From the IMG/VR virus record IMGVR_UViG_3300028177_000004, positions 1 to 64,000 of that record: DNA of 64,000 nt; one strand, 5' to 3'. Shown here piece by piece: positions 1 through 64,000 of the stretch. How positions within the stretch are numbered: the stretch's first letter is position 1; every line of letters starts with the position of its first letter. Source of the DNA: a virus. The position numbers and the translations under genes were made by a program. The notes under the pieces are model-generated. The model worked only from the letters and a program-made list of their open reading frames with translations, had not been told where the DNA came from and made no database searches.

Positions 1-127
1 ATGGCGATACGAAGATTCAGGTTGAGGAATCAGCCAACGAAAACATCATTCGCTTCGATACCGCTGGCACGGAGAGGATGACCATTGCCGCAGATGGCAC
101 AGTGACAATCACTGGTGATCTGACAGT
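1..127 (+). repeat. 127-bp direct repeat, copy 1 (reaches window edge)
   Basis: Identical to 1039-1165 by eye over 127 nt and possibly longer upstream of the window. In frame in the fibre gene, so it duplicates a fibre segment. Confidence 0.9.
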
Positions 128-1496
128 CAATGGAACAGAAACAACGATTAGTTCTACAACGATCACCGTTGACGATAAGAACATCGAAATTGGTTCAGTT
201 GACACACCTACCGACATCACTGCTGACGGCGGTGGTTTAACCCTGAAGGGCGCTACCGATAAGACTTGGAACTGGGTCAACTCCACCGATGCGTGGACTT
301 CCTCAGAGCATGTCGATCTTGCTTCCGGTAAAGCCTTTCATGTTGCAGGTGTTTCTGTTCTAAACGCTACGACTCTTGGTTCAAATGTTGTTGCCTCGTC
401 GTTGACGAGTGTTGGAACGATTGCCTCTCTGGCAGCCACCGATCTGACAGTTTCAGGCATTGCCACGTTTAGCGGAACAATCGCTGGTGCCAGCCCACTT
501 GTCTTTGAAGGTGCTACTGCCGACGATTATGAGACAACTTTTGCCATCACTGATCCCACGGCGGATCGGACGATTACGTTCCAAGATGCAACTGGCACTG
601 TCGCCTTTTTGGCTTCTCCAACTTTCACTGGTACACCGGTTGCTCCTACTGCGGCAGCAGATACGAATACCACACAAATAGCGACTACGGCATTTGTGAT
701 GACAGAGATTGGCGACTATTTAACAACCAGCACAGCAAGCAGTACTTATGCTCCGATTGCTTCACCAACTTTAACTGGTACTCCTGCTGCTCCTACTGCT
801 GCTGCTGATACGAATACAACCCAGATTGCCACCACGGCCTTTGTAATGACGGAGATTGGTGATTATCTAACAACTAGTACGGCAGCAAGCACTTACGCTC
901 CGTTGGCTTCTCCGACTTTGACTGGTGTCCCTGCTGCTCCAACTGCTGCGGCAGATACAAACACTACCCAGATTGCCACTACGGCCTACGTTCAGACAGA
1001 GTTAGGCGCTCTTAGCAGCGACTCCATTTCTGACGCTGATGGCGATACGAAGATTCAGGTTGAGGAATCAGCCAACGAAAACATCATTCGCTTCGATACC
1101 GCTGGCACGGAGAGGATGACCATTGCCGCAGATGGCACAGTGACAATCACTGGTGATCTGACAGTTTCGGGCGGTCTGGTTGCCCCTCTCCAGATCAACG
1201 CCCAGACGGGTACGACCTACACGTTCGTGCTGGGTGATGCGGGGAAGTTGGTTACCTCGTCCAATGCGTCAGCCCAGACGTTGACGGTTCCTCCGAATTC
1301 GTCTGTTGCCTATACGGTGGGCACACAAATATTGGTTACTCAGGTGGGTACCGGAAGATTGACCCTTGCGGAGGGTTCAGGCGTGACAATCAATTCTGGC
1401 GACAGCATGAAATCTCTTTCGGATCAGTACTGTCTCGCCTCCCTTATCAAAACTGCCACTGATACTTGGTTGCTTATGGGCAACCTTCAGGCTTAG
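3..1496 (+). CDS. Tail fibre protein, 5' end outside the window
   Basis: The frame is open from the window edge to a TAG at 1494-1496, so the true start lies upstream and about 497 codons are visible. The protein is Thr/Ala/Ser-rich and beta-like. Three copies of a 49-residue module starting ASPT and containing TNTTQIATTAF run from nt 612 to about 1010 with an exact 147-nt period, as in phage tail-fibre repeat families. A perfect 127-nt repeat (1-127 and 1039-1165) encodes a segment with the fibre-like phrase TAGTERMTIAADG on both sides of that array. The C-terminus looks like a trimer-type fibre tail. It probably lies outside the virion and binds the host surface. It is followed directly by three small structural-type genes and a fibre chaperone. 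An ATG at 78 is internal, not the start. Confidence 0.85.
   Translation, partial: GDTKIQVEESANENIIRFDTAGTERMTIAADGTVTITGDLTVNGTETTISSTTITVDDKNIEIGSVDTPTDITADGGGLTLKGATDKTWNWVNSTDAWTSSEHVDLASGKAFHVAGVSVLNATTLGSNVVASSLTSVGTIASLAATDLTVSGIATFSGTIAGASPLVFEGATADDYETTFAITDPTADRTITFQDATGTVAFLASPTFTGTPVAPTAAADTNTTQIATTAFVMTEIGDYLTTSTASSTYAPIASPTLTGTPAAPTAAADTNTTQIATTAFVMTEIGDYLTTSTAASTYAPLASPTLTGVPAAPTAAADTNTTQIATTAYVQTELGALSSDSISDADGDTKIQVEESANENIIRFDTAGTERMTIAADGTVTITGDLTVSGGLVAPLQINAQTGTTYTFVLGDAGKLVTSSNASAQTLTVPPNSSVAYTVGTQILVTQVGTGRLTLAEGSGVTINSGDSMKSLSDQYCLASLIKTATDTWLLMGNLQA
612..1010 (+). repeat. Three tandem 147-bp fibre modules
   Basis: Units start at 612, 759 and 906, each opening with codons for ASPT and a TG-P motif, then a block of APTAAADTNTTQIATTA; the last unit is shorter and ends near 1010. 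Period 49 codons. Synonymous differences between units show they are not a very recent copy event. Confidence 0.85.
1039..1165 (+). repeat. 127-bp direct repeat, copy 2
   Basis: Second perfect copy of 1-127, 1038 nt away. The two copies could recombine and delete or multiply the intervening fibre modules in frame (1038 is divisible by 3). Confidence 0.9.
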
Positions 1497-1499
1497 CCC

Positions 1500-2069
1500 G
1501 TGACCCGCCAAACTAGCACGGAGGGCTATAGGCACCTACAGTCCCAGTCTCCTTCCGGGGTGAGCAGCGTTACGTTCACTTCTGCGGGTTCAGACGAGGC
1601 TTGGTCAAATTTCAAGAATTTGATCCTCGTGGGAAAATACGCCCAAACCTCTACAAGTACTGCCGTTCCTTCATACTTGCAATTGAATGGATCTACAACA
1701 AATCACGACGAAGTGTGGCATATCCGCAGAGGTGCTACGAGTGATTCAAAGTACGGGTATTATAGCGAAGCCCGCACGGCCCCACTGGGTGCGTACTTGG
1801 CTTACATACCGGGAAATGTGGGGTCTTGGGCGAACGAATTTGCATTCGTACATTTGAACATTGGAGATATTAACAATACGAACGCATACAAGCGGGCGTC
1901 ACATGAAGCCGGATTTTCGTCTACAACTGCAGCCACCTCGTATTACGTTTGGCACAGTCTAGGTTCTGTAATGGTTAGAGACACTTCTGCACTTACCGAA
2001 TTCACAATAAGTTTTAGTGGTTATAATTTTACGGCTGGGTCGTACTTTGATTTGACGGGAGGCTGGTGA
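1500..2069 (+). CDS. Putative virion structural protein, fibre region
   Basis: 189 aa from a GTG start 3 nt after the fibre stop. Polar, Ser/Thr/Tyr/Gly-rich, no cysteines, no signal peptide or membrane segment, and predicted to be mainly beta by composition. The N-terminal half (SSVTFTSAGSDEAWSNFKNL then LVGKY) and the ending in a Gly-rich beta hairpin resemble the next two genes in layout, so the three look like diverged paralogues. Probably small fibre-tip or baseplate accessory proteins. No family is recognised by name. Confidence 0.7.
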   Translation: MTRQTSTEGYRHLQSQSPSGVSSVTFTSAGSDEAWSNFKNLILVGKYAQTSTSTAVPSYLQLNGSTTNHDEVWHIRRGATSDSKYGYYSEARTAPLGAYLAYIPGNVGSWANEFAFVHLNIGDINNTNAYKRASHEAGFSSTTAATSYYVWHSLGSVMVRDTSALTEFTISFSGYNFTAGSYFDLTGGW

Positions 2070-2070
2070 C

Positions 2071-2709
2071 ATGGTTGGAATCTCCAGCACACATGCTGTC
2101 GCCGCACAGGAAAAACCAAACCCCTATTCTTCTTATTGGTACAATATTTCCAATCACACAACCCGAGGGATCGGTATCGGAGTAAGCAACCCAGAGACAT
2201 TTGTAAATCATAGACATATATCAATTCATATAACTGGTGGTGTAGATAACGCTGGCACTGGTGCTTCTACTTCTACCGGAAGCTATTATGCGAACATTGT
2301 AATGATTGTCAATACTGACTCCACTAGCAACGGTCACGGGGGAACGCAAAACAGTTCATGGGGTACTGCTTCTACGCAGGATGCCTATATGTCAATGCAC
2401 AGCAGCCAGAATCTTTATATTCTTCCTTCGGCATGGTATAACTCTTCTGACGGCAAGGACCGAACCAGCACCGTAATAGAATTCTGCAACACAAGTGAAA
2501 ACGGCACATCTAAACAGTGGTTCGTAAAGGGCACTGCAAGCCAATCAGATTACTATGGCGGCTACGCCGCCCCCAGCAGTACTTCCGCCGGTTGGTTCAA
2601 GGGAGCATCCTTTGGAAACATAACGAGCATATCCTTCTATCCGTACACGTTCAACACTTATGCCTATTGGAATAAAGATACCCAATTTGTTATTTATGGG
2701 TGGGAGTGA
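2071..2709 (+). CDS. Putative virion structural protein, paralogue of neighbours
   Basis: 212 aa. A good Shine-Dalgarno (GGAGG at 2060) precedes ATG 2071, one base after the previous stop. Rich in Ser, Thr, Asn, Tyr and Gly, ending in the pattern YPYT...TQFVIYGWE, which matches the endings of the flanking proteins (LDLTGGW-like and LDIYGYTADS). It overlaps the next gene by one base (TGATG). Likely a receptor-facing beta-sandwich attached to the fibre; function inferred only from location and composition. Confidence 0.7.
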   Translation: MVGISSTHAVAAQEKPNPYSSYWYNISNHTTRGIGIGVSNPETFVNHRHISIHITGGVDNAGTGASTSTGSYYANIVMIVNTDSTSNGHGGTQNSSWGTASTQDAYMSMHSSQNLYILPSAWYNSSDGKDRTSTVIEFCNTSENGTSKQWFVKGTASQSDYYGGYAAPSSTSAGWFKGASFGNITSISFYPYTFNTYAYWNKDTQFVIYGWE

Positions 2710-3272
2710 TGAAAAGCCGAGGATGGAAACTCATCGCCAGAGATACAGTGTCGGGGACTACCACAACTTCAATCATCCGTACCAACCCGGAGGTTTTCCC
2801 CAACTACTCACAATTGTGGATACGGCTGTATGCGAGATCTGATGTTAGTGCATACTACGATAATCTGTATTTCTATGTTTACACGGGAGATCCCGCTACC
2901 AAAGTTACTTCCGGGTACCACAGTGCCGCGGTATACAGCACATCCACTACCCGGAGTTGGTCAACCACGACAGGCGCAGCACAGTGCGGCGGATGGATGC
3001 CGATTACAGGGGCATTAGCCACAGCAAACTTTTTCGGGAATGTAGATATTCGCATCCCAAAAGCAAACGATGCCACTTACCGTCATGTATGGGAGGCAAC
3101 GGGCTACGCGGCAAACAGCAGTACAACCAGCGGTCACACGGCCTATGCCAAACAGTACGCGGCACATACCGGAACAGGGTCGATAACGGGGATAGAAGTC
3201 AAATGCGGCGCTTCTAACAACTTTGTCGCTGGTAGTAAACTAGACATCTACGGCTACACCGCTGACTCATAG
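2709..3272 (+). CDS. Putative virion structural protein, paralogue of neighbours
   Basis: 187 aa. Start chosen at ATG 2709, which overlaps the previous stop as TGATG; an upstream in-frame GTG at 2700 is possible. Starts MKSRGWKLIARDT and ends KLDIYGYTADS, matching the general plan of the two preceding proteins: a short lead-in, Tyr/Ser/Thr-rich beta strands and a final strand with an aromatic-Gly pair. No catalytic motif seen. Three such genes in a row suggest duplication and divergence of a host-range module. Confidence 0.7.
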   Translation: MKSRGWKLIARDTVSGTTTTSIIRTNPEVFPNYSQLWIRLYARSDVSAYYDNLYFYVYTGDPATKVTSGYHSAAVYSTSTTRSWSTTTGAAQCGGWMPITGALATANFFGNVDIRIPKANDATYRHVWEATGYAANSSTTSGHTAYAKQYAAHTGTGSITGIEVKCGASNNFVAGSKLDIYGYTADS

Positions 3273-3279
3273 GAGAATC

Positions 3280-3567
3280 ATGGCAGACGTACCAATGAAG
3301 ATGGTTGACGGGGTCACGATGCCCATGACGGAAGAGGAGATCGCCCAGATGGCGGCGTTTGCCGAGTCCGCAGACCTTGACTTTGATCATTTCATTCGTC
3401 CAGAACGGAACGGGCTTTTGGCAGGTTCCGATTGGACGCAGTTGGAAGACGCACCGTTATCTGATGAAGAGAAAACGGAATGGACAACCTATCGACAGTC
3501 CCTACGAGATTTACCGTCTACGGCAGACCGTGTATCGCTAATCGTATGGCCTACTACGCCAAGTTGA
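3280..3567 (+). CDS. Tail fibre assembly chaperone-like protein
   Basis: 95 aa, start ATG 3280 behind AGGAGA. The C-terminal half carries the pattern of the phage tail assembly chaperone family (Pfam Phage_tail_APC type): RNGLLAGSDW, then a short acidic stretch, EWTTYRQSLRDLP and an end in WPTTPS. Members are small cytoplasmic proteins encoded right behind fibre genes and help fibre folding or trimerisation. The N-terminal 40 residues are a variable acidic helix. Its place just after four fibre-type genes fits. A second open frame (3540-3595) overlaps the end but is probably chance. Confidence 0.75.
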   Translation: MADVPMKMVDGVTMPMTEEEIAQMAAFAESADLDFDHFIRPERNGLLAGSDWTQLEDAPLSDEEKTEWTTYRQSLRDLPSTADRVSLIVWPTTPS

Positions 3568-3595
3568 TGCAGTATCGTAAAGAGGAGATCGAATA

Positions 3596-3860
3596 ATGGC
3601 TATTGACTTTCCAAACAGCCCGTCAAACGGGTGACATCCACACTGTAAGCGGCAAGCAGTGGCAGTGGGATAGTGAGAAGTGGATCGCCTATGGCGTCTC
3701 TCTCGCTCCTGATGTCTTGAAGGTTGACTCTGGGAACAACAGGGTTGGCATCAATCAGGTCGCGCCCACCGTCGCAAGGAAATATCCTAAATATTGATCA
3801 TTCGTGGATGGTAGAACAACACCCGTTGAACGTCTTCGAATCTTCGGAAGATTTCATTAG
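3596..3860 (+). pseudogene. Decayed tail-fibre gene remnant with frameshift and stops
   Basis: ATG 3596 opens MAIDFPNSPSNG and meets TGA at 3632, but the next frame continues GDIHTVSGKQWQWDSEKW, the usual continuation of this common phage fibre N-terminus. Removing one G from the GGG at 3629-3631 would join them. The second frame then gives VDSGNNRVGIN, stops at 3795, resumes with TTPVERLRI (fibre-like) and stops again at 3858. I read this as a truncated, decaying fibre gene; a sequencing error could explain the single-base shift but not the two later stops. Confidence 0.65.
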
Positions 3861-4196
3861 GGGCAACTGGCATGCCTTAACGACCATGTTGAGACCGAAG
3901 CAGAGCTAGACGGAACCAACTTCACAGGGGGGCTGGTGTCATGGGAATATCTGGGTATTGAATACAAGCCAAGCAAGGGCGACATTGTTTTATTCCCTGC
4001 AAATTACATGGCGGCACATTCTGTTTCTGAGGTTTCCGGAGGGTCAAGGTATTCGCATGTAGGGTGGTATTGCCACGGAACGCCAAATGGCGCGTTTAAC
4101 GAGCCTGTTATAGACCCGCTTGAACACCCAGAAGCGGCAGACATAACAACAAATATTTATATGCCAGAAGGTTACAAACTCCCCGATGCAAGATAG
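3861..4196 (+). pseudogene. C-terminal remnant of a 2OG-Fe(II) oxygenase
   Basis: In the same frame as the fibre remnant and just after its last stop, the sequence reads CLNDHVETE...GGLVSW, then KPSKGDIVLFPANYMAAH and a GSRYSHVGW ending. This is the second half of a prolyl-hydroxylase-type double-stranded beta-helix: the YLND turn, GD-LVLFP strand, distal His and the Arg that binds 2-oxoglutarate. The half with the HxD iron ligands is missing. A product could start only at GTG 3936 (86 aa), which would be inactive. It overlaps the next, intact oxygenase gene by 11 nt. Confidence 0.6.
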
Positions 4197-4791
4197 AGAA
4201 CCACCTCCGCCGATACGGAATGTTCAACGACATTCAATTGTTGATATTGGTTATTGGACATGCGAGTTGGATAGCCGTGATGCTAAAGCTATCCATAACC
4301 TTGTTGTTGAAAAGCATGTGCCACATGAGGACCTTGATCTACCAATCGGAAATATCACTATGGACTTGCGGCAGCAAATCACAAGCGCTGCCTGCGAGCT
4401 ATTGGGTCGACCGTATTACATAGACGCCATCTGGGGTGTGTACACAGGACCCGGACAGTCCGTTATGGCCCATTCCCACTGGTCGAATACTTGGCTGAAT
4501 CCAGAGGAACACTTCTCCTTCTGCTATTACCCCCTCTGTCAAGAAGATGATGCTGACATGGTGATTCACATCATGTACTGCAATCGTCTTGAAGTTCTTG
4601 AAAGCATCCCACTCCGCCCGGGCCTATTAGTCATCTTTGGGGCCTATTACCAACACATGACAACAAGGCAATTTCCTGACAGAGACCGTGTATCTATAGC
4701 TGGTAACCTATATCCCTATGAGCCCACGGGCATCGCAATACAACGAGAAACACGCCAAGGCGTGCTGAGTGGCGACCTATGGCAACAATAG
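4186..4791 (+). CDS. 2OG-Fe(II) oxygenase-like protein
   Basis: 201 aa. The cupin-like core shows AHSHW (His96/His98), an acidic stretch, a LRPGLLVIFGAYYQH strand with distal His157, and DRVSIAGN with Arg168-x-Ser170, the expected 2-oxoglutarate anchor. This spacing fits the small 2OG oxygenase family whose proximal ligand pair is in HxHxx[ST] form; the first-shell Asp/Glu is not obvious, so the iron site is uncertain. Such enzymes hydroxylate side chains or small molecules using Fe(II), oxygen and 2-oxoglutarate. It overlaps the remnant upstream (11 nt) and the next gene (13 nt), so it is co-translated with them. Confidence 0.6.
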   Translation: MQDREPPPPIRNVQRHSIVDIGYWTCELDSRDAKAIHNLVVEKHVPHEDLDLPIGNITMDLRQQITSAACELLGRPYYIDAIWGVYTGPGQSVMAHSHWSNTWLNPEEHFSFCYYPLCQEDDADMVIHIMYCNRLEVLESIPLRPGLLVIFGAYYQHMTTRQFPDRDRVSIAGNLYPYEPTGIAIQRETRQGVLSGDLWQQ

Positions 4792-5429
4792 GAATACTCC
4801 ACACAGGGTCCATGGGAGTCACCATTGCCGATTCGTTACTTCGAGCCGGTCATGATGTGTTGTCGGCCACAAAGGATCGTTCTGAATTAACCCAAGAACG
4901 AGCTCGCATAGTGGGGACAAGAGAGGTTGAAACCCCAGATCGAGTATTCGAAGAAGCAGATGTTGTGTTTTCTGTCTCCCAGTTTGGCGGCGTCATCATC
5001 GGAGAAAGTGCCGTGTGGGACCAAGAAAAGCAAACAATGGTCACAGAAGAAGGCATTTATCCTAGAGCTGAGTCATACCCAACGATGGACGCAGCCATAG
5101 AAGTTGATTTTTCAGGTATTTATGTTGACTGCAATTGGGTTCACCCGAGCAACTGGGAGGACTTTCGAGAAAACGCCACCTTGCTCAACAGCTACGTTGA
5201 GTGTGGTATCTACGGGTACCCCTTGTCACACGAGATGGGCGATTTGAGACGCTTCATGTGGCTAAGTGGCGATGATGCAGAGTCTGTCTCAGACCTGTTC
5301 CTCAACGATCCGTTAGCTTCTATTGTCCCGATTGTCTTACCTTCGGGAGTGCAAGCTAGAGAATTTAAAGAAGAGTCCGCTAAAGCTAACTATATGCCCG
5401 AAGGCTGGGGAGAAAGAATATGCAGGTAG
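4779..5429 (+). CDS. NAD(P)-binding Rossmann protein, 6-phosphogluconate dehydrogenase-like
   Basis: 216 aa. The N-terminus IGILHTGSMGVTIADSLLRAGHDV is a beta-alpha-beta dinucleotide fold with GxxxxG-M-G, as in the 6-phosphogluconate/3-hydroxyisobutyrate dehydrogenase superfamily, followed by ADVVFSVSQFG (second beta strand) and VDCNWVHPSNW. The C-terminal half YPLSHEMGDLRRFMWLSGDD resembles the substrate-loop region, but the protein is about 70-90 residues shorter than bacterial enzymes and lacks the long all-helical dimer domain. It could be an auxiliary metabolic gene that prepares a sugar or substrate for the oxygenases, or a binding protein derived from such an enzyme. It sits between two oxygenase-type genes with overlaps at both ends. 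Confidence 0.6.
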   Translation: MATIGILHTGSMGVTIADSLLRAGHDVLSATKDRSELTQERARIVGTREVETPDRVFEEADVVFSVSQFGGVIIGESAVWDQEKQTMVTEEGIYPRAESYPTMDAAIEVDFSGIYVDCNWVHPSNWEDFRENATLLNSYVECGIYGYPLSHEMGDLRRFMWLSGDDAESVSDLFLNDPLASIVPIVLPSGVQAREFKEESAKANYMPEGWGERICR

Positions 5430-5707
5430 TTCATCACGGAGGGATTGTCGAGTTCCCGGACGTTTTTAACGTAGATCCAGATGTTTTAGATAATTGGATG
5501 TCGTTGCGCAGGGAATGTGAGCCAAGCGATTACACAATTAACGATGATGGCAACTATGTGAATAGAGGCGGGTACACCTTTACTCCAGAACAAATCGAGT
5601 CATCCCCAACCCGCTTTTTAAACCTAACTCCCGACGGGGAAGACCTCACGTTCATGGTAAGGTCTAGGCATGCAAAACGATGCGGTTTCTCCACAAGGTG
5701 TCATTGA
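5420..5707 (+). CDS. Hypothetical protein, possibly an N-terminal oxygenase fragment
   Basis: 95 aa, ATG 5420 overlapping the previous stop by 10 nt. The start (VVEFPDVF-like, then NVDPDVLDNWM) and the phrase GNYVNRGGYTFTPEQIESSP look like the N-terminal part of hydroxylases found beside marine phage fibres, but there is no HxD and the last 20 residues turn basic and Cys-containing, as if the frame were truncated. It overlaps the next gene by 38 nt. Function not recognised. Confidence 0.5.
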   Translation: MQVVHHGGIVEFPDVFNVDPDVLDNWMSLRRECEPSDYTINDDGNYVNRGGYTFTPEQIESSPTRFLNLTPDGEDLTFMVRSRHAKRCGFSTRCH

Positions 5708-5870
5708 CGATTTGGCTGACCAAGTAAAGCGATTATCTATAGATAATGCGGTACTCCGTACAGCTATTAAGCAAATGCAACAGCAACAGGTGGCAGCGGC
5801 TCCTGACGGTCCACCAGCGGCAGCCATTGAAGACGTGGAGCTCGTAACTGACGATTCCGTAGAGGAATAA
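5670..5870 (+). CDS. Small coiled-coil protein
   Basis: 66 aa, ATG 5670. Residues about 10-40 form a heptad-type coiled coil (VIDDLADQVKRLSIDNAVLR then KQMQQQQ) followed by an Ala/Pro linker and an acidic tail ending DDSVEE. Short coiled-coil proteins of this shape are common next to marine phage fibre genes and may trimerise with a fibre. It begins inside the end of the preceding frame and stops 3 nt before the next ATG. Confidence 0.6.
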   Translation: MQNDAVSPQGVIDDLADQVKRLSIDNAVLRTAIKQMQQQQVAAAPDGPPAAAIEDVELVTDDSVEE

Positions 5871-5873
5871 ACA

Positions 5874-6296
5874 ATGGAACGGATCTGCTATTGCCCCTCC
5901 GACGATCTGGTCGAGGAAGCTATGGAGTTGGCTCTACCGTGGGGTATTCATGTTCAAACTGGAGAGAGTCAAGCAACGGAAGCGCTTGACTTCGACAGGG
6001 ATAAAGTTCAGATATTAAATATCCCAATTGAACAGCATTTTAAGATCTCTGACTCATTCCTTAGACCTTACCAAACCCTTGCGTGTAACTATGTAGACGA
6101 ATTCACGCTTGTAGGCAATGTATGTCTGGCTTATGACGGACCTCAGGGAACCACGGAGGTCGGAGCACTAATGTCGGGCGATCCTCATTACAAGGGTTGG
6201 AGGATTCGTTTTCCCAGTCCGGGAGAATATGAGGTCAGAGTTTATGACAAAGACGGAGATATAGCGTCTGAGAAAATCACGGTGAATCCGTGGTGA
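5874..6296 (+). CDS. Hypothetical protein with C-terminal beta-sandwich
   Basis: 140 aa. Unrecognised as a whole. The last 50 residues (GWRIRFPSPGEYEVRVYD then GDIASEKITV) have the strand pattern of an immunoglobulin-like or Calx-beta type sandwich used in adhesion modules. The N-terminal part has two cysteines (CYC) and an LPWGIH segment. Its stop overlaps the GTG start of the following hydroxylase (GTGA), so the two are translationally coupled. Confidence 0.65.
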   Translation: MERICYCPSDDLVEEAMELALPWGIHVQTGESQATEALDFDRDKVQILNIPIEQHFKISDSFLRPYQTLACNYVDEFTLVGNVCLAYDGPQGTTEVGALMSGDPHYKGWRIRFPSPGEYEVRVYDKDGDIASEKITVNPW

Positions 6297-6952
6297 AATT
6301 TCCAAAGGGGATACCAAATCCCCACCTTGCTCGCACCTCATTGGAGGATGATCCATTTCCTCATCTCGAAATCGCTCCGTTTCTCTACGTTTACCATTAT
6401 CCGTTTGACGGTCAAGCGTTAGTTGATGCTATTGAAAAAGACGGAGACATAACCCGTTGGAACGCCGCAAAGGTTGGTCGTGGAGACAATCAACGAATCG
6501 GCCTGTATAGGGACTCTCGTTCTCAAGTATTGACGGACCATTTGAGTGTGTTCGATCCCGAAGCTGAGATTGAAACCTATACGGAGCTACAGAAGGCTGC
6601 GTACCCGGTTTTATACCATGTTGAGCGGGCTGTTTGGGATTATCGAATCAAGAATAATTTAAAACTTCAAGATCATTCGGGTTGGGTTATCAATAAATAC
6701 GGGCATGGCGGACAATATAAGGTTCACGCCGATCATGGTACTGATGACCCCAGACTGTTGTCGGTTGTTTGTTATTTAAATACCGTTAAGGATGGTGGTA
6801 GAACTTTTTTCCCATTCCAAAATGTCGCAACTGATTGCATTGAAGGAAACATCGTTCTCTTTCCTTCTTCATATGCTTATGCTCATGCTTCTGAACCAGC
6901 TGGACGATACAGCGGAGAAGTCAAATACAGTATGGCGGCATTTTTTACATGA
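6293..6952 (+). CDS. Prolyl-4-hydroxylase-type 2OG-Fe(II) oxygenase
   Basis: 219 aa from GTG 6293, which overlaps the previous stop as GTGA (GTG 6290 is also possible). All core residues are present: VHADHG gives His145 and Asp147 of the HxD iron motif, LSVVCYLNTVKDGGRTFFPF is the typical YLN...GG-T-F turn, GNIVLFPSSYAYAH supplies distal His198, and KYS (Lys211-x-Ser) can bind the 2-oxoglutarate carboxylate. Likely hydroxylates prolyl or other side chains in a protein. Cytoplasmic, no signal peptide. The ATGA overlap with the next gene shows one operon with the halogenase. Candidate substrates are the fibre and adhesin proteins of the same region. Confidence 0.85.
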   Translation: MKFPKGIPNPHLARTSLEDDPFPHLEIAPFLYVYHYPFDGQALVDAIEKDGDITRWNAAKVGRGDNQRIGLYRDSRSQVLTDHLSVFDPEAEIETYTELQKAAYPVLYHVERAVWDYRIKNNLKLQDHSGWVINKYGHGGQYKVHADHGTDDPRLLSVVCYLNTVKDGGRTFFPFQNVATDCIEGNIVLFPSSYAYAHASEPAGRYSGEVKYSMAAFFT

Positions 6953-7515
6953 CGATAAAAGATGTCACAACAATCATTCCTACTGTAGAAATATTTCACT
7001 GCGGCCATGATGCTAAAGCCGTTATAGAAGGCTACAAAGAAGAGACTGCACGAACATGGTCGTATCTCCCATCTTTTGGGGGATTCAGCAACGATTTGGA
7101 GCATTGCAATAGTCACTACACCCCTTTGAGTCCGGTGTTGACTGCGGTTGCTGACCGTTTACTGGAAATGAAAGAAGCTTTCTATGAAATGAACGAAATA
7201 GTAGAAAACTGCTTGAATAGTTACTCTCTGTATCACGAAACTTTTTACTTAAGAGATAGTGGCCCTCAGTTCATATGGATAGAGAAAAATGGCAACCAAT
7301 TTTCTGGGACCCTCGATCCACCTACCAATTCTTATACGACGGCAGCGATGTTTGCTCTTTCCGATGTTACGATTCGTTTAGAAGCACACGATATTGAATA
7401 TGACATGTTTGCTGGAGATGTGCTTATTTTGCCGTGTCTGTTTCCATTTGATTTAAGAGCTAGATCAGTAAATGATGAAGCGTTTCTATACTTCAAATAC
7501 ATGTGGCCTGTATAA
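6949..7515 (+). CDS. Hypothetical protein, degenerate cupin-like
   Basis: 188 aa, ATGA overlap with the hydroxylase. The C-terminal third (FALSDVTIRLEAHDIEYDM, then AGDVLILPCLFPFDLRARSV and FKYMW) follows the strand order of a 2OG-oxygenase double-stranded beta-helix (GD-LILP strand, then R-S), but the HxD pair and distal His are replaced, so it may be an inactive partner or binding protein for the neighbouring hydroxylase. Two nucleotides would separate it from the halogenase start: the stop TAA at 7513 abuts ATG 7516. Confidence 0.55.
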   Translation: MTIKDVTTIIPTVEIFHCGHDAKAVIEGYKEETARTWSYLPSFGGFSNDLEHCNSHYTPLSPVLTAVADRLLEMKEAFYEMNEIVENCLNSYSLYHETFYLRDSGPQFIWIEKNGNQFSGTLDPPTNSYTTAAMFALSDVTIRLEAHDIEYDMFAGDVLILPCLFPFDLRARSVNDEAFLYFKYMWPV

Positions 7516-9048
7516 ATGAAACACATTCTTATAGTGGGCTCTGGTCAAGCAGGGCTGATTGCGGCAACAACCATAAAGGCGACTTTCGCGGACTTCGAGG
7601 TCACGGTAGTTTCTTCGAAAGAGATCGAGCCTATTGGTGTGGGCGAAGGCAGCACGGAACAATGGGCGGCATATGAGGATCGTGTTGGGATAGATAGACC
7701 TCATTTAATTAGAGACTCTATGGCTACCTTCAAATATGGAATTAGATTTTTAGATTGGACCAACCATACGCCAGACTATTTTCATAGTATTTCTGGTCGT
7801 ATTTTATATACCAACACAGGTACATTTAATGGTCTTTATAATTACATTCATTCTTCCGACAGGCAGCTGACCCCTTCACTTACCCATGCAGGATTAATAA
7901 ACAATCTAGTCCCAGACACTCCTAACCCGTGGCATCAAACTAATCAATTTCATTTTGACAGTGCCAAATTAAATACATATTTAATTGGTCACGCAGAAAC
8001 CATGGGTATCAAGTTCGTTGACGCTATGGTCAGCGGGATTGAAAGAGACCCTTCCTCGGGTGACATTACTAGCGTTATTACTTCTACAGGAAACATCGAA
8101 ACAGATTTCGTTATTGATGCCAGCGGTTTTAACCAAGTAATACTGAAAGAGTTGGGTGAGATTTGGCAAAGTTCTTATGAAGAATATCTCCCTTGTGACT
8201 CTGTTTTGGTGTTTCAAACGCAAGAAAACCATACGATCAAACCTTTTACTGAGGCTAAAGCCTTATCTGCTGGGTGGCATTGGGAGATTCCCACCTATGA
8301 ACGAAGGGGTCATGGGTATGTATTCTCTTCTCGCTATACGGATGAAGAACGAGCGGCTAAAGAAGTTGAAGAGTATATAAATGAGCCAGTAACCGACGCT
8401 CGAATCATCAAGTACAAGCCATTTAAAGTAGAAAATTCATGGCAATTCAACTGTGTTGCGGTAGGGTTGGCGTCCAACTTTATTGAACCACTAGAAGCAA
8501 CTTCAATAGCTGCGACTATCGAGCAATCTAGATTGATTTGTTCATACTTGCCCACCTACAGGTCGAACTCGACAGCCCCACAACAGGGGTACAGCAAGGT
8601 TTTTGATTCGATGTTTGATAATCTTCTAACGATGGTGGCTATGCATTATGTTTCAGATCGTCAGGATTCACCAATGTGGATTGACCAACAGCATTCGCCA
8701 AGGCCCGAGCTACTCAATTTCTTAATAGAAATGTTTAGCCACAGAGGCCCTGAGGCTCACGACTTACCCATGACTGGCTACGAGCTTTTCCAGATACCCC
8801 ACTTTTGGCATGTAGCTCAAGGTCAGGGTCTGATCAGCAAGGAGGGGGCTAGGGTTGGGGTCGAAGCATACGGATCTACCCAACCAGCAAGAAGCATGCT
8901 GGAAGAGGTCAAAAGCTCTAGTGAAAATCCTCTTGAAGTGGCGCATAGGGTGGTCCTTGATCGCGCCCACAAAATATACTCAGACAAGCGTGCCGACTGG
9001 CATTTTGATGATTTCGGTGGACAACTCATTCCCAGATTGGAGCAGTGA
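7516..9048 (+). CDS. Flavin-dependent tryptophan halogenase family protein
   Basis: 510 aa, usual length for the family. GSGQAG at residues 8-13 is the FAD-binding turn. Lys73 in ATFKYGIRF aligns with the catalytic Lys of PrnA/RebH (which relays hypohalous acid). GWHWEIP is the family WxWxIP motif that blocks monooxygenase activity, and FIEPLEATS keeps the Glu of the PLES motif though Ser becomes Ala. Such enzymes chlorinate, brominate or iodinate indoles, phenols or peptides with FADH2 from a host or phage reductase; none is seen here. Marine cyanophage Syn10 encodes a related characterised halogenase (VirX1). The gene is AT-richer than the right arm. Substrate unknown. Confidence 0.88.
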   Translation: MKHILIVGSGQAGLIAATTIKATFADFEVTVVSSKEIEPIGVGEGSTEQWAAYEDRVGIDRPHLIRDSMATFKYGIRFLDWTNHTPDYFHSISGRILYTNTGTFNGLYNYIHSSDRQLTPSLTHAGLINNLVPDTPNPWHQTNQFHFDSAKLNTYLIGHAETMGIKFVDAMVSGIERDPSSGDITSVITSTGNIETDFVIDASGFNQVILKELGEIWQSSYEEYLPCDSVLVFQTQENHTIKPFTEAKALSAGWHWEIPTYERRGHGYVFSSRYTDEERAAKEVEEYINEPVTDARIIKYKPFKVENSWQFNCVAVGLASNFIEPLEATSIAATIEQSRLICSYLPTYRSNSTAPQQGYSKVFDSMFDNLLTMVAMHYVSDRQDSPMWIDQQHSPRPELLNFLIEMFSHRGPEAHDLPMTGYELFQIPHFWHVAQGQGLISKEGARVGVEAYGSTQPARSMLEEVKSSSENPLEVAHRVVLDRAHKIYSDKRADWHFDDFGGQLIPRLEQ

Positions 9049-9049
9049 A

Positions 9050-9799
9050 GTGACTCTTTCTTTTGATTTTCCCGGTGGTACTAGAAATTTCCTACTTACT
9101 CTTGATGGGAGTATTGAAGAGTCGTTATGTCAAGAATTTTTAGATGCTTGTAAACAACATTATGAGGTGATGTTTGAACCCGGCCCCACTTGGGGTGGTG
9201 TTCGTCCAGATATGAAAAAAAGCATGGACGCCTCTATCGATCCGGCGTGGTTACAGGACAGAGATCTTGATTCGGTATCTGTATTTGGGTCCATGCGAGT
9301 TCAAGCTCAACGGGCGATGTATACGGCGATTGCTAAGTACAGGGAGCAATACAGGGAACTATGGACTGCTCCGGGTCTGTGTGACACTGGTTTCCGTCTG
9401 CAGCATTATCACCAAGCCGGAGGATGGTATAGACAGCATTGTGATGCAACTCCATGGGAAAGGTACGCTTCAGGGGACGATTTACCCCGTGTTCTTGGAA
9501 TTATCATATATCTCAATACTGTGGAATCCGGTGGTGGCACAAAGTTTCCAGAACAGAGACAAATCGTTTCAGCTGTTGCTGGCCGTGTGGCCGTATTTCC
9601 TACAGCTTGGACGCATCCACATCTCGGACTAACTCCGTTATCTTCCGACAAATTTATTCTCAACAGCTTTATTACATGTGAAAACATTCAGGGAGACACA
9701 CAGAGTCATGGTCGATCTCTGGCACCTATGGCTACTCCACTCAAAGTAGATGTAGAAAGTGTGGAGACTGAAGACCAAATTGTCGAGAAAGACAACTGA
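9050..9799 (+). CDS. 2OG-Fe(II) oxygenase, prolyl-hydroxylase type
   Basis: 249 aa from GTG 9050, two bases after the halogenase stop and 8 nt behind GGAG at 9038; ATG 9008 in the same frame is the alternative. HxD is His130-Cys-Asp132 in RQHCDATPW; YLNTVESGGGTKFPE is the conserved turn; VAVFPTAWTHPH gives distal His189/His191; Lys201 in SDKFILNSF is the likely 2-oxoglutarate anchor. The C-terminal 40 residues are an acidic tail. Immediate linkage to the halogenase suggests the same substrate or the same particle component. Confidence 0.8.
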   Translation: MTLSFDFPGGTRNFLLTLDGSIEESLCQEFLDACKQHYEVMFEPGPTWGGVRPDMKKSMDASIDPAWLQDRDLDSVSVFGSMRVQAQRAMYTAIAKYREQYRELWTAPGLCDTGFRLQHYHQAGGWYRQHCDATPWERYASGDDLPRVLGIIIYLNTVESGGGTKFPEQRQIVSAVAGRVAVFPTAWTHPHLGLTPLSSDKFILNSFITCENIQGDTQSHGRSLAPMATPLKVDVESVETEDQIVEKDN

Positions 9800-9834
9800 T
9801 ACAATGAAAGTAGGACTGCGCTGGAGAACCTATT

Positions 9835-9978
9835 ATGCCTGATGTGAAACCCGAAAAGTGGGATTCATCGTTAGATCGTGATGTTCAACCAGACGACTCT
9901 ATCGTGTTATGCACAATGTACGATTCTCCTGTTATGACAATAGATGATCCCCTTTTAAATCCACCGGAGGAGGAATAA
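9835..9978 (+). CDS. Small acidic protein (47 aa), possible substrate peptide
   Basis: ATG 9835 with GGAGAA 7 nt upstream, stop at 9976, three bases before the next ATG. Acidic and Pro-rich with one Trp (EKWDSS), one Cys and the end NPPEEE. No known family. Its position directly behind the halogenase and hydroxylase makes it worth considering as a peptide substrate, though it could equally be an unrelated small virion or chaperone protein. Confidence 0.55.
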   Translation: MPDVKPEKWDSSLDRDVQPDDSIVLCTMYDSPVMTIDDPLLNPPEEE

Positions 9979-9981
9979 GCA

Positions 9982-10257
9982 ATGGCTTACGATGCAGACG
10001 CCAATTACACATCTATCTGTAATTCGCTTGGGGTCATAATCGCCTCCGTTGGGGGTGACGAAACCTCTGCTGGGTCGATCACTTATGCTGACCTCAAAGA
10101 GTTGATCGCCACCGCTCACGCCGGTATCGGCGATCCCCATGTTCCTGAAGGATGGACAGTGGCGCAAAGGACCATTTATAGATCCAGACAACGAAAATTT
10201 GATAACGCTCGTAAATTCATATACCAGCGTGACCTTCTGACAGCTAGGAACGGATAA
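9982..10257 (+). CDS. Hypothetical protein
   Basis: 91 aa, ATG 9982 behind GGAGGAGG at 9966. The N-terminal half is a soluble alpha/beta segment rich in Ile/Ala; the C-terminal half is basic and helical (YRSRQRKFDNARKFIYQRD), suggesting nucleic-acid or protein binding. Its stop overlaps the next start (TAATG). Not recognised. Confidence 0.65.
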   Translation: MAYDADANYTSICNSLGVIIASVGGDETSAGSITYADLKELIATAHAGIGDPHVPEGWTVAQRTIYRSRQRKFDNARKFIYQRDLLTARNG

Positions 10258-10952
10258 TGGCGCTGAATGCAATCGACATGATAAAGGTCGCAGAAAAATA
10301 CACCTCAGCTGACCATACGTCGAACTTAGATTCTGACGCACAAATTGCTTCTGCTACGGCAATAGTTAACGAAGAAACCGGACACGGGATGGATCGAAGC
10401 ACGGAGACCGTTGGTTACAACGACGAGCTGTGCGTCTACGAGCGAGTTGCTTCCAACTCCCCGAGCTTTAACGCGGTCAACGCACACATGCGGAGCATGC
10501 AGGAAATGCTGATTCGTTTAAGTGCTCCGTCTGAACTGCTTGTGATCGGAATTCCCTATTGTCCGCTCAAGTTGGGCGTAGGCAACATAACCTTGGTTAA
10601 CAATCTGCACTTGGATTACATGGAACGCCATATGGACGTGTCTGGATTGGAATACGAAACCATTACGATGGGCGCGATCGAATTAAATAGTTTTCCTAAG
10701 ACTTTCGATATGGCATCGATTCACATGCCGCAGGTAAACCATAATTTTGAAATCGTAACGAACATCTTTGATCAGCTCCCGGTAGGGGGATCAATAATCC
10801 TAACCAGTACAAACGATCATGGTAGGTGGTTCGAGTTCGACAGTGCTCACGACTACGTCAATTTGTATTCGAATCTCACAGATAGAGCAGATGCAAATCT
10901 GTACCACATGGCTTCAGGTCTTGGAGTTTCTGTGGCGGTCAAAACTGCCTAA
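10257..10952 (+). CDS. Probable SAM-dependent methyltransferase-like protein
   Basis: 231 aa. The centre reads as a class I Rossmann methyltransferase: ELLVIGIPYCPLKLG (motif I-like strand with a loosened Gly loop), FDMASIHMPQ (motif post-I/IV region) and IFDQLPVGGSIILTS (motif V, as in O-methyltransferases). The canonical GxGxG is missing, so SAM binding is uncertain. The N-terminal helix-rich part has a conserved-looking EETGHG. It sits in the oxygenase/halogenase operon and could methylate the same target. Confidence 0.5.
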   Translation: MALNAIDMIKVAEKYTSADHTSNLDSDAQIASATAIVNEETGHGMDRSTETVGYNDELCVYERVASNSPSFNAVNAHMRSMQEMLIRLSAPSELLVIGIPYCPLKLGVGNITLVNNLHLDYMERHMDVSGLEYETITMGAIELNSFPKTFDMASIHMPQVNHNFEIVTNIFDQLPVGGSIILTSTNDHGRWFEFDSAHDYVNLYSNLTDRADANLYHMASGLGVSVAVKTA

Positions 10953-10970
10953 TTAGACTAAAGTATTCGT

Positions 10971-11834
10971 ATGGACTTCAAAATCCGTGGAGAAGATCTT
11001 CTCGGCGACGACTATTTGTTAGCTTCTGATATCGAGATACCTCCGGGTCACATCCTTTTGAGTCCACAACACGACAGATTTTATGACCCCAAAATAACCC
11101 CCTTGGATAACTCTAAGGTTTGGCCTTCTTGGAGAAGAAACGCAGGAGGCGGATTTAAAGCCTGTCAGGGAACATCTGATTACATTTCCTTGGGGGGCAC
11201 ATGGAGATTACCTGCCCCTCTTAGATTCCGACCGTCGGCAGACGCACAGAAATGGGAAGCTCGCTGGGACATAGCTGGAGACGAGAGAAATCACGGTCTC
11301 GCTGTAGATATTTTTACTTATGAATCCAGCGGAGCGGGCTGTCCATTCAACGAAGGACGTGGACTGCCTGAGAGTAACCACATCAAAGTAGTCAATCCGT
11401 GGACAATTAAAACAGCTCCCGGCTGGTCAACACTGCTATTACCGTGCTGGATGGAGGAACCACGGGAATGGTCACTCATGCCGGGGATTGTCAATACCGA
11501 TTATTACCACACTATGAATTGGGTTATTAATATCTTCACTGACAAAGAATTCGTGATCCCTATGGGCTGGCCTATTGCCCAAATGATTACATTTCCACGA
11601 AATCACCAAAATATTATGTATGGTCAGCCGAAAATAGCTGAATGGTTAATAAATCTCGGCATGCAATCACCTATCGGCATACCTGCGGATAGAAGTGGTG
11701 CCTACCGTCGAGAACAAAAGGATGCGCCGATTCCAGAAGTGTGTCCTGTGGCTGGAAAACAGAAGTCTTTCAAAAAACGCCTATCCGATTGGATCTTCGG
11801 CGAGTTAAACCCCCCAAAGGGCAATACGTTGTAG
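10971..11834 (+). CDS. DUF6065-like protein
   Basis: 287 aa. The core phrase VNPWTIKTAPGWSTLLLP, then PGIVNTDYYH and FVIPMGWPIAQMITFPR matches the pattern I associate with the DUF6065 proteins of marine phages (K-x-NPW-I-T-PG-S, GIV-TD-Y, IP-G-P-AQ-I-F). The family has no established biochemistry; a cupin-like fold is plausible. The C-terminal 45 residues are basic and unstructured. Ends the enzyme run before a second set of structural genes. Confidence 0.55.
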   Translation: MDFKIRGEDLLGDDYLLASDIEIPPGHILLSPQHDRFYDPKITPLDNSKVWPSWRRNAGGGFKACQGTSDYISLGGTWRLPAPLRFRPSADAQKWEARWDIAGDERNHGLAVDIFTYESSGAGCPFNEGRGLPESNHIKVVNPWTIKTAPGWSTLLLPCWMEEPREWSLMPGIVNTDYYHTMNWVINIFTDKEFVIPMGWPIAQMITFPRNHQNIMYGQPKIAEWLINLGMQSPIGIPADRSGAYRREQKDAPIPEVCPVAGKQKSFKKRLSDWIFGELNPPKGNTL

Positions 11835-11887
11835 GGTATGACTGGTAATATGTAGAAGAGTGCAGCTTTCCGGGAAGGACCCAATCT

Positions 11888-12229
11888 ATGGCACTGACAC
11901 AAACAAGGTTGTCTGGACCCGCAGTTGTAATCAACACGGGTACATACGGTGGCGTCCAATACACAGTAGGGGGCGGCACATCAACAATTGTAAAACAAAT
12001 AGTCCTGACAAATATCACAGCTTCAGCACAGACGGTAACCCTCACACTGAAGCCAAACGGTGTCACCATTGCTGACACACATCAGATATTCAAAGACTTA
12101 TCCCTTACAGAAAAAGAAACAACGCTTCTCAACATGTCAATGGTTATGAACACCGGAGACGAGTTGCATATGTTATGTGGCAACGCTTCTAGCGTTAATG
12201 CGACGGTGAGCGGAATTGAGATCACCTAA
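11888..12229 (+). CDS. Putative virion protein (beta-sandwich)
   Basis: 113 aa, ATG 11888 after GGGAAGGA. Regular alternating strands (QTVTLTLKPNGVTIAD, then LHMLCGNASSVNATVSGIEI) typical of small phage tail or head-decoration beta-sandwiches. No catalytic motif. Its stop overlaps the next ATG (TAATG), forming an operon with the two adhesins downstream. Confidence 0.7.
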   Translation: MALTQTRLSGPAVVINTGTYGGVQYTVGGGTSTIVKQIVLTNITASAQTVTLTLKPNGVTIADTHQIFKDLSLTEKETTLLNMSMVMNTGDELHMLCGNASSVNATVSGIEIT

Positions 12230-12954
12230 TGACATGGGGCAGGGTTAAGGTCAACTCGCCGGGAAAATTGGCAAGCTTCCTAGATTCCCCGGATGACGTT
12301 TATGGCTCAGGCGCAGATTTAGATGCAACGATAGCTACTAATGCCACCATGTCCAGTGACATGTACTACTACAACTTGACTGTTAATGGTGGTATCACAC
12401 TAAATACTGGTGGGTATCGGTTATTTGTAAAAAACGTTTTAACTATGGGAGCTTCGTCGGTTATCGGCCTTCCCGGTGGTTCAACCGCTGTGGGTACCCT
12501 AAAAGCTGGAGCGGCAGTCACAGTTAATACGACATGCAGCCTCGGTGGCAACGGAAACACAGATAGTTCCGCTGATGGGGGCACTGCTACCGCCCCCACG
12601 GCAGCACAAGGCGGAACCGCATACTGGCGATATCCAGCTCAGGCTGTTCGTGGTTACGCGGTTACTGCTTCAGCAACCACTCCCACTCATTTGCAGGGTG
12701 GAGCAGGTGGTCCAACTGGTCAAGGGGTTGGCGGAGGGGTAGTAATTGTTGCAGCACGATACATCTCCACAGCAGGAGCTTGCACGATTTCTGCAACTGG
12801 GGGCGCCCAAGCGGGCGGAGGTGCCATTATCTTCTTTTCGTCAAATGACGAAGCTACGTTCAACGCCCAAACACACTTGACATTGTCGGCGGCGAAAGGA
12901 AGCGGTTCAGGTAACCACACTGATGGGACAACCATCTACATTGAGGTTGACTAA
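12229..12954 (+). CDS. Tail fibre/adhesin-like protein
   Basis: 241 aa. Repeating short strands with Asn/Thr/Gly (SSDMYYYNLTVNGGITLN, LFVKNVLTMG, VIVAARYIST) indicate a right-handed beta-helix or adhesin shaft. The N-terminal phrase GSGADLDATI..MSSDMYYYN recurs in the next gene as GTGVDGAASI..MTRDMYYT, showing that the two are paralogues. Gly-rich middle. Likely exposed on the virion. Coupled at both ends by TAATG overlaps. Confidence 0.75.
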   Translation: MTWGRVKVNSPGKLASFLDSPDDVYGSGADLDATIATNATMSSDMYYYNLTVNGGITLNTGGYRLFVKNVLTMGASSVIGLPGGSTAVGTLKAGAAVTVNTTCSLGGNGNTDSSADGGTATAPTAAQGGTAYWRYPAQAVRGYAVTASATTPTHLQGGAGGPTGQGVGGGVVIVAARYISTAGACTISATGGAQAGGGAIIFFSSNDEATFNAQTHLTLSAAKGSGSGNHTDGTTIYIEVD

Positions 12955-14369
12955 TGCCTATCATTCGACATAACAGACCCGTTGTTCAACGTCTCGGCAA
13001 CGACATTATTTATGGAACGGGCGTTGACGGTGCCGCGTCTATTACTGGAACCGTCGTAATGACTCGTGACATGTACTACACGACCTGCACTATACAAAGT
13101 GGTGCAATTCTATTTACTAATGGATTCCGTGTTTTTTGTACTGGAGACTTAGACATAACGGGAACCTTGGGTATGCCTTCTGCTGTGCAACATACAGTTG
13201 GGCTCGGAACGGTTACTGGTCGTGTTGACGATGGAAGCATCCCTAAAACCTACGTTTTGGGAGATTCTACCGCAGGTGGTGCAACTCAAGTTCCTGCGTC
13301 GATATTGAAGGACTTAGAGCAAGCTATTCAGGGTTGGAACTGGGACCCCACCGACGGTTTTAAACGTTTTGAAGCTGGCAGCGATGGTGATACCGGTTCT
13401 GATACTGGGGGAAGTCCGGGAGGCGCAGGTGGTGCTGCGCCGGGAACTCCACCGTTGGGTAATCCGGGAAACCCCGGAAGTACGGGAGGCACAGGTTCTG
13501 GTGGCGCTGGAGGCGCTGGCGGAGGTTTGGTTGTAGTGGCAGCCAAAACGATTAGCGGTTCTGGAACGATTGTTAGTGCCGGAGTAGCTGGGTCTGCTGG
13601 GTCTACTGGAGCTACTGGGGCTGCTGGAAACCCGGGAAATGCGGGAGCGATTAATCCCGGTTCGCACACTCCTGCCGGGGGTGGAAATACCAACCCAGTA
13701 ACGGGCGGAAACGTTAATCCCGGCGGAAACGTCAATCCAGTAACCGGTGGAAATGTCAACCCGGTAACCGGTGGAAATGTCAATCCGGTCGAAGGCGGCA
13801 CTGTCAACCCGGGTGGAAATGTCAACCCAGTAACGGGCGGAAACGTCAATCCGTCTCACCATAAGGAATCTCCGGGAAACCCGGTTTCACACGGAGCGCA
13901 CAACCCGAGCTTCCATCACCCAACAAATGGGTACCACTCTCCCGGAAATCCATACACGGCTTACGGACCCGGCCCACCCACCCATTCCCCGGTCGGTGGA
14001 AATGTCAACCCAGTCGAAGGTGGAAACACCAATCCCGGCGGAAATGTCAACCCGACTCACGGTGGAAATGTCAACCCAGTCGAAGGTGGAAATGTCAATC
14101 CGCCGACGGGTGGCAATGTAAATCCGGGTGGAAATGTCAACCCGGTAACCGGTGGAAACACCAATCCGTCCCATGGGGCTCACCACTCTGCAGGAAACCA
14201 AGATCCGGGAGGCGCTGGCGGTGCTGGCGGTGCTGGTGGGACCGGAACAACAGGCGGTCTGGGTCGTTTCGGTGGCATCGTTCTAATCACAGACACGGCT
14301 TCTTCGACAATAACAAGCAACATAACCTTGACAAGCGCTACATATACCCATATTGATGCTGCTGTCTAA
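12954..14369 (+). CDS. Adhesin with GGNVNP polyglycine/proline repeats
   Basis: 471 aa. Residues 1-95 resemble the previous adhesin. Residues about 140-230 are Gly-rich with a beta-helix strand (GGLVVVAAKTISGSGTIVSAG). Residues about 235-410 hold some 20 copies of G-G-N-[VT]-N-P, often spaced by VT, VE or TH, interrupted by a His/Pro-rich insert (nt 13860-13990). Residues 415-440 are GGAGG repeats, then a final beta strand set. Such repeats can fold as a polyglycine-II bundle, as in some phage adhesin tips. The many Pro residues make it the most attractive substrate for the phage prolyl-hydroxylase-type enzymes; that link is inference. Confidence 0.8.
   Translation: MPIIRHNRPVVQRLGNDIIYGTGVDGAASITGTVVMTRDMYYTTCTIQSGAILFTNGFRVFCTGDLDITGTLGMPSAVQHTVGLGTVTGRVDDGSIPKTYVLGDSTAGGATQVPASILKDLEQAIQGWNWDPTDGFKRFEAGSDGDTGSDTGGSPGGAGGAAPGTPPLGNPGNPGSTGGTGSGGAGGAGGGLVVVAAKTISGSGTIVSAGVAGSAGSTGATGAAGNPGNAGAINPGSHTPAGGGNTNPVTGGNVNPGGNVNPVTGGNVNPVTGGNVNPVEGGTVNPGGNVNPVTGGNVNPSHHKESPGNPVSHGAHNPSFHHPTNGYHSPGNPYTAYGPGPPTHSPVGGNVNPVEGGNTNPGGNVNPTHGGNVNPVEGGNVNPPTGGNVNPGGNVNPVTGGNTNPSHGAHHSAGNQDPGGAGGAGGAGGTGTTGGLGRFGGIVLITDTASSTITSNITLTSATYTHIDAAV
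13680..14175 (+). repeat. GGNVNP-coding repeat tract
   Basis: Irregular tandem 18-24-nt units of the form ggtggaaatgtcaacccg, in frame in the adhesin. Third-position variation is moderate. Interrupted between about 13860 and 13990 by a His/Pro/Ser-rich non-repeat insert. Confidence 0.85.
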
Positions 14370-14395
14370 TGATAAAATCTAGTTGGTGATGCATT

Positions 14396-14683
14396 ATGGC
14401 TATTCCACATTCAATGACAACAGCGGAACGTCGTCAGATTCTTCTGCGAGCTAGAAAAGACGTTGAAACGACCATGTTTGAACTGGCTTTCGGTATGGGG
14501 TTAGATGCTGATGCTATGGATTTCACACAACCTGATGTTTTATGGCAAACCGATGTTGAAGGAGTTTCCCTAATAGACGATTTCCCTGAGGCGGATAAGA
14601 AACCGTATGAGAATCTAAAGAAATTATCTGAAAATTTCATCAATATTGTCGGAAAACTCGAAGGACCCAACAGAGTCGTCTAG
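14396..14683 (+). CDS. Hypothetical protein
   Basis: 95 aa, ATG 14396. Helical, mildly acidic, starts MAIPHSMTTAERRQILLRAR and has a DQP-like DFTQPDVLWQTDVEG centre. Similar small helical proteins are often encoded between structural and lysis genes in phages; no family recognised. Confidence 0.65.
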   Translation: MAIPHSMTTAERRQILLRARKDVETTMFELAFGMGLDADAMDFTQPDVLWQTDVEGVSLIDDFPEADKKPYENLKKLSENFINIVGKLEGPNRVV

Positions 14684-14733
14684 TTCTGTAGTGTAAAATG
14701 GCCTCCTAGGCTTGTTAGTTATAGGGGGCAAGG

Positions 14734-15174
14734 ATGGATGGGGACCTCCAAAAGTATTTAAAGCGCAGCGCCGCTGTTATTGAAGAAACACTGGCCGAAA
14801 CCGCCTCTACCCCTGCGAAGCCCGAGAAAAAGGCTTCTCTGAGTCAGGCGAAAAAGGCCACAAAGCTACTCACAAAGTGCAAGGACAACATTGCTTGGGT
14901 CCTTGGACTTCCAGCCGCCATTTCTGGCGCCTTTGGGTTCCTTTGGCAAAACTCCAACGAGGAAGCAGCTCTGTCCTATCAAGTCGCCCAATTAGAAGAA
15001 GCCGTAGCAGAACTAAAGGCTGAGAACGACCTGCTCGGCGGCGGAGCCAAAAACTTTTCCATTGATATGAGTGGAGCCCCCGGGGGGTCGGCCACTGTCA
15101 TTATTGCTGCTGCCTGCATCGTTATCTTTATCGGCTTTCTGATCTGGTACCAGAGTAAACGTAAACGAGGGTAA
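14734..15174 (+). CDS. Membrane protein with two transmembrane segments and coiled coil
   Basis: 146 aa, ATG 14734 behind GGGGGCAAGG. Charged N-terminal helix, a hydrophobic segment at about 54-70 (IAWVLGLPAAISGAFGFLW), a coiled coil (YQVAQLEEAVAELKAENDLL), a Gly-rich turn and a strong transmembrane helix at about 120-140 followed by KRKRG. Topology suggests both ends cytoplasmic with an outside coiled coil. Its stop is three bases ahead of the giant lipoprotein, so the pair may act together at the cell envelope, perhaps in lysis or superinfection control. Confidence 0.65.
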   Translation: MDGDLQKYLKRSAAVIEETLAETASTPAKPEKKASLSQAKKATKLLTKCKDNIAWVLGLPAAISGAFGFLWQNSNEEAALSYQVAQLEEAVAELKAENDLLGGGAKNFSIDMSGAPGGSATVIIAAACIVIFIGFLIWYQSKRKRG

Positions 15175-15177
15175 GCC

Positions 15178-18100
15178 ATGAAACGGCTTCTCTCTGCCTT
15201 CTTGGCTGGCGTTCTGGTCCTTTCCGGCTGCTCTAGTTCGGAACCGACTGCTCCAACAGACACTCTGTTCCCCCCAACGACTACTAAAATCGTCACGACA
15301 ACTACCGATGGGGTCATCTCAACTACGTCGACCGTTGCTCCAGAGGTATTAGAAAAAGCGCCCCTCGCCGACCATGCCATCCCAAACTACACAACCAACG
15401 ATGACACCTTTTCGTTTCAGAACTTCAGTGGTGGGGAAGCCCCAGCAGACTTAACGGTCAATATGACACGTCGCCTATATGGTGACAGTCAGGTCTGTTC
15501 AGATGTAACTGACGGTAAATGTACGCCGTACCCGGTGATTCTGCAGTTGATGTCACAGGCCAACAAGTCAATGCGTGGTGGGCTATGTGAAGGCTTGGCT
15601 GTTCTGAGTTTACGTCTTGCAGGTGACATAGAGACTCTTGCAACATTTCAGAATACTCAAACTGTCGCGGAACTGATTAAGCAAGACCCAGCACTCCTCT
15701 CCGAGATCGCGTACTGGTATGTGACGCAGTTTGCTATGGAGGTGCAGCAGGAAGCTTCTTCCTATCTGGAGAAATCCCCAACAGAGCTCGCACAAGTTCT
15801 TCTTTATGACTTCTCAGAAGCAGAAAAGGGAAACCCACACACCGGCTTCACAATCGGTATTTACAGCGAACAGGGGGGCCACGCCGTCACCCCTTACCGG
15901 GTCGAAGAAATGGCCGGTGGCTACCGCATCTATATCTATGACTCTAACTGGCCCAACGAAGAACGCTGGATTGACGTATCTAAAGACGGTCAGTGGATAT
16001 ATGCATTGGCTGCCACCAACCCCACCGAACAGTCGGAAGCATGGTCTGGTGGGACAGGAACCATGGAGCTCACTCCGATGCGTTCTCGGTCAGGTCCATT
16101 CACATGCAGTTTCTGCCCTCAAGAAGATGGGGAAGAATCAGGAACGATGCTTACTGTTGCCGCTTCCGGCGACAAGCAAATGGCTCTCAAAATCGAAACT
16201 GAATCTGGTAACAGGCTGGGCTACTACGACGGCGTGTTTATCAATGAGATTGAAGGAGCTACTTATCGTTACCTGATTTCAGGACCGAGTACGGCGGACC
16301 CGGTGCTGGTATTCCTCCCTCCCGGGGTGGAGGCATTCTCCGCAGATGTTGAAGAGATTGATATTCCAACTCCGGAAACAGAGAAGCCCAGCTCTACTCA
16401 GGACAGGATTAAAGAGGCAATAGAGGAACAGACAGAAGAAGAAACCGAACAGAAGTTTTCTTTGCTGGTTTTAAACGAAGAGAAATCTGTTCAGATTGAA
16501 GCTGTAATCGTAGAAGAAGAAACGCCTGAGCGGTGGGAACAGCCGGAAGAGGAGGGAGAGCCCGAAGAGGTTCAATCATTGTTGAGCTTCTCTGAAGAAG
16601 CAGTTGAAATTGCGGAGATTGAAGAAGCCACTGTCGCTATCGCAGTTGATGCCCTTGAAGTTGAGATCGAATTGGAGGCTGGTCAGCAAATCGAGGTGGC
16701 CTTCGCTGCGGAACCCGAACCTCAACCCGAAGTCGAACAGCCCGGCGCTCCGACTCCTGAACCTGAGCCGGTTAGGGACACGCTGGACATTGCTATTCAG
16801 GATAATGAGGGTGAGGTGTTGGCTGAGGTAGAGGTCGATATGACCGACTATCGGGTTACCGAACAGGTGTTCGAGGAACCAACTGTCACTGTTCCAGCTC
16901 GACCAGACGAGCCAGTCACCACGTTGCCTCCACAACCGGAACCAGAACCGGTTGTCGTTCCCGTTGTTATCGAACTTACGTTCGACGCAGATGCTGGGGA
17001 GATCACCACGGAGGAGGTCGAGGTTGAAGCGTGGGTGGCTTCAGATGCCGAGTATTTCCAAGCAGTCGCCGAAGATCGCATTGAAGAGGTTCTGGGTACT
17101 TCTTATGTAGAAGAGATTGAATCGGTTGAGGAATGGGAGGCTCCTGAGTCGTTCGAGGAGGATGAGATCGACTTTGTAGAAATCCTCCTTAGCGTGGACG
17201 AAGAATATTGGGAGGACGAACAGTGGGAGGAGGTTGAATACACAGACGAATGGTTCGAAGATGAGCAGGAGCTGATGGATGACCTCTTTGGTGAGGCTGT
17301 CGATGTAGAAGAACTATTCGAAGAAGTTGAATCATTCATGGCGGAGGTTGAAGAAGAGCGCATTGTGTTCTTCGAGGAGCATGAAGAGCTTGACGAGGAG
17401 GAATTCTGGGAGGAGTACGAAGAAGAATATTACGAAGAGGATTTTGCATTTCAGGAATACGACGCTGAATTAGAAGAAGAAATGATTCTCGAAGAGATGG
17501 GGCTGGAGGAGTGGAACGAAACACTCTTAGGTCCGTCTCCCACTGAAACTGTCGATTGGGAAGAAGAGGATTGGATTGTCTACGACGAGGAAATGGATTC
17601 CGTCTGGGAAGAAGAGATGGAAGATCCCACATCGTGGGAAGAATCACTGCTGGAGGAGCTGGGCGTAGAGGAATGGCCCGAAGACTGGGGTCCGTCACCT
17701 ACGGAGGCCGCAGAGTGGACTGAGGACGACTGGGACACCTACGACCAAGAGTGGGCAGCCGACGAAGAAGCCATGATTCTTGAAGAAGAGGGTCTTGATG
17801 AGTGGCCAGAAGATTGGGGTCCTTCTCCTAGTGAAACAGCGCTGTGGGATGACGGTGATTGGCAGGCTTACGACGATGAGATGCACTCTTTGTGGGAAGA
17901 GGAGCAGATAGCAGAAGAAGAGTCGTGGGAGCTTAACACTGAAGAGGAATGGGACGATTGGCAAGAAGAGTTCTGGCCTGATGATGCTGAATGGTGCGAC
18001 GAGTGTGAAGAGGGTCCATGGGACGAAGAGGATTGGGTGACTTATGACGAAGAGCAAGAACAGGCTTTCTTTGAAATGCTTGAAGGTCTCACTGAAGAAG

Positions 18101-19671
18101 AGGTCGAAGAATTTGAAGAAGAAGTAGAGGAATGGACTGCTGAAGACGAAGAAGCCCTCATCCTTGAGGAGATGGGCTTAGAGGAGTGGCCGGAAGATTG
18201 GGGTCCATCGCCTAGCGAGTCGTGGGATTGGACAGAGGAAGATTGGGTTGCTTACGACGAAGAGAACGAACCCCTTTGGGAAGAGTTTCCCGATGAAGAA
18301 GAGTGGGATACTGAAGATGATCCCATAGAGGAGGACGAATGGTTCGAACCCGGTGACGAAGACGCAGAATCCGACCCAGATACATCTTCAGAAACGCAAG
18401 TGGATGAAGAGCAAATGGATGAAACGGAGCTGCCTTCTGAAGAAATAGAACCAGAACCGGAACCAGAGCCAGAGCCAGAACCAGAGCCGGAACCAGAGGA
18501 ACCGGAGTGGGTAGACCCCTATGAAGGCTGTAGGGGCACCTCAGCTTGCGACAGTGCCCCCGGGGGCTTTGAAACTTGGGAGGCTTACGACGCAGCCAAC
18601 GATCCCACCTACTACGACGATTGGGGTGCACCACCGGGCGGCTACACCACATGGGCTGGTTTCACTCTTGAAGTTGAGGCAGGGATAGTTCCAATAGATG
18701 TCGCTCAGGAATACCTCCCCGAAGAAGTCCAAGAGGCGTACATCCCGGTCGTGGTCCCGATAGCGGTCTACTACCCGACCATCACCTACACGACCACGAA
18801 CGCTGCCTTGTCCGAGACGATCTCTACGAGCACCACTACTGCTCAGACGGGGACCGCCACCACAACCGCTGAGAGCGGAATCTTGACCCACAACAGCAAC
18901 GATGGTCACTGGCATCTTGCAACCACAACGGCGACGACGGTTACGACGACTCATGTAGACACGACAACCGTGGTGGCTCGCGCCGGATCGGATATGACGA
19001 CCTGCACGTTCTCAGATGGTGTTCAGCAGAGTTGCTCAACGGTGCGCGGCTGGAGTCCTCAAACCACGACGGTTACCGCTGGCGACGCCTACACATCAGC
19101 GTCTACTACAACGGCTGAGGCTGTGAACACCGAGGAAGGCTGCTCTGAGGGTGGATGGAGAGGCATGGGCGACTGGTGCATCGTGCAATCCTCTAGCCGC
19201 ACCGACCGTGACCATATTCAGTTCTCGTTGGACGAGGTAACCAGTGTCCGTATCGACGCCGAATCGAACCTGACTAGCGCCCAGTTCGGGTCCAGCAACG
19301 AGGCTGGCGACCCGTACATCTACCTGAACAATGACAACGACTCTGACACCGGGGATCATTCCGGGGACACTGGTGCTGTCACGGTTGGTGCCCAGATTGA
19401 AACGGACGACGATGGGGGAAGTGACTGTGGAAGCACCTGCGCTACCCCGCCTAGCAACGCCGTGGATGTAGACGAAACCCCGACGATCACCTACTGCGAT
19501 ACCGGGGGCGCTTGCTCTGATGGTGTCGCCGTGATCGACAACGTGAGCGATCAGTGGGATGCTCGCATCGTCCGCACGGACATGGCTGTGGGCGACTATG
19601 TGGTACAGGCTGCCGTATACAACGGGAACAACAGTGGGTGGTATCGACTAACTATCGAAGAGGTTGATTGA
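15178..19671 (+). CDS. Giant acidic lipoprotein with Cys-His-Asp protease-like domain and Trp/Glu repeats
   Basis: 1497 aa, the largest gene here. Residues 1-20 are a signal peptide with lipobox LSGC, then a Ser/Pro/Thr linker. Residues about 60-285 look like a papain/C39-like cysteine peptidase: GLCEGLAVLS (Cys137), GGHAVTPYRV (His235) and IYDSNWPN (Asp255). Residues 290-400 form a beta-rich domain with a CSFC pair. From about 400 to 1120 the protein is extremely acidic, with four or five 50-60-residue repeats containing LEEWPEDWGPSP and DW-YDEE. Then PEPEPE, a Cys-containing W-x-YD module, a Thr-rich stalk and a C-terminal pre-peptidase-like beta domain. It would be anchored outside the host membrane. 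In a phage this could be a virion-attached, envelope or lysis factor; function unknown. Confidence 0.75.
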   Translation: MKRLLSAFLAGVLVLSGCSSSEPTAPTDTLFPPTTTKIVTTTTDGVISTTSTVAPEVLEKAPLADHAIPNYTTNDDTFSFQNFSGGEAPADLTVNMTRRLYGDSQVCSDVTDGKCTPYPVILQLMSQANKSMRGGLCEGLAVLSLRLAGDIETLATFQNTQTVAELIKQDPALLSEIAYWYVTQFAMEVQQEASSYLEKSPTELAQVLLYDFSEAEKGNPHTGFTIGIYSEQGGHAVTPYRVEEMAGGYRIYIYDSNWPNEERWIDVSKDGQWIYALAATNPTEQSEAWSGGTGTMELTPMRSRSGPFTCSFCPQEDGEESGTMLTVAASGDKQMALKIETESGNRLGYYDGVFINEIEGATYRYLISGPSTADPVLVFLPPGVEAFSADVEEIDIPTPETEKPSSTQDRIKEAIEEQTEEETEQKFSLLVLNEEKSVQIEAVIVEEETPERWEQPEEEGEPEEVQSLLSFSEEAVEIAEIEEATVAIAVDALEVEIELEAGQQIEVAFAAEPEPQPEVEQPGAPTPEPEPVRDTLDIAIQDNEGEVLAEVEVDMTDYRVTEQVFEEPTVTVPARPDEPVTTLPPQPEPEPVVVPVVIELTFDADAGEITTEEVEVEAWVASDAEYFQAVAEDRIEEVLGTSYVEEIESVEEWEAPESFEEDEIDFVEILLSVDEEYWEDEQWEEVEYTDEWFEDEQELMDDLFGEAVDVEELFEEVESFMAEVEEERIVFFEEHEELDEEEFWEEYEEEYYEEDFAFQEYDAELEEEMILEEMGLEEWNETLLGPSPTETVDWEEEDWIVYDEEMDSVWEEEMEDPTSWEESLLEELGVEEWPEDWGPSPTEAAEWTEDDWDTYDQEWAADEEAMILEEEGLDEWPEDWGPSPSETALWDDGDWQAYDDEMHSLWEEEQIAEEESWELNTEEEWDDWQEEFWPDDAEWCDECEEGPWDEEDWVTYDEEQEQAFFEMLEGLTEEEVEEFEEEVEEWTAEDEEALILEEMGLEEWPEDWGPSPSESWDWTEEDWVAYDEENEPLWEEFPDEEEWDTEDDPIEEDEWFEPGDEDAESDPDTSSETQVDEEQMDETELPSEEIEPEPEPEPEPEPEPEPEEPEWVDPYEGCRGTSACDSAPGGFETWEAYDAANDPTYYDDWGAPPGGYTTWAGFTLEVEAGIVPIDVAQEYLPEEVQEAYIPVVVPIAVYYPTITYTTTNAALSETISTSTTTAQTGTATTTAESGILTHNSNDGHWHLATTTATTVTTTHVDTTTVVARAGSDMTTCTFSDGVQQSCSTVRGWSPQTTTVTAGDAYTSASTTTAEAVNTEEGCSEGGWRGMGDWCIVQSSSRTDRDHIQFSLDEVTSVRIDAESNLTSAQFGSSNEAGDPYIYLNNDNDSDTGDHSGDTGAVTVGAQIETDDDGGSDCGSTCATPPSNAVDVDETPTITYCDTGGACSDGVAVIDNVSDQWDARIVRTDMAVGDYVVQAAVYNGNNSGWYRLTIEEVD
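17482..18290 (+). repeat. Trp/Glu-rich protein repeats in lipoprotein gene
   Basis: Units begin near nt 17482, 17641, 17773 and 18152 and share the pattern ILEE-GLEEWPEDWGPSP(T/S)E, then W-EEDW-YDEE. A weaker unit lies near 17950-18060. Unit length varies from about 100 to 380 nt between starts, so these are diverged domain repeats and not microsatellites. Confidence 0.8.
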
Positions 19672-19757
19672 TGAATAAAGAGTGTCTTTATACAAAATTG
19701 GGAAGTAGTAAAGAAGAGCTCTATTATCTGTCAGGTACAATGTGTATGGCGTCGTAG
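19671..19757 (+). CDS. Possible 28-aa peptide
   Basis: ATG 19671 follows the lipoprotein stop directly (TGATGA context) and runs 28 codons to TAG at 19755. Two cysteines and several Tyr/Lys. No Shine-Dalgarno of its own, so translation would rely on re-initiation. Low confidence. Confidence 0.3.
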   Translation: MNKECLYTKLGSSKEELYYLSGTMCMAS

Positions 19758-19787
19758 GTTTTTGACGTAGTTGTCTTTGGAGTAATA

Positions 19788-20549
19788 ATGGTTGAATCCC
19801 GCCCATATACGGGTTTTGATAAAACAGCAAACAGTAGAAGAGAAGGGACCGAACAGTTGATAAAAGAAATCAACAAAGCCACGAATAACGGCATGTGGCA
19901 TAACGGTTCTTGGGTTGTCCGCAATAAACGTGGAAAATCGTCTCCTTCCGTACACGGAACTGGTCGAGCTTTTGATATTTCTTGGCGTGACATGGGCACT
20001 AAAGGCAACGGTGACTACGAAATGGCTCGCAAAGTCATGGACTTTCTTGTAGAACACGCTGAAAAACTGGGCGTGGAAGCTGTCTATGACTACTGGCCTA
20101 AGCCATTTGGGCGCGGCTGGAAATGTGACCGGCAACGATGGACAGCGTATGACCGCAAAGTGATGTCCCTCACACCCGGTGGAGACTGGGTTCACGTCGA
20201 AATCTCTAATGAATTCGCTGACGATGCAGACCACTATGCAGCAGCCGTAACCCCTCTATGGGGAGGAAGCATCCCTCTGGCGGAGGGAGCAATAGATGGA
20301 ATGATTGCTGCCCCTGCAAAACCTCGTAAAACAACTTGCAAAAAAGGCTCTAAAGGTAAGGCCACTCAATACATGCAGGAACTCTTAAATAGCCATGCAT
20401 GCAACGTTTGTGGTGGAGCAACTTCTATCACTGCAGACGGCGCATTCGGACCTCAAACTGAACAGCGAGTTAAAGCATTTCAACATGATCATGCTTTAGT
20501 CGTTGATGGAGTGTGTGGTTCTAAAACTTGGGCTGTATTGGAATCATAG
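19788..20549 (+). CDS. Endolysin: M15-type peptidase plus peptidoglycan-binding domain
   Basis: 253 aa, ATG 19788 behind GGAG. Residues about 40-145 are a zinc peptidase of the M15/VanY-like fold: SVHGTGRAFD gives His56 and Asp63 (SxHxxGxAxD) and WVHVEI gives His136 and Glu138. Residues about 185-253 are a PG_binding_1 domain (KGSKGKATQYMQELLN, then DGAFGPQTEQRVKAFQHDH and VVDGVCGSKTWAVL). No signal peptide, so it needs a holin. It cuts stem-peptide bonds in host peptidoglycan for lysis. The three membrane proteins behind it supply holin candidates. A second enzyme of the same build lies at 58269-59045. Confidence 0.88.
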   Translation: MVESRPYTGFDKTANSRREGTEQLIKEINKATNNGMWHNGSWVVRNKRGKSSPSVHGTGRAFDISWRDMGTKGNGDYEMARKVMDFLVEHAEKLGVEAVYDYWPKPFGRGWKCDRQRWTAYDRKVMSLTPGGDWVHVEISNEFADDADHYAAAVTPLWGGSIPLAEGAIDGMIAAPAKPRKTTCKKGSKGKATQYMQELLNSHACNVCGGATSITADGAFGPQTEQRVKAFQHDHALVVDGVCGSKTWAVLES

Positions 20550-20551
20550 TT

Positions 20552-20959
20552 ATGAATGGGGTGGTTGACCGGATCAAGGTGGCACAGCCACAAACGCACC
20601 TAAGCAGTACGTTTCTTGGCTGTTTGACTGCCATGACTGGCGGTGACGTGTCTGCCATCACAGGAGACCATTGGGCTAACGCTCTCAGGTCGGGTGGTTT
20701 GACAGCAGCTATCGCAACCGTAGTTGCAGTGTTTGGACTTCGTGTTAACAACTGGACACGAGCAGCGCTTTGCGGCGTAGCGACCTTCGGGGTCGAAATG
20801 ATCGCGCAATCGCCGACCTACGGCACCTCACGGGCCGACATTGCTCAGACTTCATTGGTTGCAGCAGGAATAGCAACCGTCTTAGCTTTGGTGGCAGGCA
20901 GGATGTTTAGTAAATACCTACCAGTAGCTGAAGATAATCCGGGATGGGACAGGGCGTAA
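20552..20959 (+). CDS. Membrane protein, holin candidate
   Basis: 135 aa from ATG 20552, two bases after the endolysin stop (a GTG-type start at 20528 would overlap it). Four hydrophobic stretches (THLSSTFLGCLTAMTG; LTAAIATVVAVFGL; AALCGVATFGVEMIA; SLVAAGIATVLALVAG) and a charged C-terminus DNPGWDRA. Placement directly after the endolysin suggests a holin or a related membrane lysis protein. Confidence 0.65.
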   Translation: MNGVVDRIKVAQPQTHLSSTFLGCLTAMTGGDVSAITGDHWANALRSGGLTAAIATVVAVFGLRVNNWTRAALCGVATFGVEMIAQSPTYGTSRADIAQTSLVAAGIATVLALVAGRMFSKYLPVAEDNPGWDRA

Positions 20960-20961
20960 CT

Positions 20962-21192
20962 ATGACTGAGATCGTTGTTGCCTTAATTGGCTTCTTTGCT
21001 ATGACATCGGTGGCGTTGATCGAAAAGGTCCGTAGGGACAATAAGCGCGACCACAGTATTGTCGCCATGAAACTTGACATGATCGCTCGGGGGTTGGGTA
21101 GATCTATTGATGAAGTCCGTGAATCCACCCAACGAACAGAAGCAAATTTAGATGAGCATGTAGCCGATCATGCCCGAGGGGCATTCAAATGA
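20962..21192 (+). CDS. Single-pass membrane protein with cytoplasmic coiled coil
   Basis: 76 aa from ATG 20962 (3 nt after the previous stop). One N-terminal transmembrane helix (IVVALIGFFAMTSVALI), then a basic patch VRRDNKRD and an amphipathic helix. This is the common shape of phage lysis-cassette proteins, such as antiholin or spanin-like components in actinophages. The stop overlaps the next ATG. Confidence 0.65.
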   Translation: MTEIVVALIGFFAMTSVALIEKVRRDNKRDHSIVAMKLDMIARGLGRSIDEVRESTQRTEANLDEHVADHARGAFK

Positions 21193-21452
21193 GACGACTT
21201 GCCACAATTGTTATGCGCTGTATTGCCGTTTTTGTGGCGAATGCGTTGAGTGTGATCGGAGCAGGCGCCATTGCTGGTGTCGACATTTTGCAGTCTTGTC
21301 TTATCGCTGGCCTGTCAGGTGTGGCGACAGTTGTCGGTGGGCTAGCTAGGGCCTACCTCGTGGACGGCGAACTATCCAAGGAAGACGTTAACAAGGTTTT
21401 CGCTAGTGCTCCTACAGGCAAAAAAGGCGGAACAAATACTCAAACCGTCTAA
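21189..21452 (+). CDS. Small membrane protein, holin candidate
   Basis: 87 aa, ATGA overlap with the previous gene. Two transmembrane segments (MRCIAVFVANALSVIGAGAI and SCLIAGLSGVATVVGGLA) separated by a short loop, then a polar tail KGGTNTQTV. Size and topology are those of class II holins. Which of the three consecutive membrane proteins is the holin cannot be decided from sequence. Confidence 0.65.
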   Translation: MRRLATIVMRCIAVFVANALSVIGAGAIAGVDILQSCLIAGLSGVATVVGGLARAYLVDGELSKEDVNKVFASAPTGKKGGTNTQTV

Positions 21453-21462
21453 GGAGGGAATT

Positions 21463-21591
21463 ATGTCAGATTCAGGATGTCCAAATTGCAGTTGTCCATC
21501 ATGCCCGTGTAGCTGCAATCATTGTGACTGTTGCGGACATATGGACGGTCTAAGATATACCTATGCACAGAGTCGCAGGCGGTTCCTATAA
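21463..21591 (+). CDS. 42-aa cysteine-rich peptide
   Basis: ATG 21463 with a strong AAGGAGG 6 nt upstream. Nine cysteines fall in residues 6-23 in the pattern CPNCSCPSCPCSCNHCDCC, then a basic tail. This density suggests a metal-binding (metallothionein or zinc-cluster) peptide, or a peptide substrate for a modifying enzyme. Its last 29 nt overlap the TauD-like oxygenase gene, so the two are coupled. No family recognised. Confidence 0.7.
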   Translation: MSDSGCPNCSCPSCPCSCNHCDCCGHMDGLRYTYAQSRRRFL

Positions 21592-22564
21592 CGACCTCAT
21601 CGATGGCTTTGAGGTCTACGCGGATTTACTATTAGAACACAAAGCTCTTGGCTTTGAGGACCCCCTTTACTTGACACCCGAGCAGCACGGAAAAGTACTG
21701 CTGCGCCTTTTTGATTTTGATTTATGTCGAAATGTTTATTCGACTAGGGGTGCCAGTATCTGGACAGACAACACCTACGAGAACCTTTCTCCCGCTGGTC
21801 GGCTGACTGAAGACAAAGATCCGTTGGACTGCATGAAGTCCAACTGGCACGCAGATTGTGTTGAGTACAAGCGTCCGGTCTCTTATTTGAGTATGAGCAT
21901 GTTGGAATACGATTGCCCGGAGGGACAAGGGGACACCGTTCTTGTCAATCTAGAGGATCTGTACGAAAAATGTCCATATAAAGAGTATTTAGAAGATCTG
22001 AATCTTGCCCATCCCGCCAAGGGGGGCGTCCAGATAGACGAGAGTATCGAAGCTCAAATCCATCCAGCTTTAAGAACGCACCCTGTTACCGGTAAAACGA
22101 GTTTATGCATCTCGGACAGCCGCATGCTGCCCATAGGAGCTTCCAAAGATGCGTTGGGGAGTGGATGGGGTGCGGGCTTAGACCCCGCAGCGGGCATAGA
22201 AGGCTACGGATATATGGGTTCGGATGAACAGCCAGAATTTGTGGAATATATGCAGTGGATACACGATCAGATTAATGATCCCGAGAATCAACAGTGGTTT
22301 CGTTGGGAAGAAGGAAATTTTTTGATTTGGGATAACCGCTGTAACCTTCATTCGTTTTCCGGATGGATGGGTCCTCGCAGTTTCAACCGAGGTCTAGTGG
22401 GCATGGACGCGGTTTGGTATGGCGGTAAGCGCAAGATAGACATAATGGAAGAAGAAAACGCTTTTGAGGTTGACGAAAAAGATGAAATTCACTTTCACAG
22501 CATGTCGTCTCCGGAAGATCTAGCGGAGTCTCGTACCAAGCCGGGCGGAGGTTACGAGGATTGA
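21563..22564 (+). CDS. TauD/TfdA-type 2OG-Fe(II) dioxygenase
   Basis: 333 aa. Iron site: His96 and Asp98 in SNWHADCVE, distal His263 in WDNRCNLHSF; Arg272 or Arg276 shortly after can bind 2-oxoglutarate. FRWEEGNFLIWDNR is the family W-x-G-D/N-L-IWDNR strand. Members hydroxylate or desaturate small molecules such as taurine or lysine, or carrier-bound amino acids. Overlaps the cysteine-rich peptide (29 nt) and, through TTGA, the next oxygenase. The ATG at 21563 fits the coupling; no other good start is near. Confidence 0.8.
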   Translation: MHRVAGGSYNDLIDGFEVYADLLLEHKALGFEDPLYLTPEQHGKVLLRLFDFDLCRNVYSTRGASIWTDNTYENLSPAGRLTEDKDPLDCMKSNWHADCVEYKRPVSYLSMSMLEYDCPEGQGDTVLVNLEDLYEKCPYKEYLEDLNLAHPAKGGVQIDESIEAQIHPALRTHPVTGKTSLCISDSRMLPIGASKDALGSGWGAGLDPAAGIEGYGYMGSDEQPEFVEYMQWIHDQINDPENQQWFRWEEGNFLIWDNRCNLHSFSGWMGPRSFNRGLVGMDAVWYGGKRKIDIMEEENAFEVDEKDEIHFHSMSSPEDLAESRTKPGGGYED

Positions 22565-23112
22565 CCAAGCCTCCGACGATTACAACCTTCCAAGAATTCC
22601 ATCTCTGGGATCAGGAGCAGTGCCAGCAGGTTCTTGACATTGCACAAAAGGGAGAAGCCCACGAAGCTCGTGTCATAGCTCAAGGGGCACAGCGGAAACC
22701 GGACATTCGATCAACCGAGAGATACAGGGTCGAAGATCTGGGAGTGCTCAATCAACTCTTAAATGCTTTTGGTGACCACAACGTGTGGGACTTCTGTACT
22801 TACTGGGGAACGGATTCACTTCCACTTGTGGAGGTCCTCCACTACAAGGAGGGCGATTTCTACAAGCCTCACACTGACTGGAGTCCGTTTTACCGGGAAC
22901 GCAAATTATCTATGACCATCCAATTGTCGGACTCCCGACAATATGGGGGTGGAGAAGTTTTACTATACGACGGTCCTGAGCCATGGACTGTTACCCAAAT
23001 GCAGGGTTATGCCACCGTCTGGCCGTCGTGGACTCTTCATGAGGTAAAGCCCTTGATTACGGGTGAACGCTGGGCACTGGTCGCTTGGATGCGCGGACCT
23101 GATTTCTACTAG
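22561..23112 (+). CDS. PKHD-type 2OG-Fe(II) oxygenase
   Basis: 183 aa from TTG 22561, which overlaps the preceding stop (TTGA). All core residues are present: KPHTDW (His104, Asp106), LSMTIQLSDSRQYGGGEVLLYDG, distal His160 in WTLHEVKPL and Arg170 in GERWALVAWM, ten residues later. This is the layout of PKHD/prolyl-hydroxylase enzymes. Last gene of the long + strand late unit. With the TauD-like enzyme and the cysteine-rich peptide it forms a separate oxygenase cassette after the lysis genes. Confidence 0.82.
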   Translation: MTKPPTITTFQEFHLWDQEQCQQVLDIAQKGEAHEARVIAQGAQRKPDIRSTERYRVEDLGVLNQLLNAFGDHNVWDFCTYWGTDSLPLVEVLHYKEGDFYKPHTDWSPFYRERKLSMTIQLSDSRQYGGGEVLLYDGPEPWTVTQMQGYATVWPSWTLHEVKPLITGERWALVAWMRGPDFY

Positions 23113-23263
23113 AAAAGCGGCGACCTTTTCGGTTGAATCTAAAAGGGGTTCCAGCGTAAGCCTTCATTAGCTCGCGCTCTAGCGCATCGGTGAAAACCTG
23201 ATTCTGGTAGTAGTGGGTTCTTGGCTTTAGTACGTTCTTCACTTTTTTGATTAGGGTCTTCAT
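23057..23263 (-). CDS. Possible small basic protein
   Basis: 68 aa, start ATG at 23263 with AGAAAG just upstream. Lys/Arg-rich N-terminus (MKTLIKKVKNVLKPR) and a helical middle. Its C-terminal 56 nt run into the convergent oxygenase gene, which is unusual for a real gene, so confidence is moderate. No family recognised. Confidence 0.4.
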   Translation of the reverse strand: MKTLIKKVKNVLKPRTHYYQNQVFTDALERELMKAYAGTPFRFNRKGRRFSSRNQVRASKRPVPSVHP

Positions 23264-23607
23264 TCATTTCTTTCTGATCTTGTCCAACTTCAAAGATACA
23301 GGACTGAAGGCCGAACGAGCACAGGTGAGTGGTGGTCAAACGTCACCGTCAGACAATCGAAAAGTATTTTACATTTAGAGCTTCAAGCCCCCTAGGGGCA
23401 AATTTGCAGTTTTCCTGCTTTCCGCACCATCCACCAGAAGACATACCGCTATAAGGTATACTTTGTGTAGCCAAGGTCTTCGGATCTCGGCGTTAGGGAA
23501 AAAGGGCCTTTTCTCCTAATTCATCTGTAAGCCTCAAGTCTGGAGGTGACCTGTAATTTGGTCGGTGGGGGTAGGGAGGAAAGCAGCGCCCTACCCTCAT
23601 CTTCCGT
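23264..23607. other. Intergenic control region between late and early blocks
   Basis: No convincing gene. Contains GCCCC-CTA-GGGGC (23387-23399) followed by a modest T-rich stretch (possible + terminator), a TATAAGGTATACT box near 23450-23462 (possible promoter, no clear -35), and a perfect GGGTAGGG/CCCTACCC stem (23569-23596) just ahead of the next gene. Confidence 0.45.
23569..23596 (+). promoter_or_regulatory. Stem-loop ahead of 23621 gene
   Basis: GGGTAGGG (23569-23576) pairs perfectly with CCCTACCC (23589-23596) around a 12-nt loop containing aggaaag. No T tract follows, so it is more likely an operator or translation-control hairpin than a terminator. Confidence 0.5.
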
Positions 23608-23620
23608 TATGATGGTCACC

Positions 23621-23965
23621 ATGCCCGCCTTGATAGCTGAAGACGAAGTTGCATGGAATAACGACGGCCACAAAATCAGCTTGCGTTTAAATAAGGCTGA
23701 ACTGGAAGTTGCTGAAATCGAATGTCCTCACGAGGACGACGACGAAGCCCCTTGCCGATCTGATCTGGGTTGCGTTGTTTCTTACTTCATAGCCGTTTAC
23801 GGTCTGGAGTGCAACATAGGTGTTTGCGCACCAGAAGAACAGATGGAGATCTGTTGGTGCTTACAGGGTAATTTCGGCGATGTCGAAACCGGGCAACTGT
23901 GGTTCGTTCCTATCAAGGATGAGGTTTTCTACGCTTGGATGAACCAGCGTCCCACAGATGATTAA
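23621..23965 (+). CDS. Hypothetical acidic protein with paired cysteines
   Basis: 114 aa from ATG 23621; ATG 23609 and 23612 are in frame, but TATGAT lies exactly 7 nt before 23621, as in the leaderless promoters of this phage. Acidic, seven cysteines (ECPHEDDDEAPCRSDLGC; LECNIGVCAPEEQMEICWC), which may bind zinc. The C-terminus ends in a Trp-rich strand. No family recognised. Converges with the minus-strand regulator operon, sharing 4 nt. Confidence 0.6.
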   Translation: MPALIAEDEVAWNNDGHKISLRLNKAELEVAEIECPHEDDDEAPCRSDLGCVVSYFIAVYGLECNIGVCAPEEQMEICWCLQGNFGDVETGQLWFVPIKDEVFYAWMNQRPTDD

Positions 23966-24090
23966 CGACTTCTTAGTATCTCTTCTTTGGTGATAGCTTC
24001 GTTAGCCCATCCGGTCCCATAAGGGTTCGGAGTAATTTGAGCGTGCTTCTTTTTCCACTTGTCAATTTTTGCTTGACTTAATTTGGGCAT
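23962..24090 (-). CDS. Small basic protein (42 aa)
   Basis: Start ATG at 24090 behind GGAG; a longer in-frame start at 24153 is less likely because a better gene occupies that stretch. Sequence MPKLSQAKIDKWKKKHAQI is a basic helix, then NPYGTGWANEAI. Last gene of a four-gene minus operon with two regulators. Overlaps the preceding gene by 29 nt. Confidence 0.5.
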   Translation of the reverse strand: MPKLSQAKIDKWKKKHAQITPNPYGTGWANEAITKEEILRSR

Positions 24091-24241
24091 TTCTAAATTT
24101 CTCCACTTCTTCTTCGCGTAAGCGCATGAGCTCTCCACGGGTGTAGGTGTCATGGATACTAGATTTATCGATTCTGGGTATCTTGTTAGCAGGTCGTGGA
24201 TTTTGCGTCCTGACCTTTTTTTTCTCTGGAGCTGAACCCAT
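24062..24241 (-). CDS. Small basic protein (59 aa)
   Basis: ATG at 24241, 3 nt after the previous stop, ending TGA at 24062. N-terminal basic and Pro-rich (MGSAPEKKKVRTQNPRP), C-terminal charged helix (RGELMRLREEEVEKFRNAQI). Not recognised; operon position suggests an accessory to the winged-helix regulators. Confidence 0.55.
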   Translation of the reverse strand: MGSAPEKKKVRTQNPRPANKIPRIDKSSIHDTYTRGELMRLREEEVEKFRNAQIKSSKN

Positions 24242-24244
24242 CTC

Positions 24245-24565
24245 TTATCGCTTTCTTTTCCGTCTGTGTTGTGGATTAGAAGGTTTTGGTAAACCTACAC
24301 GAGATGTCGCTGTGATCAAAGCGTTGTTTCCTTCGGCAGTGATAGTCCACTTGCCACCTTTCGTGGCCGTGATATATCTATTTTGAAGAAGAACCTTCGC
24401 TGATCTCGCAACTTTCGACTTATCGTCAAATTTGCCAGCAATCACCTCAAGCGTCAGAGCCGTATCGGCCTTCCCACCCATCGCTTTTATGAAACCAAGC
24501 AAACTATGGGTAGGAGATTCGATTTCAAATCCGAGTTTAGTGATCCATCCAGACTGTATGAGCAT
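24245..24565 (-). CDS. Winged-helix-like DNA-binding protein
   Basis: 106 aa. Residues about 30-85 (ALTLEVIAGKFDDKSKVARSAKVLLQNRYI then TATKGGKWTITAEG) have the helix-turn-helix plus wing layout of MarR/phage-replisome organiser domains, ending in a basic tail HRRKRKR. Likely binds DNA as an early regulator. 12 nt downstream of the larger regulator in the same operon. Confidence 0.55.
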   Translation of the reverse strand: MLIQSGWITKLGFEIESPTHSLLGFIKAMGGKADTALTLEVIAGKFDDKSKVARSAKVLLQNRYITATKGGKWTITAEGNNALITATSRVGLPKPSNPQHRRKRKR

Positions 24566-24577
24566 ATTCGGATCTTA

Positions 24578-25105
24578 CTAGAAGATGTCGGCAGTTCCAC
24601 CGATGGGGGTCATGGGTACGGTTCCGACATCTCCGAGATCTTTTTCAGACTTTTCAGAGGTGTCCGCTGAATCCAACTGGTTTGGTGACACCTGAGACGC
24701 ACTCTCTAACTTTTCGAGCAGTTCGAGCACACCAGATAAATGGGTGATATCACTATGGTTTTTGACGTTTTGTAGGTCGATTTTGTAAACATTTTTGCGG
24801 TTGACTTTTGTCTTTGTAATCAGCCCTGATTCTGCAAGGGTTTTAACAGTTTTATCGACGAGGGTTTCACTACACCCCAAATACACCGAAATCGCCCTCT
24901 GGGTGAGGGTCGGGTCTTCGATAATGGCCGCTAGTACCTTCCCAGCAGTCGACATCAAGGATACCGACTCATCTTGGTGGTATCTGAATAGCTTTGTCCG
25001 GTCAAGAACGCGCATCAAATCCTCAACGGCGGCTGATTCAACTGGCTGAGAGACGGCTTCCGCCAAAGCGTTGCGTAATTCCCTAGAAGAGAGGTTACTG
25101 CTCAT
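24578..25105 (-). CDS. Winged-helix transcriptional regulator
   Basis: 175 aa from ATG 25105 (a GTG at 25135 is in frame). Residues about 45-115 (STAGKVLAAIIEDPTLTQRAISVYLGCSETLVDKTVKTLAESGLI) form a clear winged helix with the recognition helix at GCSETLVDKTVKTL and the wing at KTKVNRKNVYKI. The acidic C-terminal 60 residues are probably disordered. Divergent from 25197, so it may control both directions from the 90-nt spacer. Confidence 0.65.
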   Translation of the reverse strand: MSSNLSSRELRNALAEAVSQPVESAAVEDLMRVLDRTKLFRYHQDESVSLMSTAGKVLAAIIEDPTLTQRAISVYLGCSETLVDKTVKTLAESGLITKTKVNRKNVYKIDLQNVKNHSDITHLSGVLELLEKLESASQVSPNQLDSADTSEKSEKDLGDVGTVPMTPIGGTADIF

Positions 25106-25196
25106 AATGTACTCATCATAGCCTTGTCCGCACACGGACCCCGCCGATGTAATAACATATAAGTAGTTCGCTGCAGGCCATCATTTGGAGATTACC

Positions 25197-25475
25197 ATGC
25201 TCAAAGACAAACTCACTGAAATACTCGAATCACCGAGCAATCAGTGGAATTGTCGAATGCCGCAGGTCTTCCGCCAACAGGATGAAGAAACCCGCATCAT
25301 GCTGCGCACTGTCCTCAAGGGACCAGCATCCACCCGGTCTATCACCACTGCATTAAACGTCGAAGGACACAAGGTGTCGAGAGATGCCGTTGACCACGCC
25401 CGAAGAATCCTCAAAGGACAACTCAAATGCAGTTGTCTTCTTCTCTTGACTGAAGGTGCCTCAGAAAATGAGTGA
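25197..25475 (+). CDS. Putative DNA-binding protein
   Basis: 92 aa from ATG 25197 behind TTTGGAGA (the frame extends to 25185). Residues about 45-80 (PASTRSITTALNVEGHKVSRDAVDHARRIL) resemble a helix-turn-helix of the RWP/phage-regulator kind with a conserved G-K-VS-DAV turn. Overlaps the phosphoesterase start by 8 nt. Probably an early regulator or a DNA-dosing factor. Confidence 0.55.
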   Translation: MLKDKLTEILESPSNQWNCRMPQVFRQQDEETRIMLRTVLKGPASTRSITTALNVEGHKVSRDAVDHARRILKGQLKCSCLLLLTEGASENE

Positions 25476-26709
25476 TTCCCTTAGGAAGCGCCTTGCAGCA
25501 GTCGAGGGTCAAGCCGAAATGCAGGATGCAGTCAAAAGCAAGATTGCTCCTCCCGGCTGGGAACCCGGAGTTGTCTGGGACGGCGAAAAGGGAGAACTCA
25601 CCACAAATACCGTGTACGACACGGTCGGCGACTGGGATGAACTCCTAGCAGAACGAGGATTAGATCCTGCTATCTACGAAATCGTCGGCGACACAATCAG
25701 GTGGACCAGCTACGACGGCTGGAAACGAGACGCCCCCGGAGAAGAGGCGTACAGCACCATCTGCTATTCGTACAAAACGGAAATTCGTTTAAGAGCTCAC
25801 GTCATTAACCAGCAACCCATTCCGGAAGACGTATATCAGGAAGTTCGAAAGGCCAAAAAGAGCAAAAAGAAGGCCCCTAAGGGAGACACTCATTTTGTCG
25901 TTGCACTGAGCGACTGGCAAATGGGCAATCGCGATGGAGGCGGAGTTGAAGAACAAGCAGAGAAGATCTCAAACCTTGTCGAAGCCATCCCAGATCGGAT
26001 ACAAAACCTTCGAGATAGCGGTCATAATATCGGGCATGTTGTTATCGCTGGCTTGGGTGATCTTGTCGAAGGCACCTGCGGCCATTACCCAGCCCAACAG
26101 TTCCGAATTGAAGTCGACCGACGCGAACAACTCAAACTCGTCCGGCGCGGGGTACGCGACATCATCCTTTCCACGGCCCCTACCGTAGACAAAATGACGG
26201 TGCTAGCCGTCGGCGGCAACCATGGAGAGAACCGTGGCAACGGTGGCGGCAAAGGGTTCACCACCACAGGAGACAACGACGACGTAGCCGTATTTGAGCA
26301 AATCGCAGAAATCTTTTCCGTAAACAACAAAGCATTCGGACACGTCGGATTCAAGCTGCCACTAGACCAGCTAACCCTAAGTATCGAACTCGCAGGCCAC
26401 ATCGTCGGATTTACCCACGGACACCTCAGCAAAGCAGGAGCAAACGCCGCGCAAGCTGTCTGGACATGGTGGTCTAAACAGGCCATGGGACGCGCCCATA
26501 AAGGTGTCGCTGATGCAGACGTGTTGATAACCGGCCACTATCACCACCTCAATGTCAAAGAACAAGAAGGTAGAGCCCTCATAATCGCCCCAAGCCTCAC
26601 CAAAGTAGGAGAATACTTCCAAGACTCCATGGGAGTTAAGACCCGGCCCGGAACCCTCAACTTCACAGTTGATGCTGACGGCTGGAACAACCTGCACCTC
26701 ATCAACTAA
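25468..26709 (+). CDS. Calcineurin-like metallophosphoesterase
   Basis: 413 aa from ATG 25468. Metal-binding motifs appear in order: FVVALSDWQMG (first Asp; the usual His is Trp), GLGDLVEG (GD), AVGGNHGEN (GNH), FTHGH and TGHYHH (GHxH). N-terminal 120 residues contain PPGWEPGVVWDG and a domain that may bind DNA. Actinophages often carry such an enzyme near replication genes; it may hydrolyse DNA ends, cyclic nucleotides or capped RNA. Followed with one-base overlap by a tiny membrane peptide. Confidence 0.85.
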   Translation: MSDSLRKRLAAVEGQAEMQDAVKSKIAPPGWEPGVVWDGEKGELTTNTVYDTVGDWDELLAERGLDPAIYEIVGDTIRWTSYDGWKRDAPGEEAYSTICYSYKTEIRLRAHVINQQPIPEDVYQEVRKAKKSKKKAPKGDTHFVVALSDWQMGNRDGGGVEEQAEKISNLVEAIPDRIQNLRDSGHNIGHVVIAGLGDLVEGTCGHYPAQQFRIEVDRREQLKLVRRGVRDIILSTAPTVDKMTVLAVGGNHGENRGNGGGKGFTTTGDNDDVAVFEQIAEIFSVNNKAFGHVGFKLPLDQLTLSIELAGHIVGFTHGHLSKAGANAAQAVWTWWSKQAMGRAHKGVADADVLITGHYHHLNVKEQEGRALIIAPSLTKVGEYFQDSMGVKTRPGTLNFTVDADGWNNLHLIN

Positions 26710-26798
26710 TGGGCGAAGCGATTCTGGCTCTTTTCGCAGTTGCAGCAGCCTTCGGTGCATGGGCATGGTCCCTCGGACAATGGCCTAATGGGTCGTGA
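26709..26798 (+). CDS. 29-aa membrane peptide
   Basis: ATG 26709 overlaps the phosphoesterase stop (TAATG) and runs to TGA 26796, which overlaps the next start (GTGA). One transmembrane helix (AILALFAVAAAFGAWAWSL). The tight overlap at both ends supports translation. Function unknown. Confidence 0.55.
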   Translation: MGEAILALFAVAAAFGAWAWSLGQWPNGS

Positions 26799-27082
26799 CC
26801 CCTCAGCAGAACTACCTACACATGAAGCTTCGAGAGAGCCATGAAGAGATCGACCGACTTAAAGAAGAACTCGAAGCCAAGAATAAAGCCGCGCAGAATC
26901 CTTCAATGATTGCAAAGGCAGAGGGAGACTCCCCTACAGGGGACAACACTTACTCTCTTGGTGACTATGAGCCCTGTAAAGACATGGGAATGGACTGGTA
27001 CACGAAAAGGATCATGTATCTGGTTGACCAAAACAACCATCTCACAGACCTATTAAAAGCACACGAAAACACCAGAACATAA
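26795..27082 (+). CDS. Hypothetical coiled-coil protein
   Basis: 95 aa from GTG 26795. Residues 8-35 are a charged coiled coil (KLRESHEEIDRLKEELEAKN), the rest is polar with a DWYTKRIMYLVDQNNHLTDLL helix. Its stop overlaps the WhiB start (TAATG). Could be a partner of the WhiB protein. Confidence 0.6.
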   Translation: MTPQQNYLHMKLRESHEEIDRLKEELEAKNKAAQNPSMIAKAEGDSPTGDNTYSLGDYEPCKDMGMDWYTKRIMYLVDQNNHLTDLLKAHENTRT

Positions 27083-27399
27083 TGTCCGAGAAAAAAGACC
27101 CACCCACTAACCCACTAGCTATACACCGATACAAGTGGATGGACGAAGGAAACTGTAAAGGACAAACCCACCTCATGTTCCCCAAGGAACACAAGGATAT
27201 TACTTACATAGCCGAAGCAAGAGCCCTCTGCGAAAACTGCCCCCAAAAAAAACCCTGCCTAGAATACGCCCTCGAATACCCACCTGCAGACATGCACGGA
27301 GTATGGGCCGGAATGACCTCAAGACAACTCGCAGCAGAACAAAAACGACGAGGCGTCAAACCAACAAGACCAACCCTCAGTCAAATGTGGTTTGCGTAA
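27082..27399 (+). CDS. WhiB-family iron-sulfur regulator
   Basis: 105 aa. Four cluster cysteines at 25, 50, 53 and 59 (C-x24-C-x2-C-x5-C) followed by GVWAGMT, the WhiB G[VI]W-x-G turn, and a basic C-terminal helix AAEQKRRGVKP for DNA contact. WhiB proteins bind a 4Fe-4S cluster and the principal sigma factor; phage versions such as WhiBTM4 down-regulate host WhiB2 and block septation or superinfection. Strong marker for an actinobacterial host. Converges with the macro-domain gene, overlapping 23 nt. Confidence 0.88.
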   Translation: MSEKKDPPTNPLAIHRYKWMDEGNCKGQTHLMFPKEHKDITYIAEARALCENCPQKKPCLEYALEYPPADMHGVWAGMTSRQLAAEQKRRGVKPTRPTLSQMWFA

Positions 27400-27829
27400 C
27401 CACCTGCAAAATCACCGCATCATCAGGACCAAACACATCCTCGATGACCCCCTTCACCTCAGACCACTCCAACCCCCCAATACCACAACCAATCTGAGGA
27501 ATATTCATAGTCTTCACCTCATTCTCCTTCATGTGATCCCGCATCTTCGCCAAAGCATCCGCCAAAAACCCCAGCTTCGCATTAGCACCCGGCTCCGCCT
27601 GAGAAAACAGGTTATACACCCAAAACGTCTCGAAATCACAAGGGAAGATGTCTCCACCCTCAAACGTCCCCTGAAGACAGGCCATCTTATAGACCTCCTT
27701 CATATCAGGAAGACGCCCAAACACATCAGCAGCCAAACCACCAATACTCCCCCGAGTATTCACACCATGACAAAAGCCATCAGCAGGCAACTCAAACAGT
27801 GAAGTCTCCTCATGATAAGTAACAGCCAT
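27377..27829 (-). CDS. Macro-domain protein (ADP-ribose binding)
   Basis: 150 aa. FCHGVNTRGSIGGLAADVFGR is the N-terminal ribose-binding loop, and NIPQIGCGIGGLEWSEV is the G-x-G-I-GG-LEW loop of macro domains of the ALC1/OARD1-like type. Such proteins remove or bind ADP-ribose on proteins or nucleic acids, or hydrolyse ADP-ribose-1''-phosphate. In phages they can reverse ADP-ribosylation-based defence or serve NAD metabolism. First gene read on the minus strand after the RHH/replication operon. Confidence 0.8.
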   Translation of the reverse strand: MAVTYHEETSLFELPADGFCHGVNTRGSIGGLAADVFGRLPDMKEVYKMACLQGTFEGGDIFPCDFETFWVYNLFSQAEPGANAKLGFLADALAKMRDHMKENEVKTMNIPQIGCGIGGLEWSEVKGVIEDVFGPDDAVILQVVTQTTFD

Positions 27830-27834
27830 AAGGA

Positions 27835-28179
27835 TCAGCCTACCCTCAAATTACAAGTAGCACAAACCTTCATAACCCCAAACGTTTCCACCACCATGTC
27901 ACACTCCACCTCACCACAAGGCTGAAGAAGGTTCTCACCCCTCAAATATGCCCGCAAATGCGCGTCAATTGTTGGCAGCTCGATTTTTGTCGTTGTAGGA
28001 GGCGGAATACCTTGTTCGTTACGCATTGTTACCCATACGCAGTATTTGATGTATTCGCTTAGGGAGAGGTTTTCTTTCTTTGCCGCTTTTAGGATTTTGT
28101 TTTTTTCTTTTCCTGTTACCCGGAGCACGATGTTGTAGAGGCGTGATGGGTATTTTGCGGGCTTGGCGTTAGCTGGCAT
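27835..28179 (-). CDS. Ribbon-helix-helix-like protein with Cys-rich C-terminus
   Basis: 114 aa, ATG 28179 overlapping the previous stop by 11 nt. Residues 15-50 (YNIVLRVTGKEKNKILKAAK then LSLSEYIKYCV) fit a ribbon-helix-helix: one strand and two helices. The C-terminus has four Cys (PCGEVECD..KVCATC) which may bind zinc. Likely DNA-binding regulator, paired with the next RHH protein. Confidence 0.65.
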   Translation of the reverse strand: MPANAKPAKYPSRLYNIVLRVTGKEKNKILKAAKKENLSLSEYIKYCVWVTMRNEQGIPPPTTTKIELPTIDAHLRAYLRGENLLQPCGEVECDMVVETFGVMKVCATCNLRVG

Positions 28180-28339
28180 CGCGTTCTACTAGCGTTTGGA
28201 TGTATTCGGTGATGGTCATTCCGTAGGCGGCGGCTTGGTCTAGCACTGTCTGTTTGAATTCAGCAGGCACCTTCATGGTTATGGACGATTTGCCGCCGTT
28301 TGGTACGACTGGTGGCCGTCCTACGTTACGTTTCATCAT
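28169..28339 (-). CDS. Ribbon-helix-helix protein (CopG/Arc-like)
   Basis: 56 aa, start at the double ATG 28339/28336, stop TAA at 28169. GRPP then KSSITMKVPAEFKQTVLDQA and YGMTITEYIQTLVER give the strand-helix-helix of Arc/CopG repressors, with the strand residues T-M-K likely in the DNA groove. The upstream region holds one copy of the dispersed ctttccaccaccgt motif (on + strand). Small transcription repressor. Confidence 0.7.
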   Translation of the reverse strand: MMKRNVGRPPVVPNGGKSSITMKVPAEFKQTVLDQAAAYGMTITEYIQTLVERDAS

Positions 28340-28826
28340 CTGAATCGTTCCTTTCCACCACCGTCACACTGAACGCTGTCTCTTGCCAGCTTTCGACGTG
28401 TCTTTGGTAGGCTTCGAGCACGAATTGGCGATCGCCGTTCGTGTTCATGGAATAGGCGGAAGCCCCGAGTTCGGACATGGTGTTTTGAACACATTCGTGT
28501 TCGGATATTTCTTTCGGGAGTTTTAGTGGGACACCGGAGTGCTTGCTCCTTATAAGGTCTTGTAGATAGCTCCACATTTGTTGGGATGTTGGTGGCGGGT
28601 TTTTTATTCGGGTTTTAAAGTACTGACGCCGCAATGCCCCCGGATTCGGCATGTACTTTTGTAGGGTACAAAGAGTGGTGAGTTCTTTTCGGGTTTCTTT
28701 TTCGGGTAAATCCTGCAGGAGTGCCCACCAAGCAGCAAAGATCACCTTCTCCTCCGAAGGCAACAAATCCCGATTAAACGACGCATACACCAACCGTACC
28801 AACTGTGCCAACTCAGCCTTAGTCAC
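28326..28826 (-). CDS. Helicase loader/inhibitor-like replication protein
   Basis: 166 aa. The first 75 residues (TKAELAQLVRLVYASFNR then FAAWWALLQDL and LQKYMPNPGALRRQY) match the pattern of phage replisome organiser or helicase-loader N-terminal domains (G39P/DnaI type): helices with a conserved W--L--L and PN-x-x-LR. The rest is a charged linker. It probably recruits a replicative helicase at the phage origin. ATGA overlap with the gene upstream; overlaps the RHH gene by 14 nt. Confidence 0.55.
   Translation of the reverse strand: MTKAELAQLVRLVYASFNRDLLPSEEKVIFAAWWALLQDLPEKETRKELTTLCTLQKYMPNPGALRRQYFKTRIKNPPPTSQQMWSYLQDLIRSKHSGVPLKLPKEISEHECVQNTMSELGASAYSMNTNGDRQFVLEAYQRHVESWQETAFSVTVVERNDSDDET
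28351..28364 (+). repeat. Dispersed 14-bp motif, copy 1
   Basis: ctttccaccaccgt in the end of the helicase-loader-like gene, 12 nt upstream of the RHH start on the other strand. Confidence 0.7.
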
Positions 28827-29239
28827 CAGCTATCACCCCCGGCGTCCCGCACATAGCTTAAAAACCGCTCGACGTGGTCCTGATCCCGGAAGATCAACTC
28901 AATATCGTCGTAGCGCTTATTCTGCTTATTCCGCCCCATATGGAAATCGCTGGTTGCGCAACCGTCGACAGCAAGCTTGCATTCCTCGACCCCATAGTCG
29001 GCGATAGCACTGGCAACCTTAAGCCATCTCTTGGCATCGAGAGCTGGAACCCGCTTCTTCCCCGGACGCATCGTTGAGCACCAGTACTCATAAAGCTCTT
29101 GGACTTCGGCTTCAGGTACTTTTTCGGCTTTTGCCAGCTGCTGGCGGGTGAGCTTCGAAGGTCCTCGTGTTTTCTTAGTGGCCACGAGCTCCCCTGTGAT
29201 AGTCAGCTGATCCATGGATTTCAGTATATTCATGACCAT
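28823..29239 (-). CDS. Replication-associated DNA-binding protein-like
   Basis: 138 aa, ATG 29239 behind GGTGGAAA. The C-terminal 80 residues (ALDAKRWLKVASAIADYGVEECKLAVDG then RYDDIELIFRDQDHVERFL) match the C-terminal conserved domain of phage replication initiators (phg_TTM_2-like: R...I...L..YS.E....AI.G...S.f..G.N...~.Y..~.~I.r). N-terminus is basic (KKTRGPSKLTRQQ). Paired with the helicase-loader-like gene, which supports a role in replication initiation. Confidence 0.6.
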   Translation of the reverse strand: MVMNILKSMDQLTITGELVATKKTRGPSKLTRQQLAKAEKVPEAEVQELYEYWCSTMRPGKKRVPALDAKRWLKVASAIADYGVEECKLAVDGCATSDFHMGRNKQNKRYDDIELIFRDQDHVERFLSYVRDAGGDSW

Positions 29240-29714
29240 AGCTGATTTCCACCGCGTTGAAGGAAAACTAATCGGTTCCTTCTACATTTATTCAATGTAA
29301 ATCCCTTTGTCCCTCTTTGGAGGGGGTCTGGGGGAACCTTTAGAAATGCCCAAACTTATTTTGGGGCAGGCTTCCGCAGAACTTGTATTTACAAGGTGTA
29401 GGTGGCTATGAAGGTGAGGTACCTCTAATTGCTCGTCCTTGACACTACATCAGTTCGCGCAGCTGCGCAAGTCAAAATATCAAAAAGTTTTCGATAGCAC
29501 CGCCGAGCCCTGTATTTGCAGGCGTATGGTATTATTTATTTGACCGACCGAAGTCTCCTTTCCTTCGTCGGGCTGAATGGGGATCGAGTTCTGGGTGCTG
29601 TGTGGTTTGCAGGTGGCATCGGCGCCCGGAGCTCTCCCTTTCCACCACCGTCAGTGCGAAAAACGCACTTTGTGGAAAACTAGCTTTTCTGCAGAAGACT
29701 TTTGAGAATTATTC
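29240..29714. other. 475-bp gene-free region, possible replication or control region
   Basis: No supported gene. Holds GAGGTACCTC (29416-29425) and GCGCAGCTGCGC (29457-29468) perfect palindromes, AT-rich stretches near 29480 and 29530, and one copy of the 14-bp dispersed motif (29638-29651). Sits upstream of the replication-type operon, so an origin or multi-operator region is plausible but unproven. Confidence 0.45.
29638..29651 (+). repeat. Dispersed 14-bp motif, copy 2
   Basis: ctttccaccaccgt in the 475-bp gene-free region. Confidence 0.7.
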
Positions 29715-30332
29715 TCACTTCAGGGGGATGAAGAAAGTCTGATCTTCCCACATGAGGCCGATCGTGCTATAGCCGATCACGTCCATGAGGTTGTCATCTA
29801 TCGATTCGTTCTCAGGTACCCCCCCGGAGCCCCGCAGCTCGGCGAGGTGCTCCAATCGAGCGACCTTGTCGTGCATTCGAATCATGAGGCCAATGCGCCC
29901 AAAGCGGGAGATGTTCTCAGTGCCGTAGTCTCGTTGTTTGCGCACGAGAAGCTGTGCCACTTCGTGGGCTGCCGCGACGGGGCTACCGGGTAGAGCTCCC
30001 CGGTCTTGAAGTACTTCGCAAGCCGAGGCAGCTAGGTATTCCCAGATCTGTTCAAAAACTGGAGAATAGGCATCTCGTGTGCCACCCCCCGGGCCTGCAG
30101 AACCCAAGTATTCATTAATCAGAAGGTCGACCTTTTGGCGAATTTGCTGAAGCTGATCGGAGTCGGAAAGTTGTTTTTCGGAGGTGCTAGCTACAGTGCT
30201 GGCAGCGGAATCTTCACTTTTTTTGGATTGTTCTGCAGCTCCGGGTGACCTGCGAAAACTGTGTAAAAGCTTGTTTTCGCACGAGTCTTCCCAAGAGCCT
30301 GCGGGGACACGCATGCCTTTTGGTCCAATCAC
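29715..30332 (-). CDS. Nucleotide modification associated domain 1 (Nmad1)-like protein
   Basis: 205 aa. The C-terminal 90 residues carry LLVRKQRDYGTENISRFGRIGLMIRMHDK then VARLEHL and ESIDDNLMDVIGYSTIGLMW, the pattern of DUF1599/Nmad1 (K-x-DYG, GR--GL--R--DK--RL--L, ES--D-L-D--GY). The family is linked to phage DNA base modification or nucleotide pools. The N-terminal 90 residues are a low-complexity Ser/Ala linker. ATGA overlap with the gene upstream. Confidence 0.7.
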   Translation of the reverse strand: MIGPKGMRVPAGSWEDSCENKLLHSFRRSPGAAEQSKKSEDSAASTVASTSEKQLSDSDQLQQIRQKVDLLINEYLGSAGPGGGTRDAYSPVFEQIWEYLAASACEVLQDRGALPGSPVAAAHEVAQLLVRKQRDYGTENISRFGRIGLMIRMHDKVARLEHLAELRGSGGVPENESIDDNLMDVIGYSTIGLMWEDQTFFIPLK

Positions 30333-30769
30333 TCGTTATGCCCTACATCTAATAACTGTTCCCATCTAGCGGGTTCAGCCGAATCGGCCAGCTGGGATGC
30401 TTGGGTAGCTAGGGAATCAAAGAACTTTTGCCATTCCTTTTCGCAGAGCTCTGGGTCGGGGTAGAGATTTTTGTAGCTTTCTACCGTCTCTTGGAGATAT
30501 TCCGTCGCCACAGCAAACAAGATAACAGTTGGATTAGAGGAAGGCAAGAGAACTGGGCCGTCTTCACCAAGGGAGCTCCTCGATGCGTTTAAGCATTTAA
30601 TTACACTTGTTCCGTTCGAACCGCAGAAGACAACGTCTTGTTCCTTATTGGTTGTACTGAATAGTTCGTATACAAGGACGTTGAGGAGCTCGTGCAGCTG
30701 ATCTTTCTGTTCTTTTGGTAGAGAATTGATGAAATCCATCATTTGCTGCTCATCGAACTCTTCATCCAT
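30329..30769 (-). CDS. Hypothetical acidic protein
   Basis: 146 aa, ATG 30769. Acidic helical N-terminus (DEEFDEQQMMDFINSLPKEQ), one Cys pair (VVFCGSNGTSVIKC) and helical C-terminus. Its start lies two nt below a reversed copy of the dispersed motif, whose GGTGGAAAG could act as ribosome-binding site. Not recognised. Confidence 0.6.
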   Translation of the reverse strand: MDEEFDEQQMMDFINSLPKEQKDQLHELLNVLVYELFSTTNKEQDVVFCGSNGTSVIKCLNASRSSLGEDGPVLLPSSNPTVILFAVATEYLQETVESYKNLYPDPELCEKEWQKFFDSLATQASQLADSAEPARWEQLLDVGHNE

Positions 30770-30771
30770 TG

Positions 30772-30785
30772 CTTTCCACCACCGT
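30772..30785 (+). repeat. Dispersed 14-bp motif, copy 3
   Basis: ctttccaccaccgt between divergent genes 30769 and 30837. Confidence 0.7.
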
Positions 30786-30800
30786 AGCTAGGAACTCGGG

Positions 30801-30829
30801 TTGCTTCACGAGATTTCTCCCACTATTGT
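30801..30829 (+). promoter_or_regulatory. Promoter for 30837 (leaderless)
   Basis: TTGCTT (30801-30806), 17-nt spacer, TATTGT (30824-30829), then 7 nt to ATG 30837. Confidence 0.65.
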
Positions 30830-30836
30830 AGACGTT

Positions 30837-31205
30837 ATGAATCACGATCAAAGATTCCTTTTGTACATTCGGGCGCTCAACCAGTTCCGACTGCGAGAAG
30901 GACACGTCAAAGTCCCGGCAATCCATGTGGAAGTTCTGGATGAGGAAAGGCTCACTCTTGGCAATTGGGCAAACTACACCCGCCAGAGGAAACGTAGGGG
31001 AGAGCTTCCTCCTGAGAGGGTGCGTTCTTTGGAGATGTTCCCCGGTTGGGAGTGGGGACCGTTGCGTCCCGGGCCTCCCAGAAAAGAGAACAGAGACAAG
31101 AACATCAGACAAGCTCGTCTTCGAGGACAGTCCTTGTCCCAAATTGCCGACACGTTCGGCCTGAGCAGACAGAGGGTGCACCAAATTGTCACTGAAAACG
31201 CCTAA
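30837..31205 (+). CDS. Helicase-associated domain protein with C-terminal HTH
   Basis: 122 aa from ATG 30837, set by the promoter 7 nt upstream; the open frame starts at 30801. Residues 4-70 form a helicase-associated (HA) domain: FLLYIRALNQF..REGHVKVP, LTLGNWANYTRQRKRRGELP and LEMFPGWEWGP. Residues 85-120 form a sigma-70 region 4-like helix-turn-helix (GQSLSQIADTFGLSRQRVHQ). Likely a DNA-binding regulator. A longer minus-strand open frame over the same bases is rejected because this strand shows two real domains. Confidence 0.7.
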   Translation: MNHDQRFLLYIRALNQFRLREGHVKVPAIHVEVLDEERLTLGNWANYTRQRKRRGELPPERVRSLEMFPGWEWGPLRPGPPRKENRDKNIRQARLRGQSLSQIADTFGLSRQRVHQIVTENA

Positions 31206-31410
31206 TACCGAGAGCCCAGCTGCCGTTTGTTTGGGTTTCGTCTTCACGGTTCTAATACACGCGCTCGGTTTTTGGCTTTTTGCGAAGCTGCTCGACAGCT
31301 CACAGCTTGCTGAAAACTCACTTTCTTGGCACGCTGCCGCAGGGATAGCAGCCATCTACATTGCCCTCAAAATGTGGAACGTTGCCCTGTTCGGTAGGAG
31401 GAAGAACTGA
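31186..31410 (+). CDS. Small membrane protein
   Basis: 74 aa from TTG 31186, overlapping the previous gene by 20 nt. Two transmembrane helices (VCLGFVFTVLIHALGFWLFA and AAAGIAAIYIALKMWNVALF) and a C-terminal GRRKN. Start uncertain; no better codon nearby. Function unknown. Confidence 0.5.
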   Translation: MSLKTPNTESPAAVCLGFVFTVLIHALGFWLFAKLLDSSQLAENSLSWHAAAGIAAIYIALKMWNVALFGRRKN

Positions 31411-31489
31411 CGCCGGGCCGGAAACACCCGGCGCCAGTCCTTCATAAGACTGATGGGATGAAAGGCAGGAACATCCCACCAGCCGACCG

Positions 31490-32995
31490 TCATAGCCCTG
31501 TGTTCACCGTGAGTCGGGTTCCCATCTGGCGATACCAGACGCTCTTGAACATGTAGGGCCAGTTTCGTACTGGCTTCTCGCCACGACTCATCGCCTTGAG
31601 CGCCTTGACGCTATCTTCGACGTGTTCGTAGACCAGCACGTTGTTCCTGATGATCGTCTTGATGCATTGCATGGCCAGAGCGTCGATGAATCCAGAGTTC
31701 TTGCCACAGACACCTCCGTCAGTAATGAAGATCACCGGACTGGTTGGGCGTTGTTTTGCCTTGATGCCCCATTCCAGAGCAGGATGATCGACTCCGTTGC
31801 CTCCACCCATCTTCGGGATCTCCGCAACCATCTTGCCCTTGTGAGCAAGGATGTAGGCGTTCGTGCCCTCGTTGCCAAGATCGGAGTAGCCAAGGATTGT
31901 TGCTCCCGGTGCAGCCGACAGGATCTCTTTGATCTCTTCAACAGACAGGCTCATGGAGCCGGAGCAGTCGATTACGACTACGCCACCACGTCCATGGATC
32001 GTCCGGTCGAAGATTCGACGTTCGGGATCGGTGAGCAGCCGGTGGAGTCGGCGAGGGTGCTTACCAGTATTGGCAGGAATCCTCTTTTTGCCGATTGACC
32101 CGGGAGCGTGGATGGAGAGTTGTTGTGCGCCGATCCGTAGTTCTTCCCAGCAGGGAATCCCCTTGTAGCCACCCACCCGTTCGTGAGTGACCGACTTGAG
32201 TCGTTCCTCCCACCTCTCAAACTTCACAGGGTCCGTTACTCCGATGTTGGAGTGGCTTCTGCCTTCGACCTCATCGGCATCTTCGTCACCCTCATCAGCC
32301 TCGTCGGCCTCTGCGTCGTCTTTAGGGACGACAGCCACCGGCTCTGGTTCGGGTGGTGGTGATGCAGCTATCCTGTCGATCCATTCGGCGATGCTCTCTG
32401 TGAAGAACATGCCGTAGGGGGCGAGACCGGAGTCCTCATGGATCTCAGTGGAAGCGAGGTTGTCGTGGTTGTAGTAGTTGCCCATCTCACGTTCGGCTCT
32501 GGTAGCGATCCTCTTGAGCGCCTTGCCCCACAGCCGGTTGTTACGCCGGATGCCAGTCAGGTACTTCTTGAGCGATGCCGTGCCAGCGCAAGCGATGGTC
32601 ATGTAGACAGCACCAGCCCAATCAGTGTTGGCACCGATGCGCTCGCCGTCGTAGGTCTCGCCGTCGTCAGACAGGTGTTCCTTCATGTTGAAGCCAGCCT
32701 TCTGGCACAACAGGTTCACCCGTAGTTCTTCAACGGCTTCCATGCCCTGCTTACTGGCGATGCCACGGGCAATCCACTTCGGCCATTCATCAGCCGGAGA
32801 GACTTTGGCATGCATCATCTCATGGGCACGGATGACCCGACTCATCTCTGAGTCGTCACCGGGCGAGACCATGCGCCGATTCACAATGTCGGTATGAGGC
32901 AGTCCACGCTTAGGTGGGCAATCCTCTACCTCCCAGCGACCCGGCTCCGTGTCCCCACGGGTCAGGATCTCAGGTTCGGGCGAGTGGAGAGCCAT
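31490..32995 (-). CDS. VWA-domain protein with HExxH motif, partner of MoxR ATPase
   Basis: 501 aa. Residues 58-62 read HEMMH inside IRAHEMMHAKV, a zinc-peptidase-type motif. Residues about 225-260 are an acidic Asp/Glu linker. Residues about 330-480 are a von Willebrand A domain: VVVIDCSGSMSLS is the DxSxS MIDAS, GYSDLG and FITDGG complete the metal site. MoxR-VWA pairs act like cobaltochelatase or chaperone machines, remodelling a target protein. The HExxH in the same chain is unusual and suggests a metallopeptidase or dead-peptidase scaffold. Its ATG overlaps the MoxR stop at 32995. Confidence 0.8.
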   Translation of the reverse strand: MALHSPEPEILTRGDTEPGRWEVEDCPPKRGLPHTDIVNRRMVSPGDDSEMSRVIRAHEMMHAKVSPADEWPKWIARGIASKQGMEAVEELRVNLLCQKAGFNMKEHLSDDGETYDGERIGANTDWAGAVYMTIACAGTASLKKYLTGIRRNNRLWGKALKRIATRAEREMGNYYNHDNLASTEIHEDSGLAPYGMFFTESIAEWIDRIAASPPPEPEPVAVVPKDDAEADEADEGDEDADEVEGRSHSNIGVTDPVKFERWEERLKSVTHERVGGYKGIPCWEELRIGAQQLSIHAPGSIGKKRIPANTGKHPRRLHRLLTDPERRIFDRTIHGRGGVVVIDCSGSMSLSVEEIKEILSAAPGATILGYSDLGNEGTNAYILAHKGKMVAEIPKMGGGNGVDHPALEWGIKAKQRPTSPVIFITDGGVCGKNSGFIDALAMQCIKTIIRNNVLVYEHVEDSVKALKAMSRGEKPVRNWPYMFKSVWYRQMGTRLTVNTGL

Positions 32996-33726
32996 CAGAC
33001 TCGCTCCACTTTCATGCCGTCCAGAATGTCCTCTGCACGATCGCCGAACACGATGGTTGCAGCCCTCTCTTCGTCATGGACCTTACGGATCTTGTCGAAC
33101 GCCATCAGCGTTCTCATGGAAACCCGTCGGGAGCCAGCGTCGGCCAGCGACACGGCGATCCCACGCAGGTCACGGGAGATCCGCTGCAGAGCGTCGGGAT
33201 GGGGCTGATCGATACGCACCCGAACAGGGAACCGGTCAAGTAGTGCCGGAGGCAACTCTTCCATGTTCTCAATGTTCGTCGTCATCACGGCTGAGAAACC
33301 CTGACGGGGACGGTGGATGCGATGGGTCTCAGGATGCTCCCATGAAGCGGAGTCCTCACCGTCAAGCATGGCGAGAAGGTTCGCGGCTACGTCGCCACCA
33401 GCCTTGTCGATCTCATCAGCGATGAGTCGACCGCCACGCACACCGTCGCCTTCCCACGCCTTGAGCGCGGCTCCGGCGACCCATGAGAATGAGCCGTTGG
33501 AGTTGGGCATGAATGAGCCAGTGACATCACCATTGGTCATGTCCTCTGTGCATACCATGCGGAACGCACCTGCTGACGTGTCGCCGAAGGTGAGACCAGC
33601 GAAGGTCTTGCCGGTACCCGGGGGACCGAAAAGTACGATCCGGTCGATACCAGCGTTGAGTGAATCCTCAAGTGTTTGCCAGCACTCAGGAAGTACGACG
33701 TTTCCGTCGGAGTCTGTAGTAGTCAT
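32995..33726 (-). CDS. MoxR-type AAA+ ATPase
   Basis: 243 aa from ATG 33726 behind AAAGGCAG (an open frame runs back to 33771). Walker A is LFGPPGTGKTFAG, Walker B is LIADEIDKAGG, a sensor 1-like MTTNIENMEELPPALLDRF, then sensor 2 in the C-terminal helices. Cytoplasmic. It should work with the VWA protein encoded directly downstream. A promoter with TTGCCT/TACCAT lies at 33777-33805 and gives a leader of about 44 nt. Confidence 0.85.
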   Translation of the reverse strand: MTTTDSDGNVVLPECWQTLEDSLNAGIDRIVLFGPPGTGKTFAGLTFGDTSAGAFRMVCTEDMTNGDVTGSFMPNSNGSFSWVAGAALKAWEGDGVRGGRLIADEIDKAGGDVAANLLAMLDGEDSASWEHPETHRIHRPRQGFSAVMTTNIENMEELPPALLDRFPVRVRIDQPHPDALQRISRDLRGIAVSLADAGSRRVSMRTLMAFDKIRKVHDEERAATIVFGDRAEDILDGMKVERV

Positions 33727-33776
33727 AACTGCCTTTGTTAGTAGTAGTGATAGTGGCGTTGTTGCCACCAAGGGGA

Positions 33777-33805
33777 ATGGTATCCGTAATAAAGCCGTGA
33801 GGCAA
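33777..33805 (-). promoter_or_regulatory. Promoter for MoxR-VWA operon
   Basis: Read on the minus strand: TTGCCT, 17-nt spacer, TACCAT. Contains the 13-mer TTATTACGGATAC shared with three other promoters. Confidence 0.65.
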
Positions 33806-33828
33806 CCTCGGATGCAACATCACCCAAA

Positions 33829-34323
33829 TTAATCTGAGCTCTTCTTGTGGGGGTCGCGAGCCTCATAGAGCCCACGCTTGATCTTGTTGTAGTGACGGCT
33901 GGTCGCAAGCCATTTAACAACGGTCTGTGCGCCGAATCCGCTTATCTCAGCGAGTTCAGCGGTAGTGAACTGCTCGCACACATGTTGGACGGCGTGAGCT
34001 TCCAAGTCCCGCCAGCGGGCCTTCTGGTTTTTTTTGCGCTTCTCAGGTGGAGTCAGGTCGTCTTTTTCGCAGAACTTCTTGATTACCCATTCAAGTGTTC
34101 CCAGTCGAAGGCTGTAGGGATAGAGGTGAGCGTAGACCGACCCCTGCTCGCCCTTGCGAATCCACACCTGTAAGCAATACATTGCACGGTCACGTTCGGC
34201 GATGAGGTCTGCCTTTTCTTTGGGAATAGCTATAGCTGACCCATACCTCTCGATCTCTTTATCCCATGCCTTATGGTGTATACCGTTAATAGTTTCGTCG
34301 TCGAGCTTTCTCTTTAAGCTCAT
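33829..34323 (-). CDS. HTH DNA-binding protein
   Basis: 164 aa, ATG 34323 behind AGAAAGGC. C-terminal residues about 115-155 (FTTAELAEISGFGAQTVVKWLATSRHYNKI) are a helix-turn-helix with GFGAQTVVKW as recognition helix. The N-terminal part is a charged helical region (PPEKRKKNQKARWRDLEA). Probably an early regulator. Its own promoter is at 34372-34400. Confidence 0.65.
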   Translation of the reverse strand: MSLKRKLDDETINGIHHKAWDKEIERYGSAIAIPKEKADLIAERDRAMYCLQVWIRKGEQGSVYAHLYPYSLRLGTLEWVIKKFCEKDDLTPPEKRKKNQKARWRDLEAHAVQHVCEQFTTAELAEISGFGAQTVVKWLATSRHYNKIKRGLYEARDPHKKSSD

Positions 34324-34371
34324 GTGTTGCCTTTCTGTTTACCCCTTCTGGGTTTTCCCTCGGTATTGGCA

Positions 34372-34400
34372 ACCGTAGCCGTTATTCGAGGTCGTCACAA
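34372..34400 (-). promoter_or_regulatory. Promoter for 34323 gene
   Basis: Minus strand: TTGTGA, 17-nt spacer, TACGGT; leader of about 40 nt. Confidence 0.6.
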
Positions 34401-34466
34401 CACTTGACAAAAGATTTGCGTAACGACTGCTAAAATGGGTACGTCCTACAAGGTTCAGGAGACACT

Positions 34467-34589
34467 ATGAAAAAAGCAACTCAGCCAAGCCCCATGGGTG
34501 AAGGCACAGAAATGGATACGTCCGGTCACAGCGACGGCGCAGCCCCGGCGAAAGCAGAGAAGCCTGCTCCCAAAGCTGACAAGAAGTAA
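34467..34589 (+). CDS. Small Ala/Lys/Pro-rich protein (40 aa)
   Basis: ATG 34467 behind CAGGAGA, stop TAA at 34587. Low-complexity, with C-terminal AKAEKPAPKADKK like a histone or cell-wall linker tail. TTGACA (34404) and TAAAAT (34431) lie upstream but 21 nt apart, so the promoter is unclear. A copy of the 14-bp dispersed motif starts 3 nt after the stop. Confidence 0.5.
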   Translation: MKKATQPSPMGEGTEMDTSGHSDGAAPAKAEKPAPKADKK

Positions 34590-34592
34590 GCC

Positions 34593-34606
34593 CTTTCCAC
34601 CACCGT
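34593..34606 (+). repeat. Dispersed 14-bp motif, copy 4
   Basis: ctttccaccaccgt, perfect, just after the 34467 gene. Confidence 0.7.
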
Positions 34607-34734
34607 AACCCCAAACCGAATCCTTAGCCGGATTCCCAGAGGCTACGAATCAAGTGCAAGCACCGAACCCTCGCCCCAGTTTCTCGACTGGCACAGCGGG
34701 GCTTCGGCTCTGGGGTAGCTGGTGGGAAATAGAG

Positions 34735-34783
34735 GAGCCCTCTAGGGGTCGACCTTTTTTACGAGGCGACCACCAGAGGGCTC
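34735..34783. terminator. Bidirectional terminator-like inverted repeat
   Basis: GAGCCCTCT (34735-34743) pairs with AGAGGGCTC (34775-34783); inside are a GGTCGACC palindrome and a T6 run. Lies between a + gene and the end of the 35087 minus gene, so it could stop both. Confidence 0.5.
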
Positions 34784-34796
34784 TTCGTATTGGGTG

Positions 34797-35087
34797 TTAG
34801 GCAGAAGCTTTAGCTGTCTTCCGACGCTTGATTTCCTTACCAACCTTGAGCCAGACACCATGGGTGCCGTCGGTGTTCTTGCGGGTGGTTACCTCAAGAT
34901 CCTTATGCTGTTTCTTGAGGGCGTACAAGTACGCGATGTTCTTCTTCTTGCGGTCCAACACGGCCCACTGGCCGGGATGCTCCTCACGAAGAGTTTTGAT
35001 GTAGGTCTGGATAGCTCCGGCTGTTGCGTGGCGACCACGCTTCGAGTCGGGAGGGTTCTCCAGCCTTATCTTGATTGCATTCGCCAT
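34797..35087 (-). CDS. Hypothetical basic protein
   Basis: 96 aa, ATG 35087 with GGTACTAAAA upstream. Basic (KSKRGRHATAG; KVGKEIKRRKTAKASA) with a central helix KNIAYLYALKKQHKDL. Could bind nucleic acid. Not recognised. Confidence 0.6.
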   Translation of the reverse strand: MANAIKIRLENPPDSKRGRHATAGAIQTYIKTLREEHPGQWAVLDRKKKNIAYLYALKKQHKDLEVTTRKNTDGTHGVWLKVGKEIKRRKTAKASA

Positions 35088-35121
35088 TTTTTAGTACCTC
35101 CGCAGGTGTGAGATGGCGCTG

Positions 35122-35706
35122 TTACTTGATGACAGGGCTGTCTTCGTTGAGAATGGTCTCAACTTGAACTTCCATGTCACTCGCTGTGGACTCTTCCACA
35201 ACTTCTGTAGAAACCTCAGCTGGCGCTGGGGTTATCGAATTGGTGCTTTCCGTCCAATGGGTGCCGTAGTTGACGCTGGCAGCCGGAATCGGAGCCGGAG
35301 CAGGTATGGAAGGTACGGTAACAACTTCTGCCACCTCTTCCTCAACGATCTCTGCTACCTCTGCGACATATGGTGAAGGAATCGGCATAGGTCCAGCGAT
35401 TCGCGTAGTTGTGTGGACCGTCGTAGGGACGGAAGGTTTCACGGGAGTCACGGTCTTGTTACCGGGGTCGTTATGAATAACTAAGTTTTTCAGTTCGACC
35501 CAGCGATCGCCGGAACCCTGTGCAGGAGAGACCAAGAGATCCAGATGTCCAAATCGCTGGCGTGAGCCGTCGATCCGCATCAGGAACACGAGGTCATTGA
35601 CGTGGTAGTCAGCCGTTAGGCCGACGTAGGCGTCAAAGTCGATCTTTCCGTCCGCTGTGCGAGCGAACCGATCCGGGTTGGGTGTTTCAGTATCTACAAG
35701 TTTCAT
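35122..35706 (-). CDS. Hypothetical protein with N-terminal globular domain and acidic tail
   Basis: 194 aa, ATG 35706 behind GAGGAGG. Residues 1-75 look globular (KIDFDAYVGLTADYHVNDL, VFLMRIDGSRQRFGHLDLL), the rest is Pro/Val/Glu-rich and disordered. Its promoter is at 35751-35779. Function unknown. Confidence 0.6.
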   Translation of the reverse strand: MKLVDTETPNPDRFARTADGKIDFDAYVGLTADYHVNDLVFLMRIDGSRQRFGHLDLLVSPAQGSGDRWVELKNLVIHNDPGNKTVTPVKPSVPTTVHTTTRIAGPMPIPSPYVAEVAEIVEEEVAEVVTVPSIPAPAPIPAASVNYGTHWTESTNSITPAPAEVSTEVVEESTASDMEVQVETILNEDSPVIK

Positions 35707-35750
35707 ATGCGCCCCTCCTCAGGGGTGTGTCATTGTTTAGTATGGAGACG

Positions 35751-35779
35751 AGACTACAGTTAATGATTGACAGTGACAA
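35751..35779 (-). promoter_or_regulatory. Promoter for 35706 gene
   Basis: Minus strand: TTGTCA, 17-nt spacer, TAGTCT; leader near 38 nt. Confidence 0.6.
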
Positions 35780-35819
35780 CCTGCGCTGTAAAGATTTCTA
35801 ATGACAGTGATGTGATTCA

Positions 35820-36044
35820 TTAGTACTCACACACCTGTCCGTCACAGGAGCCAAAGCTTCGGCAAAATAGGTTGTAGTTGACGCAGTCCGGCTCGGATTT
35901 GGAGCTATCCCGGGACTTCCGCCCCTTCTTGCGAACTCTCCGAAAGCCATCCATGCCGAATCTCAGGCTGGTGCCTTCCTTGCTTCTCGGACCACGGGCG
36001 ATCTTTTTCGCTCTGTGGTAGACGCCTCTCGGCCAGAAGTCCAT
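35820..36044 (-). CDS. Small basic protein with C-terminal cysteines
   Basis: 74 aa from ATG 36044, which overlaps the upstream stop as TGATG. Very basic centre (RRVRKKGRKSRD) and four cysteines at the end (DCVNYNLFCRSFGSCDGQVC), possibly a zinc site. Confidence 0.55.
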   Translation of the reverse strand: MDFWPRGVYHRAKKIARGPRSKEGTSLRFGMDGFRRVRKKGRKSRDSSKSEPDCVNYNLFCRSFGSCDGQVCEY

Positions 36045-36571
36045 CAGTACCACGCATCCATGCCGTCGCACTCTTTGGCGACCCAGCGTAGATACCAGAT
36101 GGCGAACAGAACGTCGTCAGTACGGTCATCTTTATTGAATACGAGTTGACCGCCACGCTCATTTAGAGCGGACTCCATCTGATCGGCTAGATCACGACAT
36201 GCTTGAGGTGGGCGGTACCGCCCCTCAGGGTCCGTGCCATAGAAACTGGCATCGTCGTCAGCACCGTAAGGGTCTATGTTGTCGATGTTCATTGTTTTGG
36301 GGGCGTCAAGAGCGTTGATAAGCCAGTTGCCGTACTTGCCCCTGTACCAACAGTAGGTACCGAACATGCCTGTTACTGAGCCGGTTTCGGGTGGGCTGGC
36401 GTTTGTGTAGGGACAGCCACCAGCTTCGATGGTCTTGTCGCAGTCCACTGGATAGGAGTTCTCAGATTGGGTGTTGCCATTCTCGTCCTCCCAAGTGTGG
36501 GTTTTCTTTTCAATGACTGCTGTGCCTTGTTCCTTACAAGGATAAGCATGGGGCATGTTGTCTAGTCCCAT
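36044..36571 (-). CDS. Hypothetical protein with cysteine pairs
   Basis: 175 aa from ATG 36571 behind AAAGAGG; the frame extends to 36631 but the promoter (36612-36640) lies inside that extension. Six cysteines spread (YPCKEQ, DCDKT, GGCPY, TYCWYR), then PYGADDDASFYGTDPEGRYRPP, a polar conserved-looking stretch, and the helical end LFAIWYLRWVAKECDGMD. Similar proteins of unknown function occur in actinophages. Confidence 0.6.
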   Translation of the reverse strand: MGLDNMPHAYPCKEQGTAVIEKKTHTWEDENGNTQSENSYPVDCDKTIEAGGCPYTNASPPETGSVTGMFGTYCWYRGKYGNWLINALDAPKTMNIDNIDPYGADDDASFYGTDPEGRYRPPQACRDLADQMESALNERGGQLVFNKDDRTDDVLFAIWYLRWVAKECDGMDAWY

Positions 36572-36611
36572 AGTAAAGGTGCCTCTTTCGTTAGTAAGCC
36601 TTGTAAGTGCA

Positions 36612-36640
36612 AGGGTATCCGAAATGAACACCTACGACAA
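36612..36640 (-). promoter_or_regulatory. Promoter for 36571 gene
   Basis: Minus strand: TTGTCG, 17-nt spacer, TACCCT, with the ATTTCGGATAC context like the other members. Confidence 0.6.
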
Positions 36641-36664
36641 CCCTATGGTTAGATTTGTCTGAGG

Positions 36665-36693
36665 TTGCGTCAGGGTGTTATTACGGATACGCT
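36665..36693 (+). promoter_or_regulatory. Promoter for 36701 (leaderless)
   Basis: TTGCGT, 17-nt spacer, TACGCT, 7 nt to ATG 36701; includes TTATTACGGATAC. Divergent from the 36612-36640 promoter, which lies 24 nt away. Confidence 0.7.
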
Positions 36694-36700
36694 CCCACCC

Positions 36701-36922
36701 ATGAGCAACCAACTGATTTACCACTCAGGCACCGGCACCTTCTTTGGGGCCAACGACGGCGCTTACTTCATTGACATTGACATACTCGATGACGATGAGC
36801 GTGAAGAGGTCTACGAAGAGATCGAAGCTTGCGGTGAAATACCGTGGGAGACGGTGGAGAAGATTGCGATACCCATTGCCACATGGGTGCTTTCCACCAC
36901 CGTCGATGTAAGCACAGCGTAA
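36701..36922 (+). CDS. Small acidic protein (73 aa)
   Basis: Start ATG 36701 set by the leaderless promoter; the frame runs back to 36665. Acidic (DIDILDDDEREEVYEEIEAC) with a hydrophobic C-terminus. The 14-bp dispersed motif (36890-36903) lies in frame in its end (codons L-S-T-T-V). Un-recognised; shares small-acidic character with neighbours. Confidence 0.6.
   Translation: MSNQLIYHSGTGTFFGANDGAYFIDIDILDDDEREEVYEEIEACGEIPWETVEKIAIPIATWVLSTTVDVSTA
36890..36903 (+). repeat. Dispersed 14-bp motif, copy 5
   Basis: ctttccaccaccgt inside the 36701 gene. Confidence 0.65.
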
Positions 36923-37068
36923 TACTTACACCTTGTTTGGCACATTCTTCGGTGAGATTTGGGAAACCCGAGGCGGGGCTGTGCCAGCTGCGCTGTCGAA
37001 GTTCGAAGAAATCGCTCGACCTGTCAAGAAATCTCTATGGAAAGTGAGGGAGTGTCCCTTATTACGGA

Positions 37069-37074
37069 TACGCT
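37069..37074 (+). promoter_or_regulatory. -10 box for 37081 (leaderless)
   Basis: TACGCT 6 nt before ATG 37081, inside the 13-mer TTATTACGGATAC (37059-37071); no good -35 at 17 nt. Confidence 0.55.
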
Positions 37075-37080
37075 CTGGTT

Positions 37081-37407
37081 ATGGATGAGAACAGAGAACA
37101 CCACAGCATTATTCACGAGGTCGATGGCGGCGTTATTAGCGTCGGCACCACCTACTACGAGTCAGGGCACTACGTCACGATCTGTCCGCACGATGATGCG
37201 ACCACTTCTGACGTGAGCTACATCGCGCTGGATGGTGGGTACAAAACAGCCTCAGTTCATTGGGGCAACGCAACCTACCGCTATGACGACATAGACGCCT
37301 TCTGGGCGTTGTCGATCTTCGCAGCGACGCTCTCTGTCGGCAAGACCGCTAACGCCATCAAAAAGACAGGCACCTTGGTTCACACAACGGAGCACGCAGC
37401 AGCATGA
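37081..37407 (+). CDS. Hypothetical protein, paralogue of 38037
   Basis: 108 aa. The C-terminal 35 residues (ALSIFAATLSVGKTANAIKK) match LAEFLLHLSLGKTANWVKK of the 38037 gene, and both N-termini start MDE and follow the same 13-mer promoter. Beta-rich centre (YVTICPHDDATTSDVSYIAL). Function unknown. First gene of a four-gene operon of overlapping small genes. Confidence 0.65.
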   Translation: MDENREHHSIIHEVDGGVISVGTTYYESGHYVTICPHDDATTSDVSYIALDGGYKTASVHWGNATYRYDDIDAFWALSIFAATLSVGKTANAIKKTGTLVHTTEHAAA

Positions 37408-37541
37408 GCATGACCGGATATGACGCATGGCTGGAAAGCCCGTACACGGCGGCAGCGTGCGAGAACTGCGACGACGAGGGCTGCCGTTTCTGCGACAAGG
37501 AAATGGCCCACGACTACCTCTCCACCGACCCGAGGATCTGA
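37404..37541 (+). CDS. Small zinc-binding-like protein (45 aa)
   Basis: ATGA overlap with 37081 gene, stop TGA 37539. CENCDDEGCRFC gives four cysteines in a C-x2-C-x4-C-x2-C knuckle. Likely a treble-clef or zinc-knuckle mini protein. Confidence 0.6.
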   Translation: MSMTGYDAWLESPYTAAACENCDDEGCRFCDKEMAHDYLSTDPRI

Positions 37542-37542
37542 C

Positions 37543-37743
37543 GTGACGTGGAACCACGCCTACCTACTCGCCTTCGCAGTTCCGCTGTGCGAGGAAGAGG
37601 ACGGGTACGCCACGCTGGAAAGCCCCGACGGGCAAGCCCGAATCCTGACCGCCCTGAAAGAGCGGGTAGCCCAGTTGGATCAAGACAGGGACGAACTCGT
37701 AGAAGCTCTTGACGTGAATGACAGTTACGACGAAGAGGAGTGA
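37543..37743 (+). CDS. Hypothetical small protein
   Basis: 66 aa from GTG 37543, one base after the previous stop. Starts MTWNHAYLLAFAVP and ends in a charged coiled coil (LKERVAQLDQDRDELVEALD). The coupled position supports translation. Confidence 0.55.
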   Translation: MTWNHAYLLAFAVPLCEEEDGYATLESPDGQARILTALKERVAQLDQDRDELVEALDVNDSYDEEE

Positions 37744-37745
37744 AC

Positions 37746-37973
37746 ATGATTCCGCATTGGACCGACCCGCCCCCGAATGAGCGCAAGCGCGACGACGGGG
37801 CTGTGTTCCAGCTCGGCGATTTGGTGAAAGTCAAGGATCAAGAGATCCACGGCAAGATCGTGCGCTGGGACGGCGGCAAGGCTGTCGTTCTGGACGACGA
37901 CGCTGCCGACTGGATGGAGGACGACGACGACGGAACGCTGGTGTTCTCTCTGAGCGAGCTGGTGAAGTGGTGA
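37746..37973 (+). CDS. Small acidic protein with SH3-like core
   Basis: 75 aa from ATG 37746 (GAGGAG 5 nt upstream; GTG 37740 possible). The pattern FQLGDLVKVKDQEIHGKIVR then WDGGKAVVL looks like a small SH3/KOW-type beta barrel, with an acidic DDDAADWMEDDDD insert. Confidence 0.55.
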   Translation: MIPHWTDPPPNERKRDDGAVFQLGDLVKVKDQEIHGKIVRWDGGKAVVLDDDAADWMEDDDDGTLVFSLSELVKW

Positions 37974-38023
37974 AAAGTTATCCACAGATGTCAAATAATG
38001 TAGTGATTGTCGTTTATTACGGA

Positions 38024-38029
38024 TACGAT
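38024..38029 (+). promoter_or_regulatory. -10 box for 38037 (leaderless)
   Basis: TACGAT 7 nt before ATG 38037, inside TTATTACGGATAC (38014-38026). -35 weak. Confidence 0.55.
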
Positions 38030-38036
38030 TCGGTAC

Positions 38037-38390
38037 ATGGATGAAACCACTACTGCGGTTATCGCAGACGTAATCATTGAGGACAGCGCCCATAGGCGTA
38101 TCGAACTTGATGATGGCCACTTGGATCTCTACATGAACAAGTGGACTGACGGTTCCTTCAACTTCAAGATTGAAGGCAACGGAACCTCCTCTTGTGTTGA
38201 CAGGATTCAGGCGCTCCCCGACAACACCATTGTCGTTGTCTGGAGTGGCAAGGCTTACACCTACGAGGTTAAGGACAGCGTTCTTGTTCTAGCCGAGTTC
38301 CTGCTTCACCTGTCGTTGGGCAAGACGGCCAACTGGGTCAAGAAGAACAACATCATGCCCATTGAGGTGCAGGAAGCTCTAAAGTCATGA
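38037..38390 (+). CDS. Hypothetical protein, paralogue of 37081
   Basis: 117 aa from ATG 38037; the frame extends to 38007 but overlaps the promoter. Beta-rich (RRIELDDGHLDLYMNKW; GKAYTYEVKD) with the C-terminal LHLSLGKTANWVKKNN helix shared with 37081. Same promoter 13-mer, so the pair is probably co-regulated. Confidence 0.65.
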   Translation: MDETTTAVIADVIIEDSAHRRIELDDGHLDLYMNKWTDGSFNFKIEGNGTSSCVDRIQALPDNTIVVVWSGKAYTYEVKDSVLVLAEFLLHLSLGKTANWVKKNNIMPIEVQEALKS

Positions 38391-38659
38391 TCGCCTGCCC
38401 ACGATGCGGGAAGAACGCTTTGGAGGAGGAACGCCCTGCTCTGAACGCTCTCAGTCGCACGACCAGAACGTCGGAGGACACTCCCGTCTACGTCTGCTCT
38501 CCCTGTGGGACAGACGAGGCGATGCAGGACTGGCTCCAAGGAGGCGCCACTCCCCAAGAGGATTGGCCGATGGACGGATTCGCCGTGCCAGACATGGTGG
38601 AGTCGATCCAGAGGGCAACCGATCTTGCCATTACGGAGAAGCTGGAGGAGTTGCTGTGA
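38387..38659 (+). CDS. Zinc-ribbon protein
   Basis: 90 aa, ATGA overlap. MIACPRCGKNALEEERPALN then RTSEDTPVYVCSPCGTDEA is a classic zinc ribbon (CPxC...CxxC) found in many actinophage small proteins. The rest is acidic and helical. Confidence 0.7.
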   Translation: MIACPRCGKNALEEERPALNALSRTTRTSEDTPVYVCSPCGTDEAMQDWLQGGATPQEDWPMDGFAVPDMVESIQRATDLAITEKLEELL

Positions 38660-38745
38660 CCTCCACGGAGGTGCCCACACACGACTGGGTGACGCTCACC
38701 AAACTCGCAGAAAACCTGACCGACGAGAATGTGATCGTGGGTTAG
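38656..38745 (+). CDS. 29-aa peptide ending in an in-frame amber codon
   Basis: GTG 38656 overlaps the previous stop (GTGA); TAG at 38743. The same frame stays open past the TAG to 38934. See next entry. Reads as the N-terminus of a small actinophage protein (WVTLTKLAENLTDENVIVG). Confidence 0.45.
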   Translation: MTSTEVPTHDWVTLTKLAENLTDENVIVG

Positions 38746-38802
38746 TGTGCGGGGCTATCAGCTGTCTTCAGCGTTGAGCCGAGCTCCCTCCTTAGGGGAT
38801 GG

Positions 38803-38934
38803 TTGCGCATCGAAACCGAACACGGGCATCTGTACGCAACGGATAAAGACGAGTTTGAAGTTCTTGACCACGCTCACTACACAGCTTGGGCGGGTGAAGA
38901 ACCCAAATTGATTGCTGTTGATTACAACGCATAG
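38803..38934 (+). pseudogene. C-terminal part of an amber-interrupted small gene
   Basis: In the same frame as the 29-aa peptide, after the TAG, 62 more codons end at TAG 38932 and include GWLRIETEHGHLYATD then HAHYTAWAGEEPKLIAVDYN, which reads as a coherent domain. A TTG at 38803 is the only evident internal start. Either one gene broken by a stop, read-through of amber, or two genes. 38746-38802 links the parts in frame. Confidence 0.45.
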
Positions 38935-38935
38935 G

Positions 38936-38964
38936 TTGTAAGCGACACCTATTACAGTTACGCT
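38936..38964 (+). promoter_or_regulatory. Promoter for 38989
   Basis: TTGTAA, 17-nt spacer, TACGCT; then a leader with CAGGAGG before ATG 38989. Confidence 0.65.
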
Positions 38965-38988
38965 CTTATTCAGGAGGTACTACTACTA

Positions 38989-39195
38989 ATGAGCGAACCA
39001 ACTATTACCGTAGAGGGGTGTGCATCCCCATGCCGATCCAGCATCAATTTGGATGATGGTCGGTACCTAGACATCAACATTACCCATGAGGGTGTCATCA
39101 TGGATGTGTACCTGCGAGGGTTCACGCCGGAAACGGACACCCATCTGGGCACAGTCGGCATGACCTTTGAGGAGTGGGCGGACTGGACATTCTGA
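38989..39195 (+). CDS. Small hypothetical protein (68 aa)
   Basis: Strong CAGGAGG 11 nt before ATG 38989. Beta-strand-rich with CASPC cysteine pair and EEWADWTF end. Not recognised. Confidence 0.6.
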   Translation: MSEPTITVEGCASPCRSSINLDDGRYLDINITHEGVIMDVYLRGFTPETDTHLGTVGMTFEEWADWTF

Positions 39196-39241
39196 TCCCG
39201 GCTTTGGAGTCGCACCGTGATTGCGCAAGGCAGGGTCTGTG

Positions 39242-39481
39242 ATGGCAACGATACACACGGACACGATGGCCGGGATGCTGGCAAGGGTGCGGGAATCTTC
39301 CGGCAACCTTGCGGACCAGCAGATCTGGGCGACAGATGAGGAGCGGGATGCGTTCCGGCAGGGCATGAACGCTACGTGGCACATGGTCACATATGGGGTG
39401 GCGGCGTCAATGGTGGCGGATCATCCCCGGTGGGACCGGGACCGGTTCTACGATCTGGCAGACGGGGTGGACCACGCGTAG
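39242..39481 (+). CDS. Hypothetical small protein
   Basis: 79 aa from ATG 39242 (the frame extends to 39221). Helical, with MATIHTDTMAGMLARVRESS and an aromatic C-terminus WDRDRFYDLADGVDHA. Unknown function. Confidence 0.55.
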   Translation: MATIHTDTMAGMLARVRESSGNLADQQIWATDEERDAFRQGMNATWHMVTYGVAASMVADHPRWDRDRFYDLADGVDHA

Positions 39482-39518
39482 CAACCTGACCAATCTGACC
39501 GACAAGGAAGGGAAGATT

Positions 39519-39890
39519 ATGGGCACTGACCACACGGTAGACATTCTGGAATTTAGGGGGGGATTGGAACGAGATCTCCGGGAAGTGCTTGATGCCATGA
39601 AGGCCTTGCATGGGTATGACGAGCGGCTGATCGAAGAGCAGAGGCTGCATGACATGTTTCTGGAGGTGCTGACGTGGAGGGGCGACGATTTTCGGAACAA
39701 GGCCGAATTGGTTCTGACGGTCGGCGGTCCCACCGTTCGCGTTGAGTGGGATTCTCGCTGGTCGTCGGAGCATAGTGGGGCTACGCTCACCCATTCGTGG
39801 GGTACTCAGTGGGGCGTGGAGCGTACTAGCGTGGAGATGTCGGGCGATCTGGTCGATGAGGTTTTGCAGGCTTTGGGCGTGTGGGTTTGA
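39519..39890 (+). CDS. Hypothetical protein
   Basis: 123 aa from ATG 39519 behind AAGGAAGGGAAG; upstream frame is an overlap with 39242-39481. Helical N-terminus (ERDLREVLDAMKAL), beta C-terminus (LTVGGPTVRVEWDSRW). No match known. Confidence 0.6.
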   Translation: MGTDHTVDILEFRGGLERDLREVLDAMKALHGYDERLIEEQRLHDMFLEVLTWRGDDFRNKAELVLTVGGPTVRVEWDSRWSSEHSGATLTHSWGTQWGVERTSVEMSGDLVDEVLQALGVWV

Positions 39891-39981
39891 CGCCCTGAGG
39901 TTTCCCCCGGGTAGTCCATCTTCGGAGCGTGGCCGGAGCGGGGACGATAGTAAGTCAACCAACTAGAGAGGGATACACGCT

Positions 39982-40149
39982 ATGGAAAACGTAAGCGAGC
40001 AAGTAGCGGAGATACTGCTGGAGGTGCTGCTAGACGCCAGCACCGGCAAGGCTCCGAACATGGATCTAGGGACGGTGCACCTAGACCTTGCCGAGTGGGC
40101 GGACGATATTCTGTCCTCCGACGTGATCACCATGATCAACAAGTCATGA
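39982..40149 (+). CDS. Small helical protein (55 aa)
   Basis: ATG 39982 behind AGAGAGGG. Sequence MENVSEQVAEILLEVLLDA is helical; acidic. Overlaps the next start (ATGA). Confidence 0.55.
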   Translation: MENVSEQVAEILLEVLLDASTGKAPNMDLGTVHLDLAEWADDILSSDVITMINKS

Positions 40150-40376
40150 GGACTGACCCAGAACGCCGACTGGAGTGGCGATCAGCACCGGCATTGAGGG
40201 ACTACATCAAGCGCCCCTACTTCTGCCCGTTCTGCGAGCACCCGGTCATCGAGGCCACGAAGTTGGAAGCCTTCGAGAACATGGTGTACCAATGGGTGCG
40301 CTGCCCTGAGTGCGAGACAGAGTGGCACGACCTGTTCGAGCTGTACGGCATTGAGGAAGTGGTGGCAGGTAAGTGA
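40146..40376 (+). CDS. Zinc-ribbon protein
   Basis: 76 aa from ATG 40146. FCPFCEHPVIEATKLEAFE then WVRCPECETEWHDL gives two CxxC knuckles, a zinc ribbon as in small transcription-factor-like phage proteins. Stop overlaps the next GTG (GTGA). Confidence 0.7.
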   Translation: MRTDPERRLEWRSAPALRDYIKRPYFCPFCEHPVIEATKLEAFENMVYQWVRCPECETEWHDLFELYGIEEVVAGK

Positions 40377-40768
40377 GAGTTCGGGTCTACTGGAATCTTC
40401 ACAAGGACTGTTATTCCGTGCTTGATTGGGAGCCCCGCTCTCGCAAGAAGGGCAGACTGGTTTGCCATTTGAGCGAGCTGATGTTGAAAGACGCAAAGTT
40501 CGTTGTTCAACTGTCCGGGAATAAAAGAGTTCGCGGTGAAAAGCGCAAAAACGTACATGCGTTTATCGAAGGCGATTGGTACGAGTATTCAGCGCGCAGC
40601 ACCTTTGCGATGATGGGCAGAGTAAGGTACAACCCGTATCAGGACACAGCCTTTGTCTTGACTCAGGATGGGCAAGAGGTTGAGCTAGCTAGTGAGGTAC
40701 ATCTCTCGACTTGCGTGACCTATTCTGTTGAAAAGGTAGGTCCGCAGGTGTTAGTCCCCCTCTATTGA
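40373..40768 (+). CDS. Conserved phage hypothetical protein
   Basis: 131 aa from GTG 40373. The opening MRVRVYWNLHKDCYSVLDW then LSELMLKDAKFVVQLSGNKR and RGEKRKNVHAFIEG belongs to a widespread phage family of unknown role often met in siphoviruses and cyanophages; I know the pattern but not an established function. Ends 3 nt before a copy of the dispersed motif. Confidence 0.6.
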   Translation: MRVRVYWNLHKDCYSVLDWEPRSRKKGRLVCHLSELMLKDAKFVVQLSGNKRVRGEKRKNVHAFIEGDWYEYSARSTFAMMGRVRYNPYQDTAFVLTQDGQEVELASEVHLSTCVTYSVEKVGPQVLVPLY

Positions 40769-41098
40769 GCCCTTTCCTCCACCGTAACGAGTTAGAAGCG
40801 CTGTTGTGATGAGCGCTTGTTCGTGGTGAGTTCTGCTGGTTAGCTGCCGATCCGGGGCTTCGCCTTCCGGGGCGTGAACTCGGATGATTTCGTCAGTCCA
40901 AAGGTCAATCGTGTAGAACGTGCCTGCGTTCTCGAAGATGGCGACATCAGAGCCGACGCCTTCTGCCTCTATCTGCCCCTTGGACCGGTACACAGCCCCG
41001 ATGGGGAGCCCGCCGTATTTGGCATCGCTCCACCAGACAACTCGACTACCGGGTGGGATGAACCCTCCCAGTTCTTCCTGTGTGTACGTTTTTACCAC
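40751..41098 (-). CDS. Hypothetical protein
   Basis: 115 aa from GTG 41098, overlapping the upstream stop by 7 nt; a longer frame reaches 41206. Core VVKTYTQEELGGFIPPGSRVVWW then AVYRSKGQIEAEGVG is beta-rich and small. Converges with the 40373 gene, overlapping 18 nt at the end. Function unknown. Confidence 0.5.
   Translation of the reverse strand: MVKTYTQEELGGFIPPGSRVVWWSDAKYGGLPIGAVYRSKGQIEAEGVGSDVAIFENAGTFYTIDLWTDEIIRVHAPEGEAPDRQLTSRTHHEQALITTALLTRYGGGKGSIEGD
40772..40785 (+). repeat. Dispersed 14-bp motif, copy 6 (variant)
   Basis: ctttcctccaccgt; one substitution from the main form. Confidence 0.55.
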
Positions 41099-41385
41099 AG
41101 CTGTGATGCTTTCCAATCTACGACGGTTTTTCCATCGTAGTCGATCCAGACATGCCCGAATACCTCGTACTCGGCAGGACTTTCTAGGGTTTGTCTGTAG
41201 GTGCATCGTGTCTCAAGGTGGTAGCCCCAAGTCCAGCCACGCCACGGGTGGGTACCCTCGTCGAAGTCGCCAAGATCTTCGTTTAGATCCTCGCACTCGG
41301 AGGAGGGGTCGTAACCGTCTGCCTGTGCGGCAGCTTCTTGGACTGCTTCTTCTAGTCCATCTGGTATGACAAGTGTTTCGCTCAT
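41092..41385 (-). CDS. Hypothetical protein
   Basis: 97 aa. ATG 41385 follows TAGGAT (41392-41397) by 6 nt, so it is probably leaderless. Acidic helix (EEAVQEAAAQADG) then Trp-rich strands (GTHPWRGWTWGYHLE; FGHVWIDYDGKTVVDW), as in a small beta-barrel domain. Confidence 0.6.
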   Translation of the reverse strand: MSETLVIPDGLEEAVQEAAAQADGYDPSSECEDLNEDLGDFDEGTHPWRGWTWGYHLETRCTYRQTLESPAEYEVFGHVWIDYDGKTVVDWKASQLW

Positions 41386-41445
41386 AATGGCATCCTATCG
41401 GTAATAACTAATAACGTCTACCTAATAATAAAGATTGTTCAAATG

Positions 41446-41474
41446 TTGTGTCACGTTGCCTTTACGGCTAGATT
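41446..41474 (+). promoter_or_regulatory. Promoter for 41481 (leaderless)
   Basis: TTGTGT, 17-nt spacer, TAGATT, 6 nt to ATG 41481. Divergent from 41385 gene. Confidence 0.65.
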
Positions 41475-41480
41475 CCCATT

Positions 41481-41651
41481 ATGAAGCAAAGCATACCCAC
41501 TTGCACGATCTGCGGAGGATCGGGAGCCGGTTACGAGTTTCCACTATTCCCCCGTTGCTCTGACAAGACATTCGGCGCAATCTGCGCTGAGTGCGACCAT
41601 GAGCGAGCCAACGAATACGGACTCGCCCGACCCGGGAGGCACACACGGTGA
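41481..41651 (+). CDS. Small zinc-finger-like protein (56 aa)
   Basis: Leaderless ATG 41481, stop TGA 41649. MKQSIPTCTICGGSGAGYEF then CAECDHERANE gives CxxC and CxxC-H: a zinc knuckle of DnaJ or treble-clef type. Stop overlaps the next GTG. Confidence 0.6.
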   Translation: MKQSIPTCTICGGSGAGYEFPLFPRCSDKTFGAICAECDHERANEYGLARPGRHTR

Positions 41652-41716
41652 TTGCGTTTTTCCTATTGGGGGTAGTTCTCTACCTCTGTTCCGACAAACA
41701 TCCGTGGGGCGTCTGA
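41648..41716 (+). CDS. 22-aa membrane peptide
   Basis: GTG 41648 overlaps the previous stop (GTGA); TGA 41714 overlaps the next ATG (TGATG). One hydrophobic helix (IAFFLLGVVLYL) then CSDKHPWGV. Double overlap suggests it is translated. Confidence 0.45.
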   Translation: MIAFFLLGVVLYLCSDKHPWGV

Positions 41717-41919
41717 TGACGCCGCAGAAAGGCGACCGAGTTCGCCTTATCCACACATCCGACTTCGCAACAAAGCTTCAGGCCGGGGCTATGGGCACGG
41801 TTCGCAAGTTCCGAGAGAACGTCATGGATGAATACGACCAACTACACGTTGACTGGGACGATGGTTCAGGGCTATCCTTGATTCCAGAGTCAGGCGACAG
41901 ATGGGAGATCGTCCAGTGA
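41716..41919 (+). CDS. DUF4314-like small protein
   Basis: 67 aa from ATG 41716. MTPQKGDRVRLIHTSDFATK, GAMGTVRKF, LHVDWDDGSGLSLIPESGD and RWEIV match the DUF4314 pattern (KGDRV-L--T-D--T-L--G--GTV..WDDGS-L-LIPG-DRW). Function not known; the fold is a small beta barrel. Confidence 0.7.
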   Translation: MTPQKGDRVRLIHTSDFATKLQAGAMGTVRKFRENVMDEYDQLHVDWDDGSGLSLIPESGDRWEIVQ

Positions 41920-42092
41920 AGTGTGGTTTTTGTGGGTTGCCCTGCCGCCCCGAAGAAGGGGACGTGGAAGTCCCGGTTCCGAACGACCTGAAAACGATGT
42001 GGGTGCACAAGGTGTGCCACATGCAGTTTCTCTCTGATCGTTGGTCAGACGAGGTTGACCGTCGATTAGACAACACAGTTGCTACGGGTTGA
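41916..42092 (+). CDS. Zinc-binding small protein
   Basis: 58 aa from GTG 41916 (GTGA overlap); ATG 41901 in frame. CGFCGLPCRPEEGDVEV then WVHKVCH gives CxxC-x3-C...H-C ligands, a LIM-like knuckle. Basic helix at the end. Confidence 0.55.
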   Translation: MKCGFCGLPCRPEEGDVEVPVPNDLKTMWVHKVCHMQFLSDRWSDEVDRRLDNTVATG

Positions 42093-42097
42093 GAGGG

Positions 42098-42111
42098 CTT
42101 TCCTCCACCGT
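42098..42111 (+). repeat. Dispersed 14-bp motif, copy 7 (variant)
   Basis: ctttcctccaccgt, ahead of 42129 gene. Confidence 0.55.
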
Positions 42112-42128
42112 AAGAAGAAGCGCGTGTT

Positions 42129-42347
42129 ATGTCAATGAATCATTTACCCGACCAGTTTGTCTGTGTCCAATGCGGTAGCCCCGTTACGAAGTCCAGCTCT
42201 AACACGCTTCGTTTGATTAGGGGTTGGGTGAAGGGTGAGGGCAAGTCTATTCAGTATGTGGAAAACGACGAATACAAATACCTTCACGATTGGTGTTTGC
42301 GGGGCTACCGGGACGGTGGTCCAGAAACCATGAGCCTTTTCGAGTAA
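42129..42347 (+). CDS. Small zinc-binding-like protein
   Basis: 72 aa from ATG 42129 (ATG 42135 also possible). FVCVQCGSPV then DWCLRG gives three cysteines and His; a degenerate treble clef. Confidence 0.55.
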   Translation: MSMNHLPDQFVCVQCGSPVTKSSSNTLRLIRGWVKGEGKSIQYVENDEYKYLHDWCLRGYRDGGPETMSLFE

Positions 42348-42353
42348 GGCGCG

Positions 42354-42382
42354 TTGCCCTTATACCTTATTACGGGTAGGGT
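42354..42382 (+). promoter_or_regulatory. Promoter for 42421 gene
   Basis: TTGCCC, 17-nt spacer, TAGGGT; leader about 30 nt with AAAGGGGG. Confidence 0.6.
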
Positions 42383-42420
42383 TGCATTACCTACTAGATG
42401 AGGGAAAGGGGGTGTTACTT

Positions 42421-42564
42421 ATGCCAAATCCACGCGACGATAGCGAGTTCGATAGCTCCGACGATGATGGCGGGGCTGCCTTCTCTTCTGAGGAGGCGCG
42501 GGGCGACTTCTACTACGACATGTGGGATGCCGACCCCGACATGGTCGGTTCGGGTATCTGCTGA
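42421..42564 (+). CDS. Small acidic protein (47 aa)
   Basis: ATG 42421 behind AAAGGGGG. Very acidic (DDSEFDSSDDDGGAAF), Trp/Tyr-containing. Unknown function. Confidence 0.5.
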   Translation: MPNPRDDSEFDSSDDDGGAAFSSEEARGDFYYDMWDADPDMVGSGIC

Positions 42565-42572
42565 CCCCAGTT

Positions 42573-42596
42573 GACCTTCGCCTTCGGGCGGGGGTC
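42573..42596 (+). terminator. Stem-loop after 42564
   Basis: GACCTTCGCC-TTCG-GGCGGGGGTC, a 10-bp stem (with G-T pairs) closed by a TTCG loop. No T tract, so intrinsic termination is uncertain. Confidence 0.5.
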
Positions 42597-42701
42597 TCCT
42601 GTAGCCCCGAAGTTAAGCCCGCTCCGGAGCGAAGCGTCAAGCGGGGCTGCCCGCATTCGCAACGCTGCCGACTATCTGGAAGCTCGGTGAGTTGCCCAAG
42701 G

Positions 42702-42730
42702 TTGCGTATGGTGGGCTTTAACGTTAGCCT
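42702..42730 (+). promoter_or_regulatory. Promoter for 42784
   Basis: TTGCGT, 17-nt spacer, TAGCCT; leader of about 46 nt with AAGGAG. Confidence 0.65.
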
Positions 42731-42783
42731 GTTATCACAAGCGAGACTGGAGTCTTGCAAGGACTACACAAGGAGTGTATCGA

Positions 42784-43113
42784 ATGAGTCAGATTCTGAC
42801 TGATAAACCCACTTGGGCGAAGACGGTTGATCCGTTGGGTCGCCCGTGCAAATACCCGTGGCACAAATGGTTCGACGGACAGACCCACCTGCTGGTGCGT
42901 CAACCAAAGCGCTCTCTGAGCGGCGGCTACACCCATGGCGACTATGAGACTGAAAGCCGGTTCTTTCGCCATACTGTCATCAGGGCAGCCGAAAAGCGCA
43001 ACAAGAACGTCGAAGTGATCTGGCGTAACGGTCACAACTTCGAAGACGGTTGTGACCGGATGATCGTGACCGCCCAAGACATCGCGCCTCTTGACACGCA
43101 GCTCTACACCTGA
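42784..43113 (+). CDS. Hypothetical protein
   Basis: 109 aa from ATG 42784 behind AAGGAG. Sequence PTWAKTVDPLGRPCKYPWHK then QTHLLVRQPKRSLSGG is a compact aromatic-rich domain; HTVIRAAEKRNKNVEVIW is a basic helix-strand. Unknown. Confidence 0.6.
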   Translation: MSQILTDKPTWAKTVDPLGRPCKYPWHKWFDGQTHLLVRQPKRSLSGGYTHGDYETESRFFRHTVIRAAEKRNKNVEVIWRNGHNFEDGCDRMIVTAQDIAPLDTQLYT

Positions 43114-43143
43114 TTACTACTATCACGATAGGGGAAATGACCG

Positions 43144-43296
43144 ATGAGTGAACTGGCACCAATGGAGGGACCGGGATTCGTCTCATGCCGCAAATGCGGC
43201 GACGACATGGTCTACTCCCCCAGCATGGAGCCCATCAAGACCGAGACTGGTCGCAACCGGGTCATGTGTGTACCCTGCATCTACGCCATGCTGTAG
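43144..43296 (+). CDS. Small zinc-ribbon protein (50 aa)
   Basis: ATG 43144. CRKCGDDMVYSPSMEPIKTE then MCVPC gives two CxxC knuckles. Ends before a terminator. Confidence 0.6.
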   Translation: MSELAPMEGPGFVSCRKCGDDMVYSPSMEPIKTETGRNRVMCVPCIYAML

Positions 43297-43343
43297 ACTG
43301 GTAACACGGCGAGCCGGTCAACTTCTCGGAGTCGATCAAAGGG

Positions 43344-43376
43344 AACCCTCACTTCGGTGGGGGTTTTCTGCTTTTT
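43344..43376 (+). terminator. Rho-independent terminator
   Basis: AACCCTCAC-TTCG-GTGGGGGTT hairpin followed by TTCTGCTTTTT. Ends the 42784-43296 unit. Confidence 0.7.
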
Positions 43377-43439
43377 GGTGAGCTGCAGCTGGAAGCCCCG
43401 TTCGGGGATGTCTTCTTGATTTGTTGTAGACTGTAAGAC

Positions 43440-43556
43440 ATGAGCGACACACCAGATCCAGACGATAACGATATGACCCGAGAGGACAACTCTCGACCGA
43501 TTACTTCTCCGGCGCCGCCTGTCGAACCGCCCAGCCCTGTGCCTCCTTCTGCCTGA
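43440..43556 (+). CDS. Small acidic Pro-rich peptide (38 aa)
   Basis: ATG 43440 is 7 nt after TAGACT (43427-43432), so probably leaderless. Acidic start (DTPDPDDNDM) and Pro-rich end (PPVEPPSPVPPSA). Confidence 0.45.
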   Translation: MSDTPDPDDNDMTREDNSRPITSPAPPVEPPSPVPPSA

Positions 43557-43596
43557 GCTGCAGATCAGAGCCCCGCTCTTCGTGTAAAATGATTAC

Positions 43597-43749
43597 ATGA
43601 GTAATGAAGGGGAGGAGAGCTCACCCGACGAACCCATCGGTAAAACCGAAGCCGAACTGAATGGCTTGGGTCGTCAAATGACGGTAGGTGAAAGGATCGT
43701 CAAAGCGGTGATGGGGCAAAGACCCCGATGTGCTGGCTGCCGCAAATAG
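43597..43749 (+). CDS. Small protein (50 aa)
   Basis: ATG 43597, 6 nt after TAAAAT (43585-43590). Acidic start and a C-terminal CAGCRK. Likely leaderless. Confidence 0.45.
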   Translation: MSNEGEESSPDEPIGKTEAELNGLGRQMTVGERIVKAVMGQRPRCAGCRK

Positions 43750-43779
43750 CGGGACTCAGCGAGGAGCTCCTCAAACACG

Positions 43780-43808
43780 TTGTCGTTGTCAGTTATAAAG
43801 GATAAGAT
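43780..43808 (+). promoter_or_regulatory. Promoter for 43816 (leaderless)
   Basis: TTGTCG, 17-nt spacer, TAAGAT, 7 nt to ATG. Confidence 0.65.
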
Positions 43809-43815
43809 TGTCGCT

Positions 43816-44022
43816 ATGAGGAAGAAGGACCGTACCCCGATTGGCAAGACCAGTCGCCGCATCGCCAAGGAGGACTTGAAGTCCATCCGACGGGCGAGCC
43901 GCGACGCACAGGTCAACGCCCTGCGAGAAGGCCGGAAGTGCCGTGCCGCAACATTCGTTGATCGCAAAAAAGAGGGGAATCGAACCATCTGCCGAGACAA
44001 GATCCGGTACTGGACTGGCTAA
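43816..44022 (+). CDS. Small basic protein (68 aa)
   Basis: ATG 43816 set by the leaderless promoter; the frame extends to 43780. Lys/Arg-rich (MRKKDRTPIGKTSRRIAKED then RDKIRYWTG). Probably binds nucleic acid. Confidence 0.6.
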   Translation: MRKKDRTPIGKTSRRIAKEDLKSIRRASRDAQVNALREGRKCRAATFVDRKKEGNRTICRDKIRYWTG

Positions 44023-44091
44023 GACAACTGTTACTTCATTACCTCAACGTAACGACGGGAAGAGTCCCGCATAACACTGAGGAGAAATCAA

Positions 44092-44214
44092 ATGGAGTTC
44101 AACATAACCCTTGACTTACACAGCGGATGGGTACTAATCTGCGTAGCAGGACTACTATCAGCCACCGCATTTATTTTGTGGCATCGCAAGAAGGGGAGTG
44201 GGAAATATAAATGA
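44092..44214 (+). CDS. 40-aa membrane protein
   Basis: ATG 44092 behind GAGGAGAAA. One transmembrane helix (GWVLICVAGLLSATAFILW) and a basic tail HRKKGSGKYK. Stop overlaps the next ATG (ATGA). Confidence 0.55.
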   Translation: MEFNITLDLHSGWVLICVAGLLSATAFILWHRKKGSGKYK

Positions 44215-44537
44215 CCACATCAACCGGTTCAGAGAGTTCATCCGAAACAACCGTTGGCTCTAAACGGGAGCTAGCGGAACGGGGCTGCCAAGAGCTCAAC
44301 CCGGGGGCACTGTTTATGGATGGGCTTGATGACGCCATTCTGGGTATTGGAAACCAATATTCCAAACCTCCCGTAGTGGTCTACGACGAAGGTCGCATCC
44401 TGAACGTGTTGATGGATGAACAGGGCATGTCCCATGACGAAGCGTGGGAATGGTATTCGTTCAACATCGCTGGGGCATGGATCGGCGAGAACACGCCAAT
44501 CATTATGGCAGGACTTCACTCGTTGGAGGAGTTGTAA
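44211..44537 (+). CDS. Conserved phage protein
   Basis: 108 aa. The centre FMDGLDDAILGIGNQYSKPP then GMSHDEAWEWYSFNIAGAWI matches a widely conserved phage protein of unknown function (GLDDAI-G-GNQ, EFNI-GAW-G). Ser-rich N-terminal tail. Confidence 0.65.
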   Translation: MTTSTGSESSSETTVGSKRELAERGCQELNPGALFMDGLDDAILGIGNQYSKPPVVVYDEGRILNVLMDEQGMSHDEAWEWYSFNIAGAWIGENTPIIMAGLHSLEEL

Positions 44538-44553
44538 GTGTCATAATGAGTTT

Positions 44554-44706
44554 ATGACTGACTCATCCACCACCGTACTAAGAAGTGGGGTAATTCCTGA
44601 CGTGGTTGATGACGATTTGGACTTTTGGGATAACCAAATCGTCATGGTTGAAGCCGGGGCTTTGGAGCTCAAAGGTCTTCTTGACGAGGATTTAGCTGGG
44701 CTCTAG
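44554..44706 (+). CDS. Small acidic protein (50 aa)
   Basis: ATG 44554. Carries the dispersed motif in its codons S-S-T-T-V. Acidic helical end (LLDEDLAGL). Confidence 0.45.
   Translation: MTDSSTTVLRSGVIPDVVDDDLDFWDNQIVMVEAGALELKGLLDEDLAGL
44573..44586 (+). repeat. Dispersed 14-bp motif, copy 8 (variant)
   Basis: tcatccaccaccgt, in a coding frame. Confidence 0.5.
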
Positions 44707-44743
44707 TAATAACGGTTATTATCGTTGACTGACGAGTCAGTCA
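44707..44743. promoter_or_regulatory. Operator-like palindromes
   Basis: TAATAA-CGG-TTATTA (44707-44721) and TGACTGAC-GA-GTCAGTCA (44726-44743) in tandem; a third, TGCAGT-CT-ACTGCA, lies at 44804-44817. No gene here. Likely repressor sites before the 44892 promoter. Confidence 0.5.
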
Positions 44744-44855
44744 GGTGAGGGAAAACCCAGATCCTCCTCAAAATCTTGCAAAAGTGATCAGCGGGGCTGC
44801 GTTTGCAGTCTACTGCACTAGATCAAAAGAAAGTCAAGAGATGTTGCGTAAGAGG

Positions 44856-44884
44856 TTGCGTTGACCTTTCTTATCGGCTAGGGT
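44856..44884 (+). promoter_or_regulatory. Promoter for 44892 (leaderless)
   Basis: TTGCGT, 17-nt spacer, TAGGGT, 7 nt to ATG 44892. Confidence 0.7.
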
Positions 44885-44891
44885 TGCTCCT

Positions 44892-45035
44892 ATGAGCGAC
44901 ACACTGCTACGGACTACTAACTGGGAAGGCTATGACTCTCTGACGGAAGATCAGAAAGTCCGGTACAACCAGTTCAAGTTCGTCGCCAACTTGCGGCTAG
45001 CCATCTGGCAGAAGTCGCCCGAAGAAGGGTGCTGA
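44892..45035 (+). CDS. Small protein (47 aa)
   Basis: Leaderless ATG. MSDTLLRTTNWEGYDSLTED then FKFVANLRLAIWQKSPEEGC, helical. One nt before the next ATG. Confidence 0.55.
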   Translation: MSDTLLRTTNWEGYDSLTEDQKVRYNQFKFVANLRLAIWQKSPEEGC

Positions 45036-45036
45036 C

Positions 45037-45555
45037 ATGGGCATGGATATCTACGGCAAAGAGCCGACAAACGAGACTGGCGAACACTTCCGCCGGAACG
45101 TCTGGGGATGGCGACCACTCTGGGAGTGCGTTGAAGCGCTCGTCCCCGATGTCGCCACGAAAGTCGAGTCGCCACACACAAACGACGGCGACGGACTGGG
45201 AGCCATAGACGCTGCCGCTCTTGGCTATGCGCTGCACAACGCAGTCGAAAAGGGCAAGGCGTTGCAATGGATCGAGGAGTTTCGAGCCGCACAAGCCGAC
45301 CTTCCGCTGGAAGAGTGCCAGTTCTGCGACTCAACTGGCATCCGCACCGATGAGGTCGGGATGAACGCCGGACAGCACGACAAGAAGTTAGACGACGAAG
45401 TAGCCATCATCGTCGGACGAGAGTTCGGCTGGTGCAACGGCTGCAACGGACTGGGGAAGCAAGAGTCCATCTGGACTTCATACGGAGTCGAAGAGGGATG
45501 CGTAACAGAGTTCGCAGACTTTCTCATTCACTCAGGTGGATTCGAGATCTGCTAA
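45037..45555 (+). CDS. Conserved phage protein with zinc-finger motif
   Basis: 172 aa. MGMDIYGKEPTNETGEHFRR then VWGWRPLWECV is a family seen in cyanophage and actinophage genomes. C-terminal CQFCDSTGIRTD and CNGCNGLGKQ form a DnaJ-like CxxCxGxG zinc centre, probably a protein or RNA contact module. First large gene of the Fic/SNF2 operon. Confidence 0.65.
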   Translation: MGMDIYGKEPTNETGEHFRRNVWGWRPLWECVEALVPDVATKVESPHTNDGDGLGAIDAAALGYALHNAVEKGKALQWIEEFRAAQADLPLEECQFCDSTGIRTDEVGMNAGQHDKKLDDEVAIIVGREFGWCNGCNGLGKQESIWTSYGVEEGCVTEFADFLIHSGGFEIC

Positions 45556-45569
45556 CAGAACGGAAAGAC

Positions 45570-46082
45570 ATGAAGACTGAACTGAAGACCAAAGCAGAAG
45601 ATCAACCGAAGCGACCCGAAGCATGGGCGTGGGCAGAGCGCGAGGTAACCCGACAGGGAGCCCCGGGCTTAGCTCCGCAGTTCATTCAAGCTTGGGATTA
45701 CTCACGGAATAACTTTTTCATGAGCGACCACATGGATCTGGAACGTCAGATCGTGTATGTCAACATGATGGTGACCGACGAGTGGGACAATTCCAAGCGA
45801 GATCTGCGTCATCAGGGCTACAGGACTACACCCGTGGTGTTTTCCAACGGCAACGATGGCGCTGACTGGCGAGAGATCCCTCGCCTCGTGAACCAGTTGT
45901 GCAAAAGTCATCTGTTCTGGGATGGAAGAATCGAGGAGTTCTGTATTGAGTTCCTACGGATTCATCCCTTCGCAGACGGAAATGGTCGGACTGCAGCGAT
46001 TCTCCTGAATCGGAGGACACACCATCGAGACTTCATTTGTGTCCCCACTGTTGACGGATGGATCGAAGACGCTAAGGTCTAA
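45570..46082 (+). CDS. Fic-domain protein
   Basis: 170 aa from ATG 45570 behind CGGAAAG. IHPFADGNGRTAA at residues 131-143 is the Fic signature HPFx(D/E)GN(G/K)Rxxx with His132 catalytic; the final Arg of the standard form is Ala. Fic enzymes AMPylate (or otherwise nucleotidylate) proteins; the inhibitory (S/T)xxxE(G/N) helix is not obvious. Could modify a host protein to favour the phage, or be a toxin with a missing antitoxin. Followed by a 71-aa gene and the SNF2 helicase. Confidence 0.8.
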   Translation: MKTELKTKAEDQPKRPEAWAWAEREVTRQGAPGLAPQFIQAWDYSRNNFFMSDHMDLERQIVYVNMMVTDEWDNSKRDLRHQGYRTTPVVFSNGNDGADWREIPRLVNQLCKSHLFWDGRIEEFCIEFLRIHPFADGNGRTAAILLNRRTHHRDFICVPTVDGWIEDAKV

Positions 46083-46084
46083 CC

Positions 46085-46300
46085 ATGAATTTGGGGCGCA
46101 GCCGCCGCCAGTACATCGTGCTGGGATACAACGAATACAACAGTGAGTCCCACAATTGGTACATCACTGACAACCTGCAAGAAGCCTTGTCTCTCAAATC
46201 AAAATGGGAGACAAGGTTTCTTCAGGTTCAGATTCGCTGGATTGGCGATGTCGTGAACAACCCACTAGCGAACGAAGCGGACAGGATTGACCTTGGCTGA
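46085..46300 (+). CDS. Small hypothetical protein
   Basis: 71 aa, ATG 46085, two nt after the Fic stop. RRQYIVLGYNEYNSESHNWY then RFLQVQIRWIGDVV, small beta domain. Overlaps the helicase start by 14 nt; possible antitoxin or accessory but unproven. Confidence 0.5.
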   Translation: MNLGRSRRQYIVLGYNEYNSESHNWYITDNLQEALSLKSKWETRFLQVQIRWIGDVVNNPLANEADRIDLG

Positions 46301-48224
46301 CGCCGACCTGTTCCTCTTCGACAGCAGAGAACTGGCGATCGACTTCCCGTATGTCGCAGAACAGGTGGCAGAGGTCAAACAGATCGCTGGCGCAAAGTGG
46401 GATAGGCGCAACAAACTGTGGCGCTTCCCAATGTCTGCGGTAACTGAAGTACGGGACTTCGCTGCAGCTCACGGTTACACGATTTCGAATGAGGTGTTGC
46501 TGTTCAATCCGCCCAAGCACAAGAACGACGGATCGTCGGTGACATTGGGGATAGACGGCTACATCCACATGGCGTTCGGGTATGACCGTGTGAAGATCGA
46601 GTCGGTCAAGCAGATCCCCGGCGTCACATGGGATGACAAGACGATGGCGTGGAGAGCGCCGTTGACTTCGGTTGAGGAGGCGCTGAGATGGGCGGAAATC
46701 TTCGGAATCCCTGTTCACCCCGAGGTGCAGGTCGAGGGAGAGTCGGTCAAAGCGCAACTGGGGGCACTTCTCGATGCAAGTCGGGCTACTGATGCTGAAC
46801 TAGAGGTAGCGGGGCTCCAAGCTGAGCTCTTCCCGTATCAGAAGGCGGGGATCAACTATGCGGTCGCAGCGGAACGATGTTTCATCGCAGATGAGATGGG
46901 ACTCGGCAAGACCCTGCAGGGGATAGCGGCGTTGGAAATTTTGCACGCTTATCCGGCAGTGGTCGTATGCCCCCCCAACCTTGTTCTGAACTGGGAGAGC
47001 GAGTATTCCCGCTTTTTGCCGCATCGGACTACTGCGGTGGTGGCGAATCGCAAAGAATTCCCTACGGACTATGAGGTAGTCATTGTAGGTTATAGCAACA
47101 CTAACACATGGGTGAGGGAGTTGTCAAGGCACAATGGCTACATATTCGATGAAAGCCACTACGCCAAAACCAAGACCTCGCAGCGGACAAAGGCTTGCAA
47201 GAAGATAGCTAAGAGCTCCCCGGAGGCCCCGGTCTTCATGCTCACCGGTACGCCCATCACGAACAGGCCCATGGAATACGCAGCCCAACTGGACATCATC
47301 GGACAGATCGACAAGTTTGGGGGAGAGTGGGGCTTTTACCGACGATATTGCGGAGCATTCAAGGACAAGTGGGGCCAGTGGCATCTGGAGGGACACTCCA
47401 ACCTTGATGAACTCAACGATAAGTTGCGATCCACCTGCTACATCCGTCGTACCAAGGACGAGGTAATGAAAGAGTTGCCTCCCGTTCTGCACGATCCGGT
47501 TGTTGTTGACGGGACTGTCGCAGCTATGAAGGAGTACAAGAAGGCTGAGGCTGACATCGTTCAGTACCTCGTTGATCGAGCGAAGGCAATAGCCCGAGAG
47601 TTGGGTGAACCCGTGGGGTCAGCAGCCGTTCGGGCACGCTTCCGTGCTGAATCGAACCAGCATCTTGTGAAGTTGTCGATTCTGAGGAGACTGGCAGCGA
47701 AGGCCAAGATGCCTCACGTCGAAGAGTGGATTACGCAGAGGGTAGAAGAAGGTCGAAAAGTCGTGGTTGCTGCGCACCACAGGGACATCGTGGATGAGAT
47801 TGCCAACCGACACGGAGGGCTCAAGATCCAAGGAGGGATGTCGGTCGAAGCGGTTGAAGCAGCGAAGCGGCGTTTCCAAGACGAACCAGTCGAAGAAGCT
47901 CCGGTGATCGTGTTGAGCATCCAAGCAGCAAAGACGGGTCACACACTGACGGCAGCACAGGACATCTTGTTCGTTGAGCAACCGTGGACGCCTGCCGATG
48001 TTGACCAAACCTACTCACGGCTACACCGCATCGGACAGCAGGGTTCGGTGACGGCGACGTACATGCTGGCCTCCAACACGGTGGATCAAGACATCTATGA
48101 CCTGATTGAAGCGAAGCGAGCGGTCGTGGATCTGGCAACCGAAGGAGAACTTGGGGAGCTAGAGCTAGCGAGTCCCGCTGCATCCCTTGTGGAAAACCTG
48201 TTGAATCAAAATATTGTTGCCTGA
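46287..48224 (+). CDS. HARP-domain SNF2 helicase (SMARCAL1-like)
   Basis: 645 aa from TTG 46287 (TTG 46293 possible). The N-terminus has two HARP-like repeats: VAEVKQIAGAKWDRRNKLW and IESVKQIPGVTWDDKTMAW, followed by the SNF2 core: DEMGLGKT (I), VCPPNLVLNWESE (Ia), DESHYAKT (II), MLTGTPITNRP (III), SRLHRIGQQGSV (VI). HARP-SNF2 enzymes anneal single strands or reverse forks. Probably works on phage DNA at stalled forks or in recombination. An HARP module doubled at the N-terminus is unusual for a phage helicase. Confidence 0.85.
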   Translation: MTLADADLFLFDSRELAIDFPYVAEQVAEVKQIAGAKWDRRNKLWRFPMSAVTEVRDFAAAHGYTISNEVLLFNPPKHKNDGSSVTLGIDGYIHMAFGYDRVKIESVKQIPGVTWDDKTMAWRAPLTSVEEALRWAEIFGIPVHPEVQVEGESVKAQLGALLDASRATDAELEVAGLQAELFPYQKAGINYAVAAERCFIADEMGLGKTLQGIAALEILHAYPAVVVCPPNLVLNWESEYSRFLPHRTTAVVANRKEFPTDYEVVIVGYSNTNTWVRELSRHNGYIFDESHYAKTKTSQRTKACKKIAKSSPEAPVFMLTGTPITNRPMEYAAQLDIIGQIDKFGGEWGFYRRYCGAFKDKWGQWHLEGHSNLDELNDKLRSTCYIRRTKDEVMKELPPVLHDPVVVDGTVAAMKEYKKAEADIVQYLVDRAKAIARELGEPVGSAAVRARFRAESNQHLVKLSILRRLAAKAKMPHVEEWITQRVEEGRKVVVAAHHRDIVDEIANRHGGLKIQGGMSVEAVEAAKRRFQDEPVEEAPVIVLSIQAAKTGHTLTAAQDILFVEQPWTPADVDQTYSRLHRIGQQGSVTATYMLASNTVDQDIYDLIEAKRAVVDLATEGELGELELASPAASLVENLLNQNIVA

Positions 48225-48229
48225 CGGCG

Positions 48230-48258
48230 TTGTGTTGTCTGTCCATAACCGATAGGGT
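48230..48258 (+). promoter_or_regulatory. Promoter for 48266 (leaderless)
   Basis: TTGTGT, 17-nt spacer, TAGGGT, 7 nt to GTG 48266. Confidence 0.7.
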
Positions 48259-48265
48259 TGCGCTT

Positions 48266-49882
48266 GTGGGTACAGAACTGACTCCCAGACTGAAACTGGC
48301 GATCGGCAGAGACACTGCTGCCCTGCGAGAGTGGGTCAACAGCGAGCTAGGTCGCATGTATCTGGACTGGTGGATGCTTCAAGTTGACCAGACGGGTCAG
48401 TGGGCGGCATCACGGACGGGTGTAGGCACAGGCATACAGCCCGTTGTCGATCAGTTTGAACAGGCAAGATCGTTGGTCGATGAAATCTTCAAGCCGCAGG
48501 CAACGATGGGAGGGCTCACCTCAGGATGGGACCTTCCTACAAGTGCGGTACACGCAGGCACCGGGATCGTTGGACCCGAAGGCGAGATTTGCGGTGGACT
48601 GGCTAGTTCTATCGTCAGGAGTGCCATTCGGTCATACAACAAGGCCGTGCACGGACGCATGTATTACGTCACTCCCGAAATGGGAGATCAGGCAGCCCGA
48701 CGGATGGTCCGTCGAACCGAAGCGTTTATCGAGCCCCATGAGTTGGTGACCCCAACGGGCATCGTGTGGTTACCCGTAACGGATGACATGAACTTCCAAC
48801 AACAGGACGTAGCCCCCACTGGGCAGCAAGAGATCACACCTGCTATCGCATGGAACCTAGACGGGAACAAGATCACGATCTTCTGGATCTGCGATGCTGG
48901 ATGGAACCACGCAAGCAACTCGATCAAATGGTTAGCGGGTGAAGGGTTCTGGTCGAACAGCGAGTTCGACAATGGCTCGATGTTGACGAGCAATAAGGTC
49001 ATTCCGCCCCAGCCGCCACTGGCGGGCACCAGCGAGTTTGCACAGATCATGGACTTGGCGACCAATCACGCCGAACTGTGGCAGATAATGATGAACGAAG
49101 CTCAGGAGTCATACAAGTATGGTCCGAGCCTCGATGACAGTGAGGACCAGAACCACAACTATCGAGGTAGCAGCGGACCCCAGCGTTTGATTCCGTACCA
49201 CTTCTGGTCGCCACGGATGAACACGTTTGATGTGGACTCTGCACCCAAAGACGGTAGGAGTTTCAGTCCTACCGGTGAGGCAAACGTGCCACTGTTGCGC
49301 CCAGACCAGCCCGGCGCTCCTTCACCGGACGAGTTCGGTGCAGGCCACGAACTGTGGTGGAACGAGAACGGCAAGTCGACACTGGTGCCGTTTCCGCATG
49401 AGCCGGAGACAGAGCAAGAAACCGCTGATCGGACTGCCGACCAGTGGACGATGATTGCTTTCGCCTGCGAGGTCATCCGGATGTTGGGCGAGGACTACCT
49501 GTACGCAGAAGATGTTTACCCGTCCGAAGGCGCTCCTCGCGATGTTCAACGAGGGCTCAAGAAGCGGGGAATCGCTAAAGACACTGCTCTCCGTGTCTAC
49601 ACATTGCGTAAGCCCGTAGAAGAGGGACTGCGTCGTGAAGGCCGGTACCTGAGCCGTGGTCCATTGACGACTCGTCATCATCGGATGAGCCATTGGAGAG
49701 GTAATCAGGGCAAGGCGGGCGACCGCACCTGTAGGCATGTGTACCGTCCCCATAAGGACGAGTACGACTGGCGCATCTGCGATGAGTGTGGCCGAGTTGA
49801 GCATCGGGTCATAGACACTGACGTTGGACCGGAACATGCGCCATTTATCAAAGATCGATCGATTGGAGTGTTGCGACGATGA
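48266..49882 (+). CDS. Large hypothetical protein (538 aa)
   Basis: GTG start from the leaderless promoter; the frame extends to 48230. No known domain seen. Internal features: alpha-rich N-terminus (LREWVNSELGRMYLDWWMLQV), a polar middle with ANVPLLRPDQPGAPSPDEFG, and a C-terminal region with RGPLTTRHHRMSHWRGN then CRHVYRPHKDEYDWRICDEC, a His/Cys cluster that could bind metal. Similar long proteins of unknown role occur in actinobacterial mobile elements. Stop overlaps the next ATG. Confidence 0.6.
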   Translation: MGTELTPRLKLAIGRDTAALREWVNSELGRMYLDWWMLQVDQTGQWAASRTGVGTGIQPVVDQFEQARSLVDEIFKPQATMGGLTSGWDLPTSAVHAGTGIVGPEGEICGGLASSIVRSAIRSYNKAVHGRMYYVTPEMGDQAARRMVRRTEAFIEPHELVTPTGIVWLPVTDDMNFQQQDVAPTGQQEITPAIAWNLDGNKITIFWICDAGWNHASNSIKWLAGEGFWSNSEFDNGSMLTSNKVIPPQPPLAGTSEFAQIMDLATNHAELWQIMMNEAQESYKYGPSLDDSEDQNHNYRGSSGPQRLIPYHFWSPRMNTFDVDSAPKDGRSFSPTGEANVPLLRPDQPGAPSPDEFGAGHELWWNENGKSTLVPFPHEPETEQETADRTADQWTMIAFACEVIRMLGEDYLYAEDVYPSEGAPRDVQRGLKKRGIAKDTALRVYTLRKPVEEGLRREGRYLSRGPLTTRHHRMSHWRGNQGKAGDRTCRHVYRPHKDEYDWRICDECGRVEHRVIDTDVGPEHAPFIKDRSIGVLRR

Positions 49883-49998
49883 AGGACCGCACCGTGGACA
49901 ACCGTGTCTGGAGCATCTCGCACCAGCCTGCATGCCCAGTGCCGGAGCATCTTGACGACACACCCGAAGATTGCCTGTTCGATGAGGAGGAAGCATGA
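49879..49998 (+). CDS. Small acidic protein (39 aa)
   Basis: ATG 49879 (ATGA overlap), TGA at 49996 overlaps the next ATG. Two Cys and an acidic end LFDEEEA. Translational coupling supports it. Confidence 0.45.
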   Translation: MKDRTVDNRVWSISHQPACPVPEHLDDTPEDCLFDEEEA

Positions 49999-50438
49999 CT
50001 CCGAATGATTGGTACCGATGCGACAGGTGTGACACGCCAACCCGACCAGAGTTCTTGGACATGCCAGAGTTCGTAACCCAGTTGCGGGGCGGGCTACACC
50101 TCCAAGTTATTGGCTATGACGGTGGGTTTTACGACTCGCTGTCTTTCATGGGGAAACCACTCGTGACGCTTCACCTGTGCCACGACTGTTGCTTGTGGCT
50201 GGTTAGAGAGATCCCGAAGTTGACCGAAGAGTCGAAGGGTGGACACCCAGTTGACTTGATGGACTCAACCGACGAGAATCCGTGTTGTGAGTTTGCATGG
50301 ACGATGAAGACGACACCTCGTGAGTATCCGGTGAAGAAGATTGGAGCCGATTGGCCCGATCCTCCAAGCCTTGAAATCGTGAACAGCGACCCATTTATGA
50401 ACGGAGAAACCCATGGGTTCGATGGCAAAAACCAGTAA
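49995..50438 (+). CDS. Zinc-binding hypothetical protein
   Basis: 147 aa. WYRCDRCDTPTR, LHLCHDCCLW and ENPCCEF give CxxC and HxxC pairs. Beta-rich core (HLQVIGYDGGFYDSLSF). Unknown function. Confidence 0.55.
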   Translation: MTPNDWYRCDRCDTPTRPEFLDMPEFVTQLRGGLHLQVIGYDGGFYDSLSFMGKPLVTLHLCHDCCLWLVREIPKLTEESKGGHPVDLMDSTDENPCCEFAWTMKTTPREYPVKKIGADWPDPPSLEIVNSDPFMNGETHGFDGKNQ

Positions 50439-50949
50439 TAGACAGTCGACGCCTTGTTGCTGCGGCAAGTACACGTTCCCGACGTTTGAGTTGGAAACCT
50501 TGGATTGGTCGTGGGAACCAATAACAGATGACGACGGTGTGCATGAGCGGGATAGGTGCTTGTCGGGGTTGCGGGACGACGCAATGGACGACGTTGTGCG
50601 GCCATCCGATGTAGTCGAAGAATGCCGCTGCCAAGACCGTCCGTCTGGTAGCGCAGATCCAGTTGGGCGTTCATTCGATGAGGTCGAAGGATCGCCCAAG
50701 AATGATGTCACGTTGTCCCGCCGCCAAGCGGAGGATCTGTTGGAGATTCTTGGCGAGTTTCGGAGCCAACATCTGCGGGAGGCAGCATGGAGGCGACACT
50801 CATGGATGATTTTGGCCGGTTCAAACCGGACATCAAAGAGGCGCGGCGCAACGGATTACCCGCAGTTCGACTTCCAGCGCCGCATGTTGGCCAACTTGGA
50901 TGAGATTGAGACTCAGGTTTATCAGAGTATGCAGGGTTTATCAGAATGA
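50413..50949 (+). CDS. Hypothetical protein
   Basis: 178 aa from ATG 50413 behind GGAGAAA. N-terminal PCCCGKYTFP cysteine triplet, acidic middle, helical C-terminus (RRQAEDLLEILGEFRSQHLR). The frame overlaps the previous gene by 26 nt. Not recognised. Confidence 0.5.
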   Translation: MGSMAKTSNRQSTPCCCGKYTFPTFELETLDWSWEPITDDDGVHERDRCLSGLRDDAMDDVVRPSDVVEECRCQDRPSGSADPVGRSFDEVEGSPKNDVTLSRRQAEDLLEILGEFRSQHLREAAWRRHSWMILAGSNRTSKRRGATDYPQFDFQRRMLANLDEIETQVYQSMQGLSE

Positions 50950-50968
50950 AAGAAAGGTTGCTGTAACG

Positions 50969-51235
50969 ATGCCAAGTGAAAGAAAACCTCCACCCATCGA
51001 TACGGGTTACGGCGTGGCAGATGAGGACATGACCTACGGCGTTGAGGATTCAGTGACTGAATCGTTTTGTGACCCCAACGGTGAGGAATGCGACAAATGC
51101 AGCGGCCACGCGCACGACCCGTGCCACACATGGCGGCGGGCGAGAGTGACCGAGGAGTTTGGTGTCAGTGCCGTGTGGACGCACTGTGTTGTGTGTCGGC
51201 GGTTGCGGCTGCAAACCAAGGAGGACGACCAGTGA
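50969..51235 (+). CDS. Zinc-binding small protein
   Basis: 88 aa from ATG 50969. GEECDKCSGHAHDPCHTWRR then WTHCVVCRRLRLQ shows C-x2-C, C-H and C-x2-C ligands. The GTGA overlap joins it to the next gene. Confidence 0.55.
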   Translation: MPSERKPPPIDTGYGVADEDMTYGVEDSVTESFCDPNGEECDKCSGHAHDPCHTWRRARVTEEFGVSAVWTHCVVCRRLRLQTKEDDQ

Positions 51236-51381
51236 GTGACTCGGAGATGGTGCCGTTGTCTACTGCTGACCGACGACTGATCGTGTCCGCTCTGTGGTGG
51301 GTGCGACAGATACAACCGACAGCCCCGATGGCTGTTGAGATGGAGGCTCTAATGGGCCGACTGGAGGCAGCAGATGAGTGA
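51232..51381 (+). CDS. Small helical protein (49 aa)
   Basis: GTG 51232 behind AAGGAGG. Helix LIVSALWWVRQIQ then MAVEMEALMGRLEA. No family. Confidence 0.5.
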   Translation: MSDSEMVPLSTADRRLIVSALWWVRQIQPTAPMAVEMEALMGRLEAADE

Positions 51382-51478
51382 CCTGACACCTGTGGCGCAT
51401 GTGGCTCTCTCTGGTGGATCGTTTTATGTGTACGAGGGTGTGGCCAAACTGGATAAGGCAGCGGGCGACAGTGGATGA
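51374..51478 (+). CDS. 34-aa peptide
   Basis: ATG 51374, overlapping the previous gene by 8 nt; stop TGA 51476 overlaps the next GTG. LTPVAHVALSGGSFYVY is a short strand pair. Tentative. Confidence 0.4.
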   Translation: MSDLTPVAHVALSGGSFYVYEGVAKLDKAAGDSG

Positions 51479-51857
51479 GGTAGCGATTTACTATCGCAAA
51501 GACCCAAGCTGGATGGCGAAGACGCCTCTGAACCCACCCGTCGAACACAGTCCTTATTCGTTGGTTGAGGTTTTTCACGAAGAGATAGCGAACGTCGCCA
51601 TTATCGCTAACGTGCCCGAATGGCAGGACTACTACTTTAGGAAGCTTCAGAACATCGAACGTGGCGACCTACCCGAGAAGTTGGGCATTCGCTCGATGAT
51701 GCATGGTGACATCATCACCCTCATCGGTAAGAGTGAACGCCGAGCATGGCAGTGCGAGATGATTGGATGGAGAGAGATCCGTCCTGAGTGGTTGGTCAAT
51801 GGTGATCTTCCGCATCCATCTCCTGCGCTAGTCTCGTTGAATGCGAAAGAAACGTAA
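51471..51857 (+). CDS. Hypothetical protein
   Basis: 128 aa from GTG 51471; upstream frame to 51399 overlaps another gene. EVAIYYRKDPSWMAKTPLNP then VEVFHEEIANVAIIANVPEW is a mixed domain; helical end. Unknown. Confidence 0.5.
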   Translation: MDEVAIYYRKDPSWMAKTPLNPPVEHSPYSLVEVFHEEIANVAIIANVPEWQDYYFRKLQNIERGDLPEKLGIRSMMHGDIITLIGKSERRAWQCEMIGWREIRPEWLVNGDLPHPSPALVSLNAKET

Positions 51858-52005
51858 GAAGACGCAACAACATGTAAGGAACAGGGCCAAGTTGAGTCCT
51901 GCTAAAGCGAAGCGTCGTGCCTTGCGTAAGAAAGAAGCCGATGCTAGACGCAAGGCTTACTACGAAGAGTTGATTACCGTCAACAAGATAGGAACGAACA
52001 AGTGA
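51841..52005 (+). CDS. Very basic protein (54 aa)
   Basis: ATG 51841, stop TGA 52003. About 40% Lys/Arg (MRKKRKKTQQHVRNRAKLSP). Likely nucleic-acid-binding. Overlaps the next GTG (GTGA). Confidence 0.5.
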   Translation: MRKKRKKTQQHVRNRAKLSPAKAKRRALRKKEADARRKAYYEELITVNKIGTNK

Positions 52006-52166
52006 ACAGCGGGGCTGAAGAGCTCGACGATGACGAGGTGGTGACTGAGTGGGTCACTCCGTTTGGGAAGGTGACTCTCGATCCGAAACAGGGGACGACG
52101 AAGACCGAGTATTTCGATGTGAAGCCACGGTCAATCGGGTTGAGAAAGAAATACCGCAAGTTCTAA
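52002..52166 (+). CDS. Small protein (54 aa)
   Basis: GTG 52002, stop TAA 52164. Acidic start, then a beta strand VTPFGKVTLDPKQG and a basic end LRKKYRKF. Possibly a partner of the preceding basic protein. Confidence 0.5.
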   Translation: MNSGAEELDDDEVVTEWVTPFGKVTLDPKQGTTKTEYFDVKPRSIGLRKKYRKF

Positions 52167-52185
52167 AGAAAAAGCGTCATAAAGG

Positions 52186-52214
52186 TTGGCAGTAGTCGCA
52201 ATAACGACTAGGTT
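52186..52214 (+). promoter_or_regulatory. Promoter for 52254
   Basis: TTGGCA, 17-nt spacer, TAGGTT; leader of about 30 nt with GGAAGGGG. Confidence 0.65.
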
Positions 52215-52253
52215 GTTTGTTGTAAGGCAAATCAACCCATGGAAGGGGTTTAA

Positions 52254-52451
52254 ATGGAAACCGAAGCAAGGCCAAGAGTCCGCATGAAGGGAACACTGAC
52301 CGGAACCGAAGTTGTGGGTAACTACCTACACCTCTGGTTCGCCAGTCCTGACGGCGACTCGTCCGATTCGCAGATCTTTCGAATGCGCTGTGTCGATGAG
52401 GTACAAGCCAAGTTCATCGAAGATCAGCACCGTTCTGTCTGGGGCATCTAG
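52254..52451 (+). CDS. Small basic protein (65 aa)
   Basis: ATG 52254 behind GGAAGGGG. METEARPRVRMKGTLTGTEV then IFRMRCVDEVQAKFIEDQ. Could be an OB or SH3-like small barrel. Confidence 0.5.
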   Translation: METEARPRVRMKGTLTGTEVVGNYLHLWFASPDGDSSDSQIFRMRCVDEVQAKFIEDQHRSVWGI

Positions 52452-52493
52452 GAACCCCTTCCCCCCTCATCCACCTAGGGGTCACGGACGGGT

Positions 52494-52546
52494 TAGCGGC
52501 TCCACTCTCAGGCTACGGCTTGGGGGTGGGGCCGCTTTCTTTTTGC
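52494..52546 (+). terminator. Terminator after 52451
   Basis: AGCGGC (52494-52499) pairs with GCCGCT about 30 nt on, then TTCTTTTT. Overlaps the end of the minus-strand gene 52513-52794. Confidence 0.55.
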
Positions 52547-52794
52547 TGTAGCAACTCTTCTAACGTGAGCTCCTCCGGGGGAGTCCCGCATGGGTAGCTA
52601 GAAGCGTGATGCCGAGCAAGGATTCCGCATTTCGAACACTCGGTAACTTTGAGGGCAGAGTTGTTGACCTCGTTGAATCGGTCGGCGAGACGAACGGTTC
52701 TCCAGCTGTGCGATTGCGTGTTGTCTTTTGCTTCTTCAGGGGTACCCGTGAACGTTGGAACCAGACGAGTAAGTTTTCCCCAGAAGTGGGACAC
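52513..52794 (-). CDS. Zinc-binding small protein
   Basis: 93 aa from ATG 52794, overlapping the upstream stop. C-terminal half: VTECSKCGILARHHASSYPC gives CxxC, HH and C ligands of a treble clef; acidic end. N-terminus MSHFWGKLTRLVP. Confidence 0.55.
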   Translation of the reverse strand: MSHFWGKLTRLVPTFTGTPEEAKDNTQSHSWRTVRLADRFNEVNNSALKVTECSKCGILARHHASSYPCGTPPEELTLEELLQQKESGPTPKP

Positions 52795-53237
52795 TACTCA
52801 GTCTCGGGTTCGACAGGTTGGGGAGCGTTGTTCTCTTCGAAGATCTCATCGACAATCAGCTTGGCGTAGCGTTTCCGAAGTCGCCAAATCTTCTTGTTCA
52901 TCTCGTACATGGCCTTGGTGTCACGAGCTTTATGGGTGACTTGCGGGTCAAAGACGCCGAACTTGTCGAACATGGCGTTCTCCAGATCCGGGGCTTCTAG
53001 CAAGATGTCAGAGATCCACCCGCCAGTTTCGTCGATTTTGATCATCATCTCTGCGAGTCCTTCGGGTCCGAATTCTGAGTGAACCCGTTGGACAAGGGTT
53101 GAGCAGAGGTGTGAGCGATACACCTGCTCGATACGCATAGTGCCCGACATGAAGTCGCCAAGGAACTCAATTAGCTCCTGACGGCTAACTTCGCCGGTAT
53201 CCGAACTCGATTCTCCGCCTTCGATTTCATCAGACAT
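52794..53237 (-). CDS. Hypothetical helical protein
   Basis: 147 aa, ATG 53237 behind AAAGGAAGGG. Acidic N-terminus, helical core (MRIEQVYRSHLCSTLVQRVH), C-terminal basic helix (NKKIWRLRKRYAKLIVDEIF) and acidic tail. Not recognised. Confidence 0.6.
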   Translation of the reverse strand: MSDEIEGGESSSDTGEVSRQELIEFLGDFMSGTMRIEQVYRSHLCSTLVQRVHSEFGPEGLAEMMIKIDETGGWISDILLEAPDLENAMFDKFGVFDPQVTHKARDTKAMYEMNKKIWRLRKRYAKLIVDEIFEENNAPQPVEPETE

Positions 53238-53294
53238 ACCAGTCCCTTCCTTTCGACAAGCGCAGCCTCCCCTATTGTGCCATGCGGGGATGCT

Positions 53295-54317
53295 CTAAAG
53301 AGACAGTAGGTATTCTTCTGCAGCCGATTTCTTACTCGACACCCATGAATTGTGGGTCATTGAGGCCAGTGCACGGTCCTTGGGTTCGGCGTCACGGGTG
53401 TGGTCGAAGTACTCAACTACTGCGTTGTAGGCAGACCATGCGTTGTACCCGTAGCCACCTGCGTTCCGGGAAGAAGTGAACAAACGGCGAATAACCGATC
53501 CGGTTTCTTCACGATTCGACCGTTGCCTGCTGGTTTCGTTGCCCTTGGGAGGAAGTACAACATTTAGAAGTCTGTCAAATTGACGTGAACCCGCAATCAT
53601 TGGTGTGGCCAACATCTCGTTGGCTGTGGTCTTGAAACCGTCAGCCCAGTCCGTGGATATCCCGAGAACTTCTTTGGCGTGATCAACAGCAAGCTTGGCA
53701 TTGCGAGTGTGCTTAGCGGTGAAGACAGACTTGGCAGTTTTCTTGCCGAGGGTGACCGTGTTGTTGCACACGCTTCGGATAGCCGTGTTGGCGTAGGTCA
53801 TAGCGATCTTGCCGTCATGACCCGTGTGTACTAGTAGGTATCGTTCCAACCTGTCGTTGATACCCGTGGGGTCGATGATCAATCCGCCCATGTCGATGCA
53901 GGCGAAGAATTGGCGACCTCCATGCAGTACTCCACATGTGTCGACGACTGCATCTCCGGCTGAGGCGCCGACGATGTCTAATGCGTACTGAATGCAGTCC
54001 CTGTTCTGCTGAACGACGTATCGGGTCCCTACGGTCGCTAATCCGTTAAAGCTTCCGTCGTTGTTTTGTCGCAGAGTGGCTCGTGAGTCTTCAACAATGA
54101 TTTTGCTGCCATCCGGATTGAGAATCCAATTGCCGTCGTCATCAACAGCGGCGACTTTGGCGAGAATTACGTCGTAATCGGCTTCTGCCGCTTCAAGCAT
54201 TGCTTCAGCAGTTTGAAGTCCACTCATGGGTTTGCCTAGGCGATGCCATGGAATTTCTCGGTTGGAATAGGCGAATTTGGCCGTTCCATCGGTGCGTAGT
54301 TCTAGGTCGTGGCTCAT
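53295..54317 (-). CDS. DUF932 (phage/plasmid-like) protein
   Basis: 340 aa. Matches the DUF932 family found in phages and plasmids: IPWHRLGKPMSG at the N-terminus, ATVGTRYVVQQN, FACIDMGG, ERYLLVHTGHDGKIAMTYAN and NTVTLGKKTAKSVFTAKHTR, then the end NGYNAWSAYNAVVEYFDHTR. The family has no proven biochemical role; it is encoded in replication or conjugation regions. Leaderless: TACGCT lies 6 nt before ATG 54317. Confidence 0.85.
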   Translation of the reverse strand: MSHDLELRTDGTAKFAYSNREIPWHRLGKPMSGLQTAEAMLEAAEADYDVILAKVAAVDDDGNWILNPDGSKIIVEDSRATLRQNNDGSFNGLATVGTRYVVQQNRDCIQYALDIVGASAGDAVVDTCGVLHGGRQFFACIDMGGLIIDPTGINDRLERYLLVHTGHDGKIAMTYANTAIRSVCNNTVTLGKKTAKSVFTAKHTRNAKLAVDHAKEVLGISTDWADGFKTTANEMLATPMIAGSRQFDRLLNVVLPPKGNETSRQRSNREETGSVIRRLFTSSRNAGGYGYNAWSAYNAVVEYFDHTRDAEPKDRALASMTHNSWVSSKKSAAEEYLLSL

Positions 54318-54323
54318 GGGTCA

Positions 54324-54352
54324 AGCGTACACCGAATACCAGTTGAATCCAA
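54324..54352 (-). promoter_or_regulatory. Promoter for DUF932 gene (leaderless)
   Basis: Minus strand: TTGGAT, 17-nt spacer, TACGCT, 6 nt to ATG 54317. Confidence 0.7.
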
Positions 54353-54445
54353 CCAGAAAGGCGGAACCCCCCAGTGACAGGGCAGAAACTGGAGGGTTCC
54401 ATGATTTCACCCGTGAGCGCTTCTAGAGCTCATCGGTAGTCCCGC

Positions 54446-54694
54446 TTACGAGGGAACGATCCACATGTGTTCTTCTCCAAAGAGCGATTGCATCCTCTTG
54501 TTGTACTCCTCCAACAAATGCGGACGATAGAAGCGTCCCCTGTACGGTTTGTCACCGCTGGGGTGGTTCTTGACACACCAAGAGCAGACATGTTGGAGTT
54601 CAGTCCATGTGCTGCTCCTTTGAGAAATGACGGACGGACCACCTTTAATCGAGGCCGGTCCTCCAGCCTGCCAGCCTCTTTCGACGGAGAGCAA
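54446..54694 (-). CDS. Possible zinc-binding protein
   Basis: 82 aa from TTG 54694. The C-terminal half HVCSWCVKNHPSGDKPYRGR then PHLLEEYNKRMQSLFG has a CxxC and His/Arg pattern of an HNH-like or treble-clef fold. N-terminal 30 residues are low-complexity. An overlapping frame (54430-54705) also exists; choice uncertain. Confidence 0.4.
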   Translation of the reverse strand: MLSVERGWQAGGPASIKGGPSVISQRSSTWTELQHVCSWCVKNHPSGDKPYRGRFYRPHLLEEYNKRMQSLFGEEHMWIVPS

Positions 54695-54915
54695 CGCAGG
54701 CTCATGAAAATGGAGGACTCTTAGTTGACTTTGACGAATGTCTTGTACTCGTTGTGCTAACCCGGCTCCGTCAAGTGGTGACCGAGATAGCTACGGCACT
54801 CACAGTCCCGCCTTTTGGCTAGCGCGGCGACGCCATGGCGAGTGGCATCAGTGGCTGGGTGCGACAAGAGATCCGCAGGTGGTCCATAAGGGGCGAAAGT
54901 GTTCCCCGTAGTCCG

Positions 54916-56169
54916 TCAGATTGTGTCCCTTCTGGGTGCGAGTGTGTCGATGTAGTCGATGGTGTTGGCTAGGCCGACCTTGCGCATGCTGGCCGTCTCA
55001 GTGTGACCACCTCGCATGTGCGCCTTCTCAACATTGGGCGGTGCGTTCAGGTCTTGTCGCCAGTGCCGTATGACTTCTTGTTCGATGTCCTCTGCCTCTT
55101 GACCTGTTGTGATGTCCCAAGTCTTTACGATGGCGAATCCATTGCGAACGTTGTCACCCATTCTGCGGTCAGCGGACTCTGCGCCTGCAACGCCTACCTT
55201 CAATGCGTTATGTCCCGTGTGCTTCAAGAGGTAGACGATGGCTTCCTCCATGTAGTTGAACGAGGAGTGGCAAGCTTTGCAACCTGAGCCCCCTTTAAGG
55301 TTCGTGAGAGAGGGGGTGACGACAGCGCCACATGAGTGCTTCATCTTCCACTTCTTCTGAGAGCCGCTGTATTCGTCGATGGGTTCGAACCCTCTGGAAC
55401 GAACGTAGTCTGCTGCTGCTTCTGGACTGATGGTGTGTGGGTGTGACCATCTAGGGCTGGCACCACCCGTGAGGCTGCTGGGGTCGATTGACTTTCGTGA
55501 ACATGGGTAGCAACCTGAGCCTCCACGTCTGATTAGTTCAAGGGTGGAGTGACGTTCGCCGCCGCATTCGACATGGATGGTTCGCCAAGGTGACTTGATG
55601 GACAGGAACGGCTCCAGAGGTTCGTGCCCTGCTTGCCTCATCTCTTCGAACACTGCTTCCTGAGAGATTCGTGGCTTAGCGCCTGTTCCCTTTTGGCACT
55701 CACATTGCGTGATGGTCCAACCCTTCTTGATGGCCTGCTTGATCATGACTGGCTTGACCGTGACTGTGGCCCCACAGGTGTGTCGGCATTTCATGGGAAC
55801 CTTGCTGCCTGTGTACTCCTCTAGAGGGGTGAAGCCATTGTCGATCATCAAAGCCGTTGCGTCGACTGCTGCCTTCTTGATGCGTTCTGCTACCAGACGC
55901 TGGTATCCACATGTCCTGCATCCGCCTGTAGCGAAGAGACTTCCGATAGTGGGCGATCCTTTGGTGTCGCAGGTCAAGCACTTGACCTTCCAAGGTTGGG
56001 TGGTGCGTCCATGCCAAGGCTCCAGTGCGACGAGGTTCTTCTCTTTCAGCCGAGCGTTGGCTTCTTTAGCGGAGAGCGATCGGTTGCGCATGGGTGCGGC
56101 GTGTCGATCACAGGTGCAGTCCTTCTTACACTTCAGTGCCTTGCTTCGGGCTGCGGTGTCGTATGCCAT
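54916..56169 (-). CDS. GIY-YIG-like nuclease with zinc-ribbon repeats
   Basis: 417 aa. Residues about 50-290 hold four zinc-ribbon repeats with WKVKCLTCDTKGSPT..GCRTCG, MKCRHTCGATVTVKP, RTIHVECGGERHSTL..CYPC and WKMKHSCGAVVTPSL..GCKAC, like the DUF4379/treble-clef arrays of homing-type nucleases. Residues about 310-390 resemble a GIY-YIG domain: EAIVYLLKHTGHNALKVGV then RMGDNVRNGFAIVKTWDIT and EQEVIRHW. Likely a freestanding homing or repair nuclease. Leaderless: TAAGGT 6 nt before ATG 56169. Confidence 0.65.
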   Translation of the reverse strand: MAYDTAARSKALKCKKDCTCDRHAAPMRNRSLSAKEANARLKEKNLVALEPWHGRTTQPWKVKCLTCDTKGSPTIGSLFATGGCRTCGYQRLVAERIKKAAVDATALMIDNGFTPLEEYTGSKVPMKCRHTCGATVTVKPVMIKQAIKKGWTITQCECQKGTGAKPRISQEAVFEEMRQAGHEPLEPFLSIKSPWRTIHVECGGERHSTLELIRRGGSGCYPCSRKSIDPSSLTGGASPRWSHPHTISPEAAADYVRSRGFEPIDEYSGSQKKWKMKHSCGAVVTPSLTNLKGGSGCKACHSSFNYMEEAIVYLLKHTGHNALKVGVAGAESADRRMGDNVRNGFAIVKTWDITTGQEAEDIEQEVIRHWRQDLNAPPNVEKAHMRGGHTETASMRKVGLANTIDYIDTLAPRRDTI

Positions 56170-56175
56170 GTGCGT

Positions 56176-56204
56176 ACCTTAGTTGGATGTCAACGTCGTG
56201 TCAA
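56176..56204 (-). promoter_or_regulatory. Promoter for nuclease gene (leaderless)
   Basis: Minus strand: TTGACA, 17-nt spacer, TAAGGT; the -35 is the full consensus. Confidence 0.72.
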
Positions 56205-56216
56205 GGAGAGGCAACA

Positions 56217-56495
56217 TCAGTCAAGGCTGCGGATGACAGCGAGGACATCAGCGAAAGACATGGAGGGCGAAAGCTTCTCCTGATGTCGGATGTTCCTACG
56301 TTCCCTCCGAGTAGTGCCGCCCCAGATACCAAGGAGGTCAGGTTGAACGAGGGCCTCAGCGAGACAGGAATCTCTCACATCACAATGATGGCAGTACTCC
56401 AAGGCTGGACCTCTACTGCCTCCACGTTTGGAGAAGAAGATGGTGGTGTTAGCAGAGATGCAGGCTGCCTTGTGCTTCCACGGCTCTCTACTCAT
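56217..56495 (-). CDS. Second WhiB-family protein
   Basis: 92 aa from ATG 56495 (ATG 56501 possible); a longer frame to 56717 overlaps another gene. Cysteines at 12, 35, 38 and 44 (C-x22-C-x2-C-x5-C) then GIWGGTTRRERRN, the classical WhiB G-I-W-G-G turn and basic helix. Overlaps the LysM gene stop by 8 nt, so the two are coupled. Reinforces an actinobacterial host; may block host cell division or compete with host WhiB. Confidence 0.8.
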   Translation of the reverse strand: MSREPWKHKAACISANTTIFFSKRGGSRGPALEYCHHCDVRDSCLAEALVQPDLLGIWGGTTRRERRNIRHQEKLSPSMSFADVLAVIRSLD

Positions 56496-56775
56496 CAGCA
56501 TTACCCGTGGAGGGCACGCGAATTTCCTGACCAATCTGGATCGACGCCGTCCCACCATTGAGTTGGACGAAGTGGTACACGGCGTTCTCAAGGTTGCCTT
56601 CACACCGGGTGCGTGCAATCTCCCAGATGGTGTCGAACGCTTCAGCCACATGGGTCCCACTCTCACAAGTGAAACGGGAGTGGCGTTCGTTCGTCCAACC
56701 GAGGCCCCAGATAGCAAAGACCATGAACGCTGCGATGGCTGTAGCCGCCGCCGTGAATCTGATTAGCCCTGTCAT
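56488..56775 (-). CDS. Membrane protein with LysM-like domain
   Basis: 95 aa from ATG 56775. N-terminal transmembrane helix (IRFTAAATAIAAFMVFAIW), then residues 50-92 (HVAEAFDTIWEIARTRCEGN, VYHFVQLNGGTASIQIGQEI) match LysM (DT-W-IA, LN, I--G--L-VP). This would place a peptidoglycan-binding domain outside the membrane. Leaderless from TAGGCT 7 nt upstream. Coupled to the second WhiB. Confidence 0.7.
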   Translation of the reverse strand: MTGLIRFTAAATAIAAFMVFAIWGLGWTNERHSRFTCESGTHVAEAFDTIWEIARTRCEGNLENAVYHFVQLNGGTASIQIGQEIRVPSTGNADE

Positions 56776-56782
56776 GGGGATA

Positions 56783-56811
56783 AGCCTAGCGGTTATGCCA
56801 ACAACAAGCAA
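56783..56811 (-). promoter_or_regulatory. Promoter for LysM-WhiB operon (leaderless)
   Basis: Minus strand: TTGCTT, 17-nt spacer, TAGGCT, 7 nt to ATG 56775. Confidence 0.7.
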
Positions 56812-56922
56812 CCTCGCAACACGATTTGCTGGGAAAAGCCAAGGAATACCATCCCCCCCCTCGACACGCCGAGAACCGAGTTGTCTTCTGCCCCGCTTCG
56901 CAAGCTCAACCGGCGAGCAACA

Positions 56923-56966
56923 CCCAAACGAAACCGTGAGGCAACCCAAACGAAACCGTGAGGCAA
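56923..56966 (+). repeat. 22-bp tandem repeat, two copies
   Basis: Unit cccaaacgaaaccgtgaggcaa at 56923-56944 and 56945-56966. Shares ccgtgaggcaacc with the MoxR promoter region. Confidence 0.75.
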
Positions 56967-57091
56967 CCCTGAACGAATCCGAACGAAGTTACCGAACCGT
57001 CACTTCATAGTCCCGCAAACTTTTCGAACACACGTTCGGGCTGTGGGGGCACGCATACAGAATTTTGGTGTGTATGTTTCTCTGGTTTAAT

Positions 57092-57454
57092 TCAGGAGAG
57101 TGCGGAGTAGAGGATGGTTGCGAGTGCGATGGTTGTGATGAGTGTGAGTGTCCATTGCAGGTGGAGTTGGTTCTTTTTTTTGTTGTAGAGCTTGATGCCT
57201 TTTTTGTAGGCGTCTTTGGTGAGTTCGTCTCTGTCGATGATGATGCCGTGTGTTTCGTAGTTGTGGCTGTTTAGGAGGATTTCGAGGAGGTTCTCTATGA
57301 CGAGGCTTGTTTTTAGGTAGTCGTCTGGTTCTTCGTTGAAGGATAGGTGGCTGAGTTCGTTGATATAAATTTCTAGGGCTTCGTAGATTGTGTTTTGTCC
57401 GGGTCCCGTGGGGCCTTTTTGGGAGGGGGGTGTGGGTTGTTCAGCCCCGGTCAT
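57092..57454 (-). CDS. Tail-anchored membrane protein
   Basis: 120 aa. Helical cytoplasmic part (ALEIYINELSHLSFNEEPD) and a single C-terminal transmembrane helix (WTLTLITTIALATILYSALS). N-terminus Pro-rich. Function unknown. Confidence 0.6.
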   Translation of the reverse strand: MTGAEQPTPPSQKGPTGPGQNTIYEALEIYINELSHLSFNEEPDDYLKTSLVIENLLEILLNSHNYETHGIIIDRDELTKDAYKKGIKLYNKKKNQLHLQWTLTLITTIALATILYSALS

Positions 57455-57513
57455 GTTGTGGGGTGCCTAAAAATTTTTGAGGGGTTTGTTTTCTTTTGTT
57501 GTTGCATGGGTTT

Positions 57514-57672
57514 TTAGGGGTTGCGCGGTTTGCGTTCTCCGAGTGTCCATCCTGCGTAGGCTCCGGCGGGGATGAGGATTGCGAAGGCCCACCATTCGCC
57601 GACGAGCCCTCCGGAGATGATTCCGCCTGAGATGGCGAGGATGGTGCCGAAGAAGAGTGATTTGAGGTTCAT
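57514..57672 (-). CDS. Small membrane protein (52 aa)
   Basis: ATG 57672 overlaps the upstream stop (ATGA), stop TAA at 57514. Two transmembrane segments (LFFGTILAISGGIISGGLVG and AFAILIPAGAYAGW). Holin-like size but also fits an accessory membrane protein. Confidence 0.55.
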   Translation of the reverse strand: MNLKSLFFGTILAISGGIISGGLVGEWWAFAILIPAGAYAGWTLGERKPRNP

Positions 57673-58184
57673 CCGCTTTCGCCTCCGTATTCGAAGTTGG
57701 GGTTGTATCCGCTTAGACCGATTCTTCTTTTAATTTTTTTTTTGGTAACGATTGGTCGGACAAGTCGGACCACTCTGAACATCTCGGCTCCGTCGATCAG
57801 GTCTTGGAGGTCTGTTTTGGAGTCGAGCATTTTGGGGGTGATTTTGTTTCCGTCGGTGGGGAGAGCTTTGGCGATGTTGTCTGTGGCGACGTGTGTTTCT
57901 CTCTCTAGGCTTTTGTCGATGATGCCGTTGGGGGAGTTCCGCATTGTGGCATCACAGATCGCCGGTCGAAGATCGAGTTTGAGGATGCCCTCGACAACTT
58001 CAACGACGCAGTCGGCAACGATGAGGAAATCTTGGTAGTCAAGTTCCTTTTGCTGAATCCATTTGCGACGCATGAGACCCTCTAGTGGGGGCATGCCGGA
58101 TTTGGCTACAGCTTGAGCTCGTTCGGTGAATCGGGCTTGCATGGCTTCGATTTTGATGATGGCTTCTGCGCTGACTTCATCCAT
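57669..58184 (-). CDS. Hypothetical protein
   Basis: 171 aa. Charged, helical; CVVEVVEGILKLDLRPAICD then LPTDGNKITPKMLDSKTDLQ and a basic end KKKIKRRIGLSGYN. Not recognised. Leaderless: TAACGT 7 nt before ATG 58184. Confidence 0.6.
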   Translation of the reverse strand: MDEVSAEAIIKIEAMQARFTERAQAVAKSGMPPLEGLMRRKWIQQKELDYQDFLIVADCVVEVVEGILKLDLRPAICDATMRNSPNGIIDKSLERETHVATDNIAKALPTDGNKITPKMLDSKTDLQDLIDGAEMFRVVRLVRPIVTKKKIKRRIGLSGYNPNFEYGGESG

Positions 58185-58191
58185 AGATGTG

Positions 58192-58220
58192 ACGTTAGCA
58201 GCTTTACCCCCACCTGTAAA
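58192..58220 (-). promoter_or_regulatory. Promoter for 58184 gene (leaderless)
   Basis: Minus strand: TTTACA, 17-nt spacer, TAACGT, 7 nt to ATG. Confidence 0.65.
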
Positions 58221-58268
58221 CCCAAGCTGCTAGTCTTTATTTACGTTAACGATTGAAGGTGATAGCGA

Positions 58269-59045
58269 GTGGACATAGACCTGCCAGTGACATCCCGTTG
58301 GGTGCGGCTCGATGAGTTGCATCCTCGGTTCAAATTACGCTTGGGGGCGTTTTTTGACGATCCGATTATTCGTGGCCGGGTGGCTATCGTGTCGGGCGTG
58401 AGAACGATGGCTGCACAGCAGGCGTTATACGATAAATATAAATCAGGCAAGGGAAACTTAGCTGCCAATCCTCAAAGACGTTTTGGAAATGGCTTTCAGG
58501 GTAGCTGGCATATGGCTCAGCCTGCATTTGACAATTACGGATTTGCTGTCGATTTTCGCATTACCGGTAAAGGCTTATCCACTTGGGAAGTCAATAATAC
58601 TGCTAAGCAGTATGGCTTACACCCTACAGTGAGTGGCGAGTGGTGGCATCATCAACCATATGGGCGTTTTCTAAACGGACAGTGGAATTGGTTTGATGCT
58701 CCGGCGCTGAAGGGCGAGCAGTCTGAAAAGGCGATTCGCGTAAAAGATCAAGAATTGGCAAAAGCGAAGCATCCTCTCCAAGAACTTGCTGAGGCTATTG
58801 CTCGTGCCCGCCGTCAAGTTTTGCGCAAGGGTGATCGCGGAGAAGCTGTAAAGCTACTTCAAATGTTGTTGGAGAAACAGGGCATTAGCACGGCCAAAAC
58901 TTCTAGTCGCACGATGACCGGAAAAGGTATAGACGGGATCTTTGGACGCGGTACTGAACGTGCCGTAAAGCAGTTCCAAAGGAATGAGAGCCTTACGATG
59001 GATGGCATTGTTGGTCCTGCGTCTTGGCAGGAGCTCTTCGACTAG
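58269..59045 (+). CDS. Endolysin-like M15 peptidase plus peptidoglycan-binding domain
   Basis: 258 aa from GTG 58269 behind AAGGTGAT. Residues about 40-135 form an M15-type zinc peptidase: WHMAQPAFDNYGFAVDF (His81, Asp95) and GEWWHHQPYG (His127). Residues about 170-258 are PG_binding_1 (LRKGDRGEAVKLLQMLLEKQ then IDGIFGRGTERAVKQFQRNE and MDGIVGPASWQELF). Same domain plan as 19788-20549 but only weakly similar. No signal peptide. A second lysis enzyme, or one used to release DNA or to enter through the wall. Confidence 0.85.
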   Translation: MDIDLPVTSRWVRLDELHPRFKLRLGAFFDDPIIRGRVAIVSGVRTMAAQQALYDKYKSGKGNLAANPQRRFGNGFQGSWHMAQPAFDNYGFAVDFRITGKGLSTWEVNNTAKQYGLHPTVSGEWWHHQPYGRFLNGQWNWFDAPALKGEQSEKAIRVKDQELAKAKHPLQELAEAIARARRQVLRKGDRGEAVKLLQMLLEKQGISTAKTSSRTMTGKGIDGIFGRGTERAVKQFQRNESLTMDGIVGPASWQELFD

Positions 59046-59212
59046 ATTTGTCGCCGCTTCGCGGTCTCTTTGAGCATCAACCCTTGTTGCTGCTCAAGCG
59101 TGACAATTTTAGATTCCAGCATCTGCAAACGTCGTCGAACATCGTTTACGGTGTCGCGTAAAGCGCCGATGACGGCTTCAATTTCCTGCAGTTCCCCGTC
59201 CCAAGTGGCCAT
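59042..59212 (-). CDS. Small coiled-coil protein (56 aa)
   Basis: ATG 59212, stop TAG 59042. Heptad helix ELQEIEAVIGALRDTVNDVR then LEQQQGLMLKETAKRRQ. Converges with the endolysin gene, overlapping 4 nt. Confidence 0.55.
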   Translation of the reverse strand: MATWDGELQEIEAVIGALRDTVNDVRRRLQMLESKIVTLEQQQGLMLKETAKRRQI

Positions 59213-59230
59213 CGTACTAGTATACCTGAT

Positions 59231-59464
59231 ATGCCTCCCGAGTCCACTCCAAATATGTCATGGGAAGTCACACCAAGGACGCCTAAAGCCGATGCGTCAT
59301 TAGACGAATTGGCCGCAGAAGCTAAAACTTTGGTGGATGATTTCTTTAAAACTGCCGAAAGGTTGCCTCACTGGGGAATTGTGCTGCGTCGTATCCGTTT
59401 GGCTGCGATGCGTGAAAAATTTGATTCTTGGCTTGAAGATTTAACAACAATTTCTGACAAGTAA
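59231..59464 (+). CDS. Hypothetical protein
   Basis: 77 aa. ATG 59231 follows TAGTAT by 7 nt, so probably leaderless. Helical (SLDELAAEAKTLVDDFFKTA then RRIRLAAMREKFDSWLEDL). Ahead of the tRNA cluster on the opposite strand. Confidence 0.55.
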   Translation: MPPESTPNMSWEVTPRTPKADASLDELAAEAKTLVDDFFKTAERLPHWGIVLRRIRLAAMREKFDSWLEDLTTISDK

Positions 59465-59473
59465 ATCAAATAG

Positions 59474-59546
59474 CGCCCCCGGCAGGATTCGAACCTACAA
59501 CCTTCGGGATAGAAGCCCGCTGCGCTATCCGTTGCGCCACGGGGGC
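59474..59546 (-). tRNA. tRNA-Arg (anticodon UCU)
   Basis: Read on the minus strand: acceptor GCCCCCG pairs with CGGGGGC, D stem GCGC, anticodon loop CTTCTAT with TCT, T loop GTTCGAAT. No encoded CCA. Decodes AGA. Confidence 0.9.
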
Positions 59547-59550
59547 CTAG

Positions 59551-59623
59551 CTCGGCGGGGAGGGCTCGAACCTCCAACCTTCGGGTCCAAAGCCCGACGT
59601 TCTGCCAGTTGAACTACCGCCGA
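59551..59623 (-). tRNA. tRNA-Gln (anticodon UUG)
   Basis: Acceptor TCGGCGG/CCGCCGA, anticodon loop CTTTGGA with TTG, T arm GGAGG-TTCGAGC-CCTCC. Decodes CAA. Confidence 0.9.
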
Positions 59624-59624
59624 T

Positions 59625-59699
59625 TGGTACCCCCAACGGGGATCGAACCCGTGTTCCCAGCGTGAAAGGCTGGTGTCCTGACCACTAGACGATGGGGGC
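59625..59699 (-). tRNA. tRNA-Glu (anticodon UUC)
   Basis: Acceptor GCCCCCA/TGGGGGT, anticodon loop CTTTCAC with TTC, T arm CGGG-TTCGATC-CCCG. A CCA triplet is encoded at the 3' end (59625-59627). Decodes GAA. Confidence 0.9.
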
Positions 59700-59703
59700 T
59701 GAG

Positions 59704-59776
59704 TGGGAGCGGCGGGAATCGAACCCGCAACCGTCGGATTAAAAGTCCGCTACTCTGCCAATTGAGTTACGCTCCC
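59704..59776 (-). tRNA. tRNA-Lys (anticodon UUU)
   Basis: Acceptor GGGAGCG/CGCTCCC, anticodon loop CTTTTAA with TTT, T arm GCGGG-TTCGATT-CCCGC. Decodes AAA. Confidence 0.9.
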
Positions 59777-59780
59777 GAAG

Positions 59781-59864
59781 TGGCGATGGCGGGATTCGAA
59801 CCCGCATGACTCAAGAGTCGGGAGATTTTAAGTCTCCTGTGTATGCCTATTCCACCACACCGCC
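59781..59864 (-). tRNA. tRNA-Leu (anticodon UAA)
   Basis: Acceptor GGCGGTG/CATCGCC, anticodon loop CTTAAAA with TAA, long variable arm (CCGACTCTTGAGTC), T arm GCGGG-TTCGAAT-CCCGC. Decodes UUA. First of five in transcription order. Confidence 0.9.
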
Positions 59865-60056
59865 CGTGCCTTAGTAATAGTTGCTTATACCTCCAAGGGG
59901 CTAGTAAGAAGGTGGGAACGCCTTAGGAGGGCTGTGTGGCTGTCTGAGAGAGAAATAGGGACCCCCTCCGGGTTGCCCATGCATCTCTGTACCGGGCAAT
60001 GCCAGAAGAGGTCCCTAAATCCTCGCGCTGTGGTTTCCGCGTTACCTACGCGCGAC

Positions 60057-60503
60057 CTAGAACGGGTCTTTGACCAGTTCCTCTTCTACTTGTTTGCGCG
60101 GAGACGTAGCCGTAGCTCTCTTGGAGCCACCTTCTGCGTTGTCCCCAGCGCGCTTGCGAGTGAAGTCGGAGATGCTGCGAGTCTGGATGGCGATGTTCTC
60201 AGCCACCACTTCGACGATGTTTTGTTTGGTCCCATCATCTTTTTCCCAGACGCGCTGTTCCATGCGACCGGTGACGATAACGCCAACACCCTTCTCTAGA
60301 ACGTCTGCGGTATCGTCGGCGAGCTTTCGCCATGCGATGACGTTGAAGTAGGAGGTGTCCTCTTCCCATTCGTCTGTCTTGGCGTTCTTCCAGCTGCGGT
60401 TACAGGCAATGCTGAACTTGAGCTTGGAGATGCCCGAATCGGTGTATTTCATTTCCGGGTCTTGGGTTACGTTGCCGCAACCGGTGAATGTCGAATTGTT
60501 CAT
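60057..60503 (-). CDS. ssb: Single-stranded DNA-binding protein
   Basis: 148 aa from ATG 60503 (the frame extends to 60542). OB-fold SSB: MNNSTFTGCGNVTQDPEMKY, KLKFSIACNRSWKN, TSYFNVIAWRKLADDTADVL and GVGVIVTGRMEQRVWEKDDG, AIQTRSISD. Binds exposed ssDNA in phage replication and recombination. The acidic tip ends VEEELVKDPF instead of the usual DDIPF, so partner contacts may differ. A TGGGGG/CCCCCA hairpin (60526-60541) lies in its leader. Confidence 0.88.
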   Translation of the reverse strand: MNNSTFTGCGNVTQDPEMKYTDSGISKLKFSIACNRSWKNAKTDEWEEDTSYFNVIAWRKLADDTADVLEKGVGVIVTGRMEQRVWEKDDGTKQNIVEVVAENIAIQTRSISDFTRKRAGDNAEGGSKRATATSPRKQVEEELVKDPF

Positions 60504-60525
60504 TTCAGCTCGCTTCTCTTGGGTT

Positions 60526-60541
60526 TGGGGGAGAACCCCCA
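60526..60541 (-). promoter_or_regulatory. Hairpin in ssb leader
   Basis: TGGGGG-AGAA-CCCCCA, perfect 6-bp stem 23 nt upstream of the ssb start. Possible autoregulation or RNA stability element. Confidence 0.45.
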
Positions 60542-60553
60542 TCGTTGTGTAGG

Positions 60554-60582
60554 TTGCACTCTAACACCGATTCGGTTAGCAT
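60554..60582 (+). promoter_or_regulatory. Promoter for 60591 (leaderless)
   Basis: TTGCAC, 17-nt spacer, TAGCAT, 8 nt to ATG 60591. Divergent from ssb. Confidence 0.65.
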
Positions 60583-60590
60583 TGTCAACC

Positions 60591-60869
60591 ATGCCTACGA
60601 AAAATGCTGACTTGCGACTGAAGGTTATGAAGCACATCACCGTGATGCTGCTGGCCATTTCGGACGATGACGAGAGTCTTACCGACGCCGAGCTGGACGA
60701 ACAGTACAATGACGCAGAGGAGTGGGCAGACTTGCTGTTGGAATCCATGGGATTCACCATTACAGAAACAACAGATGACGATACTATTACGGCTACCTGC
60801 AAGCTTGAGGACATTGAGGCGTTCTTCACGGCCAAGTCCAAGGAGTATTTGGTAGCCGAAAACTTGTAG
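60591..60869 (+). CDS. Small acidic helical protein
   Basis: 92 aa from ATG 60591; the frame runs back to 60462 over ssb. LRLKVMKHITVMLLAISDDD then LDEQYNDAEEWADLLLESMG, acidic alpha/beta. Followed 9 nt later by a secreted transglycosylase-like gene. Confidence 0.6.
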   Translation: MPTKNADLRLKVMKHITVMLLAISDDDESLTDAELDEQYNDAEEWADLLLESMGFTITETTDDDTITATCKLEDIEAFFTAKSKEYLVAENL

Positions 60870-60878
60870 GAGGACCAA

Positions 60879-61898
60879 GTGCGATACGACATCCGCAGCC
60901 GTGTCAAAGCTTTGACAATCTTTTCGGTTTCAGTTCTAAGCCTTTACGGTTTGACAATATGGGCCGACAGCAGGAGTGTTGCCGACCAACCTTTTAATCT
61001 CACGCGAGAAGATCTGCCCGTATCGGGGTTGAGCGTCAGTGGCGCTACCACTACGACCGCTCAGCCGGTGATCACTTGGGTGGCCACCTCGACCACGACT
61101 ACAACCACCACGACGACTGCGAACCTTCCGACAGTGGAGGTGTTGGAGCCACCTCCGGATTGTGTGGTGTTGAGTGAAATACCAGAAGGATGGGCTCACC
61201 CTCTTCCAGAGTGGCCTCCCCATTGGGGAGACATCAATAACTATCCAGAATGTCCCCCAGATAACCACACTCCAGAGTTCTATGACGATGAATTCAATCA
61301 GGAAGTAACGGTTACCGAATTATCACCTGAATTTGTAGAGACCTTTATCGAAGAGACAATCTTGGAGATTCTCAAAAGCGAGTACACATTTTTTCGCTTT
61401 GACGAGGATGTGAAGATTCTCCAACACTATTTAGAAGTAGATGTAGACGGCATTTATGGCCCGATCACTCGTGGAGAACACATCAGGGCTCTTGTCCGGC
61501 TAGGACAATGGCAGCCTGTTGATATGACCTTCAGCTTGGATGAAATAGTTGGAGATGGCGGGTACGACTATCCGATGGACCCCGAGAAGCGTTGCCCCGA
61601 GTGGGAGGACACGTTCGTTGCTTATGGCCTCGTCCCTGTCGACGTTTGGTCGTATGTTGCTTGGAAGGAAAGTCGCTGTAGGCCGACGGTCGTCAACGAC
61701 ACGTTGAATTCAGACGGTTCGATTGATTATGGCCTTGTGCAGATCAACTCGATTCACCGCAGGGCCGTATTCAAGGTGTGTGAGGGATGGGATCTGGAGG
61801 TAATGCTGCTTGATGTCGATTGCAACCTGCGTATGGCGCGATATTTGATGGACAACACCCGCAACCGGTTAGGAAACTGGCGCATCTACATGTACTAA
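60879..61898 (+). CDS. Secreted or membrane-anchored lytic transglycosylase-like protein
   Basis: 339 aa from GTG 60879 behind AGGAGGA. Residues about 10-30 are a signal-anchor helix (ALTIFSVSVLSLYGLTIW), 55-85 a Thr-rich stalk, 175-210 a peptidoglycan-binding-like helix set (ILQHYLEVDVDGIYGPITR), and 250-320 a lysozyme/SLT fold: YVAWKESRCRP (catalytic Glu), then DYGLVQINS and CNLRMARYL. Secreted wall hydrolases in phages are rare and may help lysis from outside or remodel the wall for superinfection. Next gene is a secreted peptidase. Confidence 0.75.
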   Translation: MRYDIRSRVKALTIFSVSVLSLYGLTIWADSRSVADQPFNLTREDLPVSGLSVSGATTTTAQPVITWVATSTTTTTTTTTANLPTVEVLEPPPDCVVLSEIPEGWAHPLPEWPPHWGDINNYPECPPDNHTPEFYDDEFNQEVTVTELSPEFVETFIEETILEILKSEYTFFRFDEDVKILQHYLEVDVDGIYGPITRGEHIRALVRLGQWQPVDMTFSLDEIVGDGGYDYPMDPEKRCPEWEDTFVAYGLVPVDVWSYVAWKESRCRPTVVNDTLNSDGSIDYGLVQINSIHRRAVFKVCEGWDLEVMLLDVDCNLRMARYLMDNTRNRLGNWRIYMY

Positions 61899-61907
61899 CC
61901 AGTACTA

Positions 61908-62933
61908 ATGAAATCACTACTACTAGCAATACCCCTACTAATGAATCAATGCTCTGCGGCGGATCACATCGCCTATTGGAGTGAACCTCCGCCGCCCGTA
62001 TGGGAACAGGTGTACGAGGATGTCCGCGATCTTGCGACTGACCGTCACAGGCCGGGTCAAGAAATTGATTTACGGGTAGCTCCCGATTTTCCCGCTGATC
62101 GTTTAGACGCCGTAATGGGCTTGTACGAAGAGGCCATCGGGTTTTGGTCAGGGGTGTTCGATTTTGATGTAGCACTTCCCCTTACGGTGATGGATTCAGG
62201 GGACCGAGACTGGTGGGAGTCAACCACTACCAGAGGACCGCGTGATTTGTTCTCCCCACATTGGTGGAAAAGTTCCGTCCGGTCAGGGGGAACTGTTGGG
62301 ATGGTGGATGCCGACGAGACTGGAATGCCGCACGTCATTGTGGTATCCGGAAGCAAGACGGATTTTGAACATTTTGGTGCGTTTAGTGCCGCGTTGATAG
62401 CCCATCATGAAAGCGCTCATTGGTACCAATATCAGGTAAGCGGTTGGATGACCGACAAGTGTTCAAACCCGAATTGGGAAACGGTAATGGGGTGGGAGAA
62501 CTGGTCGATGCCGTGTCCGTGGACGCTGTTGCCCTGCTGGTTTATTGAGGGACACGCGGAGTTGTACACGATTCCATTTGGGTCGGAGCCCGGTACCTTG
62601 CGCGGTCTACGAATCTGGCAGATTACGAATTCTGACAGGTTGACTGAAAATGACCTATTGGAACGTTTGCAGCGTACCCAACACAATTCGGTGACGAAGA
62701 ACTATGAATGCACACGAGAGATCCAGTATTCGATGGGTCTGCTCGTCAACGAGAAATTGTTTTACGACTTTGGGGACGCGAAAGTTAACGAACTGTGGTT
62801 AGCGATAAACCAGCCGAGTAGTTCAACCCGGTCGGCTTGGGAGGTCGCGTTCAGCGACACATTTGGCATGACTGCTGAAGATTGGTATACAATTTCAGCT
62901 ATTCCCTATCTTCTAGGAGTATTCGAAGACTAG
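61908..62933 (+). CDS. Secreted peptidase MA-like metallopeptidase
   Basis: 341 aa. N-terminus MKSLLLAIPLLMNQCSAADH is a short signal with an imperfect lipobox (LMNQC). HHESAHWYQYQ gives His167-Glu168 and His171 of HExxH; CWFIEGHAELYT gives Glu214, the third ligand of gluzincin peptidases of the MA type. Cysteines at KCSNPN and PCPWTLLPCW may form disulfides. Likely cuts host surface proteins, or is delivered by the virion. Paired with the transglycosylase-like gene. Confidence 0.75.
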   Translation: MKSLLLAIPLLMNQCSAADHIAYWSEPPPPVWEQVYEDVRDLATDRHRPGQEIDLRVAPDFPADRLDAVMGLYEEAIGFWSGVFDFDVALPLTVMDSGDRDWWESTTTRGPRDLFSPHWWKSSVRSGGTVGMVDADETGMPHVIVVSGSKTDFEHFGAFSAALIAHHESAHWYQYQVSGWMTDKCSNPNWETVMGWENWSMPCPWTLLPCWFIEGHAELYTIPFGSEPGTLRGLRIWQITNSDRLTENDLLERLQRTQHNSVTKNYECTREIQYSMGLLVNEKLFYDFGDAKVNELWLAINQPSSSTRSAWEVAFSDTFGMTAEDWYTISAIPYLLGVFED

Positions 62934-63109
62934 CCGTGCCAGTGCTGGCTATTTTCGGCAGTCTGATATTCCCTATTGGAAGGTTCTTTAACTGCTTCCT
63001 TGATGATGTCTATTTGGGTTTGTGCATCATCACCTAAAGTGAGTTTCTCTAATTCAAGGCATGCATTCCAGCAGGCTGTCTGAATTTCATCAGAAATAGT
63101 TGAATACAT
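62930..63109 (-). CDS. Hypothetical small protein (59 aa)
   Basis: ATG 63109, stop TAG 62930, convergent with the peptidase gene (4-nt overlap). Helical with CWNACLELEKLTLGDDAQ; unknown. Confidence 0.5.
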   Translation of the reverse strand: MYSTISDEIQTACWNACLELEKLTLGDDAQTQIDIIKEAVKEPSNREYQTAENSQHWHG

Positions 63110-63119
63110 GTTTTATCTC

Positions 63120-63263
63120 CTAGCGGCGAGTCACAGAGCTGTCGACCCACTTTTCGACTGTTTCGGGTTTTATCTTTAAGTTCCAACAAATTGATTCTAC
63201 TGAAATTCCGTGGTCATATAATTCACGGATGTAATCAGAGTATGTGTATGGCTTGTAAGACAC
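63120..63263 (-). CDS. Small HTH-like protein (47 aa)
   Basis: GTG 63263, stop TAG 63120. YTYSDYIRELYDHGISVESI then CWNLKIKPETVEKWVD is a helix-turn-helix of the resolvase/phage type. Tentative regulator. Confidence 0.5.
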   Translation of the reverse strand: MSYKPYTYSDYIRELYDHGISVESICWNLKIKPETVEKWVDSSVTRR

Positions 63264-63265
63264 GG

Positions 63266-63370
63266 TTAAGACCGGTTCTTGCGACTAGGAAGCCAACCCT
63301 TGTTGTCGGCCAGTGTAAGTAGAAGAAACACGAGACAGCTGCCGATGACGAAAGCGATTAATGAGCCCAT
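63266..63370 (-). CDS. 34-aa membrane peptide
   Basis: ATG 63370, TAA 63266. One transmembrane helix (LIAFVIGSCLVFLLLTLA) and a basic tail RKNRS. Two nt before the HTH gene. Confidence 0.45.
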   Translation of the reverse strand: MGSLIAFVIGSCLVFLLLTLADNKGWLPSRKNRS

Positions 63371-63376
63371 GACTAA

Positions 63377-63529
63377 TCATTTTACTATGTTCGCGTCTGG
63401 CGGAATGATGGCTGCGAGTGAGCGTGGAGTGTGATGAACCTCGCCGTTGATATCGACCCATTCAATCCAGAGGTTGGGGTCCGCAAGAACTGGGATAATC
63501 AGGCTGGCGTCGTACTTTTCTCTGGCCAC
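63377..63529 (-). CDS. Small hypothetical protein (50 aa)
   Basis: GTG 63529, stop TGA 63377. MAREKYDASLIIPVLADPNL then WIEWVDINGEVHHTPRSL: small beta domain. One nt after the next minus gene's stop. Confidence 0.5.
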   Translation of the reverse strand: MAREKYDASLIIPVLADPNLWIEWVDINGEVHHTPRSLAAIIPPDANIVK

Positions 63530-63530
63530 C

Positions 63531-63998
63531 CTATGAGTCTAGAGCGTCAATCTGGTCTGCGATTCTCCTGAGTTGATCAGACAAACTCGGAGTCATCTCT
63601 GCCATCGTGTCTACCGGTTTCGGAGACGCTTTAATGAATGGCACCGGATTTTCAGATTCTGCGGTTTCCCTAGCAGCTTCTTCTTTTTCGGCGATCATCT
63701 TGGCGAGGCCCGCCCAGTCGATGCCCGGGTCGGCGACATCAGGGCCGAGGTTCTCCAACTTGTAATCGGAAATGTCCCACGCCATGTTCTCAGGGGCCAC
63801 GGCTGGACCACCGTAGTAGGCATCTAACCACGCCCATGTGACAGCGGTCTTGTCGGTAACGACAAGGTTGTGACGAACCCAGTCGCCACCATCGACGCGA
63901 GCCCGAATGAAGCCCTCGTCGAAATCGGCTTCACATTCAAAGAGAACGGGATTACCGCCTACCTTGAGTTGTCCGACCTTGACCGAATCACCCCACTT
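63531..63998 (-). CDS. Hypothetical protein, start outside the window
   Basis: Open from the right window edge to TAG at 63531, so the N-terminus lies beyond 64000. Beta-rich visible part (VGQLKVGGNPVLFECEADF then FIRARVDGGDWVRHNLVV) and a charged C-terminal helix (KMIAEKEEAARETAESENP). Not recognised. Confidence 0.6.
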   Translation of the reverse strand, partial: KWGDSVKVGQLKVGGNPVLFECEADFDEGFIRARVDGGDWVRHNLVVTDKTAVTWAWLDAYYGGPAVAPENMAWDISDYKLENLGPDVADPGIDWAGLAKMIAEKEEAARETAESENPVPFIKASPKPVDTMAEMTPSLSDQLRRIADQIDALDS

Positions 63999-64000
63999 GG

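Follow-up and report, generated by a model that had tools for sequence, protein, structure and literature searches.

Among the "auxiliary" genes that aquatic phages often carry are those for 2OG oxygenases and halogenases, and what they do is an open question: DNA repair and 2OG/NtcA control have been proposed for the cyanophage 2OG genes, with no link drawn to adhesins (PMC3037559), and metabolite chemistry has been proposed as well (PMC10452541). What, then, do such enzymes act upon when several of them are encoded among the fibre genes of one phage? We addressed this question in positions 1 to 64,000 (the window) of the 80 kb IMG/VR record IMGVR_UViG_3300028177_000004. The phage is of actinobacterial type, with a WhiB gene (PF02467) and an HK97-type capsid (PF05065), and not a Kyanoviridae-type T4-like phage such as those with the cyanophage PrnA/2OG auxiliary-gene loci. 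A DNA-level search of phage records with the window gave no near match, and tblastn of six proteins of the locus (the TauD-type oxygenase, those at 6949, 4779 and 10257, the short fibre and the DUF6065-like protein) gave no matches in phage records, so that no cultured phage with exactly this cassette was found. The oxygenase, halogenase and Rossmann genes placed among fibre genes in a preliminary description of this DNA are all present in Pfam and PHROG scans, the oxygenases and the halogenase with complete catalytic sites, and are arranged as follows (L numbers designate related loci):

3603-3797, fibre-like remnant preceding the P4H remnant
3936..4196, + strand, C-terminal P4H-type 2OG oxygenase remnant, first metal ligands missing (PF13640, 27.7 bits)
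4186..4791, + strand, 2OG oxygenase of the PF13759/phrog_81 type, HxH motif (phrog_81, E 7.7e-13)
4779..5429, + strand, NADP/F420-type Rossmann oxidoreductase-like protein (PF03807, 27 bits, over the cut-off)
5420..5707, + strand, N-terminal P4H-type 2OG oxygenase remnant (~80 aa are 46-49% identical to intact relatives)
5874..6296, + strand, cassette protein u5874, modelled as a small N-terminal alpha/beta part and an Ig/filamin-like domain
6290..6952, + strand, P4H-type 2OG oxygenase, intact H-A-D...H...K (PF13640, 42.4 bits; alignment columns)
6949..7515, + strand, conserved P4H-like pseudoenzyme without metal ligands (no Pfam match; alignment with relatives)
7516..9048, + strand, flavin-dependent halogenase (Trp_halogenase PF04820, 302 bits)
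9050..9799, + strand, P4H-type 2OG oxygenase, GTG start at 9050 (PF13640, 33 bits)
9982..10257, + strand, small cassette protein u9982, whose homologues precede the methyltransferase-like gene in L008, L013, L048 and L088
10257..10952, + strand, methyltransferase-like protein, weak assignment (family represented in 13 first-set loci)
10971..11834, + strand, DUF6065-like protein with a dUTPase-like core (Pfam on family members; model pLDDT 83)
11888..12229, + strand, small fibre-associated protein u11888, present in 77/80 fibre loci (PF20752 weak)
12229..12954, + strand, short Gly-rich fibre protein (family alignment A3, 41-54% identity)
12954..14369, + strand, long adhesin, the proposed substrate (sequence and composition)
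21463..21591, + strand, Cys-rich ORF of 42 aa (MSDSGCPNCSCPSCPCSCNHCDCCGHM...), overlapping the start of the TauD gene (sequence only)
21563..22564, + strand, TauD/TfdA-type 2OG oxygenase, H-A-D motif with distal H and R (PF02668, 79 bits)
22561..23112, + strand, P4H-type 2OG oxygenase, TTG start, coupled to the TauD gene (PF13640, 55 bits; H, D and H present)

A PF13640 profile search of the whole record gave matches only at 22831, 6689, 9395 and 3921. The P4Hs at 6290, 9050 and 22561 all have the HxD...H iron triad in the alignment, and a distal Lys or Arg can be read in each sequence. Upstream in-frame starts also exist for the gene at 9050, whose product weakly matches the algal prolyl-4-hydroxylase 2jig (E 0.007) and whose orthologues occupy the equivalent place in L008, L013 and L088. 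Across 315 members of the P4H family the first His is kept in 100%, the Asp in 75% and the second His in 98%; the sites are intact in most members, so the refuting condition set in the preliminary description, HxD...H sites broken in most of the proteins, does not hold. The protein at 4186 is of the 2OG type as first described, but its motif is HxH instead of HxD, as also in PF13759 members of cyanophage Syn10, and its PF13759 score is weak, below the family cut-off. In L008, L013, L171 and L172 the cassette has its TauD genes in the upstream portion. The remnants, counted earlier as at least one, are real and number two: that at 3936..4196 corresponds to the last third of a P4H (the match covers profile positions 60-97 only; 53-56% identity to residues ~195-296 of intact P4Hs of 282-301 aa in L013, L048 and L008), and the intact counterparts of that at 5420..5707 are P4Hs of 219-254 aa in L013, L008 and L174.

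The protein at 6949..7515 had been taken for a degenerate cupin. It is instead a P4H-like pseudoenzyme that is conserved and not decaying, as it aligns with proteins in the same place, directly before the halogenase, in nine relatives; all have a G-D-x-x-x-P-x-x-F-P core in common and none the HxD...H triad of PF13640 oxygenases. Among the other companions, the Rossmann family of 4779..5429 recurs in L008, L013 and L048. The u5874 family, found in 32 loci of the first set, is a candidate fibre-binding factor to judge from its model (pLDDT 95.5), which matches filamin/Ig folds in Foldseek (E ~1e-4). The methyltransferase-like label of 10257..10952 stands only in a weak form, single members of the 16-member family matching methyltransferase domains at E 0.05-0.06. 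The protein at 10971..11834 is the usual partner of the halogenase. In its family 4/28 members match PF19541 (best E 5.8e-5; the window protein has no match) and 7/28 match PF00692 weakly; the core of its model matches dUTPases in Foldseek at E ~1e-4 with TMq of only 0.2-0.3, a likeness of predicted fold that implies no claim of enzyme activity.

The halogenase carries the GxGxxG FAD motif, the catalytic Lys and the WxWxIP motif of the PF04820 superfamily. Among 187 relatives, Trp254, Glu324 and Glu327 are invariant, G8/G10/G13 and Lys73 are kept in 187/187 or 186/187, and in WxWxIP the conservation is 187/187 for W254, 165/187 for W256 and 180/187 for P259. The nearest solved structure is 6frl (183 bits), ahead of 6qgm (117 bits).

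Is this gene set peculiar to the window? A single-sequence halogenase search of viral contigs gave no match; the viral halogenase set was found with an alignment of five phage halogenases as query and comprised 94 clusters at 70% identity, with neighbourhoods defined as within 8 kb. A P4H-like 2OG gene lies within this distance in 92/94 clusters, and the combination of such oxygenases with a halogenase, considered unusual in the preliminary description, is thus not so; the cultured phages HTVC008M and Syn10 have it too. The comparison across related phages that had been called for revealed a conserved cassette beside one adhesin family: a short Gly-rich fibre, a long adhesin rich in Gly, Asn-Pro and His, the Ig-like protein, a P4H, in some cases the pseudo-P4H or the methyltransferase-like protein, the halogenase and the DUF6065/dUTPase-fold protein. 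Dozens of environmental phages, only distantly related, carry this enzyme set next to the adhesin family. P4H, fibre and DUF6065-like genes occur together within 8 kb in 48/94 clusters, and a P4H is present in every one of the 48 that have the fibre; about half of the clusters are not beside this adhesin family, so the halogenase family has other settings too. Position is also conserved: the P4H family, with homologues of 6290..6952 most frequent there, occupies gene position -1 from the halogenase in 37/80 loci (vs ~4-9% per position 6 to 8 genes off), the DUF6065-like gene +1 in 36/80, and the fibres mostly -3 to -6. Reciprocal scans recovered a halogenase in 62/80 fibre loci and in 78/78 fetched DUF6065-like loci. 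The pairing of halogenase and 2OG genes itself was already seen in cultured phages; the conserved cassette is the new point.

The composition of the adhesin follows the enzymes present. The adhesin at 12954..14369, probably the tip with which the phage attaches to its host, resembles the short fibre in its N-terminal domain and contains Gly-X-Y tracts, 23 Asn-Pro and a His-rich middle, although at 4% His it is the least His-rich type among the halogenase loci. In 40 clusters with a halogenase, His makes up 4.2-14.7% of the adhesin, vs 0-3.1% in seven without (no overlap; MWU p 3e-5); of these seven, four belong to a single clade and two have no part of the cassette. PF04820 was absent from the whole records of the loci scored as halogenase-less. 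Over the 47 clusters the link holds in a phylogenetic ANOVA (p=0.001) and in contrasts (r 0.52, p 1.8e-4), with four changes on the tree. No Gly/His-rich protein was found, at the threshold used, in 47 halogenase loci without this fibre, which ties the His link to this adhesin family.

Asn-Pro density in turn rises with the count of P4H genes (rho 0.73, p 1.8e-7 in 38 clusters; rho 0.73, p 6e-9 in 47), NP, GN and PG being the top three of 246 dipeptides in this respect. The partial rho is 0.67 given GC, length and background, and other large proteins of the same loci show no such correlation (rho 0.02). The correlation is partly phylogenetic, weakening under contrasts to r 0.41 (p 0.011) in the first set and r 0.22 (p 0.14) in the full set; among the nine clusters that the third scan added, Pro and PG reach significance but NP by itself does not (rho 0.42). 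Collagen prolyl 4-hydroxylase uses Pro at the Y position of Gly-X-Y, and the adhesins contain such Gly-X-Pro triplets, with 319 Pro at Y vs 56 at X in the Gly-X-Y tracts of 112 adhesins.

From these correlations we infer a substrate, the residues, a chemistry and a benefit for the cassette. We lean, with moderate confidence, towards an adhesin-modification cassette in which, to judge from the sequences, P4Hs would hydroxylate Pro or Asn of the Gly-Asn-Pro tracts and the halogenase would act on the histidines; it fits best because the enzymes accompany one adhesin family in many phages and its composition follows them. The long adhesin and its short partner would be made together with the modifying enzymes; the P4Hs (6290, 9050, probably 22561) would act on Gly-Asn-Pro and Asn-Pro repeats, hydroxylating their Pro, or Asn; the halogenase would halogenate electron-rich rings of the variable region, most likely histidine; and the pseudo-P4H, the Ig-like protein and the DUF6065/dUTPase-fold protein may bind substrate or aid assembly. 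An adhesin modified in this way would differ in receptor binding or stability. Of the earlier idea that the enzymes decorate fibres or adhesins, fibre decoration is thus supported by synteny and composition, but Trp halogenation of the adhesin is unsupported because its body is nearly Trp-free: Trp is ~0.5%, often none, with or without a halogenase, and in the window there is none beyond residue 130.

The 2OG oxygenases might modify the adhesin while the halogenase acts elsewhere, on free tryptophan, indoles, a host metabolite or another protein, as the family name and fold of tryptophan halogenases would suggest. The acidic lipoprotein at 15178-19671 (3.5% W, 27% D+E), Trp-rich like its counterpart in L168, is one such candidate; it was rejected as a general substrate, since it turned up in no locus but the window and its nearest relative, not across the cassette. 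Since, moreover, adhesin His content follows the halogenase, and since in phmmer the alignments with most of the free-Trp halogenases (RebH, PyrH, Thal) stop short of the C-terminal part, which in these enzymes binds Trp, we regard this division of labour as unlikely. Halogenases and TauD/P4H-type oxygenases are also common in natural-product clusters, which counts for synthesis or alteration of a small molecule (a signal, an antibiotic, a halogenated metabolite) during infection. Phage halogenases are indeed treated as auxiliary metabolic genes in a review (PMC10452541), but the region examined holds no genes for scaffold making or small-molecule assembly, the stable companions are fibres, the DUF6065-like and the Ig-like protein, and the co-variation with adhesin composition would be left unexplained, so we give this early proposal little credence. 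That accessory genes merely gather and hitch-hike near host-range genes, composition reflecting lineage, would suit the partly phylogenetic Asn-Pro correlation and the remnants and shuffled gene order of the window, typical of a turnover region, but is improbable given that the P4H-halogenase-DUF6065-like order persists although most of the halogenases share no more than 36-49% identity with that of the window, and that His content separates fully and holds in phylogenetic tests.

The adhesin-modification reading can be set beside several known systems. In adhesins of the S16 gp38 type, which form a receptor-binding fibre tip, Gly-rich blocks alternate with segments that vary; the likeness is by analogy only, the window adhesin having collagen-like G-N-P triplets and a His-rich middle, and we know of no modifying enzymes for gp38. 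Nor do we know of a flavin halogenase acting on histidine, or of a flavin-dependent one acting on the Nereis jaw protein Nvjp-1. The latter is a Gly-/His-rich structural protein described as probably halogenated (PMC13120676); being an animal protein, it offers only an analogy of chemistry. For the prolyl 4-hydroxylase of Chlorella virus PBCV-1, 4-hydroxyproline in viral proteins was proposed (Eriksson 1999, cited in PMC9301287), and viral use of P4H "remains cryptic" (PMC9301287); this P4H is virus-encoded like those of the cassette, but from a eukaryotic virus and without a halogenase partner.

Closer in kind are the cyanophages, for which PrnA was listed in 2010, along with as many as five 2OG-Fe(II) genes in one phage (PMC3037559). 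VirX1 of Syn10 (PDB 6qgm) belongs to the same superfamily as the window halogenase, though distant in sequence, and shows broad activity in vitro with iodide preferred (PMC8407142). Its locus has a pair of halogenase genes, with fibre genes of the Gly-rich kind (PF21722) upstream of them and several 2OG genes (PF13759, PF13640, JmjC) downstream; unlike the cassette, it lacks a His-rich adhesin of the 12229 type. In pelagiphage HTVC008M the halogenase gene overlaps a phytanoyl-CoA dioxygenase gene, with four more 2OG-type genes within 8 kb. Several cyanophage halogenases, those of S-PM2, Syn1, S-B64 and ACG-2014c, are not directly beside fibres. Tentatively, a protein-histidine halogenase might put Cl or Br on many adhesin His while P4Hs hydroxylate the Gly-Asn-Pro repeats, giving an encoded halogenated, hydroxylated receptor-binding material, and the VirX1-type halogenases near Gly-rich fibres might follow the same strategy, which we consider possible yet doubtful.

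The results suggest phages that chemically decorate their own adhesins, apparently not described before, and name a concrete, testable substrate encoded next door, with marks predicted on Pro/Asn in Gly-Asn-Pro and on His in the variable region. Should this be true, the chemistry of a phage receptor-binding protein would extend beyond the 20 amino acids, with a bearing on host recognition; adhesins could be put forward as the kind of protein on which VirX1-type viral halogenases naturally act, and the cassettes would be a source of new protein-modifying halogenases. As minor observations, no Cys-rich ORF like that at 21463..21591, tested as a TauD precursor peptide, lies beside TauD in the five relatives L325-L329, and a search of genome contigs gave three DUF6065-like matches in MAG contigs (Actinomycetota, Gammaproteobacteria), which are probably viral contigs binned with these MAGs.

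The window covers bases 1-64,000 of an IMG/VR record of 80,231 bases, within the last 16 kb of which lies an HK97-type capsid gene. Domain and profile scans bore out the gene list of the preliminary description, including:

4186: 2OG oxygenase of the PF13759/phrog_81 type
4779: Rossmann protein
6290: 2OG oxygenase of the PF13640 type
7516: halogenase (PF04820)
9050: 2OG oxygenase of the PF13640 type
21563: TauD
22561: 2OG oxygenase of the PF13640 type

A WhiB gene at 27082-27399 points to an actinobacterial phage as the probable source. Iron ligands are conserved among 315 relatives of the prolyl-4-hydroxylase type, P4H (His in 100%, Asp in 75% and His in 98%), and the halogenase shares its catalytic Lys and Glu with 187 relatives. 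At least one remnant had been proposed; two P4H remnants are present (3936-4196 and 5420-5707), both with intact counterparts in relatives, and the supposedly degenerate cupin (6949-7515) is a conserved pseudoenzyme and not a decayed gene. A 42-aa Cys-rich ORF (21463-21591), downstream of the lysis genes and overlapping the TauD gene start, is possibly a metal-binding or precursor peptide.

The enzymes are members of known families; the new observation is a conserved cassette around an adhesin. In gene-order maps of 80 halogenase loci (ORF calling was mechanical, each scan comprised its best-scoring 76-80 loci, and several contigs turn up in more than one scan), the commonest order is a small fibre-associated protein (not always present), a short fibre, a long adhesin sharing the N-terminal domain of the short fibre, an Ig-like protein, a P4H, a pseudo-P4H or methyltransferase-like protein, the halogenase and a DUF6065-like protein. 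A P4H lies immediately upstream of the halogenase in 37/80 loci, versus 4-9% six to eight genes away, and the DUF6065-like gene immediately downstream in 36/80. Reciprocally, the halogenase was present in 62 of the 80 best-scoring loci of a scan with the fibre, and in all 78 of one with the DUF6065-like protein. When halogenases were grouped at 70% identity into 94 clusters, a P4H was found within 8 kb in 92, a DUF6065-like gene in 62, a fibre in 48, and all three together in 48. In the window the fibres stand at the end (5874-6290-6949-7516-9050-9982-10257-10971-11888-12229-12954), an order common to six other loci (L008, L013, L048, L088, L097, L172); here 5874 encodes the Ig-like protein, 10971 the DUF6065-like protein, 11888 the small fibre-associated protein, 12229 the short fibre and 12954 the long adhesin. 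The nearest relatives, L088/L168 and L098/L169, carry the same cassette (fibre 90-92%, DUF6065-like protein 66-72% identical).

In the long adhesins (330-1,120 aa), the N-terminal domain is followed by blocks of Gly-X-Y (for example GNPGNPGNAGNPG) and a variable middle with much His and Asn-Pro; at the C terminus stands a block rich in Gly. Their composition was compared using one value per cluster (N-terminal domain, 70% identity), the clusters being partly dependent. Asn-Pro density correlated with the number of P4H genes within 7.5 kb (rho 0.73, p 1.8e-7, 38 clusters; partial rho 0.67 controlling for GC, length and background), and still did so after a third scan was added (rho 0.73, p 6e-9, 47 clusters); large proteins other than the adhesin showed no such correlation in these loci (rho 0.02). 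NP, GN and PG, i.e. Gly-Asn-Pro-Gly, ranked as the top three of 246 dipeptides. Phylogenetic contrasts weakened the correlation (r 0.41, p 0.011 in the first set; r 0.22, p 0.14 in the full set), and shared ancestry therefore accounts for part of it. Within Gly-X-Y, collagen P4H acts on a proline in position Y; in the Gly-X-Y of the adhesins, Pro occurs 319 times at Y versus 56 at X.

Histidine makes up 4.2-14.7% (mean 8.8) of adhesins with a halogenase (40 clusters) and 0-3.1% (mean 0.8) of those without, a group of only 7 clusters, and the ranges do not overlap (Mann-Whitney U, p 3e-5; phylogenetic ANOVA p 0.001; contrasts r 0.52, p 1.8e-4, with four inferred changes). The pattern, first seen in two clusters, held after five more were added from a new scan, and for representative loci scored as lacking the halogenase, the complete records contained no PF04820 gene. 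Tyr behaves oppositely (2.8% with versus 5.6% without halogenase). Trp, earlier suggested as the halogenated residue, shows no difference across the 47 clusters (0.6% versus 0.4%); since adhesin His tracks the halogenase and Trp does not, Trp is not a credible target in the adhesin and His is the best candidate. Three fibre loci without halogenase (L131, L250, L296) carry diverged DUF6065-like genes in two or three copies and Tyr-rich adhesins; the adhesins of L131 and L136 contain NPTNYGSNPTNYGSN repeats.

The observations comprise gene content, intact catalytic sites, conserved synteny and co-variation; beyond them we infer a mechanism in which the P4Hs would hydroxylate Pro (or Asn) within Gly-Asn-Pro/Asn-Pro of the adhesin, and the halogenase, receiving reduced flavin from a host reductase, would halogenate His or, less likely, Tyr. 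The DUF6065-like protein (with its dUTPase-like core), the Ig-like protein and the pseudo-P4H might act as substrate-binding or assembly factors, and the gain could be an adhesin with altered receptor binding or stability. That a viral P4H acts on proteins of the virus is an earlier proposal, made for Chlorella virus PBCV-1 and cited in PMC9301287, a paper that describes viral use of P4H as cryptic. In a literature search mostly outside subscription journals, we found no phage halogenase or P4H tied to an adjacent adhesin as substrate, and no paper on DUF6065.

The combination of a halogenase with many 2OG genes had been considered unusual, but it is widespread in viral halogenase records. A profile search yielded 586 or more viral halogenase relatives, and PF13640 genes occurred in 39 of 40 halogenase records checked, with a maximum of 12 in one 45-kb contig; this 44.9-kb phage contig (IMGVR_UViG_3300007538_000049) also encodes a 1,123-aa adhesin. 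PrnA and 2OG genes were tabulated for cyanophages by Sullivan et al. 2010 (PMC3037559). In pelagiphage HTVC008M a dioxygenase gene overlaps the halogenase gene, with four further 2OG-type genes within 8 kb, and in Syn10, the VirX1 phage, a 13-kb stretch contains two halogenases along with Gly-rich fibres and several 2OG genes. The tandem halogenase pair of Syn10 (L331:4482-7587), soon after Gly_rich_2 fibre genes and ahead of 2OG and JmjC genes, is probably the natural setting of VirX1. The genes on either side of the S-H38 halogenase (L007:4398-5030 and 7440-7931), annotated as DNA endonuclease V, are probably misnamed 2OG oxygenases, because 2OG oxygenases of the window are matched by phrog_274 and phrog_2297, which bear the same name.

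The halogenase-fibre link is partial in cultured phages. Halogenases come after Gly-rich/tail-fibre genes in Syn10 and S-WAM1, and in S-SRM01 the halogenase has fibre genes on one side and a 'gp37-gp38 adhesin tip complex' gene on the other; those of S-PM2, Syn1, S-B64 and ACG-2014c are not directly next to fibres, and in S-SSM7 the halogenase is surrounded by sugar genes.

Elsewhere in the window, 15178-19671 encodes a huge lipoprotein-like protein of 1,497 aa, acidic (27% D+E), rich in Trp (3.5% W) and containing repeats like EEWPEDWGPSPTE, whose counterpart in the nearest relative (L168:14224-19128) has at least 1,635 aa. The phage record that contains the window also encodes a B12-dependent ribonucleotide reductase (L002:3089-5014; RNR_Alpha, barrel and insertion domains) and, in the capsid-gene region, a 913-aa protein with a Zeta-toxin/AAA domain (PF06414; L002:12123-14864, record 76123-78864).
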